From Sipunculus nudus (Eukaryota > Annelida > Sipuncula > Golfingiida > Sipunculidae): DNA of 64,000 bases. Under the pieces are notes generated by a model. That model was given only the letters and a program-made list of their open reading frames with translations, was not told where the DNA came from and did no database searches. The stretch covers positions 29,861,079 through 29,925,078 of the forward strand of contig CM049307.1 in assembly GCA_026874595.1 (NCBI GenBank), read 5' to 3'. The position numbers and the translations under genes are program-made. This document shows positions 1 to 64,000 of the stretch, piece after piece (within the stretch, counting starts at the first letter, position 1; each line of letters opens with the position of its first letter).

Positions 1-1380
1 TGGGAGCGAGATAAAAACTGAGAAGAGGCCTTCTTCCTGTTCCTGAACTGCAGCATACTGACCGGGGCTGAATCTATATGTTTTTATCTTGAATCACAAA
101 TGACCATACCTTAACTTAAAACAAATATGCTAATGTCTGATTTAGGCAACCTGTAAAGGAAAGAAATTAAAATTAAAAACCATTTTTCCTCACCTATACC
201 AGAACACAACAGACCACAACTATAAATCTATATATCTTGATCTTTGATCTTAAATGACATAAAACACATTTACTGGGATAGACCAATTTGGTTAAAGGGA
301 GATAGGAATTACATCAGAGTAAATCTTATTCAAGTCAAGTGTGACCAGTTATAAATCAAATATAAATCTAATCTTACCTTGACAATATGGATGTAGATTC
401 AGAATATAATGTATACCATTTTCTGTTGTAACACAAAACCTATCTCCTTAAAAAAAATCACTGAAAATGCTTTAGCAGTTTATTCCCTCTGTGAGGCCAC
501 AAAAATAAAAAAAATCGCACATAATATTTATTGTCCATTTTACTTATACATTTACTTATATTTAATAATTAATACCATTCATTCATGGCTATTTTATGTT
601 ATTCAGAACAAAAATGAGAGCATCACACACAAAATCATTTCAGACTCGCTGTAAATCTGTTTTAATACTTTTTATGTTTCAGAATAAATAACCAGACACT
701 CTCCAAGCTAGATGTTAGTCAACTATGTTTATTTTATGGCCATCATGCAATAAATAAAGTAGCTTTTTCCTTTTCAACACCTGGCCTATCGTACAGTAAA
801 TTAATATGAAAAGAAAATTTTCATGACCTTTTTTATAACTTGTTAAAACATTTCTAAAATTATTTTTTCATGAACTTAAAACTTTCTCCTTTCAAATTTT
901 ACCACTTCTTAAAGATAAATATAGTAGCTTTTCCTTGGCAACAGCTAGACTATTCTAATTAGAACACCTCTTCTAATACCTCTTTTCAAAAGATTATATT
1001 ACCTACATCACAAGTAACAGGAAAATATAATATTAACACTAATGTAGTCGACTACATGAAATTTTATTATCAATTTCCATTTGATCTCTCAATTAATTTT
1101 TGGAAATGAAACAGGATGAAGATAAAGAACAGAAGAAAGATGCTTCCTATGAGAATGGTATCTCAGTCACCTTGGTTATTCAAGTTAGAGGACAGGTCTC
1201 ATGTGAGTCCAATCATTTTAATAAAACAAATGCTGTTACATTCTATGACAAGGCAGGTTACTTGTGTCATCTTAGGGGTAAAATCCCTGTCCTCTGGAGG
1301 GTCAATCATCTTATGAATTGACAACTAAAGTTAAAAGGAAATTATTTTGAAAATGTCAAAGAATTTCTTTAAAAATGTTG
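1..1380. other. AT-rich sequence without a recognisable feature
   Basis: I see no gene, terminal repeat or tandem array here. The short open frames at 409-654 and 1100-1321 have low-complexity or AT-driven composition and no recognisable domain. The stretch could be intronic or intergenic. Confidence 0.6.
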
Positions 1381-1470
1381 TGTAACATATAAAATCAAAA
1401 GATATATAAACCCAAACCCTTATCATGTAACATATAAAATCAAAAGATATATAAACCCAAACCCTTATCA
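1381..1470. repeat. 45-bp perfect tandem duplication
   Basis: Two adjacent identical 45-bp units occupy 1381-1425 and 1426-1470. Each begins TGTAACATATAAAATC and ends AAACCCTTATCA. The perfect identity suggests a recent slippage or unequal-exchange event. No larger array surrounds it. Confidence 0.95.
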
Positions 1471-2704
1471 GAGATTAAAGATTCTAATTTTTATTTGGAA
1501 TGATCATAGAGAATCAACATTTAAAATCCAAAGAACAAATTGCACTAGTGTCAAATTTCCTACACCAAATCATAGTATAATTATAATTTTAACATGACTG
1601 TCATAATAACAATAACTGCACAAGACTATTTACAATAGGGTTAAAATAATCTTACATATTCATTTCTGTAAGATTAGATAATTAATTGCCATTAACTATA
1701 TATGTCATGAATTGTTGTTTAAATATATACAGTATGCCTTGTGTACCATATTTTTAGTTTTACAATGAAATAAGAACACTGACCACAGATTTCTAATACG
1801 CAAGAGAATAAAACTTTTAAGACTTTGCAATAATTGATTGAACAGTTTAAAAAATGTTATATGCTGTTAAAGAAATGAACTTTCTCATTTAAAATTTCAC
1901 AATTTCTTGATTATATTTATGCAAGTATGAATCCTGAAAATATATACATCAAAATTTTCCATGAACCTTGTGGGCTTAGGCGGAAATACTGTCAACCTTG
2001 ATATTTAGTATTTAGAATAGCCAGAGGACAGAGCTGTTTGCCTGAGCTTGGACTGTCTGTAAATAAATCTGCGGGATCTCATGGAATAAATCTTCTGCCT
2101 TCAACTTCACCAATTTGCCACAGTGCCTTTCAGTCAGACTAATTACCACCAGGTAACTATCAAAGGGAAGAGCAATATCCGACCATGTTTGATCACTGGA
2201 ACAAAGACCTTTCGCTGGAGACACCAGTGTTTTATGAAGCATCTTCCATTACATGTCGTAATGAATAAATACTGGCTACCTGCCTCTCCTGGCTCCAGTG
2301 GTATTAGAGTAGTACAATTTACCAGACCACATTATCACTCATGTGGAACATGTTCATGCATGGTAGAAGGTTATTAACTTCCAGATGTTCAGTCACATGT
2401 TGCTAGAAAATGTTTTAGAACTGAAGCAAAAAGTTCATTTGAAATTCATATGGTTGAAATAGTAATCTATAAATAAAGCTAATTGTAGGGTCTTTTGATC
2501 AGATGAAAATAGTGTCTCAGTTTCTGTTTCAAAATGAATGTATGAAAACAAGTTTGTGGCTTTATAGTCTGATATCAATAATGACATCAGTGTCTTCCAA
2601 CATACATTAAATTTTCTCTGAAGTCCTGATCTGTTTTGCCTGTTCATTCTTGTGGTTTTTCTTGGCGCCCCAACATAAGCAGCCATTATAGGCACTAGAA
2701 GGAT
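1471..2704. other. anonymous DNA; somewhat GC-richer patch near 2020-2380
   Basis: Mostly AT-rich. The part from about 2020 to 2380 is richer in G and C and has short open frames on both strands (minus 2012-2242, plus 2123-2377), but neither resembles a known protein. It may be an exon fragment, a decayed repeat or regulatory DNA; I cannot tell which. Confidence 0.4.
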
Positions 2705-2892
2705 TTTCATTCTTGTGTTTTCTTGCACCCCTTTTATGGTTCCTATTTACTCCTGGGTTGAGAGGACACATCCTTGTGGTAAAGTCTTTGGCTTAGAATC
2801 TTAGCATGGAAGGTGGTCAGATCAGGAACGGAACCCACAATCTCCCTGTCACAGGTGCAGCATCCTAACCATTAAACCATCATGCTCTACTA
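2705..2892 (-). repeat. tRNA-derived SINE remnant (head resembles tRNA-Glu)
   Basis: Read on the minus strand from about 2892, the sequence aligns by eye with the 5' half of a tRNA-Glu-like gene. TGGTTTAATGG (2879 to 2869) fits the RNA polymerase III box A pattern TRGYNNARNNG. GGTTCCGTTCC (2835 to 2825) sits at the expected distance for box B, with two departures from the consensus. The segment between runs GGTTAGGATGCTGCACC, much like the tRNA-Glu D-arm and anticodon-arm region. It cannot be a functional tRNA because the box B arm is degenerate and no acceptor stem closes. The downstream body is not tRNA-like, as expected for a SINE. The 3' boundary is approximate. Confidence 0.6.
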
Positions 2893-3324
2893 GTTAATTT
2901 GAATGCAATTCTCCCCAAGGCAAAGAACCCCTACTTGATCTTCCCCTACTGGTTCAAGAGTTTCTGTTATCATGCTTACAGACATGCAAACAAACAAATA
3001 TACACAGTAGACTAAACCTACTGGTAGATGTATTAAATAAACTTTTAAAATTCACTGTTATTCATTAACAAGAACTTTAACATATAATAGTTCTTAATCC
3101 TTTTGTTTACTGACTTTATCTTATTTTCCTATGTAAGATTATGAGATCTAATGATGGGACAATTTATGAGCAAAATACCTTAAGACTAGTACTTTGTTTT
3201 GACCTTTGTAAATATTTGTTTGAATAAAAGGTGGCCCATTGGTGAACTGAATTAAAGGAACCTGGAACAATGGGTAAAATGACTTCCAGAGCACTCAAAA
3301 TCAGGCATTTTGCCAATAGATCTT
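2893..3324. other. AT-rich spacer
   Basis: Nothing recognisable between the SINE remnant and the 5' end of the F1 element. Confidence 0.6.
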
Positions 3325-4320
3325 AACAAGGGACCTATGGGTCACGGCGCTCAGCTAATCATGATTGAACTATTAATGTATCACCATTGTGATACTATAT
3401 TTAGTCGACAAACCTTATGAATATCATGGACCTATTAGGCTATTATAAAGGAATATAATGTCATATGTGAGTAAATCATGTATGAAATTACCTGACTGAT
3501 GGATTGATATGGAGTAAATATAGTGGTTTATTTTTTATTTATTTGGGAGCTGTTGAAAATAGCAATATATTTGAGCAAATATGAATGCAATGACAGAACA
3601 CTAAGCAGTGGTAGAATGATGATAAGGCTATTTGTTGAAGGATCATAAGTGTATGAAAGTCCGCAAGATTTCAATTTGACATATATAATGTTATTATTAA
3701 CTATGCTGAAGAGTGGATTTATGAATTGTGACTGTATGACATGATATCTCTTAGGTCTTGACAAGGTACATTATATTGATGCCCACCACGTCTACATATT
3801 ACACAATATTGACATAATTTCTGGCACGTACATAGGTAACAAACAGTTATACAATATATAAAAATATGAATATATCAATATATAACTTGTTCTCGTTTAC
3901 TGAGGCTGACATTGGGATGGGGTTCGGAGAAGGAAACAGTGTGGGCAGCAAGGAGGGTTGGATGTAGAGAGAAAAGGAGATAGAGTGAGAGGGACGGAGC
4001 ATTCAACAGTACTTAAACACCTGGACGGTTAAAATCTAAAATATTATGAAATGTAAATAAAGTCTGAGAGAAAGAGGTAATCTAGGCTATGGTTGGTTGA
4101 TATGATTGAAGAAATTGTTGCAAATAATATTTAAAGATCTGACCTTGCGTTTTCATTGGATACCTTTTTGACAGGCTGTTGACAGTTCAACATTTTACAT
4201 ATTTGTCTAATGAGATCCAATTTTTTTAATTTAAACTTTAATTAAACTTTTTTTTCAATTTTATGATATGTATACAGTTGCTATAAAATCCCCACTCCAC
4301 AGGCGGAAGGACTTGATGGA

Positions 4321-4332
4321 GGGGGGGGGGGG
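4321..4332. repeat. poly-G tract (12)
   Basis: First of several homopolymer-G tracts at equivalent sites in the F1 internal module, followed shortly by GGGAGTTACAA. Confidence 0.95.
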
Positions 4333-5458
4333 TTACGATGGGAGTTACAACGCCTCTGTCTCTCTGTATATATTTTCTTCAAATTATTAAATTTTATGCT
4401 ATAGCAATAGCACTATTGTTGACAGTGCGAAGGAGCAAGGACTTAGTGGGGTGGGGGAAGGGGATGGTGGGAGTTACAATACCCTTGCATATACGTACAG
4501 GATATGAAATTTAATTAATCAGAGCTTACAGGAAAAAAAAGTTTATTTATAATTATTAAATATTTAAAACAGGCAAGAAAGCTAGAGAAACAAAGCAAAT
4601 AATTTTAATTCCCATTCTTCTGAGCCAGGAAATTATGAACAATTTTTACATAAATTCCTTTTTTTATAACATCATTTTTTTCCAGGTTTGAAAATGTAAC
4701 TATACATTTAGAGTATAACATATATATGTGAATATTTCAGTTGATTCACATTTCTTAATTGCATCAACATATATATCTAATAAATTAGGTTTATAGTACC
4801 TGTCAACAGAATGGGGTGGAGGGAGGAAGGGAGGCATAGGGGTGAGAGAGAGAGAAAGAGAGAGAGAGAAAAAGAGAGCTAGAAAGAGAGAAAGGGAAAG
4901 AGAGAGAGGAGAAAGGCTCTCTGGTAATTACTGCCTGACCCAGCCTGACCCAGACACTCACAGAAGCAGTAGGCAAGGAGTGAAGGTGTTATGTAACAGC
5001 CTGGAACACTGTTAACCAATGACTTGATGTAAACATTCAAGACATGGTGCTATAAATATGGGTCACTGTGCTCAGCTGAAGTTGACCTTGAAAGTAAAAA
5101 TCTAAAATAATAATGGAGATCAAGTCTAAGAGGAAAAGGTTGGTTGACATGATTGGTTTGTATTAATGAGTGAGAAATTGTTGCAAATAATATTTTGTGA
5201 CAAAACCATGCATTCTCTAATGTCAAAATTGAAGCATGTGAGCAGTTTGTGAACATAAGATGTATATTATTACCATGATCATTGGCTGGCTTTTTGATAA
5301 TTTGTTGACAGTTCAGTAGTTTACACATTTGCTCAATTTGATCTATTTTACATAATATATATTATTAAATATATGTATTTTTATTTTATAAAATGTATAC
5401 AGTTGAAATATAACTGATGTCTCCAGTCCCCAGATGCAAGGACCTGGTGGTGGTGGTT

Positions 5459-5474
5459 GGGGGGGGGGGGGGGG
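5459..5474. repeat. poly-G tract (16)
   Basis: Equivalent site in the next F1 module; followed by ATGGGAGTTACAACA. Confidence 0.95.
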
Positions 5475-6001
5475 CTGGAATGATGGGAGTTACAACATCT
5501 CTGTATTAACATAGTGTATATACATATAGGATTTCCACTTAATTCAACAATTCTTACATGATTAAATAGTTCATTCACAATTACATAATATTTAAAAAAG
5601 GACAGACAGACTGTTAGACAAACAAAGCTGATAATATATTTTAATATTTTAAAGTTTTTCATCTGCAATATTACACATCTGAATACATAAATTGCTTTCA
5701 AATTTCAGACTTTAATGGCTTAAATCCATACACATACAGCATATGAAAGTTATTTCAACAGTGCTTAAAGGAAAAATTTCATAATTAGTATATATATTTA
5801 ATGATAATTGAGAGATGATGGACAGACAAGAGCTGATCACTTTATGTTCCATTCTCCTGGGGCAAGAATATGTTTCAATATTAGATCTTAATGTTTTCTA
5901 ATCCAATTATCTTTCAAATTGAAAAAATTGTACACATTTGCAATAATAATTAATGTCCCAGTGCACAGGTGACGGTGAGGTGCTAAGGATCAATGACAGC
6001 C

Positions 6002-6029
6002 GGGGGGGGGGGGGGGGGGGGGGGGGGGG
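6002..6029. repeat. poly-G tract (28)
   Basis: An uninterrupted 28-base G run in the F1 element, again followed by a GATGGGA-type context. The length should be treated with care, since homopolymers are error-prone in sequencing. Confidence 0.9.
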
Positions 6030-6296
6030 AAGAGATGGGATTAACAACACTTTTGCATAAACATTCAGGGCAAACAAAGCCTGATCTCCAATTCTGCTGA
6101 GGCTCGAAAATAATGAACACATGTTTGTATTAGATCCTCATTTTTTTTATTTCAAGTTTAATTTGTATACATTTCCAATATAACATATATTTCTGAATAT
6201 AAACGTTGATTCATAATTCTAAATTGCATCATCATAAATCTCAATCTTGTCATGTAACACCACATCATGCATACAAATGTATATTTATATATTCAT

Positions 6297-6314
6297 GGGG
6301 GGGGGGGGGGGGGG
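6297..6314. repeat. poly-G tract (18)
   Basis: Further G run in F1, interrupted by one A and then GGGGG. Confidence 0.9.
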
Positions 6315-7845
6315 AGGGGGTGTGATATGAGAACAATTGTACACCTGTCACAGCAGGGGATCTCCCCCAGTGACTGAAACAAATCAGGAACCCTGGCATA
6401 GCTGACTTCCAGTGACCTGGAGTGGCCTACCTGCATCTGGAACAAAGCAAGTGACTACAATAGAGCCTCAAGATAAAATTTAATAACTAGCCTAATTTTA
6501 AACCTTTTAGTTTCAAATTTCAGATTTAAACACATTAAATACTTATGTTTACATTCTGAGAAAATTAAATCAACAGTACTCACAGGAAAAAAATTTGCCA
6601 TGGTCAAAGTTGGGTAAAATTTCAGGTATTGATTTTATGTTTATGCTAATACCTTATAAAATTTACAAAATACAGATCAAATTTTGGGTATACAATTGAA
6701 TCTTAATTAAACAAAGTTATATACTTGAAAAAAATTCTCTAGCTTCAATAATTTTCATGTAACCTGAGTAAATATTTTTCCTGATTTTTTACAAAGTCAA
6801 TTTTGTTTGTGCACATAACTTAAAACAATTACGCAACACTGACATCATTTCTGGCATGTGCATAGCGAATGTATAGAAAAATATGTATATTACATATGAT
6901 CAAAGTCAGATCAGTGGTTTTGATACTAGGCAGTCCTGAAGTGTAACAAAGGGTTTTTAATGAAAAAATGAAGTTTTTCATTAATATCTCAAAGGAATTA
7001 AGTTCTGGTGACCAAATTCTTGGCATGGTAGGGGATTTTGGAGACATCTTACTGTATGCCTAATTTAAGGAACTTAGAGCTGAAGCTGGGGAGCTGAGCT
7101 CTAGCAAACTGCATAACACTAGGGTGATGTAAACAATATGTGACATGGTGCTTGAAAACTTGAATAAAATCTACAGTTTTTGATCAAATGGTTTCAAATT
7201 TTAAATGTTAACAGTTGAAATGCTAACAAAAACATGCTTTGAAAATTTAATCCACAGCAGTTACAGGAAAAAAACATGCCATGGTCAAAGTTGGGCAAAG
7301 TTTAAGGTACCAATTTTTTATTTTTGCTAATATTTTAAAAAATTTATAAGATTTTGATCTTATTTTGGGTATACAATTTAATTTTGATTAATAAAAGTTA
7401 TATTACTGGAAAAAAAGTGCTTAGCTTTAACAAGTTTGGTGTTAAGTGATCAAACTTTTTTCCTGATTATTTACAAAATGCATTATGTTTGGGCCCATAA
7501 CTTTTTTAAATTATATAATACAGACCCAATTTCTGGCATGTACATAGGAACTATATAGAGGATTATTTATGGTAAATATGAGGAAAAACAGATGAGTGGT
7601 TTTGATATTAGGCAGTTCTGAAGTGTGAAAATAGGATTTTAATAAAAAAATTGAGGTTTTTCCTTAATTTCTCAAAGGAACGAAGTCGCAAAGACCCAGT
7701 TTTCGGTTTGGTAGGAGATCTTGGGGATATCTAACATTATGCTGAATTTTGGATTCCTAGGTCTTACGGTTTCAAAACGTGCCACATCTACGGACAGACG
7801 GACGGCACGACAGACGGACGGACGACGGACAATGGACCACGACTA

Positions 7846-7876
7846 TAGCTCAGATGACTTATAGTCAGCTGAGCTA
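7846..7876 (+). repeat. F1 3'-terminal hairpin
   Basis: Two 14-nt arms separated by TAT. They are complementary except at arm position 9, an A facing a G. The same hairpin ends the other complete F1 copies at 34285-34315, 44515-44545 and, reversed, 57390-57420; a mutated version lies at 52304-52334. Confidence 0.9.
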
Positions 7877-7880
7877 AAAA

Positions 7881-9270
7881 TGGGTTATGGTGACCTTATT
7901 CTACATCCAACTGCTACCATGTGCCCATCTGACTAATACAGTGTTAAAATCATGTTCATTCACACAGCTTGCAGAATACAGGTCACAGTGACATTATTTC
8001 AGGTATTAAGGAGACTTGTCTTGAACTTCCCTGGATGTACAGTTGAAAGTTTCTTGGTCTAACAGTTACATTATGTGCCCGATTAACAGCCAGACTGCTT
8101 CATTTGAAGGAGTAAAAAAACAGAGAAAAAAAGCATAAATATTTAAAAAAATAAAGGTGGTGCCAACAGTCTGAAGGAACTGATGAAACACACCATGATC
8201 AATATGCATGCACAGAATCATGGTGATCAATGCATTAGTTATTCAGATACTGGAGCTTTTGTAGCAAATTTTTAATAATTCAGGGGGGTAATTACAAGCT
8301 CCATAGCTCAGAGGATATGGGTAACAGAAACCTCATTTCAGGTTTTCTAGGAGGGTTATTATGGACCTCCCTGGACATCAAGTTAGAAGATTCTAGGTCT
8401 AACTCTTACGATTTGTGCCCTGTCAATGGACAGACAGTGAGCTGGCTGGCGAGAAGACAGACAAAGAGTGATCGCTGCTGAAAGTCTTCTGAGCTTAAAA
8501 GTAATTCATAAGAGATATAGAGTTAAACTTGTGACCCAAAAGTTGATGAGACTATGCTTGGGATTTCTAACCAGTTGTTGCCCTGGTTCAAGAACCTGAC
8601 AACACTGAAACAGGAAGTGTTGGATCTGTCAATGTCTTATTACCTTCATTTGTGGATTTTTTTCCCACAAGCTTGCATGAACCTCTCCTCACATGGCTGT
8701 CTGGTGTCACCATAGCCCCAAGCAACAAGTAGCTTCATTAGTGCAAACATAGAGGTTTTGTAATAGCCAGATAAAATGGTGTGCCTGCCACACTAGAGTC
8801 CTTCGTGAGGAACAAACCTGACTTTGATGTTAATCGACACATGCATCCTGCTAAGCTCTATCCCGGTGGAAGTGAAGAACATGTACTTTTTTTATTTTCT
8901 TATTTAAATTTCACACTGACTTGAAGCTAACAGAATGCATTATTTGTACAATTATTCTTGTTACTACTGGGCAAAGATGGCACAAGATATTGCACTGCTG
9001 GATCTGTGATGCTCGAAGTTAAACCTCCCCACTGATCTTTTCACATACCTTTTACCCTAAGTGACCTTTGACTTTGTATTTTATAATACAATGACGTATA
9101 AAAGCATTAAGCTGCTCTTGAAGGTTGAGGGAAATGAAAGATTTATGAATCTAGATGCTCAGGTTCTATTCTGGACAAATGTTTATAATTATTACAAAAT
9201 GTTACTGTCTTAATTCTGTTTTTGAACCTTTATTCCATTTTTCGGTTAAAACAGAAAACCCTTGGCTCTA
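7881..9270. other. anonymous DNA with a decayed F1-related tail
   Basis: About 8280-8505 contains phrases common at F1-type 3' regions: a 'toward TCTAGGTCTAAC' block, a GACAGAC-rich stretch, and a closing CTGAGCTTAAAAG. It looks like the eroded 3' part of a related element. 8560-8880 is GC-richer with no recognisable reading frame. Confidence 0.4.
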
Positions 9271-9560
9271 CACATGCCGATCCATCTGGGTCCTATCACC
9301 TAGATTATTGACCTTGTGGCCTCAAAATCAATAAGGTACTTCCCCCATTGGTAGGTAACTATGTTTGAAACATGGTAGGTTTGGGAACAAAGTTTGGATG
9401 AAAAATTTGTTCACAAACTTTTAAGACCGAGAAGTGGACCATGTGACCATGACATTTTAACTCAACATTGATAGGAATCTTCCACTATTGGTATTTGTTC
9501 TGTATAAGAGTGCCGGAAGGTTTTGGTAAAAAATTTTGGCTTACAATGCCTCCACAAGCT
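9270..9560 (+). repeat. degenerate F1-type internal sequence
   Basis: Resembles the interior of the short F1 copy at 35179-35987: phrases such as ATTGACCTTGTGGCC, TAGGTAACT and GTGACCATGAC in similar order. Ends are not recognisable, so this is an old fragment. Confidence 0.4.
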
Positions 9561-10234
9561 TTTCATGGTTGACAAATGGAGAGACTAACAAACAGAGGCA
9601 TTACTATACCCCCAGGTGCAACCTTATTGCAATGGGATGATAAGCAGCTATATATACTAAGGGAGTGTCAGTATCTTTATAATCAGCCACTAATCACCTT
9701 AACATACTCAGTGTCAGCACCTACACACTCAGCTGCTGGTATATCATACAAAAGCCTGCACCTGCATAATCAGCCACTCAGCACATGTACTTTCATGAAA
9801 CAGAATTATCTATTCATTAAGCTATTCTTAACAGTTTAAACATCCAGGTTTACACATGTAAAACATGCCCGTGTCTGATAGTCTGAATATTACATGATCT
9901 CTTTGTACATCAATACACTGAGAACCTCTTTGGTGATTATCATATCAGCTGCTGACATTTTACATGCAACACTTTGAAGATGTAAAGAAACACATCAAAA
10001 GGGTTGTAACTGCCATATTAGTCCTGTAGTATTACATGAAGAACATAAAAAATGAAACTTTTAATGAAGTAGGTGTTATTTAATCTAGAAAGCCACAAGT
10101 TTCTCTTGTAGACTGACATGAGAGAGGAGGTGAGCAAACAGACACCAGTAATGAAGGCGTGTAGCCAAGCAAATCTCTGTATCACTTCCCTTATTAAAAA
10201 AAGCAGCCTGTACTTAAAGACTTCCACATGATCA
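9561..10234. other. no recognisable feature
   Basis: Short open frames (plus 9576-9839, minus 10018-10227) show no known motif. I see nothing that argues for a gene. Confidence 0.5.
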
Positions 10235-10420
10235 ATGAAACATCGCTTGGGCGGGGATCAGTCATTATTCAGAGGGCCACTGATGACAGTTTATGACATG
10301 CTGTTTGATTGCACAGTCACCTTTAGGGGCATTTCATATCCTGCCACCCCCTGGGAAGGAATGGTACCTTCCTTGATGATTGACGCTGCTCTGGCAAATA
10401 ATCATCAATTTTCCTAAGAA
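10235..10420. promoter_or_regulatory. GC-richer island, candidate regulatory DNA
   Basis: This patch stands out from AT-rich flanks. It contains TGACAG (a TALE/Meis-type core), TTTATGACA, GTTTGATTGCA and TGATTGACG (Pbx/Hox-like). Short motifs occur by chance, so the main argument is the local composition and the lack of repeat structure. No splice-flanked reading frame is evident. Confidence 0.25.
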
Positions 10421-11212
10421 CAGGACATATGATATAAAATCAATAGACTTGTGTCTTCTCAAACTGTTTACTTAAACTCTGTTCTATTTATATCTGTTTT
10501 CTGTCATAATAAATAAGAAATAACATTAAAAAGCTACTGAGTTCACCATATAACACATATGGTACCTGCACAGAGACTGCTGTCTAGTTAAATCAATTTA
10601 CACAAGGTTAACTTTTTTATGATAATTAATCCCAAGGTTCAGATACATTAACATCCATGGCTCCTAATGGACTCTTCCTCATCACTTATCCCTGGGCATC
10701 CCTTGGTTAGTTTGAATGAACCAGTCCACAAGTCAAGTTGATTTTATTTGCTGGCATGAACCACCAGTTAGTAAAGTATCTGTCATAAAGATCTGTCTGG
10801 AACAATGCAAACACACACACCTACATATTACTAATCAATCTTGTATTGCACCCAACACAAAATGCCATGTCCATAAATGCCAAGCTAAATGAAGATATTT
10901 TCTGAGAGGGACTACTGATAAACAAAGTCACTAAAATTTAATACTTAGTACTGAAGACTTTCTATTTCTGAATTAAGATGTTTAAAATTACCAGATCAAC
11001 CTTTAATAACAGGAAGGTTAAAAAGGCAGCAGGTTTCTGATATTTATTGTTATCACCTCTATTTCGATCTTATTATAAGTTTGCTTTACATAAAATAAAT
11101 AAAATCGCAGAGCCTCTCTCACACCAGATGATCATCTTGGTAGCATTTTCAGTCATCTATGACATTCACTATTTTTGGCTGCAGCAAAGCAAAAGCAATG
11201 ACCACACCTACG
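10421..11212. other. AT-rich spacer
   Basis: No gene or repeat recognised before the 1.8-kb duplication begins. Confidence 0.5.
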
Positions 11213-12997
11213 CACAACAGCTGTTGGTTCATCAGGATGACACTATTGATAGAATCAGTTTATTCTGAGGAATTTTGATAATTATGACATTAGTACTGAT
11301 GACAAAAGAAAATACAATAATCAATATTCCAGTGCTGCATTTCTGGATAAGGTATTGCAAGCAAACAGTATTGTCCAAGAAAGTATAAATGTATAAATCA
11401 CTGCATCTTTTCTTAAAATGTATCTGTATGTGATGCTTAAAAACAAGCTTGAGGTGAGCTACGGCACAAGTTGTCAGAAAGTTCTGCAAATTCAATCATT
11501 TTTCACTTATTAGTGATATGCATTTTCTGTACCTATGACATGTTTCAAACATTTTCAATTTATCTGAGACAAATATCTCACAGTTCACTAAAAAGATGTA
11601 CTCTGTGACTCCATCACTAGGTCTCCCTATTACTACAGATTCCAAAATAATAAATCAATTCAAGCCAGCATGGTGAAACAGTAACAAAGTAATCTTCTAT
11701 AACTATATTTGGTGTCATAGCATCATTTAATTACCCTATCTTGGGCTTAATGAGCAGATAAAGACGTTTTCTTTGGCCATAAAACCATGCTAATTTTATG
11801 AAGATGTATTGCATTAGAGAAGATCTCCATGTGCTTTTACCTTTGGCTAATGATCCTTTAGGATCTGGGCAGTGGTCATATTAATGTTCACAGAGATATC
11901 TGCAGAATATCATAGCAAATTAACATTAAAAGCCCGTGAGGTATGGAATCAAACATGTTGTTACCCATAGCACCTGCGACTTTTGCTTTCACTGCCACTT
12001 ATTTACAAGAGAGGAACCAAAAACAACAGAAGACTTGTTGCCATAAGCTTCTCATAACTTGTACACAGGCAGATGTTACTATGGTTACAAATAATTATTA
12101 AAACTATTTTCCTGCTGTCTGGCTCTAACAGCAGAAGGTGTTACACCTGTCTAGTATATTTAATATGTGAACTGGAAATTTACAGTTCAATATTTATGAA
12201 AATTTATGGATGTTTTTAAAATTATTCCTATTGCTTAAGCTTTTGCATTTTAATACTAAATCTGAACATAAAATTCTGATGATTAGCAAAGTCTTTCCCT
12301 GGGAGAAATATTACATGGAATTCTCGCAAGATGACTATTTTGTTGAATGAAATGAGAAAATGGCAGAAGGCTATCCCTATCCCATATGGAACTGCAATGA
12401 AATATGAAATTTGTCCAAAGTATCCAATGTAGAATTAAGAAAACGAATAAATCAAAGCAGAATCAAATGAGGAGACAGATACACTGTATTCCTCTTGCTG
12501 TTTTGAAATCTATATTGGTAAATTTTTTTGAGGTATTGCATTACATATAAGATGTTTAAAATTGAAAAGTTAGGTAAAAAATAAAAAGAGAACCAATAGT
12601 AGCAAAAACAGAGTCAGGTAAGGAGGCTCATATGATATGTCAGCCACCTTTATCATATGTGGATATGAGTAACAGATACTGAAATATTGTGTAGCATATC
12701 AAATATTTAATATTTAAGAATTCATAAAACTAAAAATAAAGGACTTCATAAAATTTAAAAAATCAACCAAGTGTGACCAAACCCTAAAGATGGAAGGATA
12801 GATAGGCTGATAGGCAGACACAAAGATAAAGCTGTTCACTATTTTCCACATTCTGCTGAGGTGGGGGATAACAATAAACTCTATCTTCATATATTCTCAT
12901 AATATATATACATATGTCAGGGCCCAAATCCCGATCTAGACCAATCGGTGATTGGTCCAGACCAAATCCCGATCGGGGTTTAGGCCAGACCAAATCT
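11213..12997. repeat. segmental tandem duplication, copy 1 (1785 bp)
   Basis: Starts CACAACAGCTGTTGGTTC. The whole segment recurs immediately downstream with a period of about 1785 bp and only scattered substitutions and small indels by eye. Its 3' end (12910-12997) is a truncated piece of the fold-back element arm (ACATATGTCAGGGCCC onward), so the duplication breakpoint lies inside that arm. The content otherwise resembles ordinary AT-rich non-coding DNA. Confidence 0.9.
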
Positions 12998-14767
12998 CAC
13001 AACAGCTGTTGGTTCATCAGGATGACACTATTGATAGAATCAGTTTATTCTGAGGAATTTTGATAATTATGACATTAGTACTGACGACAAAAGAAAATAC
13101 AATATTCCAGTGCTGCAGCTCTGGATAAGGTATTGCAAGCAAACAGTATTGTCCAAGAAAGTATAATTGTATAAATCACTGCATCTTTTCTTAAAATGTA
13201 TCTGTATGTGATGCTTAAAAACAAGCTTGACTTGAGGTACAGCACAAGTTGTCAGAAAGTTCTGCAAATTCAATCATTTTTCACTTATTAGTGATATGCA
13301 TTTTCTGTACCTATGACATGTTTCAAACATTTTCAATTTATCTGAGACAAATATCTCTCAGTTCACTAAAAAGATGTACTCTGTGACTCCATCACTAGGT
13401 CTCCCTATTACTACAGATTCCAAAATAATAAATCAATTCAAGCCAGCATGGTGAAACAGTAACAAAGTAATCTTCTATAACTATATTTGGTGTCATAGCT
13501 TCATTTAATTACCCTATCTTGGGCTTAATGAGCAGATAAAGACGTTTTCTTTGGCCATAAAACCATGCTAATTTTATGAAGATGTATTGCATTAGAGAAG
13601 ATCTCCATGTGCTTTTACCTTTGGCTAATGATCCTTTAGGATCTGGGCAGTGGTCATATTAATGTTCACAGAGATATCTGCAGAATATCATAGCAAATTA
13701 ACATTAAAAGCCCGTGTGGTATGGAATCAAACATGTTGTTACCCATAGCACCTGTGACTTTTGCTTTCACTGCCACTTATTTACAAGAGAGGAACCAAAA
13801 ACAACAGAAGACTTGTTGCCATAAGCTTCTCATAACTTGTACACAGGCAGATGTTACTATGGTTACAAATAATTATTAAAACTATTTTCCTGCTGTCTGG
13901 CTCTAACAGCAGGTGGTGTTACACCTGTCTAGTATATTTTATATGTGAACTGGAAATTTACTGTTCAATATTTATGAAAATTTATGGATGTTTTTAAAAT
14001 TATTCCTATTGCTTAAGCTTTTGCATTTTAATACTCAATCTGAACATAAATATCTGATGATTAGCAAAAGTCTTTCCCTGGGAGAAATATTACAAGGAAT
14101 TCTCGCAAGATGACTATTTTGTTGAATGAAATGAGAAAATGGCAGAAGGCTATCCCTATCCCATATGGAACTGCAATGAAATATGAAATTTGTCCAAAGT
14201 ATCCAATGTAGAATTAAGAAAACAAATAAATCAAAGCAGAATCTAATGAGGAGAAAGATAAGCTGTATTCCTCTTGCTGTTTTGAAATCTATATTGGTAA
14301 ATTTTGTTGAGGTATTGCATTACATATAAGATGTTTAAAATTGAAAAGTTAGAAAAATAAAAAGAGAACCAATAGTAGCAAAAACAGAGTCAGGTAAGGA
14401 GGCTCATATGATATGTCAGCCACCTTTATCATATGTGGATATGAGTAACAGATACAGAAATATTGTGTAGCATATCAAATATTTAATATTTAAGAATTCA
14501 TAAAAATAAAAATAAAAGACTTCATAAAATTTAAAAAATCAATCAAGTGTGACCAAACCCTAAAGATGGAAGGATAGAGAGGCTGATAGGCAGACACATA
14601 GATAAAGCTGTTCACTATATTCTACATTCTGCTGTGGTGGGGATAACAATAAACTCTATCTTCATATATTCTCATAATATATATACATATGTCAGGGCCC
14701 AAATCCTGATCTGGACCAATCGGCGATTGGTCCAGACCAAATCCTGATCGGGGTTTAGGCCAGACCA
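12998..14767. repeat. segmental tandem duplication, copy 2
   Basis: Begins with the same CACAACAGCTGTTGGTTC and follows copy 1 collinearly to about 14767, where the fold-back arm continues instead of restarting. The reading frames in the two copies (minus 11232-11495 and 13067-13273) are duplicates of each other and carry no known domain. Confidence 0.9.
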
Positions 14768-15903
14768 AATCCTGATTGGAATCTGGTCAGGACCAATTGC
14801 CGATTGGTCCGGACCAGATTCCAATCAGGATTTGGTCTGGCCTAAACCCTGATCCTTAACTTTTAGGAAAGAGAACAAGTTCCTGTCTGAACTTATCAAG
14901 GTTCAGGTCAGCCCAGACCTAGATTCAGAGCATGCCTATATCCCTGACAGGATGTCTGAAATTATAACTTAATAAGTAATGACAAATGTTAATTTAGTTT
15001 GTAGTCAGTGTTAATTATTCTATCTTAATAATTTAATTAATATTTAAGTTTGAATTAATGGAGTGATTATATATATTGTAATTATTTTTCAAGTCCTTGT
15101 ATTATTTTTCAAGTTGAATTATTATTTCCAGTATTTTCATCAGATTGTTTATTCAATTTTTATATAATAATTGAACTAGTTTAAGCTGACTCACTGTGTA
15201 AATAAGTGTATATACTTGATGCGTTTTGTAGGTAGAATAAATTGTTAGTGGGATGACATATATAAGAAGTTAAGTATCATATGAAGTTTTCAGTCTCCAG
15301 TTTTCAAATATGGATATTCTTAACTTGTATCAACTCATAAACAGCTTACATTCAAATGAAAAGTCCTGATTTCATGAAAACCAATAATTTATAACTTCTC
15401 TTAACAACATTTTCAACTAAATATATGTATATATTGATGTTTTTATTACATGTATTAATATATATAAAATTATATTTTTTTACACAACTTTGTTTATTAT
15501 TTTCATGTCTTAACCTTATGGAATATAATGTTTTGCCAAAAGCCTGCTCTAGTCTGCCATGGAATCTCAATCAGGAACTGGTCCAGACCAGATCCCGATC
15601 AGGGTTTAGGCCAGACTTAATCCTGATCAGGATTTTGTCTGGACCAATCAGGAATTGGTCCAGCCCAGATCCCAATCGAGATTAGGTCTGGACCAATTAC
15701 TGATTGGTCTGGACCAATAGGGGATTGGTCCAGACCAGATCCTGATCGGAATTTGGTCTGGCCTAAACCCCGATCGGGATCTGGTCTAGACAAGGGCTGG
15801 ACCAGATCCCGATCAGGGTTTAGGCCGGACCAAATCTCGATCGGGATCTGGTCTGGACCAATCCCTGATTGGTCCAGATCTGGATGTGGGCCTTGACATA
15901 TGT
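14685..15903. mobile_element. fold-back element with palindrome-rich arms (1.2 kb)
   Basis: The left end ACATATGTCAGGGCCC (14685) is matched in inverted orientation by GGGCCTTGACATATGT ending at 15903. Both arms (about 14700-14850 and 15570-15895) consist of irregularly repeated, mutually inverted words such as GGTCTGGACCAAT, GATTGGTCCAGACC and GATCGGGGTTTAGGCC, so each arm folds on itself and on the other. The AT-rich centre has no gene. It sits in a TA-rich microsatellite, which hides any target duplication. Family not recognised. Confidence 0.75.
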
Positions 15904-16450
15904 CTATGTATACATATATATATATATATATATAAATTTTTGATATATTGGAGATGCTACATCATTTACACACCTACGGTATACCTTCTTTGAAATGTTA
16001 CACAAGAGTCCCTTAAGTCTTGTTGGGCAGAGTAAAACGAGCAAACATTCTGTAAACCACATTTTGATAATGCAAATGTTAAAAGATCTTGCTTCATTAA
16101 GCGTGACATGGAGACAGCTCATTAACATTACCTTTTAAACTTGAAATATATTAAATTCAACAAGGCCTACAGGCCTAATGCAAACCTGGCAAATTTTGGG
16201 AGTAAGAATGGAAGTTTATTTTTAAAATTTAATATTGGCAACTTTGGCAGCATAGTTTCGGAGAAGAACATTTTTAAAATGTTTTTTAGCATCATGCCAT
16301 TCAAATTTTATTGCATATGTTATATCAAGGAAAATGAGAAATTTTTCACTGATTTAAGTTTTCAAGATTACAATTTTAAGCAATGGTGGGGTCAAACTGC
16401 CCCATAGACAAACATATAAACAATGTGAACAAGAAATTGAAAACCAGAGT
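15904..16450. other. TA microsatellite and degenerate F4-related DNA
   Basis: A short (TA)n run at about 15913-15934 is followed by AT-rich DNA. At about 16240-16300 the phrase AGTTTCGGAGAAGAA with a TTTTTAAAA tail resembles the F4 repeat at 17380-17410, suggesting an older relative. Confidence 0.45.
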
Positions 16451-16615
16451 CCATCATCATAACATATCGTAAGAAGAACAGTGGTAAATGACATGCACTG
16501 TGATGTTTGAAGCAGAGTCCATTTCCATCAGATTTGAGGCACGAGTCCATAATTGCAAAGCGGTAAGATGAACGGTGGTATTTGACACGCACTGAGTCCA
16601 TAACCATAATATGGT
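16451..16615. repeat. two degenerate copies of a roughly 100-bp repeat
   Basis: The words CGTAAGAAGAACAGTGGTA (from about 16468) and GTAAGATGAACGGTGGTA (from about 16563), each followed by a TGACAYGCACTG word and AGTCCAT, indicate a short decayed tandem duplication. Confidence 0.55.
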
Positions 16616-16995
16616 AAGCAGAATTATGCTACACTACTATCAGATTATACAGTAATACTAATAGAAGCAAGAGTGTATACTATCATACAATAAGGTGTAC
16701 AATGAAAATTGAATCAGGAAAACATCACATACATCATAAGCCAAAATAAACAATGCAACATGATTCACTTTGATGGGCTACATATATATCAATACAAGGT
16801 GGGTGGTGGGGAGGTTGTGATGAAGTGGTCTGACCAGAGGCAGGCAAGAGAGGAAGTGGCGATATTTGGAGCTCTGTATATATAGGTCATGTTTACGCTG
16901 ATACAGAGTGAATATCGAGCTACTGTCTGACTGGTTGATAAAAGGAACCATGGCTGGGAATCCTTGAAGGTCAAGGTCGGCTGGGTATCGGGATG

Positions 16996-17009
16996 TGATT
17001 GCGCAATCA
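16996..17009. repeat. 14-bp perfect palindrome with TTGCGCAA core
   Basis: TGATTGCGCAATCA is its own reverse complement. The core matches a C/EBP-type bZIP consensus, but no gene or start site nearby supports a function. Confidence 0.6.
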
Positions 17010-17090
17010 AACGCGAGTGTTGCATAAAACTCCATTTCTTTGCAAGAAAAGTCGGAATTGTTCCAATAGTTCTAATCTGGGCATTCTGCG

Positions 17091-17153
17091 TCTAGACAAT
17101 GTATCTAGACGTCTAGATGCTGTGTCTAGACATCTAGACACCTTGTCTAGACA
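17091..17153. repeat. 21-bp tandem repeat, three units, each with two TCTAGA
   Basis: Six TCTAGA hexamers start at 17091, 17104, 17112, 17125, 17133 and 17146, an alternating 13/8-bp spacing that defines three 21-bp units. Nested palindromes result (TCTAGACGTCTAGA at 17104-17117; TGTCTAGACA twice). Translated on the plus strand it gives a seven-residue repeat of the form LDxVSRx, which I take as a by-product. Confidence 0.85.
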
Positions 17154-17247
17154 CCAGACAGAGCCATGTCAGTTGCCATGGTGATGTCTGGACCCCAACT
17201 GGTTGTACTGAGTGACCTCTTGACTTGGCTGCTTGAACTTAATTTTA

Positions 17248-17710
17248 GTGTGCTTTTTGGAGAGATGACCAAGTTCAACCTCCTGTAACTCGGCCATAAA
17301 TCACCAAACTGGAACCATTTAAATGAACTTGAGAGGGATTGTTCCAGGGAACATTTCTGTGAAATATTAGACAATTTGGCTGGACAGTTTCGGAGAAGAA
17401 GATTTTTAAAGGTTTTTAAGCTTTTTCTCTATAAAATCTAATTAATGCAGATACCCAATAACAAGCTCTAGGGCACCAAGTTTCACATGTGACTAATTCT
17501 TACATGTAATTTGGAGCTGCTAGCTCCGACGGTTTCTGACTTACAGCCATTGACGGCGGACAGGCCAGCCCTGGACGGCGGACTGGATGGCAGACAGACA
17601 ACGCTGCGCTGTCGCATAAGCTCACAGGTTCGCTAAAAAGAGACAGACAAATAACCTTGTCTTTCAAGCAGGATCTATTTCTGTTACACCTACCATTCAC
17701 CATCTGCTTA
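17248..17710 (+). repeat. F4 repeat, tandem copy 1 (463 bp)
   Basis: Begins GTGTGCTTTTTGGAGAGATG and recurs from 17711 with few differences. The 3' part has a GACGGCGGAC-rich stretch and then GCATAAGCTCACAGGTTCG followed by CTAAAAAG. This resembles the GGAC-plus-terminal-motif layout of the other families, although I see no strong 3' hairpin here. Its last 60 bases are one unit of the 74-bp repeat that follows. Confidence 0.85.
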
Positions 17711-18172
17711 GTGTGCTTTTTGGAGAGATGACCAAGTTCAACCTCCTGTTACTCGGCCAAAAATCACCAAACTGGAACCATTCAAACAAACTTGAGAGAG
17801 ATTGTTCTAGGGAACTTTTCTGTGAAATATTAGACAATTCGGCTGGACAGTTTCGGAGAAGAAGATTTTTAAAGGTTTTTAAGCTTTTTCTCTATAAAAT
17901 TTAAATTAATGCAGATACACAATAATAAGCTCTAGGGCACCAAGTTTCACATGTGACTAATTCTTACATGTAATTTGGAGAGGCTAGCTCTGACAGTTTC
18001 TGACTTACAACCATGGACGGCGGACAGGCCAGCCCTAGACAGCGGACTGGACGGCGGACAGACAATGCTGTGCCATCGCATAAGCTCACTGGTTCGCTGA
18101 AAAGAGACAGACAAATAACCTTATCTTTCAAGCAGGATCTAGTTCTGTTACATCTACCATTCACCATCTATC
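17711..18172 (+). repeat. F4 repeat, tandem copy 2
   Basis: Second unit of the 463-bp duplication. It ends in the 74-bp array. Open frames in both copies (minus 17500-17703 and 17964-18167) are repeat shadows. Confidence 0.85.
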
Positions 18173-19100
18173 TTTCAAAAGACAAACCATCAACCTTGTC
18201 TATTTAACAGGATCTATTTCTGTTACAACTACCATTCACCATCTGCTTCCAAAAAACGAACTATAACCTCTGTCTTTTTAACAAGTTCCATTTCTGTAAC
18301 ACCTACCATTCAACATCTACCTTCTAAAAGACAAACCACTGACCTTGTCTTTTTAACAGGATCTTCTTCTGTTACAACTACCATTCACCATCTGCTCCCA
18401 AAAGACAATCTATAACCTCTGTCTTTTTAACAAGATCTATTTCTGTTACACCAACCATTCACCATCTATCTTCTAAAAGACACACCATAAACCTTGTCTT
18501 TTCCACAAAATTTATTTCTGTTACATCTACCATTCACCATCTATCTTCCAAAAGACAAACCACTGACCTTGTCTTTCAAACAGGATCTGTTTCTTTTACA
18601 CCTACCATTCACCATGTGCTTCCAAAAGACAAACCATTAACCTTGTCTTTTTAACAGGATCTATTTCTTATAACTCTGTTTCTGTTCCACCTACCTACTA
18701 TTCACAATCTGCTTCCAAATGAAAAACCATGAACCTTGTCTTTTTAACAGGATTTATTTCTGTTGCACCTCCCATTCACTATCTGTTTCCACAAGATAAA
18801 CCAATTACCTTGTCTTTTTAACAGGATATATGTATTTTACACCAACCGTTCATCATCTGCTTTTAAAGAACATACCTTAAACCTAGTATGTTTTAACAGG
18901 ATATATTTCTTACACAATCTCTTTCTGTTACACCTTCTATTCACAATCCGCTTCCTAAAGACAAACCATTAACCTTGTCTTTTTTATAGGACCTATGTAT
19001 TTAACACCAACCATTCACCTTCTACTTCCAAAAGACAAACCATTAACCTTGTCTTTTTTAACAGGATACATTTATGTTACACCAGCCATGTGCCTGTTAG
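18118..19100 (+). repeat. 74-bp tandem array, about 13 units
   Basis: The word CCTTGTCTTTTTAACAGGAT recurs near 18118, 18193, 18266, 18340, 18413, 18490, 18565, 18639, 18733, 18810, 18880, 18970 and 19047, giving a usual spacing of 73-77 bp with two longer units. Each unit continues TTTCTGTTACACCTACCATT and a CATCTGCTTCCAAAAGAC-like end. Units are diverged, so the array is not freshly expanded. It has no CRISPR character: the units are repeated in full, without unique spacers. Confidence 0.9.
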
Positions 19101-19737
19101 ACATCTATTCTGAGCATGTTTGTGTCTTTATGGGTAAAATCTACGGCCTAAGGACAAAATGTTACACATACTTTTAAAGAAAGATTAACTTTAAATCAGT
19201 ATCAGTATTTTTTTTAGATGAATCTCCTTCAAAAAGAAAGGCTTGTATCCCTTTTTTAGAAGCTAGTCTTAAAGGAAGATCATTACCATATTTTTACAAC
19301 CAATATATACCTGACAACTGACATTACCTATGCATTTTGGGGTAGGTCTAGCAAGAAACATAAACCATATAACCACAGTTTTTCACTTGTGCCCATACTT
19401 AAGTCCCTTGAACTTGACCATCATCCATAAAACATGCCATTCCCTTGATTGATTTAAATGAGATAGATTATTCTTCCATGAACTGGTAATAAGCATCTTC
19501 TTTAGAACATTACTCAGGAAACATACCATATTCAATATTGCAAGGTCTTGCAGGAACCTCAACTAACAGACTGATCTATATTGGTCTTTTAAGAAAGGGT
19601 GCTTCAGCGATATTATGATCTGATTCTATTTAAACTTTATTAAACAAAATTACACAATTAAAAAGACCAACAGTTACAATATTTTATACCCCTAACAGGG
19701 TTAGGCCTATTGTATGGTTTAAATTGGCAGAACTGAA
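19101..19737. other. anonymous AT-rich DNA
   Basis: Nothing recognised between the 74-bp array and the CCCAGTGGGCA-bounded segment. Confidence 0.5.
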
Positions 19738-20449
19738 CCCAGTGGGCACCTTGACGTAAATTTGACGTCAAATTTTGGTTGAGATTTGATCAAAATGTAA
19801 AACAATGTCATTTCAGATTTTATTTGATTGTATTTACTCTAGAAGTAGAATAAGATAATAAGCAAATCAAATTTAAAAGGAATTATAATATATAAATTAA
19901 ATTTGGTCAATCTAATTGATGTTCATTTGACATCAAATTGATGTCGAGTTTTTGACAACAAATTGATGTCAAATTGACGTCAAACTGACATCAATATTTT
20001 TTGGTAAGAGTGCCTGAATGCTGTTCAGTATAGGGGAATCATGTTCATTTAGCCTAAGATTCTCATAAGAAAATGTAACCACATTTCCTTAATATTCTTT
20101 AATGATATAAATTATATGGGGATGATGTTGTGATTCAAATAATGTGCAATTTATTTACAGTCAGAAATTAATAATTATTGTAAATGGTCAAATACGGTTA
20201 TATTGCTGTAAAATGCATACTGTAATTAAGGACATACTATCAACATTTTTATGATGTGACGACACTGTCATCCCAGCAATAAAATACATTAAAAACTTAG
20301 GAAGCTTTGTTTTCCTGACAGAGGTTTGTATATTCAGTGAACAAAATAAAAATGGTAATATATATCAATCAAGAATCTGGTAATTAAAAACTGTGCTATT
20401 ATTTCCAAACGTGAAATTTATCCAGGAACCATTAATTAATTGCTGGACT

Positions 20450-20670
20450 GTACAGCAACCACACTTGACCTGTGAACACTGCAGTCCTCTCAGTGTGTCA
20501 CTTGTCAAATGATCCCCTCAAGTGCACTTGTGTATCCCCTCCCCACCACCAGCAGCACTGGGTTCGTCTTTGGTTTCTGAGTCCTTTGTGAGGCCAACAT
20601 TCTGGCGGGAAACATCAGCAGTGCAGCCCAAAACAGTCAAATCGGCCAGACGTGTTCAAGCATTGTGAGT
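20450..20670 (+). promoter_or_regulatory. GC-richer island ending in a splice-donor-like site
   Basis: About 20460-20660 is much richer in G and C than its flanks and ends at ATT|GTGAGTAT (donor GT at 20665), followed by a pyrimidine- and AT-rich stretch. This would fit an untranslated first exon or a conserved element. No start codon with a long frame precedes the site, so the exon idea is speculative. Confidence 0.25.
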
Positions 20671-20847
20671 ATATTTTCTTCTTCCTTCCTTCCTGCTTTA
20701 ATACTTGCTATGTTATATAATGAAAAATATTGGTAATTAAGTGGAGAGGTTTCCTAGCAAACAAGCCAGTCAGTCTGAAATGTATTTATAAGGATAATTA
20801 CATCAATCCATATATGTTTGTAGTCCATATGTTTGTGTTTGAAATCA

Positions 20848-20849
<2 letters not shown>

Positions 20850-20896
<47 letters not shown>
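20850..20896. repeat. (TA)n microsatellite, about 23 repeats
   Basis: Uninterrupted TA dinucleotide run. Confidence 0.98.
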
Positions 20897-20899
<3 letters not shown>

Positions 20900-21119
20900 G
20901 GAATATGTAAAATGAAGATTGAGGTTCGAATCTGACTTTCAAAACTGAACTTTTGCATATTTTTCTAATCACATACATAATATATATGTATGTGACAACG
21001 TGTGTTGTGTAAATAGAGGTATTTGTGCATATATATGTATTCAAATGTGTGTGTGACTGTGTGTGTGATTATATACTAAGTTTTCTGTACATGTAGTTGA
21101 TCTGTCTTAGTGTCACATA

Positions 21120-22980
21120 TCAGTGTGACTGGCTCCTGAGAAGCTGCCAGGGGGCATTACACCAACTCAAGCAAAGGAAGCCAAAGCCATTATTGTCTGC
21201 CTGAACCTGCTGCATTCCTTAGGTTATATTACATGGCCTATACAGACCATACTATCCCCTCTCTTTCTCCCTCACCTCATTTATAAACTTGAGCCACAAC
21301 AGTGCCAAGGCTGTCATGTTATGCCCTTATAAGCATATTCACTGAAGCCTTACTCTGTCCTTACAAAGTGCAATGTTGACCTCATCCCTTATTTCACCTT
21401 CATTAAATACTTAATAATGACATTAATGAAGCAAATGACCATGGCATTATATTCACGTTCATATGTTTAAAAAAAATATTTATATATATATTTATATAAT
21501 GAATATGTATATTATATAGTATTTTACCATAAGATTGTAAAACATAATTTTTATGAAATTACATTGGTAATTTTTTTATAAGATTATTCAATTAGAAGTT
21601 CAATAGAAAAGGTGGCAAAATTGAATATTAAAATAAAATGAATAAATTAAATATTAGGAAAAGATGAAAAAAAAACTTAATAATAATTTTGATGTCCTGA
21701 AAGTACTACATGCAGTACATAAAGTTGCAGTCACTTGAAAATGTCACATTTTTAAACTCCTTTATACAGACCGCCATTTTGATGGAAAAAAATTGTAGCC
21801 TTTTAAGGGAGAGGTCTTATACTAAAACACTGAGCATGCAGGTATGGGAATCAGTTCTGGACTTGACATAGGATATTGCTGCTTTTAGGCCTGGCTGGTA
21901 AAGTGAGAATTATACAGACACTTTTATGAAAAAAATTTGTATAAAATTTTAAGTTACCATTTTAAACATGTTTAAATAAGAATTAGTAACTTTAAGTGAT
22001 AAAAAAGTATCAATGTAAAAAGTAAAAATGGGGCAAAAGTGTTTGAAAACTTTTTCAATTATTTTATGTACTTGAAGCACTATATGCATGCATAAAGGTT
22101 ACAGTTAGCGATTAAAAGGGGTATATAATAATCAGTAAAATATATGTTATTAAAAAGTTAATAATTGAACAAATCATGATTTTCACTGAGCATTTACAAA
22201 AATGATAGTAAATACATAAGAAACCATTCCATGCTTAAGGGTGTCATTCAGTGCTACTTAATTCCCATTAAAGTGGTCATCTAGAGGTAAAATATATTTA
22301 ATATAACAAGCGATTTTAGTAAAGTGCTTCACTCATGTTTATAATATGACATCCATGTTATTGTGATTATGACATTACTTATTACCATTATTGTTTCATA
22401 AAATCTTAAAAGTAAATAAGTAAAAGCATAAAAACCTGGTTGTGTCACTATTTAAGTTTGGAATATTAGTGGCTATGTTGAGTTCTGAATAGAAAACCAG
22501 TAAGCTGTTGGAGCTCACTGTGACATATACTGATACATAAATACAAGTGGCCGAATGCATATGTGTCTAAAATAACAACAGGCCACGAGTCCTGATGCTC
22601 AGCTGAATTTTCCTATTATATTAATTTACCAAATCCTACCATACTGAAAAGAGGATAGTCTTTTTTATATTGTTATAACTCCGGATTTACTATACATATT
22701 AGAGAACTTTAATTTTTTTAATTAAATCTTATTTTTTTCATCCAAACTTTCTTTAATGTATATTTAAAACAAAATATTGCCATATCCTATTAAAAGTTGG
22801 TTTATTCTGCCTAATATGTCATCATAGTTAATTTCCTTTAATCTGATATTGTATTTACTTATCAAGAGGGTATAAATAGTAATATTTTGGTTGTTGACTT
22901 TGCTTGCACACTCAGCATCTAGGCAAAAAGTGCAATATAGCAGTGAACAAGTTAACTCATATAAAAAATACATGGTGGGC
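21120..22980. other. anonymous DNA inside the CCCAGTGGGCA-bounded segment
   Basis: About 21120-21370 is GC-richer without a reading frame; the remainder is AT-rich. Nothing here resembles a transposase. Confidence 0.4.
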
Positions 22981-24119
22981 AGCGCATGGCTAGGATTTTA
23001 CACTATTCAGCTCAGTTGGCAATGCAAATGAAATTTGCTGCCCATGTGCAACTCAGGAGGAAATATATATTTTCTCGGAGGAGTGGGCAGTGTTTGTGGC
23101 ATTATCATTTTTGCAATATACTTTTTGTTTACATTACATACATATTGACTGATTTTTTTTATGTTTATACCATGAAAAAGGCATATGTGACTGTTTACAT
23201 TTAACCAAACATAATGAAACTAAAGATGTATTGTCAAAAAAGTATGCTCCTTTTTTGCTATACCTACTGGCTGAATTGAACATAAAGATTTAACCCTTCT
23301 ATGCTGGTAATATGCTTTTAAGACAATGTGGTGTTTACATCTTTGAGCTTAAAAAAACATTATTTGTCCCTTCTTTTGATATGATGATTAAAATACACCT
23401 TAGAATAATAAAGATGTTTCCTGCCATTGCAAAATTCCTGGTACATACTCAAGGCTTTTCTGAATGCTTAAAAAATCTCTATTCTTTTCAGATGGCAGCT
23501 GTAAATCTGAAGATCGCATTCCAGCAATCAAGTTTCATGGACACTGAAATCAAAATAAATCAGTTCCTTCACTTGATATTATTCTTGTTAGTTGATGTGT
23601 GTTAACACTAAAGGAGAAACATCTACAGGGTGAAATTTTAACATAACTTGACATTTACATGAAATTAATTTGACGTTAAAGTGACCACAAATTTAGATCA
23701 AAATCTTGATGTCAAAACTTTTGACGTCAATTTGATCTGCAAACTAAGCCTGTTCTTGACATCATTTTGACATCAATGTTTGACATCAATTTGATGCCTA
23801 AATTTTGACGTCAATTTGACTTTAAAATTAAACCTGTTTTTGAAATCATTTTGACATCAATGTTTGATGTCAATTTGATGTCTATTCAACATCAATTGCC
23901 CACTGGGAATGCTTACATATTACAACAAAATATAGAACAACTGTTGATAAAATGTGTTAAGAAAAAAATGATGACTAAAGACCTTTTCAACTGGAAAAAA
24001 GAAAAGCAAAAACCAATCAAAGGAAAGATATAATCCCTCAAAGCCTCACACTGCCTCATTTTCATGATAAAGTCCTTTGTGGTTGAGGGACCACACAAAC
24101 TAGCACACAAGACTTTGTG

Positions 24120-24320
24120 ACATCTGGTAAAAGGCACAGTGGGAGCTAATCATGTTCAGTAACACAATTTGAACAAGATCAGACAACAATCAGGTCTGCT
24201 GATGACACAAGGGAAATAGCAAAGGTCTGGGACACCACCACCCTCCACAACTGAAACAGGTTGCCACCTCTCTCACCAAGCTATTTCTGTCACATGCAAA
24301 TTGGTTTTGGGGAGAAAACA
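24120..24320. promoter_or_regulatory. GC-richer island with a POU octamer
   Basis: Includes a perfect ATGCAAAT octamer at 24294-24301 and GACAACAATCA (Sox-like). It lies just outside the right end of the CCCAGTGGGCA-bounded segment. Function is inferred only from composition and motifs. Confidence 0.2.
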
Positions 24321-24864
24321 CAAGGAGTGAGTGTTATGTCAGGTATTTTAGGCCAAATGTTTCTAAATAGATGTGTACATATATTACCATGGCTATTTTA
24401 AGATTGTGTGGTTGGTCAGGAAGACATAAACACCAACAACTAAAGTTGGCAACAATAAGATATTTTCTGTATAAATACTTCAAAGACTTGGAATCATAAA
24501 TAGTTATTTTTTCAAATAGTAGGACCAATTGTGGCATACGTGTGTACTTTCCCATGGCTGAAAGCTGACAAATAATGCCATATATACATTTGTCTGACAG
24601 AAAAATGAAGTGCTTTTTTTAGGCATCTGTAACTTAACTTTGGTGAACTTAAGTGAATGATGTAAATCATTTTATGAGCTCTTAATGTTAATGCCATCAT
24701 GATAATAACATACTGTAGTTGTGATAATGACCCCCATCTAAGTAGTCTTCAACCTGTGCCCATATAAATATATGAACAAGTTCACAAAAATATTTTAGTT
24801 ATCTCACTCAAATGGATTTTTTATGGTGGTAGCTGTGGCACCAAAAATCAGACAAACCATCTAA

Positions 24865-25757
24865 AACTAGAATATCAGCAGAATCTGACAAAAGCCCTCA
24901 GCCAAAAGAACAGTGTTTATAGGTGGTAACAGTAACAAGTACAAAATATTTGTTCTCTCATGGATGTATATCTGTATATGTCTCAGTTATAAATTTAAAC
25001 TGTAGAGGTATGTACCATGTTTCATAACAATCCACCATATGCTTGTAGAAGATATTATGCACACAAGGCCAAAGTTGAAAAATTCGATAAAAATTCATTA
25101 AAATCAGAAATTGTAGGTAGTGCCCCCAAACTTGTGCAGCAGGTACAGACCATCAGTCCAAATGATCATAGTAAGTTTTGTGAAAATCCACCCAATGGTC
25201 TCTGAGAATTAAGCTTCTAAGGGTTTTTTTATATTCAGCTCTAAAACATAGAAAAATAGATCAAGGTCACGTACCCATCTTCGAACTTGACTGAGATATT
25301 GTCGATATAAATCTTAACTGATGAAATAAAATTCCCATGGTGAATCCTTTTAGATCTAGATATCCCGCTTACAAGGCCAAAGTTGAAAAATCTGATAAAA
25401 ATTCATTAAAAATCAGAAATTGTAGGTGGCGCCACCAAACTTGTGCAGCAGATAGAGACTATCAGTCCCAATTATCATAGTAAGTTTTGTGAAAATCCTC
25501 CCAATGGTCTCTGAGAATTAAGCTTCTAAGTGTTTTTGTATAATCAGCTCTAAAACGTAGAAAAATGGGTCAAGGTCACCCATTTTTGAACTTGACCAAG
25601 ATTTTGTTGATATACATCTTCAGCGAAGAAATAAAATTCCTATGGTGAATCCTTTTAGAGATATTCCGCTCACAAGGTAAAAGTTAACGAATGCCGGACG
25701 GACGGACAGCTTGGGTGATGACAATAGCCAATCAGCCTAAGGGCTGAGGGCTAAAAA
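24865..25757 (+). mobile_element. F5 repeat, copy a (Helentron/Helitron2-like, non-autonomous)
   Basis: The 5' end is AACTAGAATATCAGCAG. The subterminal motif AGCCCTCAGCC (24893-24903) is exactly inverted as GGCTGAGGGCT at 25742-25752, inside the 3' hairpin (TAGCCAATCAGCC / GGGCTGAGGGCTA, loop TAA), which is followed by AAAAA. The interior has two tandem units of about 308 bp (starting near 25065 and 25373) and a GGACGGACGGAC tract at 25695-25707. The palindrome GGTGGCGCCACC lies at 25425-25436. No coding capacity. Confidence 0.75.
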
Positions 25758-26300
25758 CTAAAAAATTCACTACTAGTCACTACTGGTAGTTTCTTGGAAA
25801 ATCTATTCTTTTATTAATTTCAGGAAACAGCTTGTTTTGTTAGTATTTCTGAATCTGTCCAAACATAAAGAAACATATTTCTCATAAAGTTATCAAGCAG
25901 AGTGGAATATGATGCAAATTCATTCTTTCTTCCAACATAAGATAATTAAACTGCATACACAAAAAATATAGGTGTGGAACCAATTTAACCAGACAGAATC
26001 AATCCTCAAGACAACCTCACTTTAAAAATTTATCAACAGTCAGCATATCATTGCTGAGAAAAGCAGTTTATTCATATGTGATCCATATTTTTTTGCCTGC
26101 GCATGTGCACCAGTAGTGTAGTGATAAAGTTGGCTGCCCTTAAATTTAAATCTTGAAATAAACACCACATGCCGTTTGTTCCTCATTAACCACTGGTAAT
26201 CGGGAGATCTGATATTCTTGAAAGTGATGATTCTTTTTACAATGCCATACCTTGTGTAAAGGTGTGCTTCATCTTTTAATTAAGCCTCCATAGAATATGA
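25758..26300. other. anonymous AT-rich DNA
   Basis: Contains a weak tRNA-like box A match near 26112 that I do not accept as a tRNA or SINE. Otherwise nothing seen. Confidence 0.4.
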
Positions 26301-26590
26301 GTGATGATTAAACTCAGGTTAACCATGTCCCGGCTGTTTGTCTACAGGTACTAATACAGGAAGCTGCGAGTCCTGAGAGCAGTAAGCCCCGGAAGTGTAA
26401 TTAATAGCCCAGTCTAATGGCCATTGTAAATTCATGGGGCTGGTTTAACGGGGCAGTCCTGAGTGATGCAGGACTGTTAGCCAGTCCAGTACCTGGTCAT
26501 TCAGTGCAGCTGTTGTGATATGTGTAATGACAGGCTGATTAATGAATGCTTCTGGTCAGTTACAGGACCTCCATTCTGTATACTGTGGAA
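26300..26590. promoter_or_regulatory. GC-richer island with homeodomain- and Sox-type motifs
   Basis: Contains GTAATTAATAG, GCTGATTAATGAATG, TAATGACAGG (homeodomain and Meis-type cores) and GCCATTGTAAA (inverted Sox core) within 200 bp, in a block clearly richer in G and C than its surroundings and without repeat structure or frame. This density is typical of developmental enhancers but is not proof. Confidence 0.3.
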
Positions 26591-27557
26591 CCACATAAAA
26601 CCATACTGATCAATAATACATAAGGTCATTATGTTACATTTTTTAATATTATTAATGTTAGAATAATGGATCCAGGTATAGAATATTATGTTCAGTCTTA
26701 GTTCATACCATGAAAAAAAATGAAATTGAAAATAATCATAACTGTCTTTGTTTTTTAGATATTTATAAAATGTATCTTATACATGTAACACATGAAAAAA
26801 TACCCCCCAGTAAAAACTATCAGCATGGAATAAAATATCCAAAATTTACTGTTCTCCTCAGGAAAGCGGCAGCATAACTTGTGAGTGATAATGCCAGTAT
26901 ATCAAGTATTATCTACCAGTGCTTCCTATGTATTAATGCCTGTAATGCAGGGTTCTTCATATATTTTCAATAAATTAGGTTTCCTGAATGAATGAAACCC
27001 CAAAAATATATCTGAATGCAGGCTGTGACCTGGATCGAGATGTGTTCATACAAGGTCAGAAGTTTAAGTAATTTCAAATGTATATTTGAAGATGTGTAGC
27101 AATCAAATCTTAAAGTGATATTTATATTGGCAAATACTTAGACAAAACTTCATAAAGATCAGATCAGAAATATTGTTCTAATTGATATCTGTAAACTGAT
27201 GAAATAAGGCAAGGAAGAGGGGAAATTATGCTACAGTAGTCCATGGTTCACAGTAATCAAGATCTGGAGGGGGAAAAAAAACAAATTTAACTAAATGCTC
27301 AATCAATATTTGCAGGATAATTTATTCTTTTCAAATCAACTCATTCCCACAAAAAGACGGATGATTGGAAATTCGTTTTTACCTAATAACTGGTGATTTG
27401 GGACATTTGAAGCTTGAGGTGATTTAAGAGTATCAAGTTCATGTTTTTTAACTGAAACTCTTTACAGTCATGATAAATACAAACAGTCTGAAAAATTAAG
27501 CCAAACTTTCAAATATAGCCCTAGTCATTTTTTAACTCTGCTTTGGAACCACCAATA
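26591..27557. other. anonymous AT-rich DNA
   Basis: No recognisable gene or repeat. Confidence 0.5.
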
Positions 27558-27850
27558 TCACATATGATCATTGTGGCATAAAGAGTTAAAAAGAGCAATT
27601 CTTGTCATTTCATTGCTGTTTCCGGCCGATCCAGCATGCCTGTGAGGACAGATAAGAAGGAAGCCTGTCCCTTGGTGGCTCTTGCCGTGGAGATAATTTT
27701 CTGTTATTTCTTTCATTAAATATCTGCAAGCTTCTGTCTCTGTCTTAAAATTCAGCCCACTCCCCCTGGATACAGACACAAACCACACAGCACATAAATC
27801 TGACCCAAACATTGATGCAGAAGTCAAACCAAGCTATTTTTAGCTGTTAT
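27558..27850. promoter_or_regulatory. GC-richer island with GATA and MEF2 sites
   Basis: A perfect MEF2 consensus CTATTTTTAG lies at 27834-27843 and a GACAGATAAGA GATA-type site near 27647. The block is open for 89 codons on the minus strand (27558-27827), but the translation has no recognisable domain. Either candidate regulatory DNA or an exon I cannot identify. Confidence 0.28.
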
Positions 27851-28576
27851 TGCCACTTTGGGTTTTTTACATCAAAATATTTCTGCTCCAGTTGCTGATG
27901 ATACTATATGAGAAATAAAAATTAAATATAAACATTTGAATATGCACACTTTTGAACTCTCAGTTAATGACTTTGTATTCTAATTGTTTTATTATTTCAT
28001 CAAATTAACTTTAACACAAGTTTACCAGAAGGGTAAATATTCTTAAGTAAAATTCCTTAAATATCAATAAGCTTTCCTCTGATGTTATTATTATAGAGCA
28101 GATATGTATGTACAAATATAAGCAAATAGTTTTACTTAAAGGTATCAAAACAGGTAAGCAAATGTATAATAAAAAAGAAAAAAAAATAATTTTTGGAAAG
28201 CTAACTACCAGCAGACCAGAATGTGCAAGTTAAATGGAAGAGTACTGTGGATATTGGGGATTTTTCATATGTAAAGCTCAAGAAGCTAATTGTAAGGCTT
28301 TGTTCACTTGTTAACATAAATACTTACATAAATCTTAAGTAAAAATATATCTTAGAAAAATTAGTCTAATGAGCTCTATAAACATCAGCAGTTGTGTTGT
28401 TCCATCATGTAGAAAAATGAGTATCATACAATTAAGATGCTCAAGTATTCTCCATTAAGACTATTTAACATTTATAAGAGATAACAGTGATCTTATAATA
28501 AAGGCGTAATCAATACTACACTGCAATTTATGCAATAAAAAATAAAACAAAACCAGAGATAGATTTTTTAAATTAA
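27851..28576. other. anonymous AT-rich DNA
   Basis: Nothing recognised before the F2 element. Confidence 0.5.
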
Positions 28577-31500
28577 AACAAGAGACCCAGGGGTCTAATG
28601 TTCACTCTGTGAATTACTGTGCATATTGGCAGGTAATTAAAAATAAATGTTTCAGAAAGATCAGTCCAAGAACCTCAGAGGAGACTCTGTTTTGGCAGAT
28701 TATAACAAATAAATACTTAATGACATATTATGGATAAAAGCAGAAAAGACCATTACAACCTGCTGAAAGTAGCTAAACACAGGTAGTGCAACCTGCAGGT
28801 CAACATCATTAAGCAGTCACATGATCAATATTCCTGTGAAATTTGAAACTAAAGGCTGCAGCAGTTCCTAAGTTATTTGGTAACAGAAATTACATCATGT
28901 ATGGAAACACATCAAGTTGTTTAATTTTGCAATCGACCAAATTTGAAGTTCCGTAGAGACACCATTTTGAAAAAGACTTGATTGAATTTATACTCAAATT
29001 ATTCCCCTTCCTCTAAGGAACTGCTGACTATGATTTGAAGGCCAAAATATTAATACTTTATGACATTTCTTGGAAAAAGCAGAAAAGACCATTACAGCCT
29101 GTAGAAAGTAGGTCAACACAGGTGGCGCCACCTGCAGGTCAAAATCATTCAGCAGTCATATAATTAATATTCATGTGAAATTTGAAACTGAAGGCTGCAG
29201 TAGTTCCTCCGTTATTTGGTAACAGACCATACATCATGTATAGAAACACATCAGAATGTCATATTTTGCGATCGACACGATTTGAAGTTCTGTAGAGACG
29301 CCATCTTGAAAATGACCTGACTGAATTTATACTCAAATTATTCCCCTTCCTCTAAGGAACTGCTGACTATGAATTGAAGGCCAAAATATTAATACTTTAT
29401 GACATTTCTTGGAAAAAGCAGAAAAGACCATTACAGCCTGTAGAAAGTAGGTCAACACAGGTGGTGCCACCTGCAGGTCAAAATCATTCAGCAGTCACAT
29501 GATCAATATTCATGTGAAATTTGAAACTGAAGGCTGCAGCAGTTCCTCCGATATTTGGTAACAGACAATACATCATGTATAGAAACACATCAAGTTGCCA
29601 TATTTTGCAATCGACAGAATTTGAAGTTCTGTAGAGACGCCATCTTGAAAAAGACTTGATTGAATTTATACTCAAATTATTCCCCTTCCTCTAAGGAACT
29701 GCTGACTATAAATTGAAGGCCAAAATATTAATACTTTATGACATTTCTTGGAAAAAGCAGAAAAGACCATTACAGCCTGTAGAAAGTAGGTCACCACAGG
29801 TGGTGCCACCTGCAGGTCAAAATCATTTGGCAGTCATATAATTAATATTCCTGTAAAATTTGAAACTGAAGGCTGCAGCAGTTCCTCTGATATTTTGTAA
29901 CAGACAAAACATCATGTATAGAAACACATCATGTTGTCATATTTTGCAATTGACAGAATTCGAAGTTCTGTAGAGATGCCATCTTGAAAAAGACTTGATT
30001 GAATTTATACTCAAATTATTCCCCTTCCCCTAAGGAACTGCTGACTATGAATTGAAGGCCAAAATATTAATACTTTATGACATTTCTTGGAAAAAGCAGA
30101 AAAGACCATTACAGCCTGTAGAAAGTAGGTCACCACAGGTGGCACCACCTGCAGGTCAAAATCATTTGGCAGTCATATGATTAATATTTCTGTAAAATTT
30201 GAAACTGAAGGCTGCAGCAGTTCCTCCGATATTTGGTAACAGACAATACATCATGTATAGAAACACATCAAGTTGTCATATTTTGCTATTGACAGAATTT
30301 GAAGTTCTGTAGAGATGCCATCTTGAAAAAGACTTGATTGAATTTATACTCAAATTATTCCCCTTCCTCTAAGGAACTGCTGACTATGAATTGAAGGCCA
30401 AAATATTAATACTTTATGACATTTCTTGGAAAAAGCAGAAAAGACCATTACAGCCTGTAGAAAGTAGGTCAACACAGGTGGCGCCACCTGCAGGTCAAAA
30501 TCATTTGGCAGTCATATAATTAATATTCCTGTTAAATTTGAAACTGAAGGCTGCAGCAGTTCCTCTGATATTTTGAAACAGACAAAACATCATGTATAGA
30601 AACACATCAAGTTGTCATATTTTGCAATTGACAGAATTTGAAGTTCTGTAGAGACGCCATCTTGAAAAAGACTTGATTGAATTTATACTCAAATTATTCC
30701 CCTTCCTCTAAGGAACTGCTGACTATGAATTGAAGGCCAAAATATTAATACTTTATGACATTTCTTGGAAAAAGCAGAAAAGACCATTACAGCCTGTAGA
30801 AAGTAGGTCACCACAGGTGGTGCCACCTGCAGGTCAAAATCATTTGGCAGTCATATAATTAATATTCCTGTAAAATTTGAAACTGAAGGCTGCAGTAGTT
30901 CCTCCGATATTTGGTAACAGACAATACATCATGTATAGAAACACATCAAGTTGCCATATTTTGCAATCGACAGAATTTGAAGTTCTGTAGAGATGCCATC
31001 TTGAAAAAGACTTGATTGAATTTATACTCAAATTATTCCCCTTCCTCTAAGGAAATGCTGACTATGAATTGAAGGCCAAAATATTAATACTTTATGACAT
31101 TTCTTGGAAGAAGAGGAAAAGACCATTTCATCCCGCAGAAAGAAGGTTAACACAGGTGGTGCCACCTGCAGGTCAAAATCATTTGGCAGTCATATAATTA
31201 ATATTCCTGTAAAATTTGAAACTGAAGGCTGCAGCAGTTCCTCTGATATTTTGTAACAGACAAAACATCATGTATAGAAACACATAAAGTTGTCATATTT
31301 TGCAATCGACAGAAGTTCTGTAGAGATGCCATCTTGAAAATGACCTGACTGAATTTACACACAAAGTATTCCCCTTCTTTCAAGGAACTGTTGACTATGA
31401 TTTTAAGGCCAAAATCTTAATACTTTATGACTTATCTTGGAAGAATGGGAGAAGACCATTTTGTCCCGCAGAAAGTAGGTCAACATAGGTGGCGCCACCA

Positions 31501-31660
31501 AAAGCTTATTTTTGCATGTCCAGTCCATGATCATTAATTCTGCAAAGTTTCATGAAGGTAGCTGCTGTGGCTGTTGAGATATTTGGTAACAGACGGTGGA
31601 CAGTGGACAGTTGACAGCGGACGCTGCGCCATGGCATAAGTTCACAAAGTGAACTAAAAA
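28577..31660 (+). mobile_element. F2 repeat with internal 339-bp array (Helentron/Helitron2-like, non-autonomous)
   Basis: The 5' end has a palindrome AGACCCAGGGGTCT (28583-28596), then a hairpin GTTCAC-TCT-GTGAAT (28600-28614). The 3' end carries the matching hairpin AGTTCAC-AAA-GTGAACT (31639-31655) followed by an A-run, with a GACAGTGGACAG-type stretch just upstream. Between the ends lies an eight-unit tandem array. F1 begins two bases after its end. The minus-strand frames repeated in the units are repeat shadows. Confidence 0.8.
28705..31500 (+). repeat. 339-bp tandem array, eight units, dimeric higher-order pattern
   Basis: The word ACCTGCAGGT starts at 28791, 29130, 29469, 29808, 30147, 30486, 30825 and 31164, exactly 339 bp apart every time. 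The next equivalent site at 31497 is 333 bp on, explained by a small deletion in the last unit. From 29469 onward the units alternate between two types that differ at linked sites: CTCCGATATTTGG with CAATAC, and CTCTGATATTTTG with CAAAAC. The real repeating unit there is therefore a 678-bp dimer present three times. Confidence 0.95.
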
Positions 31661-31661
31661 A

Positions 31662-34319
31662 AACAAGGGACCTATGGGTCACGGCGCTCAGCTGTTATAT
31701 ATGATAAAAAAATATGATTTAGAAATGAGGCTCATGCTGGTTTTATGTGGTAATAAAAATAAGCTGTATTATGAGTTTTTGTTGTTTAGCTTATGTATGA
31801 TTTTGAAAGTACCTTTGGAGACAGGAAAGAGGATTAATTTCATTTATTTTATTAACAAATTGATGGGATTGTCACACAGATTTTGACTTGGCCATATAAC
31901 TTATAAGCAGAACATATATTATAAAAGAGTTTAACTATTTATTAAAAAAATTACAAATATTGTCCCAAATATAATTTTTATTAAAAATAATAAGAGAATA
32001 GTATGATTTTTTCAAATAAAATATAACTGAAATGATTATTAAAATAATATTAAAGAATATATTCATGAATGCATTCATTAATACATTTTGAAAGTATCTG
32101 CACTGGTATTCATACACTTTCATTTTTACCTGAATTCCCATTCTTATGAAAGAAATTTTATAATGGAGTACATATTCATATTTGTGTTTAAATACAATTG
32201 CAAAGTATTCGCACCATGTCTGGTATTTATTCAGTTTTCACCAAACGATGTTGAGAATCCAGAATATACAAAATTCACACATTTAAATAATGATCATAAG
32301 TACCTGGTTTTATGGCTTTTATTTATATTAAAAAAAAAATGTAATATATTCATTTTGGACTAATTTCACATCAATGTACTAACTATAGACACAGTAGGAA
32401 TCTAGATAATAATATTATCAACTGCATCTTTGTCTATCATTAATTTCCTTCATATGATCCCTAATGATTAGTAATGAATAATATGATTTACTTTTTTATC
32501 ATTAAAATTGAACTGAAAAATACCATAGGTGACTGCATGGTGTTATTTGGAATACGTAAAATTCTATCCATCGATACAAGATTCTTATATCATCGGTAAC
32601 TGCAAGTTAATTTCCTGTTATTATCAACTAACAAATTCCTTTTCTATTTTTCTTTAATTTGTTATTAAAAACCAATAAAAATTTATTAATTTATTGTTTA
32701 TTGTTATGTTGTTGGTTAAAACTACTAGATGAGTTGGGTTGGACACCTGGATCAACTGTGGCTGGTCATTATATAATAAGCTGCCTGGAGCCCCAGTTTA
32801 TGCCTCGCCTCAAGCATGCATAATTTGCTGAAAGTTCAACAAGGTCAACATACAGGTGACTCAAGAGGTGCTACAGAGAGCCAAGGTCTGACATGGTCTC
32901 ATAAAAACATTAATAAAAGCTACAATTTTTGGCCAATTTCTTTCAGCTTTTTAAACTAAAAAGCTGAAATCTTTATGTGTGCATGATATGAAAATTATAT
33001 CAACAGTGCTCACAGGAAACAAACATGCCATGGTCAGAGTTGGGCAAAATTTAAGGTACTAATTTTATATTTATACTAATAACTTATAAAATTTGAAAAA
33101 TTCAGAACTAATTTTGGGTATTTAATTGAATCTTGATTAAATAATGTTACATCCCTGACAAAAAATCTCTAGCTTCAGCAATCCTCTTGTTAAGGGAGTA
33201 AATATATTTCTTGATTTTTTACAAAGTGCATTATGTTTGGGCCCATAACTTAAAACAATTACGCAAAACTGACATCATTTCTGGCATGTGCATAGAGAAT
33301 GTATCTAGAAAAATATGTATATTATATATGATTAAAGTCAGATCAGTGGTTTTGATATTAGGCAGTCTTGAAGTATAACAATGGGTTTTTAATGGAAAAA
33401 TGAAGTTTTTCATTAATATCTCGAAGGTATTAAATCCTAGTGACCAAATTCTTGGCATGGTAGGGGATTTTTGAGACATCTAATTGCATGCCAATTTTAG
33501 GAACTGAGAGCTGAAGCTGGGGAGCTGAGCACTTGCAAACTGCATGACACTAGCTTGATGTAAATAATATGTTACATGGTGCTTGAAAACTTAAATAAAA
33601 TCTACAGTTTTTGATCAACTGGTTTCAAATTTTTGTTGTTTACAGACAAAATGCTAAAAAAAAAACATGCTGTGAAAATTAAATCCACAGTCATTACAGG
33701 AAAAAAACGTGCCCTGGTCAAAGTTGGGCAAAATTTAAGGTACCAATTTTTTATTTTTGTTAATATTTTAAACAATTTAAAAGATTTTGATCTAATTTTG
33801 GGTATACAATTTAATTTTGATTAATTAAAGTTATATTACTGGAAAAAAGTTTATAGCTTTAACATATTTTGTGTTAAGTGATCAAATATCTTTCCTGATT
33901 TTTTACACAATGCATTATGTTTGGGCCCATAACTTTTTAAATTTACATAATAAAGACATAATTTCTGGCATGAACATAGGAACTATATAGAGGAATAATT
34001 ATGGTAAATACGAGGAAAAACAGATGAGTGGTTTTGATATTAGGCAGTCCTGAAGTGTAAAAATAGGTTTTTGATAAAAAATTGAGGTTTTTCCTTAATT
34101 TCTCAAAGGAACGAAGTTGCAAAGACCCAGTTTTCGGCTTGGTAGGAGATCTTGGGGACATCTAACATTATGCCAAATTTTGGATTCCTAGGTCTTACGG
34201 TTTCAAAACGTGCCACATCTACGGACGGACAGACGGATGGACGGATGGAAGGACGGACGGACGACGGACAATGGACCACGACTATAGCTCAGATGACTTA
34301 TAGTCAGCTGAGCTAAAAA
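31662..34319 (+). mobile_element. F1 repeat, copy A (2.66 kb)
   Basis: Begins AACAAGGGACCTATGGGTCA and ends with the F1 hairpin at 34285-34315 and an A-run. It is collinear and highly similar to copy B (41900-44549) over its whole length. An internal duplication of about 690 bp starts near 33000 and 33686 (common phrase CATGGTCAAAGTTGGGCAAA, with minor differences). A (GGAC/GGAT)n tract lies at about 34222-34268. It was inserted directly behind F2. Confidence 0.85.
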
Positions 34320-34521
34320 TTGGATTTTTTTTTAATTTAAATTGGATTTTTTTATTTTAATAAGTTTTTTTTATTGTTTTAATTTTAAAATTATGGTCTT
34401 ACTTTACAGAATGTAAATTATATTTAGACTGCTTTTAGACCAATGATAGTAGTTAAGCACACTTTGAACATTGTGTATTGTAATGTGTAATTTTTTGTAT
34501 GCTGGACGGTTACTATTCAAG

Positions 34522-35104
34522 TAGTGGTGGGAGTCGGTTCTTTTTTCATAATCGATCATCGGTTTGAGCAAACTGATCGATGATCGATTAATAATCGGTT
34601 CAGGCAAATATAAAGAATCATGCAGTTATCTGTGAAACTTTACTTTCTTAACCAAGCCCGCATGTCTTAGTAATTCTATCTAAAGAAAAGAAGTTTTTCC
34701 TTTTTTATATTTTCCTATTATTAATAAAATATGCTTTTAAAAGTTCTATTTTAATTATTTATAATAATCAAGAATTAAACCACAATCCAGGACATCTACT
34801 TGCAGCATAGACCCGAAGAATTAATGGAGCATTTTAACGCCATACCACCCATATTGTGCAATGAACATATCGTTACAAAACTCCCCGCTAATTCTGCAGC
34901 TCCCTGCCAGTTCAAAGAGGTTTATTACGTCCTCCGTTCTCGCATCTACCGTGGTAAACTCAGTTACTTATGGAAGTTATTTGGGAACAAAGACTCATTA
35001 TCATGATTATGATGTAATCGATAGTTGCCTTTGGTAATCGAGTGCTTGAAAGTGGCAGCAAACCGACTGACTTTTGATAAAACTCGATGATCGGCCCACC
35101 ATTA
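34522..35104. mobile_element. hAT-type non-autonomous transposon (583 bp) with 8-bp target duplication
   Basis: A perfect 8-bp direct repeat TATTCAAG flanks the element at 34514-34521 and 35105-35112. The ends are short inverted repeats: TAGTGGTGGG on the left, CCCACCATTA on the right (9 of 10 positions). Subterminal words around CGATCATCG recur inverted on the two sides. An 8-bp duplication with ends of the YAGNGGTG type is characteristic of the hAT superfamily. The 68-codon frame at 34800-35006 is not a recognisable transposase piece. Confidence 0.88.
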
Positions 35105-35178
35105 TATTCAAGTACATGTGTGACATGTATATGTACAATGCACTGAACATTTTGAACCCCAGTGCATGCACCAATTAC

Positions 35179-35987
35179 AACTAGGGACCCATGGGTCTCA
35201 AAGCTCAGCTGAAATTGTCTATAAGGATATTTTTAAAGAAATTTTTCAGAATGACAGTCCTGTGCGTATAATCAATGACCTTGTGACCAAAAATCTTAGA
35301 ACTTATTATTCTTGAACTTGCAGCTTTTAGATTATTGTAACAATCTTTTAAAAAGTGACCTTGACCCCTGAATAGGTAACCTCAAAATCTACAGATTTCC
35401 TCACTTTGGGCAAGTAAGCCATGTGTGAAAGATGGCAAGTTTGGGATGAAATTTTGATTTACAGTGCATCCATAATCTTTTTAAAGATGTGGGTCCTGTG
35501 ACCTTCAACTCTGATCTCTTGACCCTGAAAATCAAAATGAATTTACCTTTAACCGTTGGACCCAAAAATTGACATGGCTCTTACTTTAGTGGTGAGCCAT
35601 AAATAAGTTTAAGTTTGAAACCAATATGTCAAACTAAACTGGAGTTATCATCTTGAAACTAATTTGTGAACAGATGGCCCCTGTGCCCTTGACCTTGTGA
35701 CCCAAAATTCATTTATGCTCTCCCCATACTGGCAAGTCCGCTAAATTCTCAAGAAGGAAAGTTTTGGATGAAAAACTTGGCTTAAAATGCAGCCATAATC
35801 TTTTTAAATAAGTGTATCCTGTGACATTGACCTTTGACCTCATGATCCCAAAATCATATAGGTTCTTGCTTTAGTGGTGGGCCATAAGTAAGTCAATTTT
35901 GAAATCCATTTGTCAACCCAACCTTGAATTATCATCTGGAAACAAATTTGTGTGGATGGACAGACAGTCAAGTCAGCTGAGCTAAAA
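35179..35987 (+). mobile_element. F1-related short element
   Basis: The 5' end AACTAGGGACCCATGGGTCT carries the perfect palindrome GACCCATGGGTC and then AGCTCAGCTGA; the 3' end is AGTCAGCTGAGCTAAAA. The 3' hairpin is reduced compared with full F1 copies. The interior is unrelated to the long F1 interior and resembles the decayed stretch at 9270-9560. Confidence 0.7.
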
Positions 35988-38588
35988 CATCACTTCTGAA
36001 ACTGGCATGGGTGCACACAACACAAAATGATTGTAGGTGTTGCCACCAGTCTTGTGTACCAGAAAGCCATCAAAGATGTATGGACATGCAAAATTTCAGG
36101 CAGATACTTTGATCTAAACCACTCTTGGGCTATGTGCACAGATGCATGAAACAATTGTAGCTGGAGCCACAAGTCTTGTATAAAATAAATCTATCAGAGA
36201 TGTATTGACATGCATATATTAGGCTAATATGTAATATCACTTCTGAGAAATTAGCAGGGACATATACTGTGCAAAAATTATTTTAGGTGGCGCCACCAGT
36301 CTTGTATACAATGAAGCTATCCAAGATGTATACATATGCCAAATTTCAGGCTGATATATCTAATCTCTTCTGAGAAATAAGCACGGACATAAACTGTGCA
36401 AAAATTATTGTAGGTGGTAGACAGTAGAGCCAGTGATTTCCTGCAATCGCGGACAAAATCGCAGAACTGACAGACCAAAATGGAATTTCAAATCCTGAAA
36501 ATATTTCAGTTTTAATGCATTTTTTGGCAAAAATATCTTGGAAATTTACTTGAAAACTTTGTGCAGTGATAAAATTGTCCGATGCCGCTGAGAGCTTGTG
36601 GTGCTCACTGATGTACACAAGATCCGAACTGGCCTAATATGTGTTTTACACAGGACTTGCCCAAGGCAGCCTGGGAACTTTGCTATGTGCCATCCAGTAG
36701 CACAATATGAAATCAAAACAAGGATGAATTTTTCACAGGGTGCCGTATTTACAGTGTAAAATGTTCACAAGTTCAGTAAATGCGGACACTGTCAGCTTGG
36801 TTGCACACTGACATACAGGGAGACTCGCACATGGTACCTCCAATACATGAAAACCAGTTACACATACTAATTTTAACTAGAATATGAGTAGTCAACAAGC
36901 AACTACGTGTATCCACCAGAATCAGAGTGGAACGGGTGAAGTGAGGCATGGATTGAGTGGCAAGGGGAAATAGAGTGAGGTGTGTTGCATATTAGCATGG
37001 ATGTCTGCAGCTGAAATGTGTATGTAGGTCACCCCAGCTACCACAAAATCCAGAAAGCTGTCCAAGCTGTATACATATGCAAAATTTAAGGCAGACAAGT
37101 CAAACCACTACATGTATATGAGTGATTTTATCCCCCAGCAGACAAACAGATGGACTTGTGCAAAAATGGTGGCAGGTGGTGCCACCAATTTTGTGTATGA
37201 TTAAGAGCTATGTGAGATCCATACACATGCAAAATTTCAGGGGGATATGTCCAACCAGTCCTGAGATATAAGCCTGAATGTCTGCAACATTAACATAAAT
37301 GTAGGTGGTGCCACCTGCCAAAAAAATCGAGAAAGCTATCCAAGATGTATAAACACGCACAATTTTAGGCATATAAATCAAACCACTACTGAGATATGAG
37401 TGATTTTAGCCCACGGCAGACAAACAAACAGACGCTGTGCAAAAATGGTTGAAAATGGTCCCTCCAGTTTTGTGTATGATAAAGAGCTGTGAGATCTAAA
37501 GACATCCAAAATTTTGGCCCAATCGGTCAAACAGTTCCCGAAATATGAGCTTGTATGTCTGCAGCTTAAACTAGAATGTAGGTGGCGCAACCTGTCATAA
37601 GATCAAGAAAGCTGTCCAGGATGTATAAACCTGCAAAATTTTAGGCAGATATGTCAAACCATCGCCAAGATATGAGTGATTTTATCCCATGGTAGACAAA
37701 CAAACGGACAATGTGCAAAAGTGGTTGCAGGTGGTGCCACCAATTTTGCGAAAAATAAAGAGCTATGTGAGATCTATAAACATCCAAAATTTTGGCCCAA
37801 TCCGTCAAAGGTTCCCGAAATATATGAGCTTGGATGTCTGCAGCGTTAACTAGAATGTAGGTGGCGCCACCTGTCATAAAATCAAGAAAGCGGTCCAGGA
37901 TGTATAAACCTGCAAAATTTTAGTCAGATTTGTCAAACAACTGCCGAGATATGAGTGATTTTGTCCCATGGCAGACAAACATACGGACGCTGTGCAAAAT
38001 GATTGCAGGTGGCGCTACCAGTTTTGCGTATGATCAAATTTTCAGGAAGATACGTCAAACCAGTCTGGAGATATAAGCATGGATGTCTGCAGCGTGAACA
38101 TGAATGTAGGTGGCACCACCTGTCACATAATCAAGAAAGCTATCCAGGATGTATATGCATGCCGAATTTCAGGTGAATCAGTCAAACCACTGCAGAGATA
38201 TGAGTGATTTTAACCCAAGGCAGATGAACAGATGGACACTGTGCAAACATAGTTGCTGGTGGCGCCACCATTTTTTGTGTAGGTTATAAAGCTATCCAAG
38301 GGCTACATTTGTACAAAAACTTTTTCCTGATCAGTCAAACGGTTCCCGAGATATATGGGTTTAAGTGTGTAAACAGACGCACAAATGGACGCTGGGCAGA
38401 GAGGAAAGGTCAGAGGTCAACGCAAATTGGTTAGGCACCAGTTCACATGTGACCCAATAATTGGTGTAAAGTTTCGGAAAAATCAGTCAAGTAGTCTCAG
38501 AGGAGTTCTCGGGAAACAAATACGGCGGCGGCGGAAACCCGGTCAAAAACATAGTATCGGCAAAACTTCGTTTTGGCGGATACAAATA
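35988..38588 (+). repeat. F6-like repeat with 279-bp tandem array and 3' hairpin
   Basis: The first part has about 128-bp spacing between GGTGNYGCCACC words (36027-36420). A unique stretch follows (36420-36990). Then units of about 279 bp start near 37170, 37450, 37727 and 38005, with a last one near 38255. The 3' end carries a hairpin at 38554-38583 (GTATCGGCAAAAC and GTTTTGGCGGATAC around TTC) followed by AAAT. The 5' boundary is uncertain; it may start directly behind the preceding F1 element. Confidence 0.6.
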
Positions 38589-39120
38589 GGAAGCGACCTT
38601 TCTTCAGGTGACACGAAATGACACATTTAACAGGCTTTTAGTACTGGTTTTGGTGCATACACCCTCTTGGGAAATATGATCTGTAAAATATTAACCAAAC
38701 CAATGCCCTGGTTTTTATATGGTAGCACTGAAACTGCACACAGTAAAATGTTGTTTAATAACATAGTTCATGTAGTTCTATATAGGGACATTACCTTATT
38801 ACGTTTTTCCTTCCACAACAGCACAATGGAATCAATTTGAACCTAACCCACGTCATTTCTGCTAACATGATATATTTTGTAAAAAAAGTTGGTGAATGTG
38901 ACATTGTGGTGGACATGCAAATAAAAATATTTCTTGACAGTTTAAGATTAACACAGGATAATGACTAAGGAAGCTTGGTTATGCAGAGCATCATGGTTCT
39001 TTGAGCAACAGACACTCCTTAAAAAGCAAATTTTCTCACTAGTATTACAATGTGCATGTTGAAATCTTTAGAAGCATGTAGCTTTTGTTTCAAGGGTGCA
39101 CCTGCAGCAAGTAAAATTTT
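38589..39120. other. anonymous DNA
   Basis: No recognisable feature. Confidence 0.45.
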
Positions 39121-39192
39121 TAGCCTAATTCATACCCTTGACTACAGACAATGCATGACCTCCACACCTTCGCATAATCTAACTGGTTCGCT
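39121..39192 (+). repeat. F4 3'-end remnant
   Basis: Ends CGCATAATCTAACTGGTTCG followed by CTAA, matching the F4 ends near 17618-17640 and 18078-18100. Confidence 0.45.
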
Positions 39193-39330
39193 AACTAGGG
39201 ACCCACAGGTTTCAATGCTCAGCTGAACTTGTACTGTTCATTTCTGTATTCTCAAGGGTCTTTAAATGGCCCTGCTCACTCCAAATTAAACAAGTTTACC
39301 AAAGTCAGAACAGTTTCTTAAAATTTATAT
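39193..39330 (+). repeat. F1-type 5' end, fragment
   Basis: AACTAGGGACCCACAGGTTT followed by GCTCAGCTGAA is a mutated F1 5' end. It starts immediately after the F4 3' end. No 3' end found. Confidence 0.5.
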
Positions 39331-39359
39331 TGTTCAGACCCAAGAAATGTCCAAAAAGA

Positions 39360-40130
39360 CATAATATAAATTTTATTCAAAGGGATCCATTAAGTCTGGG
39401 CAACCTACCATTGAAAATGCCATCAATCAACATAGAAAAGTCAGGAGCCAGTGAAACAATAACGGTCCCCACGGTCCAATCTAAAAGAACCAAAAATCGT
39501 ACAAGCCCTGGGTTACAAAAAGCGTCATCAACCTACAGCTACGTGTTAAGGAGTAACGTCACTTGCAACAAAATGACAGTTAGAAGAATTACCAAAATTG
39601 CTTTCCTGGGGGATGGGTAATGGGCCTTTGCTGAGGGGGATGGCAACTTCTCCTTATACCTAGAGACTCTTCAACTCATGTTCCTAGCTACCTCTATGCC
39701 GGTGTATTGATCAGTCTCGGGTCCTCTCGACTCTCCTGGGAGCCCTGCACCCTGCTACCTGCTCTCCCTTCTCACAAGGTGTACACCGATAATGATTTCT
39801 GCCTCTATGGATGGATTCTACATGCATTCTTTGACAGTATTTTACTGGTCTATTTGAGACACCAGCTGACATTTTCCCATGAGCCACCTGTTTAACTTGC
39901 TCAGAGAACAAATAGAAATGTTCAGGAGCTGCTTTTGAATCCTGCATGTTGGTGTGATGGAGCAATGCGTTCACTCCTTTCTGTTGCTGATCTTGCAAAA
40001 AATCATTCATTTCCCCCATTTCCGCACAGCAAGTTCACTTCTCTGACTGCATCTGGTGGTTCCTCCCATCTGCTCTGATCACAGTCTGTGCCATCACATG
40101 TATTTTACTGGACAAGTGTGGCAATGTGTC
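39360..40130. promoter_or_regulatory. GC-richer island, unassigned
   Basis: A 770-bp stretch clearly richer in G and C than its surroundings, with no repeat structure. Frames of 96 codons (plus 39330-39620) and 102 codons (minus 39711-40019) exist, but neither has a recognisable domain. Candidates are conserved regulatory DNA, a long non-coding RNA exon, or an untranslated exon. Confidence 0.25.
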
Positions 40131-41474
40131 CACATTTTACCTGTAATATTGCTTCCTTGTTTGTTATAATGTCGCTTGTGTAAAATGGCAAAAATATATT
40201 ACTAAATATACATGTTACACATTTCCTTTTTAAGTTCTTACTCATATAATATTATAAGAGATATTTAACAGTCCACCTGCTACAGCAGATTTTGCAGAAA
40301 ATCCAGGGCCTCTGTGATAGAATATTTTCATGTGGCTAGCAAATTCTTCAAATGCCAACACCTGGTCACATTCCTAAGTATATTGATGACCTGAAATAAA
40401 TTTTCTTTTCTTAAATACTCCTGTGGGAACCTGTAATGTTAGAATGTATCTCAGTCTATGCTAGCTTTTTCTATGGTCACTATATGGAACATTTGCAATT
40501 TCTGGACACTTGATTGTCTTATAAATGTACTGATGTTGGTAAAACATAGTAATTAACTCTTAAAAATGAGTATCAGCTGGTAAGTTTGTAATTCAAGGGG
40601 AAATCATTCTTGACATATGGACCAAGCCTTTGTCATGCTAATTAAGTATTCATGTAACAAATGTATGGAAATTACAGGCATGAGGAACCTGGATAAATTA
40701 TCAGAAAAATAAATGCTTCAAACGACATGCTGATATTCATTCCCATTTGGTAGCTGTATAAAGCAAGATAATTAACAAGTATAATACACCACAAAGTTCA
40801 CAGTGATTATAGTTATAAAAGAATTAAAAAAAAACTATGAGTATAAACGCACTGATTTATTTTTTTAATTTATACATCTAAATAAAACTAATAAAGTACC
40901 AGCTGCTATATTTGATCATTGAGATGTTTTATTGAAACAACACACTGGTATGCAATATATTTCAGCATTACTGAGAAAAAATGGTCTAATTTAGTATAAG
41001 ATGAATTGTACTTGTATTGTGTGTATCAAGGTAAACATATATTTTCTTCTTTGACAGACATGTTCTGAGTTACTTTCTCACAATTCTTAAATGTTCTTTT
41101 TCAAAACCATATAATTGTAATGCCCAAATGTGGAACTTTGCTGGTCTTTTCACAAACTGAATACAAATTAATTGAGGCATAGATAGCATGTCAAGAGCAG
41201 TCATAGACTAGCTCTCATATGCATGCCATGTGGTGAACTATTGGTAGATTCATTTACATGAATGGAACATACCTGTATTTAAATATCAATAAGGTCTTCT
41301 GATAAGTTCCAAGGGTGGTCTGCACAATGGGGATGAAAAACAAAGATCTATGAATAATCTGGAGGCTGCTCTTATACTTATTTTTATTATGAGAAAAAAC
41401 TTGGATCAGATGAATTCAATTAGATAAGAAGAGTTCAAACAGAGAACCATATAATATTTGTAAAAGAGATTTTA
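40131..41474. other. AT-rich DNA without a recognisable feature
   Basis: Nothing supportable seen on either strand. Confidence 0.55.
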
Positions 41475-41899
41475 AACTAGATGTGTCAGAACGACACGAA
41501 TGCCCCCGCCAGAAGTAAGTTAGAAAGTATCAAATGGTCAAAAGTGTGTTAACCGGGACAAAATGTGAACTCGATCTGTAACTGGTCATTGTCTGCCCAT
41601 ACACCAAAAATCAGGCCAGTATCTGCAGGCATTGGGAAAAAAAGTCTGTACATGTTCATTTGTCATAAAAATTTCTATATTTCATATAATTTTCTATGTT
41701 CAGGAGCCATCAAACGTTCAAAAGTAATTCAATCAGGACGAAACCCAAACTAGATCTTTAACTGGTCATTATCTGCTTGCACCCCAAAAATCAGGCCAGG
41801 ATCTGCAGGCATTGCGAAAAAAGTCCATAAATGTGCATTTGTGATGAAAATTTCTATTTTTCATGAAATTTTCTATGTTCAGGAGCCGTCAAACAGTCA
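41475..41899 (+). mobile_element. F3 repeat, copy a, 5' part
   Basis: The 5' end AACTAGATGTG leads into the hairpin GTGTCAGAACGACAC (41483-41497) and the subterminal motif ATGCCCCCGCC. Two units of the F3 180-bp repeat follow (spacing 179 bp). The element is interrupted at 41899 by F1 copy B and resumes at 44550. Confidence 0.8.
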
Positions 41900-44549
41900 A
41901 ACAAGGGACCTATGGGTCACGGCGCTCAGCTGTTATATATGATAAAAAAATATGATTTAGAAATGAGGCACATGCTGGTTTTGTGAGGTAATAAGTATAA
42001 GCTGTATTATGAGTTGTTGTTGTTAAGCTTATGTATGATTTTGATAGTACCTTTGGAGACAGAGAAGAGAATTGATTTCATTTATTTTATTAACAAATGG
42101 AGTACTATTGTCACACAGATTTTGACTTGGCCATATAACTTATAAGCAGAACATATAATATAAGAGTTTAACTATTTATTTAAAAAATTACAAATATTGT
42201 CCCAGATATAATTTTTATTAAAAATAATAAGAGAATCGTATGATTTTTAAAATGAAATATAACTGAAATGATTATTAAAATAATATTAAAGAATATATTC
42301 ATGAATGCATTCATGAATACATTTGGAAAGTATTTGCACTGGTATTCATATACTTTCATTTTTTCCTGAATTCCCATTCTTTATGCAAGAAATTTTATAA
42401 TGGAGTACATATTCATATTCGTATTTAAATACAATTGCAAAGTATTCCCACCATGTCTGGTATTTATTCAGTTTTCACCAAACAATGGTGTTGAGAATCC
42501 AGAATGTACAAAATTCACACATTTAAATAATGATCATAAGTACCTGGTTTTATGGCTTTTATTTATATTAAAAAAAAAAATAAATGTGATATATTTATTT
42601 TGGACTAATTTCACATCAATGTACACACTAGACACAGTAGGAATCTAGATTAATATTATCAACTGCATCTTTGTCTATCATTAATTTCCTTCATATGATC
42701 CCTAATGATTAGTAATGAATAATATGATTTACTTTTTTATTATTAAAATTGAACTGAAAAATGCCATAGGTGACTGCATGGTGTTATTTGGAATACGTGA
42801 CATTCTATCCATCAATACAAGATTCTTATATCATCAGTAACTGCAAGTTATTTCCCTATTAATATAAACTAACAAATTCCTTTTCTATTTTTCTTTAATT
42901 TGTTATTAAAAACCAATAAAAATTGATTAATTTATTGTTATGTTGTTGGTTAAAACTACTTGATGAGTTGGGTTGGACACCTGGATCAACTGTGGCTGGC
43001 CATAAGCTGCCTTGCTGCCCCGGTATCTGCCTCGCCTCAAGCGTGCATAATTTGCTGAAAGTTCAACAAGGTCAACATACAGGTGACTCAAGAGTGGCTG
43101 GAGAGAGCCAAGGTCTGACATGGTCTCATAAAAACATTAATAAAAGCTACAATTTTTGGCCAATTTGTTTCAGCTTTCTAAACTAAAAAGCTGAAATCCT
43201 TGTGTGTGCATGATATGAAAATTATATAAACAGAGCTCACATTAAACAAAAGTGAAATGGTCAAAGTTGGGCAAAATTTAAGGTACTAATTTTATATTTA
43301 TACTAATAACTTATAAATTTTTAAAAATTCAGAACTAATTTTGGGTATTCAATTGAATCTTGATTAAATAATCTTACATCCCTGACAAAAAATCTCTAGC
43401 TTCAGCAAGCCCCTTGTTAAGGGAGTAAATATATTTCTTGATTTTTTACAAAGTGCATTATGTTTGGGCCCATAACTTAAAACAATTATGCAATACTGAC
43501 ATTTCTGGCATGTGCACAGAGAATGTATTGAAAAACATGTATATTATACATGATTAAAGTCAGATCAGTGGTTTTGATATTAGGCAGTATTGAAGTGTAA
43601 TAATGGGTTTTTAATTGAAAAATGAAGTTTTTCATTAATATCTCAAAGGTATTAAGTCCTAGTGACCAAATTCTTGGCATGGTAGGGAATTTTAGAGACA
43701 TCTAATTGTATGCCAAATTTTAGGAACTGAGAGCTTAAGCTGGGGAGCTGAGCTCTTGCAAACTGCATAACACTAGCCTGATGTAAACAATATGTTACAT
43801 GGTGCTTGAAAACTTGAATAAAATCTACAGTTTTTGATCAACTGGTTTCAAATTTTTGGTGTTAACAGACAAAATGCTAACAAAAACATGCTGAGAAAAT
43901 TAAATCCACAGTACTTACAGGAAAAAAACGTGCCATGGTCAAAGTTAGGCAAAATTTAAGGTACCAATTTTTTGTTTTTGCTAATATTTTAAAAAATTTA
44001 AAAGATTTTGATCTAATTTTGGGTATACAATTTAATTTTGATTAATTAAAGTTATATTACTTGAAAAAAAGTCCATAGCTTTAACAAGTTTTGTGTTAAG
44101 TGATCAAATATCTTTCCTGATTTTTTACAAAATGCATTATGTTCTGGCCCATAACTTTCTTAAATTATATAATACAGACATAATTTCAGGCATGTACATA
44201 GGAACTATATAGAGGAATATTTATGGTAAATATGAGGAAAAACAGATGAGTGGTTTTGATATTAGGCAGCCCTAAAGTGTGAAAATAGGTTTTTAATAAA
44301 AAATTGAGGTTTTTCCTTAATTTCTCAAAGGAACAAAGTCGCAAAGACCCAGTTTTCGGCTTGGTAGGAGATCTTGGGGACAGCTAACATTATGCCAAAT
44401 TTTGGATTCCTAAGTCTTATGGTTTCAAAACGTGCCACATCTACGGACGGACGGACGGACGGACTGACGGACGGACGGACAGACGGACGGACGACGGACA
44501 ATGGACCACGACTATAGCTCAGATGACTTATAGTCAGCTGAGCTAAAAA
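41900..44549 (+). mobile_element. F1 repeat, copy B (2.65 kb), inserted in F3
   Basis: Complete from AACAAGGGACCTATGGGTCA to the hairpin at 44515-44545 and AAAA, nearly the same length as copy A and very similar throughout, so both derive from a recently active source. A (GGAC)n tract occupies about 44442-44500. The internal duplication starts near 43235 and 43914. It splits an F3 element, which dates it as younger than that F3. No target duplication is visible. Confidence 0.88.
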
Positions 44550-44745
44550 GGTCAACCAGGACAAAACAGGAACTTGATCTGTAACTGGACATTATCTGCC
44601 AACATACAAAAAATCAGGCCAATAATTGCAGGCATTGCGAAAAAAGTCTGTACAACTGTTTGATTTTGGAATGACGGAATGACAGAATGACTGACATGGG
44701 TAAAACTATATGCCCCAGCCACTTTGTGGTGGAGGCATAAAAAAA
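44550..44745 (+). mobile_element. F3 repeat, copy a, 3' part
   Basis: Resumes with GGTCAACCAGGACAAAACAG, the expected continuation of the F3 unit. It ends in the F3 3' hairpin at 44709-44739 (arms TATGCCCCAGCCAC and GTGGTGGAGGCATA, loop TTT) and an A-run. Confidence 0.8.
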
Positions 44746-44819
44746 AATTAAATAATAGTGGTGTAAATTAATCAAGATACTTTAACATCTGACATTCAGG
44801 ACTGGCCAGGCTGCGCCAC

Positions 44820-46035
44820 ACCACAAGTGTGACCATTTATTATGATAAATGGTAGATAACAGACACCAATCCTGAAACTAGGAGTCTGAATTTATCCACA
44901 GATGGTGATAAATAGCAGGTAATAGATAACAGTCCTGAAACAGAAATCTTTACCTGCACAGAGTGAAACATGGTACATAATAGATACCAATCCTGAAACT
45001 GGGAGTCTTGACCCTCACTGATGGTGATACATGGTAGATAAGAGATACCAGTCCTAAAACTGGGAGTCTTGACACTCACTGATGGTGATCCATGGTAGAT
45101 AAAAGATACCATTCCTAAAACTGTGTCTTGACCCTCACTGATGTTGATACATGGTAGATAAGAGATACCAGTCCTAAAACTGGGAGTATTCACCCTCACT
45201 GATGGTGATATATTGTAGATAAGAGATACCAATCCTGAAACTGGGAGTCTTGACCCTCACTGATGGTGATACTTGGTAGATAATAGATACCAATCCTGAA
45301 ACTGGGAGTCTTGACCCTCGCTGATGGTGAAACATGGTAGATAAGAGATACCAGTCCTAAAACAGAGTCTTGAACCTCACTGATGGTGAAACATGGTAGA
45401 AAATAGATACCAATCCTGAAACTTGGAGTCTTGATCCTAAATGATAGTGATACATGGTAGATAAGAGATACCAGTCCTAAAACTGAGTCTTGACCCTCAC
45501 TGATGGTGAAACATGGTAGAAAATAAATACTAATCCTGAAACAGGAGTCTCATAAATAATTGCACAGCTGGTGATAATGGAGACCAATCCTTAAACTGGG
45601 AGTCTTGACCCTCACTGATGGTGATACATGGTGAGAATAGATACCAGTCCTGAAACTCGGAACATGAATCCTCACTGATGGTGATACATGGTGAGAATAG
45701 ATACCAGTCCTGAAACTCGGAATATGAATCCTCACTGATGGTGATACATGGTAGATAATATATACCAATTCTGAAACTAGAAGTTTTGACCTTCTCAGAT
45801 GGTGATAAATGGTTGATCATAGATACCAGTTCTGAAACAAGAGACTATTTAATACTGGCACAGCTGGATATATATGGTAGATAAAAGAAACCAATCCTGA
45901 AACAAGAAACCTTACCTGCACAGATAGTGATAAATGGTAGATATGGATACCAATCCTGAAATAGGAGTCTTTATTGATCTTCATGAATGCATGTACATCA
46001 GATAAACGTTAGATATAGATACATACCCTGAAACT
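44820..46035 (-). repeat. 61-bp tandem array, about 20 units
   Basis: Units such as CTCACTGATGGTGATACATG followed by GTAGATA and then CCAATCCTGAAACTGGGAGT recur at about 61-bp spacing (for example GGGAGTCTTGAC at 45001 and 45062), with variants lacking GGGAG. Because 61 is not a multiple of three, the frame rotates, which explains the long minus-strand open frames at 44840-45232 and 45530-45820. These are not genes. Confidence 0.93.
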
Positions 46036-48379
46036 GGTGAGATTATATGCTAGCAGGAAGGTTCTCTTTATGACCTAATTGTACAATGGTACACAACATA
46101 GGTCTTATAAGCATCTATTTGCTTAACAGCTGCAATTCTTATTCCTCATTAATTATGATTAATTTACAGAATATAGTCTAATAGTTAATACACTATTTTT
46201 AGCTGTAAACACCTACTTTCAAAATTTAACTCAGACATATCTAAATAGAATTCTGAAGATGTTTTACTTTGCTGGATAAAAATGTGGTTAACTTATAATA
46301 TATATTTTAGAAAAGCCATCTATTTTCAACAGATCTACAAAACATTTCTGATATAATTCTTTAAAGAGTTAATGAAAACTGTTTAAATATTAACACTATG
46401 TTCAACAAGCAGCAATGGCAAAAAGAGTGATACGTCTATTCTTGCCAATGACTGAACAAAAACCACTTCTGAGTTATTTTAAATGATACTTATGTTTTAA
46501 CATATACTATTTTGTACTTGATTAGATGCAGCATTGCACAATGCTGGTTGAATTCAAGGCCATTACATTTCATTACAATCTTTCACACTGAATTTCCAAA
46601 TTCTGAATATTAAATTTTTAAACCTTTTTCTATTTTTCTATTAACATGCACATTTTACAAATTTACATGACTTAATTATGCTTTCGGATTTATAAGTTTA
46701 TGAACTGTAATAATGGATGCCTCTGGAGAACTAAGCTTGTGCACACAGCACAATCCACCTCAGCAAACTACAAAAGGCACCATGCTGTATTATTCAGTCA
46801 AAAAAGATAACATCCATCACTTCCACAAGACAATACCTCTGCATCTCATCTGACTGTGTGGTTTTGTCTAGTACCCTTCACTCTCAATGGCCTGGCTGTC
46901 AGTGTATGTATTGTGGCTGAATGAAGCACCAGACAAGGATTCCACAATGATCCTTTCAGCAATCCTCATGTGTCAACAACCTGACATTGCTTATTGTATT
47001 CATGTATCCTTTTAGTTTTTGACTGATTTCCTGTTCTGTGAAATAACTACTAGCTGGAGATACTCATATACTCCCTCCTGTTGTTGGATCAAATATCACA
47101 TGGATGTAGGAACATGACTACCATTGAATAAAATTTGGCAAAAAGTGGTCTTAATTCACAGGTTGTCTTATGAGACAGGTCAGTTATGACCATTGTGAAT
47201 GTTTTTGTTCACTCAAGGGTGGTCTTAACAGATGGGTAGTTTTATTAGACAGGTGGTCTTTAAGATAGGTTTTACTGTGATTGCATTTAGTTCTGGGAGA
47301 TACTTTACTAAAATAAACTAGAAGAGTTACTTTGAGTATACATATTATCACATCTATCAGTGCTTTTGGAAAGCAAATGTTTTTTAGAACGATATATACT
47401 TTATCTATCAAGGAATGGTATTTAAGCCAGAACAACAATAATATGCGAGTTCATGTCACATTCAAAGATTCTGCCACAAGGATATTACTGTGAGAAGTCT
47501 ATAAATTTATGACACGTTTCTAATTATGTTAATTTATGCCATTTTATATAAAGAACCCAAAACATTTGTCAAAACCATAAAATAGTACAAAATCATTTAA
47601 AATTGGGTTGTAACATATCTTAATACAAAATAAAATTCTAAAGTTTTTAGGCCATTTAGCCTTAATGTAAGTTAAAAATAGTCTGATATTAACTCATATG
47701 GCCCATTTGACCCATGAAGATATTCATCACATGTAGTATGTGTCATATTAAAATCAAGATTATAATAATGAATACATTATCAAAATTCAGTTATCTGTTG
47801 CCCAAATGGTTTCAATCACCAGACCTTTATTCTTAGAAATGAACACAGATACTGAATCTTTTTTTTGCATATCTTCAGAGAAACATCTCATTCAAGTTCC
47901 CTGGTAAAGCTTTAATAGTCATCCAGCTGGCAATAATATTTTAAAATATTGAAAGCATGAATAAAATGTTTAACTAATTTACACAACATTTTGGTTGTAT
48001 TGTAAACAGGACTTCTCCTACAGTAACATTGGCCTCATATTATACTGTTTATTGTGATGAATATAATTAAACTGCTCTCTACGAAAAAAGGAATTCACTA
48101 AAAGAAAAGCAAAAAGGGCCATCAGACAGGAACTATATTTCCACTCAAGACTTAAGAAATTAGAAGAGCCATTTGATAAAGAAACCTACACAAAGAAATC
48201 TGACAATAAAATCATGAGGGATTGAGCCAAGTATAGGAATGCACATACCTGCACTTGAATGAGAAAAGAATAGTTGGATGGAATCCACAATATTTGCCCA
48301 AATATTTACTAGGTACCAGTTCCTCCTATTACTGTCCCAAAAAGAATCCAGAACAAGTGCACAGCAAGAAAACAAACGC
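46036..48379. other. AT-rich DNA without a recognisable feature
   Basis: A weak repeat of GGTGGTCTT / GACAGGT words at about 47160-47275 is too short to call. No gene seen. Confidence 0.5.
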
Positions 48380-48560
48380 TGAAGTCTTCTCTCGTTGTCT
48401 TCTCCAGCAGCTTCCGCTACCAGTAGGCAGACAGTCCTTGATATGGCATTATCCCCTGCACCATCTTTTGTTCAGGGCTCTTCGTGATGGGGAGAGTGGT
48501 CTAGTGCGTGCTTAAGCCCATTGGCTGGTGTCTCATTAATAGCCCCCACATAGTCTATAG
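48380..48560. promoter_or_regulatory. GC-richer island with CCAAT-type and homeodomain-type motifs
   Basis: Contains CCCATTGGCTGG (inverted CCAAT box) and CTCATTAATAGCCC. The second motif resembles the TTAATAGCCCA word in the 26.4-kb island. No supported transcript start. Confidence 0.22.
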
Positions 48561-49149
48561 TTTTAACAGGATCAAGCATTTAATGCCACAGTTAGCTGTG
48601 TTATTGATTGTATGACGATACTCCCTCGGGGAATCAATGAGAACTGGCAAAAGAGCTGCTTGTTCATTAACTCTCTTGGCAATTAGGTTCAGATATTCCA
48701 TATATTATCAAATACTACACAATATATAAAGGATGCAGGCCTAAAATCTCACATAATTTTGGATGTAGCATTCTGTTTACAGAAAAGAGCTTTATTTTTA
48801 CATTCATCAGAGGAGAAAAAAAGGCTTGTATGAGCAATGTTTTACGCAAAGACCATTCAATATTTACAAATGTTTATAAAACAAATCTAAACCGAGTATA
48901 CCATAGTTTGAATTGACAAATCTAATCATATGACATTTGACATCCCTTAGTTTAAATTTGGTTGTTCTATTATTCCCTCTTCCATCAAATACCTACACAG
49001 GATCTAGGGCTAGGTGGACTCTTCAGTTTCAAGAGCTAAGTATTTTTAAAGACAACATAAAACTTACTCCTTTGTCTAAACTGGAGTGCTTTGCATAGAA
49101 TCAATACCAGCTGGAGTTTTGTAAAAAACACAGAGAGAGAAATAAGTGA

Positions 49150-49720
49150 GAAAGAAAGTCAACTTGTAGCCACCCACTGGTTTGTCCCAGCAGGAAGGCC
49201 TTACGTCAGGACAGGCTCCAAGTTCTCTGTAATCAATGGCAACAATACAGGCTACAAGCGCCCACATATAACACCCCAACCTAGCCCCCACTGCAAACAA
49301 GGGGGGAAAAAACAGGCTGGCGCACAAGTTGCCAATTTCCCATCTCTGATTCCAGATCAAATACGACAAAGGAAGAGGCAGTCAGGCACAGGGGTGACAT
49401 CAAGTTAAAAGAACTCTCCATTGACTTCCTATATTGATCAGAAGATGCGCCTTGGGAGCCTAAAGCTCTACAGATCCCAGCCGGATCAATCTTCCACGAG
49501 AGCCAGGGCCGAGACACAGGATTGACGATCCGACCACTGGGGTCAGCCAAATGTATTGATATGCAACTGCTTTGTTTAACGTCTCGGCAGCAGGTACATG
49601 GAAATCAATAGTGATCTAAATGGCCACACAGTGTCTTTAATACTGTTAATCAAACTCCCGGTTTGTCCGACGCTTCAGTTTCCCCTACAGGGAAACCACT
49701 CATTAGGTGGGCTAGCCAAT
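49150..49720. promoter_or_regulatory. large GC-richer island, candidate regulatory DNA or untranslated exon
   Basis: About 570 bp of near-balanced composition in a strongly AT-rich background. Frames of about 90-105 codons are open on both strands (plus 49091-49408, minus 49076-49369 and 49281-49550), as expected from raised GC, and none resembles a known protein. Motifs include TTACGTCAGG (CRE-like) and TGTTAATCAAAC. Confidence 0.3.
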
Positions 49721-50441
49721 TCATTCCATTCCTAGAAATATAATATCCAGTTTTCCATCAGTTCATCCATTCCTGAAATAACTAAAAGGTCACAGCTGAT
49801 CAAAGCTATCCTGTGCTTGTTTGTATGTTCAATTTTATTGCAAAATAAAAGCAAAATACATACTGTTGGAGACGCATCATCAAAAGCAGCAAAGCCTATA
49901 CGCTAAGCATCATCTAATGACTGCATCAATAAAATCAGAAAGAAGTAAAGCTGAAATTGATTTGCTGAGGAACAGATTCTAAATCTGAGATGATTGAGAC
50001 AACACTGATATAATAACAATTATTTGAAAATTTAAGCACCTGCAGTTTTTGCTCATTTGAGTACCTTTAGTAATCTGCCATTTGATTGTCCATTGCCTTT
50101 GAACTCCCACCCATGATTTCCTATGGAATGATTTAGAGTGCAAAATTAGAGTGGATATACCTACAGCACATTCTTAGGCACCATGAACTGATATTTGCTG
50201 AATACTATTATTGAAAGGAAACAAAAAGTGGAAATGATGTGTAGCACAGAATGCTTTCACTTCAAACTTTGCATTGTGACACATATAATCATCCAGTGAA
50301 TCAGATTTCATGACTTTTGCATTACTTTCTTTCATCTATTTCTGATATTTCATGACCAATAAAGTGTGCTTTAATTTTGCATATCATATATATTAAATTA
50401 GATATCTTTTTATATATTGTGAGTTCCTAATTACAAGTTGT
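49721..50441. other. AT-rich spacer
   Basis: No recognisable feature. Confidence 0.5.
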
Positions 50442-52337
50442 AACAAGGGACCCATGGGTCATGGCGCTCAGCTGAAGTTTGAAATTTTTGCAAATGCAAA
50501 ATATTCTATTGTAATGTTTTTCATATATACAAGCATGTGAGAAGCTAAGAGGAAAGGGGCCCTCCTACTTGGTTATAGTAAAGTTCTAAATATATGATTG
50601 CAAACTTATTCTCTGACAAGATTGTCATGAAGAAAACAGTAAAAGTTTTGAAATACTGTGAAGCATATGAAAAATTTACAGATGGACAGGCAAGTGGACA
50701 GAATGGACTAATACCTTTATTTCACTTTCAAGGTAATAATGCATTTAAGTTTATATTTTAGCCTATTTTTAGCATATCCACTTTTTCCATTAATAGTTTT
50801 TATCATATTCATTTTTTTTATTTACAAGTTTTATAAATTTGTAATATAAATTATCTGAAAATATAAGTTAAAATATCAGAATTCTAAGTTGCATTCATAA
50901 TTTACCCAGAGTGTAGCTTATATCAAGTCGTATTATGGAAACACATATATTTTATCATTTTTAAATCACAAATGTTTAAACTGAATTTAAAAGAAAATAA
51001 TGTCACAACATGGCAACTTCAAGATCATTCCTTGAATCACTATTAAAAAGTTTTGTTCATTAGAGTTTACAGTACATGCTTAATTTTATTCATCAAAATA
51101 GAAGATTCAGTAAATTTGATAAAATAAAACCATCTTTTCAAATAAAGTTTACACTCTATTATTTGAATGAGGGACAAACAAGATCATTCTGCTAATTACT
51201 ATCTCAGGTATAATTTTTTACTGGAATTATAGTCAATTTCACACCTGGTGAAGTTTTACCCTTCTGAAGTAAAGAATTACTTATCTAATGAACATCCACA
51301 CTTTCATATGGCAATAAACCACTTTGTGGACATAATTAAATGTGCACTTTAATCATTGTAACCCTGGTGGTATAATACAAAATCTAAAATGTAGCATAGC
51401 CTAGAATAAGAATGAATCAAATACAGAAAATTATAACATTCATCTAGTTTATGCACCAGGTGGGGGGGGGAGGGGAGTGCAGGGCAGAGGGGAAGTCTGC
51501 TGGTAGTTGCCAAGCTTAGCCAAGGCAAGCTGCTTGGAGAGGGTTACATAATACAAGTGAAGGCTGTACTACTAGGTGGGCCTAATGTAAACAACGCTTG
51601 ACATATGGTGTATGAAAACTTGAATTAAAGCTTCTCTTTTCAATCAATTCCTTTGAAATTTCAGATTTTAAAAGATTAAATCCTTATGTATATATGCTCT
51701 GAAAATTAAATCAACAGTGCTTACAGGGAAAAACGTGCCGTAGCCAAAGTTGGACAAAATTTAAGGTATTGATTTTTTATTTATGCTAATAACTAAGTAA
51801 ATTTGCAAAATTCAGATCTTATTTTGGGTTAACAATTGAGTCTTGATTAAAAAAAGTTATATCCTTGAAAAAAAAGTCTCCAGCTTCAGCAATTCTCATG
51901 TTAAGTGAGTAAATACATTTCCTGATTTTTTAAAAATTGCATTATATTTGGACCCATGACTTCAAATCGATACTCAATACTGACCTAATTTTTGGTATGT
52001 TAATAGAAAATGTATGGAAGAATATGAATACTACATATGATCAAACACAGACCAGTGGTTTTGATATTAGGCAGCCTTGAAGTGTAACAAGGGCTTTTTT
52101 TATGGAAAATGGAGGTTTTTCCTTAATATTTTGAAGGAACGGAGTCCTGGTGACCCAATTTTTGGTATGGTGGGAGATTTTGGGGACCTCTAACAATATG
52201 TTAAATTTTGGATTCATAAGTCCAACAGTTTCAAAACGTGCCCTGTTAACGGACGGACGGCTGGACAGACAAAGGACGAATGACGGACAAAGGACCACGA
52301 CTATAGCTCAGATAACATATAGTCAGCCTAGCTAAGA
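50442..52337 (+). mobile_element. F1 repeat, copy C (1.9 kb)
   Basis: The 5' end has the perfect palindrome GACCCATGGGTC (50449-50460) and GCTCAGCTGA (50466-50475). The 3' hairpin (52304-52334) is mutated, as is the microsatellite (52251-52290). The single internal module and the preceding GCAGGGCAGAGGGGAAG block match reverse copy D near 58060-58250, and 51290-51450 matches D near 58250-58420, so C and D form a subfamily distinct from A and B. Older than A and B judging from its ends. Confidence 0.8.
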
Positions 52338-55300
52338 AAGCAAACCTTTGCTTTGATGTATATGTATCATATATCCTAGCTTATTCCAAGACAAGGGTGA
52401 AGCTTGTGACCTGTATTTGATATGTACTGCCATCTGCCTTGTTTTATTACTCAAAGGGGACAAAAATATTGATGATTTAACAGTGTTGAAAATGGTCTAT
52501 CAGACTGGTTGGCTTACATTTACACACTCAAAGGAACTATCTGTCCCTGCTACCAACATATCCTTTGACACAAGTACAGCCTTTGGTGTGGATATCTTTG
52601 AGCATTTTGACATCACTGATACCAAATCCATGTGCTTCCTTTACGTAATGAGTTCCTGAGCCCCACCCAGACCTTCCTAGCAATTTTCTGAAAGTCAATA
52701 TAGAAAATTGATTTTAAGTGAGGCGTGTCCCACCAATGTGCCAAAATCTAATTCCAAATGATTCTGGATTCATCAGTTACAACATGACAGGGCATGAGAT
52801 GTACATCATTCTGCTGTGTCATTTGATCCCTATGCCACTCCCAAGTATTGCATAAATTCTGGCGTCTGCCTCACTGTAAGAAAAAGTCCTCAAGCTTCTT
52901 CAGATGCATGACACAAAACAAGCAATGGATGTAGCTTTAATGAAGGCATAAGAATTAAGATTATTGTGACTGGACATTTTTGTCTGATAGGCTTCACCCT
53001 TTTGTGTAACTGTAAGTATTTATTGAAAACAAATTAATACACATTGATTTAAAAGGTAATTTCTTCTTTGGGTGTGGCACCCAATTTAAAACAATGGAAA
53101 TTTAAGTGCTGTGGGGTAGAAAACCTGAGTAATGTTCACAATGTTGTTCATAATGAGTGTTAGTTAACAAAGACTTTGACTGGAACCTAAAGCACTTGCA
53201 TTTGGACTTGATTGGCTTGGACTCAGATTTGCACTGGGTCTTGCACGGGGTGGATTCAACTACATTTCTGTGAATAACTGCATGAATTATTTCCACATTG
53301 TTGTATTCATCATTATTCAAGGGGCAGTGCTACCTACAGGCAGATCATACATCTTGTATTTGAAATTAATAAAATGAACATTTACACAGTTGTGTACTTG
53401 ATAAGAAATACACAAATTAATTTTCTTTCACTGATTAATCCAGGCTAGCAAACCCCTCCCACTTTGACAGAACTTGATCACTGGTCACACAACTGACAGA
53501 CATTCACCTTGAGTGACAAATAATATTCAAGATAGAGCCCACTGCTTTATATAATCTGATAAAAGACAGATCCATCTGATCACCATTATTTCATAAAGAA
53601 ATGGGCAGATTAAATGTAGACTAGACAAAATGAAAATTAAGGTTACATGAAAAAAATGTCATAACTGTTATGTATGTTTTAAGACCTTTTCCATGAGTTT
53701 TTTACCATTTTTTCTATGTCAGGTATACCAGCATTGGAGGAAGAATTAGTAGTCCTACATCTGATAGCAGGGGCCAAAATACATATACACAAAGAGATAT
53801 AACAAGGTTGGTAGGACCTACCAGGATTCCAAACCTCTCATTGTTCAGAGCACTAATTTCTGTCGAAATTGAATTACTGATTCAGAACATCTCCAATAAA
53901 TCTCATTTTGCCCAGATTCTTGAGGTTCTAGTTCTATTATATCCAGTCTTCTGAAGAAAGTCAACCTCTTGGAAAAAATTAAGTTCAACACTGCTATGCT
54001 GCTTAATGAGTATATATTACCTCCTTTATTTGAGGGCTAATTTTATGGAAAACACAGTGCAGTACAGAGAGCTAGTGTAGATACCAGTAACTCTAAAAGT
54101 TGGAAGTGCATGACTCATAAAACAACAGTTCTCTGATCCAGAAAATTGGAAGATTTGTTTATGTTACTGTCAGAGTTTTCATCATTTTTGGACAGATTAC
54201 ATCACTCATTCACTGAAAACAAAGATACAAACTTTCATAATTTTTATTACATTTGATGACATTTGATGCAATATAGCCATGTCCAGGCAATAATGGAGTG
54301 GAATCATCCCTGATCAAATACCACAAGAACAAAGGATTAATTGAACAGAGGTTTGAGATCTGTGTTATTTTAATCTTTTCTGTATGATACACTGTCTGAC
54401 CATGTTTTGTACCTGAATATGCAAGATAAAAAGTTTTTTTTATATTTTTACATCATGCAGAGAATACCTAATTCTCTAAGAGAACAGGATCTTGATGAGA
54501 AATCTAAACCCTTCATGCCTTTTTTTAATACATTTCCCACAAATATGTCTTATTCCATATACCATGATTTGTAACCATACTTTTAGAGGTTTACCCCAAG
54601 ACAGTTAAAATTTAATAATGTGAAAATATAATGATCTTAGTCCAAGAATACATCATCTAATCTGTTCTTGTTTTTATCAAATGTGAACAAATGTTTTATT
54701 TTCAAATAATCCTTTGAAAACTAAGGACAAATATCATAGAGATATTTTTTTAGCATTAAGAAAAGTCTTTTTTACCTTTTCTTCACTTTTCTAAATTTTT
54801 AAACTTCCAAAACCTGAACATATTTACAGTTTGAACTAAATGCAAGAAAAGAGAAACTGTAGGATACCTAGAACAAAATTCTTCTACAATGTATTTTTAC
54901 AAATTTATTTCTGAAAAAGAGGTCCTTTAATTGTTTGCAATAATTACATAAACAGTCTTAGTTATCAACATGTACTTCCTCTTAAACCTTTTCTTCTGTA
55001 CATAAGGCACCATTAACCACCCACAGGACCAAACACATTTAAAACTTCACCGCCATGAGTCATGAAACAGTTCATCATGGGACCATGTATCTGAGAGATC
55101 CTGTCATCCCTCACTCGCAACCCCCACAGAATACGCCTCCACATGCATCACTGCTATGGGGAGAACCCTTGGCTGTGTTATGTGTACGTATAAATAACTC
55201 GCCCACCCACAATGGTTAGAGCTCTGTACATCATCAGGCTGTTAAAGAAACATTGATCAACCACATATTGGCTGCACTTAATACACATGCTGTACAATTT

Positions 55301-55410
55301 TCAATAGTACTTCAATAGTACAGTTTGACCAGGAACTGTGCCTGTTCCATGCTTAATACTGAGTCCGGGACAAAAAGCAATGTGTGGTTTCAACACAATT
55401 TACTAACAAT
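52338..55410. other. anonymous DNA, no supportable gene
   Basis: 52417-52659 is open for 80 codons on the plus strand and 53102-53320 for 72 on the minus strand with a Lys/Cys/Ser-rich stretch; I recognise neither. About 54990-55220 is GC-richer and contains TATAAATA at 55189-55196, which would suit a TATA box, but nothing downstream supports a transcript. Confidence 0.45.
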
Positions 55411-56809
55411 ACTAGATGTGTCGGAACGACACGAATGCCCCCGCCTGGGGCAAATTAGAAACATTTGTAAAATTTTGAAAAATTTTTTAAGTTCAGGAGG
55501 TGTCGTATGGTCAAAAGTAGGTCAACAAGGGCAAAATGCAAACTCAATCTGTAACGGGTCATTATCAAGCAACACACCAAAAATCATGCCAGTATATGCA
55601 GGCATTGTGAAAAAAAGTCCATACATGTGCATTTTTCATAAAAATTTGTCTTTCATGAAATTTTCTATGTTCAGGATCTGTCATATGGTCAAAAATAGGT
55701 TAACTGGGACGAAACGCAAACTCGACCTGTAAGTGGTCATTATGCGCCCACAGACCAAACATTGGGCCAGTATCTGTAAGCATTGCATTGCAAAACTAGA
55801 ATATTAGCAAAAGCTGGTAATCAGTTATAAATTTAAATTGGAGAGGTATGTACCATGTTTTATAACAATCCACCAAATGCTTCCTGAGAAATATCCCCCT
55901 AAGTTTTTTTCTATACTAAGCTCTGTGACCTTAAAAAAAATAGGTCAAGACCACCCATCTTTGAACCTGACTAAGATTTTGTAAATATGATGCAAAAGCA
56001 CTGAAGTAATGAAGTTCCTTAGTTGAATACCTTTGGAGATATCCTGCACAAAGGCCAAAATTGAAAAATCCGATCAAATTTCATAAAAAAAACCAGAAAT
56101 TGCAGGTGACGCCACCAAAATTGTGCAGCACGTACAGACCATCAGTCCCAATGATCATAGTAAGTTTTGTGAAAATCCACACAATGGTTCCTGAGATATA
56201 AGCTTCTGAGTGTTTTTCTATAATCAGCTCTAAAATGTCGAAAAATGGGTCAAGGTCACCCATCTTCGAACTTGACTGAGATTTTATTGATATACATCTT
56301 CACTGATGAAATAAAATTGCAACGGTGATTCCTGCTCACAAAGTAAAAGTTAACAGACGCGGAACGGTCGGACGGACGGACGGACACCCGACAGACAGAT
56401 GGACGGACAGCTTGGGTGACAACAATAGCCCATCAGCCTATGAGCTGAGGGCTAAAAACGGCTGTACATGTACATTTGTCATGAAATTTTCTATGTTTAG
56501 GAGCCGTAAAACAATCAAAAGTAGGTCAACCGGGACGAAACACGAAATAGGACAGCTTGGGTGACAACAATAGCCCATCAGCCTATGAGCTGAGGTCTAA
56601 AAACGGCTGTACATGTACATTTGTCATGAAATTTTCTATGTTTAGGAGCCGTAAAACAATCAAAAGTAGGTCGAGTTTGCATTTTGCCCTTCTTATCCTA
56701 CTTTTGACCATACAACACCTCCTGAACTTAAAAAATTTTTACAAAATTTAACAAATGTTTCTAATTTGCCCCAGGTGGGGGCATTCGTGTCGTACCGACA
56801 CATCTAGTT
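55411..56809. mobile_element. F3 repeat, copy c, with two outward-facing 5' ends
   Basis: The left end ACTAGATGTG with hairpin GTGTCG-GAA-CGACAC (55418-55432) and CGAATGCCCCCGCC starts an F3 copy. From about 56673 to 56809 the same 5' sequence returns in reverse orientation, ending CGACACATCTAGT. The arms are roughly 135-140 bp and well matched. The normal F3 3' hairpin is missing. Inside lie F3 unit sequence, a complete F5 copy, and a 145-bp tandem duplication (56406-56550 and 56551 onward) that includes the F5 tail. Confidence 0.8.
55794..56458 (+). mobile_element. F5 repeat, copy b, inserted in F3
   Basis: Runs from AACTAGAATATTAGCAAAAG to the F5 3' hairpin (TAGCCCATCAGC and GCTGAGGGCTA) and AAAAA. 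It has one 300-bp unit where copy a has two, and a GGACGGACGGAC tract at 56370-56384. It interrupts the F3 sequence after GCATTGC and F3 resumes at about 56459. Confidence 0.78.
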
Positions 56810-57385
56810 ATTGCTTATTTCACTTTTGTTCCCTGGTCTTGGAGTCAAGAGAAAATAAGCTGAATAGCTGTGAACAACATGGATACATTTTGAATTTGTT
56901 TTCATGTGTGTTTTGCAAATTTAAGTCTCAATAAGTGTACAAATTATGAATTATCTTCTTTCAAAGATTATACTATTTACTCACTCTTTTTATTGTTAAA
57001 TATTTTATATATGAAACAAATAAGAGATAAAATGAAAAATAATCTAAGAATCTTTATCAGGCAACAAGGAAAACACCAGCTTGATGTTTTCCATTAGGTT
57101 TGTCACACTAATGTTCCCTCACTTTCAGTTCAGGGTAAAACTGTCCTTTGAATGAATATAAGTAAAATTATTTGATCATGATATGTTATGCCAATTTTAC
57201 ATTTTCTGTGTAATTTGTTAAGAATAATACGAAAATACTTTTTCTGATATTAGAAAAAAAAAGAATCAATATCTTTATAAAATAATTCTGAATTCCTTTA
57301 TGACCTGGCTAGATTTTAATTTTGCCATCAGCTTTTGGTCGAGTACCTCAATTAGCCTACTCAGCAAATGCCTGCAAAATTGATA
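56810..57385. other. AT-rich spacer
   Basis: No recognisable feature. Confidence 0.5.
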
Positions 57386-58965
57386 TTTTTAGCTCAGCTG
57401 ACTATAAGTCATCTGAGCTATAGTCATGGTCCTTTGTCCATCGTCCGGCCGTTAACAGGGCACGTTTTAAAACCGTTGGACCTATGAATCCAAAATTCTG
57501 CATACCAATAGATGTCCCCAAAATCTCCTACCATACCAAAAATTGGGTCATTAGGACTTCGTTCCTTCGAGATATTAAGGAAAAACCTCCATTTTCCATA
57601 AAAAAGCCATTGTTACACTTCAAAGCTGCCAAATATCAAAACCACTGATCTGTTTTTAATCATATTTAGTATTCATATTTTTCCATACATTTTCTGTGCA
57701 CATACCAAAAATTAGGTTAGTATTGGGTATTATTTTGAAGTTATGGGCCCAAATATAATGCAGTTTCTTAAAAATCAGGAAATATATTTGCTCACTTAAC
57801 ATGAGAATTGCTGAGGCTGGAGACTTTTTTTTTCAGGAATATAACTTTATTTAATCGAGATTCAATTGTTTACCCAAAATTAGATCTGAATTTTGCAAAT
57901 TTTTCAAGTTATTAGCATAAATAAAAAATCAGTACCTTTAATTTTGTCCAACTTTGGCAATGGCACGTTTTTTCCCTGTAAGCACTGTTGATTTAATTTT
58001 CACAGCATATACATAAGGATTTAATCTTTTGAAATCTGAAATTTCAAAGGAATTTTTTGAAAAGAGTAGCTTTTATTCAAGTTTTCATACACCATGTCAA
58101 GTGTTGTTTACATCTGGCCCACCTAGTAATACAGTCTTCACCTGCATTATGTAACCCACCCCAGGCAGCTTGCCTTGGCTTAGCTTGGCCACTACTAGCA
58201 GGCTTCCCCTCTGCCCTGCACTCCCACCCCCACCCCAGCTGGTGCATAAACTAGATGAATGTTATAATTTTCTGTATTTTATTTTATTTTTGGCTATGCT
58301 ACATTTTAGATTTTGTATTGTACCACCAGGGTTACAATGATTAAAGTGCACATTTAATTGTGTCCACAAAGTGATGTACTGCTATGAAAGTGTGGATGTT
58401 CATCAGAGTGCTCATTAAAGATTTTAATTTGTTTGACTTATAACTCATGGTTGTATCAGTTGTTACATGATACTGGCTAAATAATCAAAATTTATATTGC
58501 TGATCCGTTATTTCAGTTCATAAAATTAAACATTCCCAACTCCAGTTTGCTCCTGGTATAATATATTGGGTGTTTTGATCCTTGGATTAATTTTAACACA
58601 TGTATTAGTTTCATAGTTGAGAATACTTTTCTTTTTTCCTGATACCATTTAAATAAATAAAAATATTCAAATTTTTCCTGTTAGTGCTGTGGATTTTCAC
58701 GGCATGTACACATTAGCATTTCATCTGTTAAAATCTGAAATTTGAAACTAATTGATCAAAAACTGTAGATTTTATTCAAGTTTCCAGGTACCAAGTCTTC
58801 ATTGTTTACATCAGGTCAGTATAAATGCAGTGTACTGGGCAGTTACATAACACCTTCAGGTCTGACCTACTGCCACTGTGAGTGTCTGGGTCAGGCTGGG
58901 TCAGGCAGTAATTACCAGAGAGCCTCTCTTTCTCTCTTTCTCTCTCTCTCTCTCTAGCAGTCCAG

Positions 58966-59032
<67 letters not shown>

Positions 59033-60240
59033 TCCTCTGCTTTTTCTCTTTCTCTCTTCATCTCTCTCTCTCTCTCTTACCCTTATTGCCTCCCTTCCTC
59101 CCTCCATCCCATTCTGTTGACAGGTACTATAAACTAGATACATTAGCTATAAATGTTGATGCAGTTTAGAAATGTGAATCAACTGAAATATTCACAATCA
59201 CATGTATGTTATGCTGTAAATTTATAGTAACATTCGTAAACCTGGATAAAAATTATGTAATGAAAAAAAGGAATAAATGCAAATATTTTTAATTTTTTAT
59301 TGGCTCAGTAGAATGGGGAAAAAAATGATTTGCTTTGTTTCTCCATCTTTCTGTCTGTTTTAAATATTTAATGTTCATGAATAAACTTTTTAAAAAAAAA
59401 AAAAGCACTGTTGAATTAAATTTCATATCCTGTATGTATATGCAAGGGTGTTGTAACTCTCACCATCCCCTTCTTAATCCCACTGAGGCTTTGCTCCTTG
59501 GCACTGTGAACAATAGTTCTACGGCTATAGCATAATAATTAAATAATTTAATAATTAAAGAAAATATCTGCAGAGAGACAGAGGCGTTGTAACTCTGATT
59601 ATAACACAACAAACCCCCCCCCCCCCCAATCAAGTCATTGCACCTGTGGAGTGGGGACGTTATGGCAACTGTATACATATCATAAAACTGATAAAAAAGG
59701 TTTACTAAATAAATTGGATCTCATCAGACAAATCTGTAAACTGTTGAACTGTCAACAGCTTATCAAAAATGTAACCAATGGAAAGGCATGGTCAGATCTC
59801 AAATATTATTTGCAACATTTTCTTCAATCATATAAACCAACCATGGCCCAAATTACCTCTTCCTCTCAATCTTTATCTACATTTCATCAAATTTTTAATA
59901 TTTTAACCTTCTAGGTGGTTCAGTAATGTTGACCATTTGTCCATAGGTACCTATGTACATGCCAGAAATAATGTCAATATTGTGTAATATGTAGATGTGA
60001 GGGTCATCAAAATAATGTACCTTGTCAAGACCGATCTTGTCAAGATACCATGTCATACAGTCACAAATTCATAAATCCCCTCATGAGCATAGTTAATCAT
60101 AACCTTGTATCTGTCAAATTGAAAGCTTGCAGTTTTCCATACACTATAGATCCTTCAACAAATAGCCTTATCATCATTATACCACTGCTTAGTATACTTT
60201 CATTGCATTCATATTTGCCCAAATAAATTGTTTTTTTCGA
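57386..60240 (-). mobile_element. F1 repeat, copy D, reverse orientation, 5'-truncated
   Basis: The 3' hairpin lies at 57390-57420 on the minus strand, preceded by TTTT on the plus strand. 57450-58070 is the conserved F1 3' module. 58060-58420 matches copy C. From about 58680 to 60240 it is the inverse of 3535-5000 of the long F1 copy, including the (TC)n stretch at about 58928-59075 and the poly-C tract at 59614-59627. It stops near a poly-C at 60241 without an F1 5' end; F3 follows. Confidence 0.75.
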
Positions 60241-60249
60241 CCCCCCCCC

Positions 60250-61204
60250 CATATTTTTCATGAAATTTTCTATGTTCAGGTGCCGTAAAACGGTCAAAAG
60301 TAGGTCAACCGGGATGAAACGCGTACTTGATCTGTAACTGGTCTATATCTGCCCACACACCAAAAATCAGGCCAATATCTGCAGCCATTGCGAAAAAAAT
60401 TCCGTACATGTGTATCTGTCATGAAATTTCATATTTTTCATGAAATTTTCTATGTTCAGGAGCCGTAAAACGGTCAAAAGAAGGTCAACCGGGATGAAAC
60501 TCGAACTAGATCTGTAACTGGTCTATATCTGCCCACACACCAAAAATCAGGCCAATATCTGCAGGCATTGCGAAAAAAAGTCCGTACATGTGTATCTGTC
60601 ATGAAATTTCATATTTTTCATGAAATTTTCTAAGGAGCCGTAAATGGTCAAAAGTAGGTCAAAGGGGAGGAAACTCGAACTCGATCTGTAACTGGTCAAT
60701 ATCTGCATACACACCAAAAATCAGGCCAATATCTGCAGGCATTGCGAAAAAAAGTCTGTACATGTGTATTTGTCATGAAAATTTCTATTTTTCATGAAAT
60801 TTTCTAAGTTAAGAAGCCGTAAAACGGTCAAACGTAAGTCAACGGGGAGGAAACGCGATCTCGATCTGTAACTGGTCAATATCTGCATACGCACCCAAAA
60901 TCAGGCCAATATCTGCAAGCATTGCGAAAAAAAGTCCGTACATGTGTATTTGTCATGAAAATTTCTATTTATCATGAAATTTTCTAAGTTAAGGAGCCGT
61001 AAAACGGTCAAAAGTAGGTCAAACGGGATGAAACGCGAACTCGATCTGTAACTGGTCATTATCTCCCCACACACCAAAAATCTGGCCAAAATCTGCAGGC
61101 ATTGCGAAAAAAAGTCTGTACAACTGTTTGATTTCGGAAGGACGGAATGATGGACATGGGTAAAACTATATGCCCCGGCCACTTTGTGGCAGGGGCATAA
61201 AAAT
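60250..61204 (+). mobile_element. F3 repeat, copy b, 180-bp array and complete 3' end
   Basis: Five units of about 180 bp: the phrase GGTCAACCGGGATGAAAC or a variant begins at 60304, 60485, 60657, 60838 and 61018. Each unit continues CTGTAACTGGTC, CACCAAAAATCAGGCCA and GCAGGCATTGCGAAAAAAAG. The 3' hairpin at 61169-61199 has arms TATGCCCCGGCCAC and GTGGCAGGGGCATA around TTT, with a single mismatch at arm position 9, followed by AAAA. The 5' end is missing; the copy starts at a 10-base C run (60241-60250) bordering F1 copy D. Confidence 0.85.
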
Positions 61205-61894
61205 TTCAAGATTTTCAATACAGGAAATTAAAATTTAATACATTCACTGCTTCTGGTAGGTAGATATAAATAGCCAGTTTTTCAAAATTAAAATGTTTGC
61301 TCTCAATCACTTTGTAACATATTACATACATTTGTATCTAATAAAGCAGCTTCATATAACAACATTTATTACATTCATGGAAGAAAAGATTAAATGACTA
61401 ATGAACTGTATGTGTAATAAACTGCATCATACAGTACTTTAGCAATGTGTTATTTATGAAATACTCTATGTTAGTATAACATGCCACTGAAATGTACATG
61501 GCTGACTAATGCAAAACCTAAATATAGGATTATATCCCATCTGGACTGAGGTTTGTGTAATCAATTTTCACTCACTTTCTGAGAAAACTTACACCAGTTC
61601 AAACAGCTGATAGCCTGATACTTCATGCTTTTTTAACATATTTTTTCTCTTTTCAATAAAATAAATACAGGATAAATAAATGACCTCACAGTGGATAAGA
61701 GTGCCCATCATACAAGCCATAAAATAAATATAATTACCTTTAATATGCTTCTCCTGGATGCAGTCACATGACCATCATATAACTTTAAATTACTGAGTAA
61801 TATAATCGCGCTCATAACCTTATAGTAGTTGGTACAACATATCATTTTCTTAAATAGTGAATAACTTCTATTTTACTTAAGTAGATAATTAAAA
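61205..61894. other. AT-rich spacer
   Basis: No recognisable feature. Confidence 0.5.
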
Positions 61895-62232
61895 TAGACA
61901 GGTGGCGCCACCAGTTTCTGGAACATGACAACCCTATCCATGATCTTCCATCAACTTGATTTTGGGATCAATCCATGCAAGATTTCTTGAGATATTTAAG
62001 AATTTGTGTGATTTTCCCCAAAATTGGACCTATTCAAGGTCAAGGACATTCTCCTAGTAAAGGTCATTACCTCATTTTAAATAGGCGTCGTCCTCTCACC
62101 CATATCTATACATATACCAAGTTTGGTAAAGATCCGTAAAATATTTTTTTAAGTTATCGCGCCAACAAGATTTATATGCGGCGGGACCGGTATGTTAACA
62201 TAGTATCCCCCGACTTTGTCTGGGGATACAAA
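61895..62232 (+). mobile_element. F6 repeat, 3' part with terminal hairpin
   Basis: Contains GGTGGCGCCACC (61901-61912) and ends in a hairpin at 62203-62229 (GTATCCCCCGAC and GTCTGGGGATAC around TTT, one mismatch) followed by AAAT. The 20-nt 3' end beginning GACTTTGTCTGGGGATA (62212-62231) recurs exactly at 62351-62370 without its left arm. The 5' end is not identified. Confidence 0.6.
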
Positions 62233-62436
62233 TATAAAAGAAATCTGTCCATTAGTTTTTGACTTATAATGCTCACAATACTGTCAAGTGGCCATGCATT
62301 TTGGGGTATTAAAAGGCACAAAAACAAGTAAAGAATAATAGATGGTGCTCGACTTTGTCTGGGGATACAATTATATAGGAAAATCTAATACTTACAATAG
62401 GTTTCTTACGATAAAATAAAATTCTCAATGAACATC

Positions 62437-62960
62437 AACAAGGGACCAATGGTTCACCGTGCTCAGCTGATGTTGACCTTGAAGGTAAAATCACAAATAA
62501 TAACAAATTCAGAAAAAAAAGACTATGAGGAATGGGCCATGGTTGATATGATTGGTTTGAACTGATGAGTAAGGAATTGTTACGAAATAATATTATGTGA
62601 TCTGACAATGTGTTTTCTGATTGAATCGGGTGAGCAGTTCAAAACATAAGATCTATACTATGACAATGATCACTGAATGGCACTTTGATTAATTGTTGAT
62701 ATGTACAGCAGTTGACACATACCTACAGTAAGATCCTCACTTTTTTATTATACAATGTTATTTTCAATTTTATAAATTTTACACAGTTCCAAATACAACT
62801 AGTGTCCCCACTGCAAAGGTGCAAGGGCTCAATAGCGGGGGGGGGGGGGGGGGGGGGGGGGGGTTCAGGGGAGGGGTGGGAGGCTACAACCCCTCTTCAT
62901 ATACATATAGGATTTGAAATTTAATTCATCTTTGCTTACAAATAAAAAAGAATTGATTCA
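62437..62960 (+). mobile_element. F1 repeat, 5' part
   Basis: Starts AACAAGGGACCAATGGTTCA and then GTGCTCAGCTGATGTTGACC, and follows the long-copy module through the poly-G site (27 G at 62837-62863) and GGATTTGAAATTTAATTCAT. The 3' end is not found; sequence similarity fades toward the minisatellite. Confidence 0.65.
62837..62863. repeat. poly-G tract (27)
   Basis: Homopolymer at the F1 module site; length uncertain in the usual way for such runs. Confidence 0.9.
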
Positions 62961-63136
62961 TAATTATGAAATATCATTAATAAACAGAGAGACCCAGATG
63001 GACAAACAAATTACTTTATTTCCCATTCTGCTAAGGCAAAAAAAATGAACAAATCTTTGCATTAGGATTGGAACTGCGGCATTTTTCCGAAGATTTATAA
63101 AATTCTTCAGAAAAAGCACCAAATCCTGAATCTTTG

Positions 63137-63380
63137 AATTTCTGCCATAGATTCCGCACTTTTCCACGGATTTCTGCCATAGATTCCGCACTTTTCCGCG
63201 GATTTCTGCTGCAGTTTCCGCACTTTTCCGCTGATTTCTACTGCAGTTTCCGCACTTTTTCGCTGATTTCTGGTGCAGTTTCCACGCTTTTCCGCGGATT
63301 TCTGCCACAGTTTCCGCACTTTTCCGACAATTTCTTCTGCACTTTTCCACAGATTTCTTCTACAGTTTCAACAGATGTTT
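63137..63380. repeat. 32-bp minisatellite, about 7-8 units
   Basis: TTCTGCCATAGATTCCGCAC and variants repeat with TCTG/TCTA starts at 63141, 63173, 63205 and 63237, exactly 32 bp apart, continuing with more variation to about 63380. Because three units make 96 bp and the unit has few stops, frames stay open on both strands (minus 62964-63350 and 63107-63319, plus 63134-63427) and translate as 32-residue repeats rich in Lys, Cys and Ala on the minus strand. I read this as a non-coding minisatellite. Confidence 0.9.
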
Positions 63381-64000
63381 TCCTGCAGCTTCCCCACTCT
63401 TTCGTGAAGGTTTCCTTTGGTAAATGAATTTCTGTGGCTATATTTTTCTGAAATTGTAAAAAATTATAATTTTCTGAATAAACATAACAATCAGCTATAT
63501 TTTGAGAATGTTGCCTTCCTTTTCTTCTTAAATATTAGAGTATTGCCACAGCTGCATCTGCTTATATGTGTAATAAATGAAAAACACTAAATGAAGTAAA
63601 CTGATTATTTATTGAAAAAAATTATAATAAATATTTTTTAGTTTTGTTTTCTTCACAATGGCTTCAATCAGTCACTCAACTTGTGTCTCATATTTGCTTT
63701 GGTTGACCTATCAAATATCCTGGTGATTTTATCTGGAAAGAAAAAAAATTATTTAGTGATAATGCAAGAAACATCATATTGTGTAATTTTTTTAAAACCT
63801 CTTTCATAGTAAAATAAGTATTTTTTTCAGACATGGAATTTTTCTATAAGATCTTTAAATACCACAACTTTAAAATTGCAAGAAAGTCAATTTAGTGTAA
63901 ACTGCAAATTAATCAGAAACACTGAAGATTTTCTACTGACAAACAGTGCATTATATTTTATATGTGTCTTTCTCCAAGATTTGCTGATAATTCCAACTCT
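63381..64000. other. AT-rich DNA without a recognisable feature
   Basis: Nothing supportable to the end of the window. Confidence 0.5.

Follow-up and report, generated by a model that had tools for sequence, protein, structure and literature searches.

Four repeat families of Sipunculus nudus as very probable HINEs, with autonomous Helentron partners for two of them

Four repeat families (F1, F2, F3 and F5) in a 64,000-nucleotide stretch of Sipunculus nudus DNA, hereafter the window, are very probably HINEs, i.e., non-autonomous Helentron/Helitron2 elements, which would be copied by rolling-circle replication through RepHel-endonuclease proteins that Helentrons of this genome encode. One type of end recurs in families with unrelated interiors because all four are, on this assignment, reduced rolling-circle transposons of the Helentron type. 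In molluscs and insects, HINEs spread satellite-like arrays around the genome, and to our knowledge few of these elements have a named driver. Here, drivers of the F1 and F3 lineages are tied to their passengers by both ends, and in F3 also by the tandem array. Through these ties end recognition, the idea of an address code and the origin of dispersed arrays become testable on real pairs of parent and derivative. The elements of the window are listed in Table 1.

Table 1. HINEs and isolated HINE ends in the window (LE, Helentron 5′ end; RE, Helentron 3′ end).
Feature	Positions	Strand	Ends and other features
Probable F1 HINE, beyond the range of the earlier note	3327..7875	-	RE 3327-3358, LE 7847-7875, orientations agree; interior partly read
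F5 HINE	24867..25752	-	RE 24867-24903 (subterminal repeat, hairpin, CTAG); LE hairpin 25726-25752
F2 HINE	28579..31655	-	RE 28579-28605; LE 31629-31655; central 339-bp tandem array 28712-31499
F1 HINE within the T-run adjoining the F2 LE	31664..34314	-	RE 31664-31695; LE 34286-34314; ACGG microsatellite 34221-34269
F3 HINE interrupted by a later F1 insertion	41477..44738	-	RE 41477-41510; LE 44710-44738
F1 HINE within that F3 (41477..44738)	41902..44544	-	RE 41902-41933; LE 44516-44544
F1 HINE	50444..52333	-	RE 50444-50475; LE 52305-52333 (diverged)
F3 RE ahead of two 180-bp units, after which comes an F5 insertion	55412..55445	-	
F5 HINE in F3 180-bp unit	55797..56453	-	RE decayed; LE 56427-56453, duplicate LE 56572-56598
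F1 LE, orientation opposite to the rest	57391..57419	+	
F3 HINE with no recognisable RE	60250..61198	-	180-bp array and LE 61170-61198; alignment at 85% with the autonomous F3 Helentron, in its 5′ part

In the canonical direction the layout begins with T5, an LE hairpin with the family repeat as its 5′ arm, a GTCC-type microsatellite and a tandem array; it closes with the inverse of the family repeat, 2-4 nt, a hairpin of 5-6 bp, CTAG or CTTG, and Ts. An earlier note on this DNA had read the elements in reverse of the published HINE convention, and what it called the "3′ hairpin" corresponds to the 5′ end of a Helentron (LE), the "5′ palindrome" to the 3′ end (RE). The asymmetric inverted repeats, the 5′ hairpin containing the repeat and the 3′ hairpin after a subterminal repeat that mark Helentrons/Helitron2 are all found, as are the subTIR, IR, microsatellite, tandem repeats and 3′ palindrome of HINEs. 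The microsatellite adjoining the LE hairpin is clear in F1 and F5 (GAC or GGAC) but weaker in F2 and F3. What had been described as an A-run is short and nearly constant, with a length of five at 24 of 30 LE copies; two of these 24 LEs are of the internal type (LE2). Interiors are unrelated as claimed, BLAST with one copy per family giving matches of 24 bp at most. The REs of F1 and F2 are alike in the hairpin, the F2 consensus scoring 15-20 at F1 REs.

This architecture is already known from Helitron2, Helentrons and oyster HINEs (PMC3627910, PMC4067079, PMC7492417), and is on record for oysters, mites and flies (PMC7492417, PMC4067079); the comparisons here refer to the available parts of these papers. 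Cg_HINE of the Pacific oyster has the same ends (subTIR of 11-12 bp, complementary IR, GTCY microsatellite, tandem repeats, 3′ palindrome), inserts into TT or T-rich sites without target duplication and comprises several families with differing interiors (PMC7492417). In the available text of that 2020 study the oyster HINEs could not be assigned to an autonomous element (PMC7492417), whereas here F1 and F3 are linked to RepHel Helentrons that lie in their own genome. Helentrons, DINE-1 and mite HINEs share the RepHel-endonuclease fusion, subTIRs, 3′ palindrome and T-rich targets, and HINEs are described as deletion derivatives of Helentrons (PMC4067079); the families treated there are sequences from another genome. 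Helitron2 likewise has ATIRs of 8-15 bp, a 5′ hairpin using the 5′ ATIR, a 3′ ATIR immediately before the 3′ hairpin, and insertion after TTTT, although in that group the endonuclease domain is optional (Bao and Jurka, PMC3627910). The pearl elements CvA, CvE and CvG of bivalves, first labelled MITEs, also combine differing sequences with a common structure and central tandem repeats, a likeness by description only (Gaffney, 2003, as cited in PMC11136912, PMC7492417, PMC4067079). New here are the partner links, the bookkeeping of Ts, and LE hairpins carrying a defect that is absent from the inverse repeat of the other end.

Every motif quoted in the earlier note sits where it was placed in the window. 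The F5 pair is AGCCCTCAGCC at 24893-24903 and GGCTGAGGGCT at 25742-25752. For F1, GCTCAGCTGA (50466-50475) and TCAGCTGAGC (34304-34313) are present as quoted, but the two come from different copies. The F2 motifs lie near 28579-28620 and 31629-31655, and in F3 the 5′ ends, in the orientation of that note, lie at 41477-41510 and 55412-55445 and the 3′ hairpin at 61170-61198. For each pair of 50-nt ends the longest inverse match was measured and set against 20,000 random window pairs. It is 11 nt in F5 (P = 0.002), 9 nt in two F1 copies (P = 0.016) and 5 nt in a third (P = 0.88), 7 nt in F2 (P = 0.18), and 7 nt (P = 0.18; ends from two different copies) or 6 nt (P = 0.48) in the F3 pairings. In the window data alone, an inverse match above chance is thus confined to F5 and two F1 copies, and single hairpins are unremarkable (P 0.04-0.73).

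Genome-wide counts settle the matter. End patterns were searched through 1.43 Gb with reversed patterns as controls, and REs of F1 (18,745 matches at ≤1 mismatch), F3 (3,143 at ≤1), F5 (2,392 at ≤3) and F2 (389 at ≤2) were recovered against 0 reversed-control matches in each case. For the F5 LE there were 3,054 pattern matches, a figure that includes overlapping ends repeatedly, vs. 10 in the control. Among the matches listed from the first 30 Mb, 26 of 40 F5 REs have an F5 LE in the correct orientation 0.57-1.31 kb away, mostly at about 1.02 kb, where random placement predicts 0.07. These counts confirm that the end design is real in the genome copies. The inverse motifs also persist in better-preserved copies, with exact inverse repeats of 11 nt in younger or autonomous F1, 10 nt in each of the two full F3 Helentrons (11 when compared with the most frequent F3 RE), 11 nt in two complete F5 copies and 14 nt, spanning the hairpin loop, in one F2 copy. 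Two generic end-grammar scans over the window and RepHel loci proved unsuitable: the first returned chance pairings only, one of them at a true F3 RE, and the second gave 1 match vs. 0-1 in 20 Markov controls and 1 in reversed sequence. They were replaced by alignment to the read-out ends.

Is there an autonomous element with the same ends? The earlier note had called for a Rep/helicase element of this kind, and partners were found for F1 and F3 but not for F2 or F5. Two related RepHel elements, on C3 and C5, are bounded by F3 ends. Their upstream alignment, with longest blocks 97-98% identical, starts at the F3 LE (1 mismatch in 51 against the window-derived F3 LE), and both finish in an F3 RE with 0 mismatches over the last 26 bases, beyond which the flanks differ. 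The C3 Helentron is 12,003 bp long and has DUF6570, Helitron_like_N, PIF1 and Exo_endo_phos-like domains, the last a PF03372 match below the Pfam cut-off (E 7e-5). This copy is split over frames, PF14214 and PF05970 falling in two neighbouring ORFs in different frames; in the C5 element, the middle of which is unread, the Rep match was found. An F3 HINE of the window is 85% identical to the 5′ part of the C3 element over 964 columns, the 180-bp array included. F3 HINEs and Helentrons have both ends and the tandem array in common.

The F1 HINEs are linked to Helentrons by common ends. H1 encodes a 2,342-aa RepHel with a weak endonuclease match (PF03372, E 4e-4, below the Pfam cut-off), and its element carries two F1 LEs (940 and 1664) together with an F1 RE (15791-15822). 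Three paralogs of 97.5-98.5% identity end at the same RE as H1, and the sequences flanking their outer LEs differ. In H2 the F1 RE is exact, and homology with L015 (97%) also ends there; an LE was looked for at H2 and not found. F1 REs are common genome-wide, so a nearby RE in itself proves little. Among the sampled RepHels, however, an F1-type RE lies downstream of 13 of 16 with an F1-lineage endonuclease vs. 0 of 12 others (Fisher P = 1.5e-5). The identification of F1 partners is drawn from homology that ends at the RE together with this lineage association. RepHel proteins of the F1 lineage and of F3 are 31-37% identical, and the ends of the two families belong to two Helentron lineages, so that the families are not driven by the one machinery once proposed.

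These comparisons draw on 33 RepHel loci out of 143 PF14214 matches (28 downstream flanks, 20 + 8, and H1-H5), a non-random sample chosen for score, open frame and variety. Rep and PIF1-type helicase (PF14214 and PF05970) share a single ORF in L001-L005, and a C-terminal endonuclease match exceeds the cut-off in H4 and H5 (PF03372) and in H3 (PF14529). No autonomous partner for F2 or F5 was found at the 33 loci, and the class assignment of these two families accordingly rests on their architecture. Fourteen of the 28 flanks have neither an F1 nor an F3 RE, the L021 piece reaching only about 300 bases past the endonuclease. In the OTU-bearing lineage no recognised ends occur within 12.2 kb (H4) and 11.1 kb (H5) beyond the ORF, regions that contain only long arrays, tandem-looking by BLAST offsets.

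The partner elements also bear on older readings of such repeats. Short inverted repeats close to both ends might suggest cut-and-paste MITEs, but the repeats are asymmetric, terminal at one end and subterminal at the other, and since the partners encode RepHel this origin can be dismissed as negligible in probability. Derivation from canonical Helitrons (Helitron1) would account for the 3′ hairpin and CTAG terminus of F3 and F5, which resemble hairpin-CTRR. Helitron1 elements have a 5′ TC, a hairpin at the 3′ end only and insertion between A and T, whereas these families have two hairpins, one per end, as well as subterminal inverse repeats, and they insert into T-runs with T5 at the LE; the F1 and F3 partners, with their endonuclease-like domains, contradict it too, and we consider it very improbable.

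Three filled and empty sites were compared, and all show insertion into a T-run with no ordinary target duplication and about two extra Ts; with the persisting inverse motifs they uphold the earlier assignment to Helentron/Helitron2 elements. An F1 HINE in an F3 unit has T6 + T3 vs. T7 in empty units (across F1-in-F3-unit sites the modes are T5 at the LE and T4 at the RE). The autonomous F3 on C3 has T5 + T3, and among 40 uninterrupted paralogs matched the mode is T6 in the 23 read; two of the 23 have T8, so zero gain would still fit at that single site. The autonomous F1 on C5 has T5 + T3 and a site-bridging paralog, L063, with T6 (one paralog read, with only 24 bases matched on the right). 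A fourth, predicted empty site, for an F1 Helentron on C10 in an F1 HINE, fits on the right flank, but the expected F1-HINE sequence is absent on the left, where the sequence is unrelated. The two extra Ts may be a TT duplication or may be carried by the element, alternatives that look the same inside T-runs; only one T follows the RE in 3 of 26 REs, which argues mildly against an obligatory TT duplication. The available text of PMC4067079 leaves the number and sharing of terminal Ts unsettled, and the estimate here supplies a concrete target rule of T5 at the LE and a gain of about two Ts. Retroposition of the SINE/LINE kind, with the A-run as a tail and an endonuclease directing insertion to T-runs, would fit the A-run at one end, the T-run targets and an endonuclease domain whose family also occurs in non-LTR elements. 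It is contradicted by the ends held in common with RepHel elements and by the near-constant length of the A-run, and target duplications of 7-20 bp are absent at all three sites; we regard it as scarcely credible.

How might such ends work? The RepHel enzyme would nick at the ends and copy one strand, and the end of replication may be marked when the RE inverse repeat pairs with the LE arm, or when the same protein reads the RE repeat. The family repeat would then be a matching address joining LE, RE and one RepHel lineage. Pairing of ATIRs as the replication end was already proposed for Helitron2 (Bao and Jurka, PMC3627910), with no mention of an LE hairpin defect in the available text. Here the LE hairpin has one defect, which is a bulge in F5 and, in both F1 and F3, a mismatch in the same position, while the RE inverse repeat pairs perfectly with the same LE arm in F1, F3 and F5, and the F2 repeat pairs across the hairpin loop. 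A tentative and rather doubtful proposal is that the end design acts as a one-time switch, in which the copied, single-stranded RE displaces the defective LE hairpin and marks the end of replication. The repeat could then change freely provided both ends change together, so each lineage would have an address code of its own, and a HINE whose code does not match would not be mobilised.

Alternatively, the inverse repeats may be protein-binding sites only, the RepHel recognising one sequence, double-stranded or in hairpin form, at each end and LE:RE pairing being irrelevant, a possibility that we rate seriously but at somewhat below even. F1-type REs follow the RepHel-endonuclease lineage, as expected of protein recognition, and the repeats remain exact, unlike the looser 3′ arm of the LE hairpin. 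Pairing, however, explains more directly why F1 and F3 LE hairpins share their geometry and mismatch position despite unrelated sequence, and why the F2 inverse repeat extends over 14 nt across the hairpin loop. Selection accounts for part of the perfect LE:RE match, because this comparison admitted LE hairpins on the strength of an exact 5′ arm and entered the RE repeats as consensus sequences; it does not account for the imperfection of the 3′ arm. The internal type, LE2, makes up three of the 14 F1 LEs in this set.

The motifs that the earlier note quoted for the ends of the repeat families F1, F2, F3 and F5 are all present where it placed them in the window. By the published convention for HINEs, the non-autonomous Helentron/Helitron2 elements as which we interpret these families, the complete window elements lie on the minus strand; the note's orientation is therefore reversed, and what it called the 3' hairpin corresponds to the Helentron left end (LE), its 5' palindrome being in turn the right end, or RE. 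The inverse match that it saw between the ends exceeds chance for F5 and for two F1 copies only, whereas the remaining pairings are at chance level because the window copies have decayed. The shared architecture persists genome-wide, where RE patterns are abundant (F1, 18,745; F3, 3,143; F5, 2,392; F2, 389) and the reversed-pattern control for each family gives 0 matches. Among the F5 REs listed from the first 30 Mb of sequence C1, 26/40 have a correctly oriented F5 LE within 1.5 kb, against an expectation of 0.07 under random placement of the matches listed. Interiors are unrelated, with no common match longer than 24 bp among the four families when one copy of each is compared; the hairpin part of the RE is similar between F1 and F2.

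Read in canonical orientation, an LE opens with Ts (five in 24/30 copies, six in 3/30, and 0, 3 or 4 in the remaining three), and the family repeat forms the first arm of the hairpin that comes next. The RE runs from the inverse repeat through 2-4 nt, a hairpin (stem 5-6 bp, loop 2-4 nt) and 0-3 nt to CTAG or CTTG and 1-5 terminal Ts, with three Ts in 11/26. F1-type REs occur in alternative forms containing TGACCCATGGGTCA or TGGCCCATGGGCCA, which differ by a paired change that preserves the hairpin. The same architecture is described in papers on Helitron2 (PMC3627910), Helentrons and DINE-1 (PMC4067079), Fusarium Helitron2-like elements (PMC5148889) and oyster HINEs (PMC7492417). The observation is real and well explained, and the kind of element is already known. 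The study of oyster HINEs states that it could relate none of them to an autonomous element (PMC7492417), and a paper on an oyster assembly gives subTIRs in 257/751 Helitron-like elements (PMC7992393). A search by title and abstract opening, mostly outside subscription journals, found no report linking molluscan HINEs to an autonomous partner. The useful additions here are this partner link and the bookkeeping of Ts.

The earlier note had proposed one mobilizing machinery and a search for an autonomous Rep/helicase element, and autonomous elements of this kind were found with F1 and with F3 ends. PF14214 has 143 matches across the genome, and four open frames of 2,235-2,426 aa carry Rep, PIF1 and endonuclease matches (RepHel proteins). 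Two of these also contain an OTU domain (PF02338; L001, L002) and two a herpes-tegument-like deubiquitinase domain (PF04843; L003, L004), marking different Helentron lineages; such domains are already published in Helentrons (PMC9741609). STPR-like repeats (PF21107) near the RepHel N-terminus score just under the cut-off in L001 and further under it in L002. In H4 and H5, the OTU-type Helentrons, repeat arrays of more than 6 kb with a period of about 147 bp from BLAST offsets lie downstream of the ORF, and the element ends were not reached in the downstream sequence followed.

Element H1 encodes a 2,342-aa RepHel between F1 LEs and an RE with 4 mismatches in 32 to that of F1. Its paralogs on C10, C5 and C9 are 97.5-98.5% identical across the last 1.7 kb and all end at this same RE; at their LE starts the flanks differ, with G-TTTTT in each. 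H1 has a second LE, also found in the three paralogs, and its upstream sequence is nearly identical in all four, so this inner LE is internal. In H2, on C7, homology with L015 (97%) ends at an RE that matches F1 exactly; no LE was found within 8.7 kb upstream of the H2 ORF. H3 shows an F1 LE in decayed form, without a visible RE. F3 LE and RE occur together on two elements, on C3 and C5, with differing flanks, and the alignment of their upstream parts starts at the LE; the C5 copy was compared over its ends and upstream part. The C3 element (12,003 bp) has Rep and helicase in separate frames and endonuclease-like pieces at its end, so this copy is itself broken. The 421-bp stretch terminating in its RE has at least 41 matches at 71-100% identity (40 of 375 candidates scored). 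At its 5' end the C3 element can be aligned with one of the F3 HINEs of the window at 85% over 964 columns, 180-bp array included, and F3 HINEs thus look like deletion derivatives of the F3 Helentron.

Are the ends specific to RepHel lineages? The downstream flanks of 28 further, hand-picked RepHels (20 + 8) were read. An F1-type RE is present in 13/28 and an F3 RE in 1/28 (L018, the C3 element), all in gene orientation; L020 has an additional F1 RE in the opposite orientation. The H1 lineage, defined by endonuclease similarity, comprises 16/28 and contains all 13 F1 REs (Fisher P=1.5e-5 for these hand-picked RepHels). The other 12 comprise five that resemble H4, two that resemble F3 (one of them weakly) and five without a match. 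RepHels of the F1 and F3 lineages are about 31-37% identical; H1 and H2 are 60% identical and both carry F1 REs.

The T counts of filled and empty sites show that these elements insert into T-runs with a gain of about two Ts and with neither loss nor ordinary duplication; the earlier note had likewise expected no target duplication. The T7 run within F3 units has 7,947 uninterrupted matches, with pure T7 in 78/100 among the matches listed. In this run, CTTG-ended elements are followed by T4 in 16/24, T3 in 4, T5 in 3 and an interrupted run in 1, under a pattern demanding at least 2 Ts, and F1 LEs have five-base runs in 8/13 and six-base runs in 5/13, with one substitution in 3/13. On C2, an LE and an RE separated by 5.3 kb and bordered on both sides by F3 sequence have 6+3 Ts. 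The joined flanks of the autonomous F3 on C3 (5+3 Ts) match at least 40 uninterrupted paralogs at 80-84% identity (40 of 4,657 candidates scored); of 24 such empty sites 23 were readable, with T6 in 11, T7 in 5, T5 in 3, T8 in 2, T3 in 1 and an interrupted run in 1. For the autonomous F1 on C5 (5+3), paralog L063 bridges the site with T6, matching 105 bases of the left flank and 24 of the right. The outcome predicted for the C10 insertion site failed.

Judging from its protein class, RepHel would copy these elements by rolling circle. Bao and Jurka proposed that ATIR-ATIR pairing breaks the 5' hairpin and so terminates replication (PMC3627910). A defect in the LE hairpin adds a detail to that proposal. 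The F1 and F3 hairpins are unrelated in sequence and identical in geometry (7 bp, a 1x1 mismatch, 5 bp and a 3-nt loop), that of F5 has a 1-nt bulge, and F2 combines a 7-bp stem with an inverse repeat of 14 nt. The commonest LE hairpins have computed DNA energies of -9.6 (F1), -12.1 (F3), -11.0 (F5) and -4.5 kcal/mol (F2), and the LE arm:RE repeat duplexes have -15.9, -18.1, -15.9 and -17.2 kcal/mol, the two kinds of energy being not strictly comparable. Hairpin and defect are kept in 13/14 F1, 5/5 F3 and 10/11 F5 LE copies, the hairpin being absent from one F1 and one F5 copy, and in none of these 14, 5 and 11 copies is the defect restored to pairing; the copies were selected for an exact 5' arm, and those of one family are related. 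Given these relationships, this selection and the energies, the defect may point to end-pairing as a lead, not proof.

An element can also lie in the T-run that immediately adjoins another family's LE, which gives head-to-tail arrays. In the window, two oppositely oriented F3 REs flank an F5 insertion in a fold-back arrangement. A palindromic box, GGTGGCGCCACC, spotted by eye, recurs in repeats of the window and of C10, C5 and C9 that are otherwise unrelated.

Coordinates of ends, junctions and repeated boxes
Feature	Sequence	Position
H1, outer F1 LE (canonical orientation)	C17	940
H1, inner F1 LE (canonical orientation)	C17	1664
H1, F1 RE	C17	15791-15822
F1 adjoining F2 LE, in the T-run	window	31656-31664
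F5 adjoining F1 LE	L087	near 786
Element adjoining apparent LE of a further family	L022	near 1700
Fold-back of F3 REs around F5	window	55412-56807
GGTGGCGCCACC	window	37300-38300
GGTGGCGCCACC	window (F2 array)	28712-31499
GGTGGCGCCACC, flank of internal LE	C10, C5, C9
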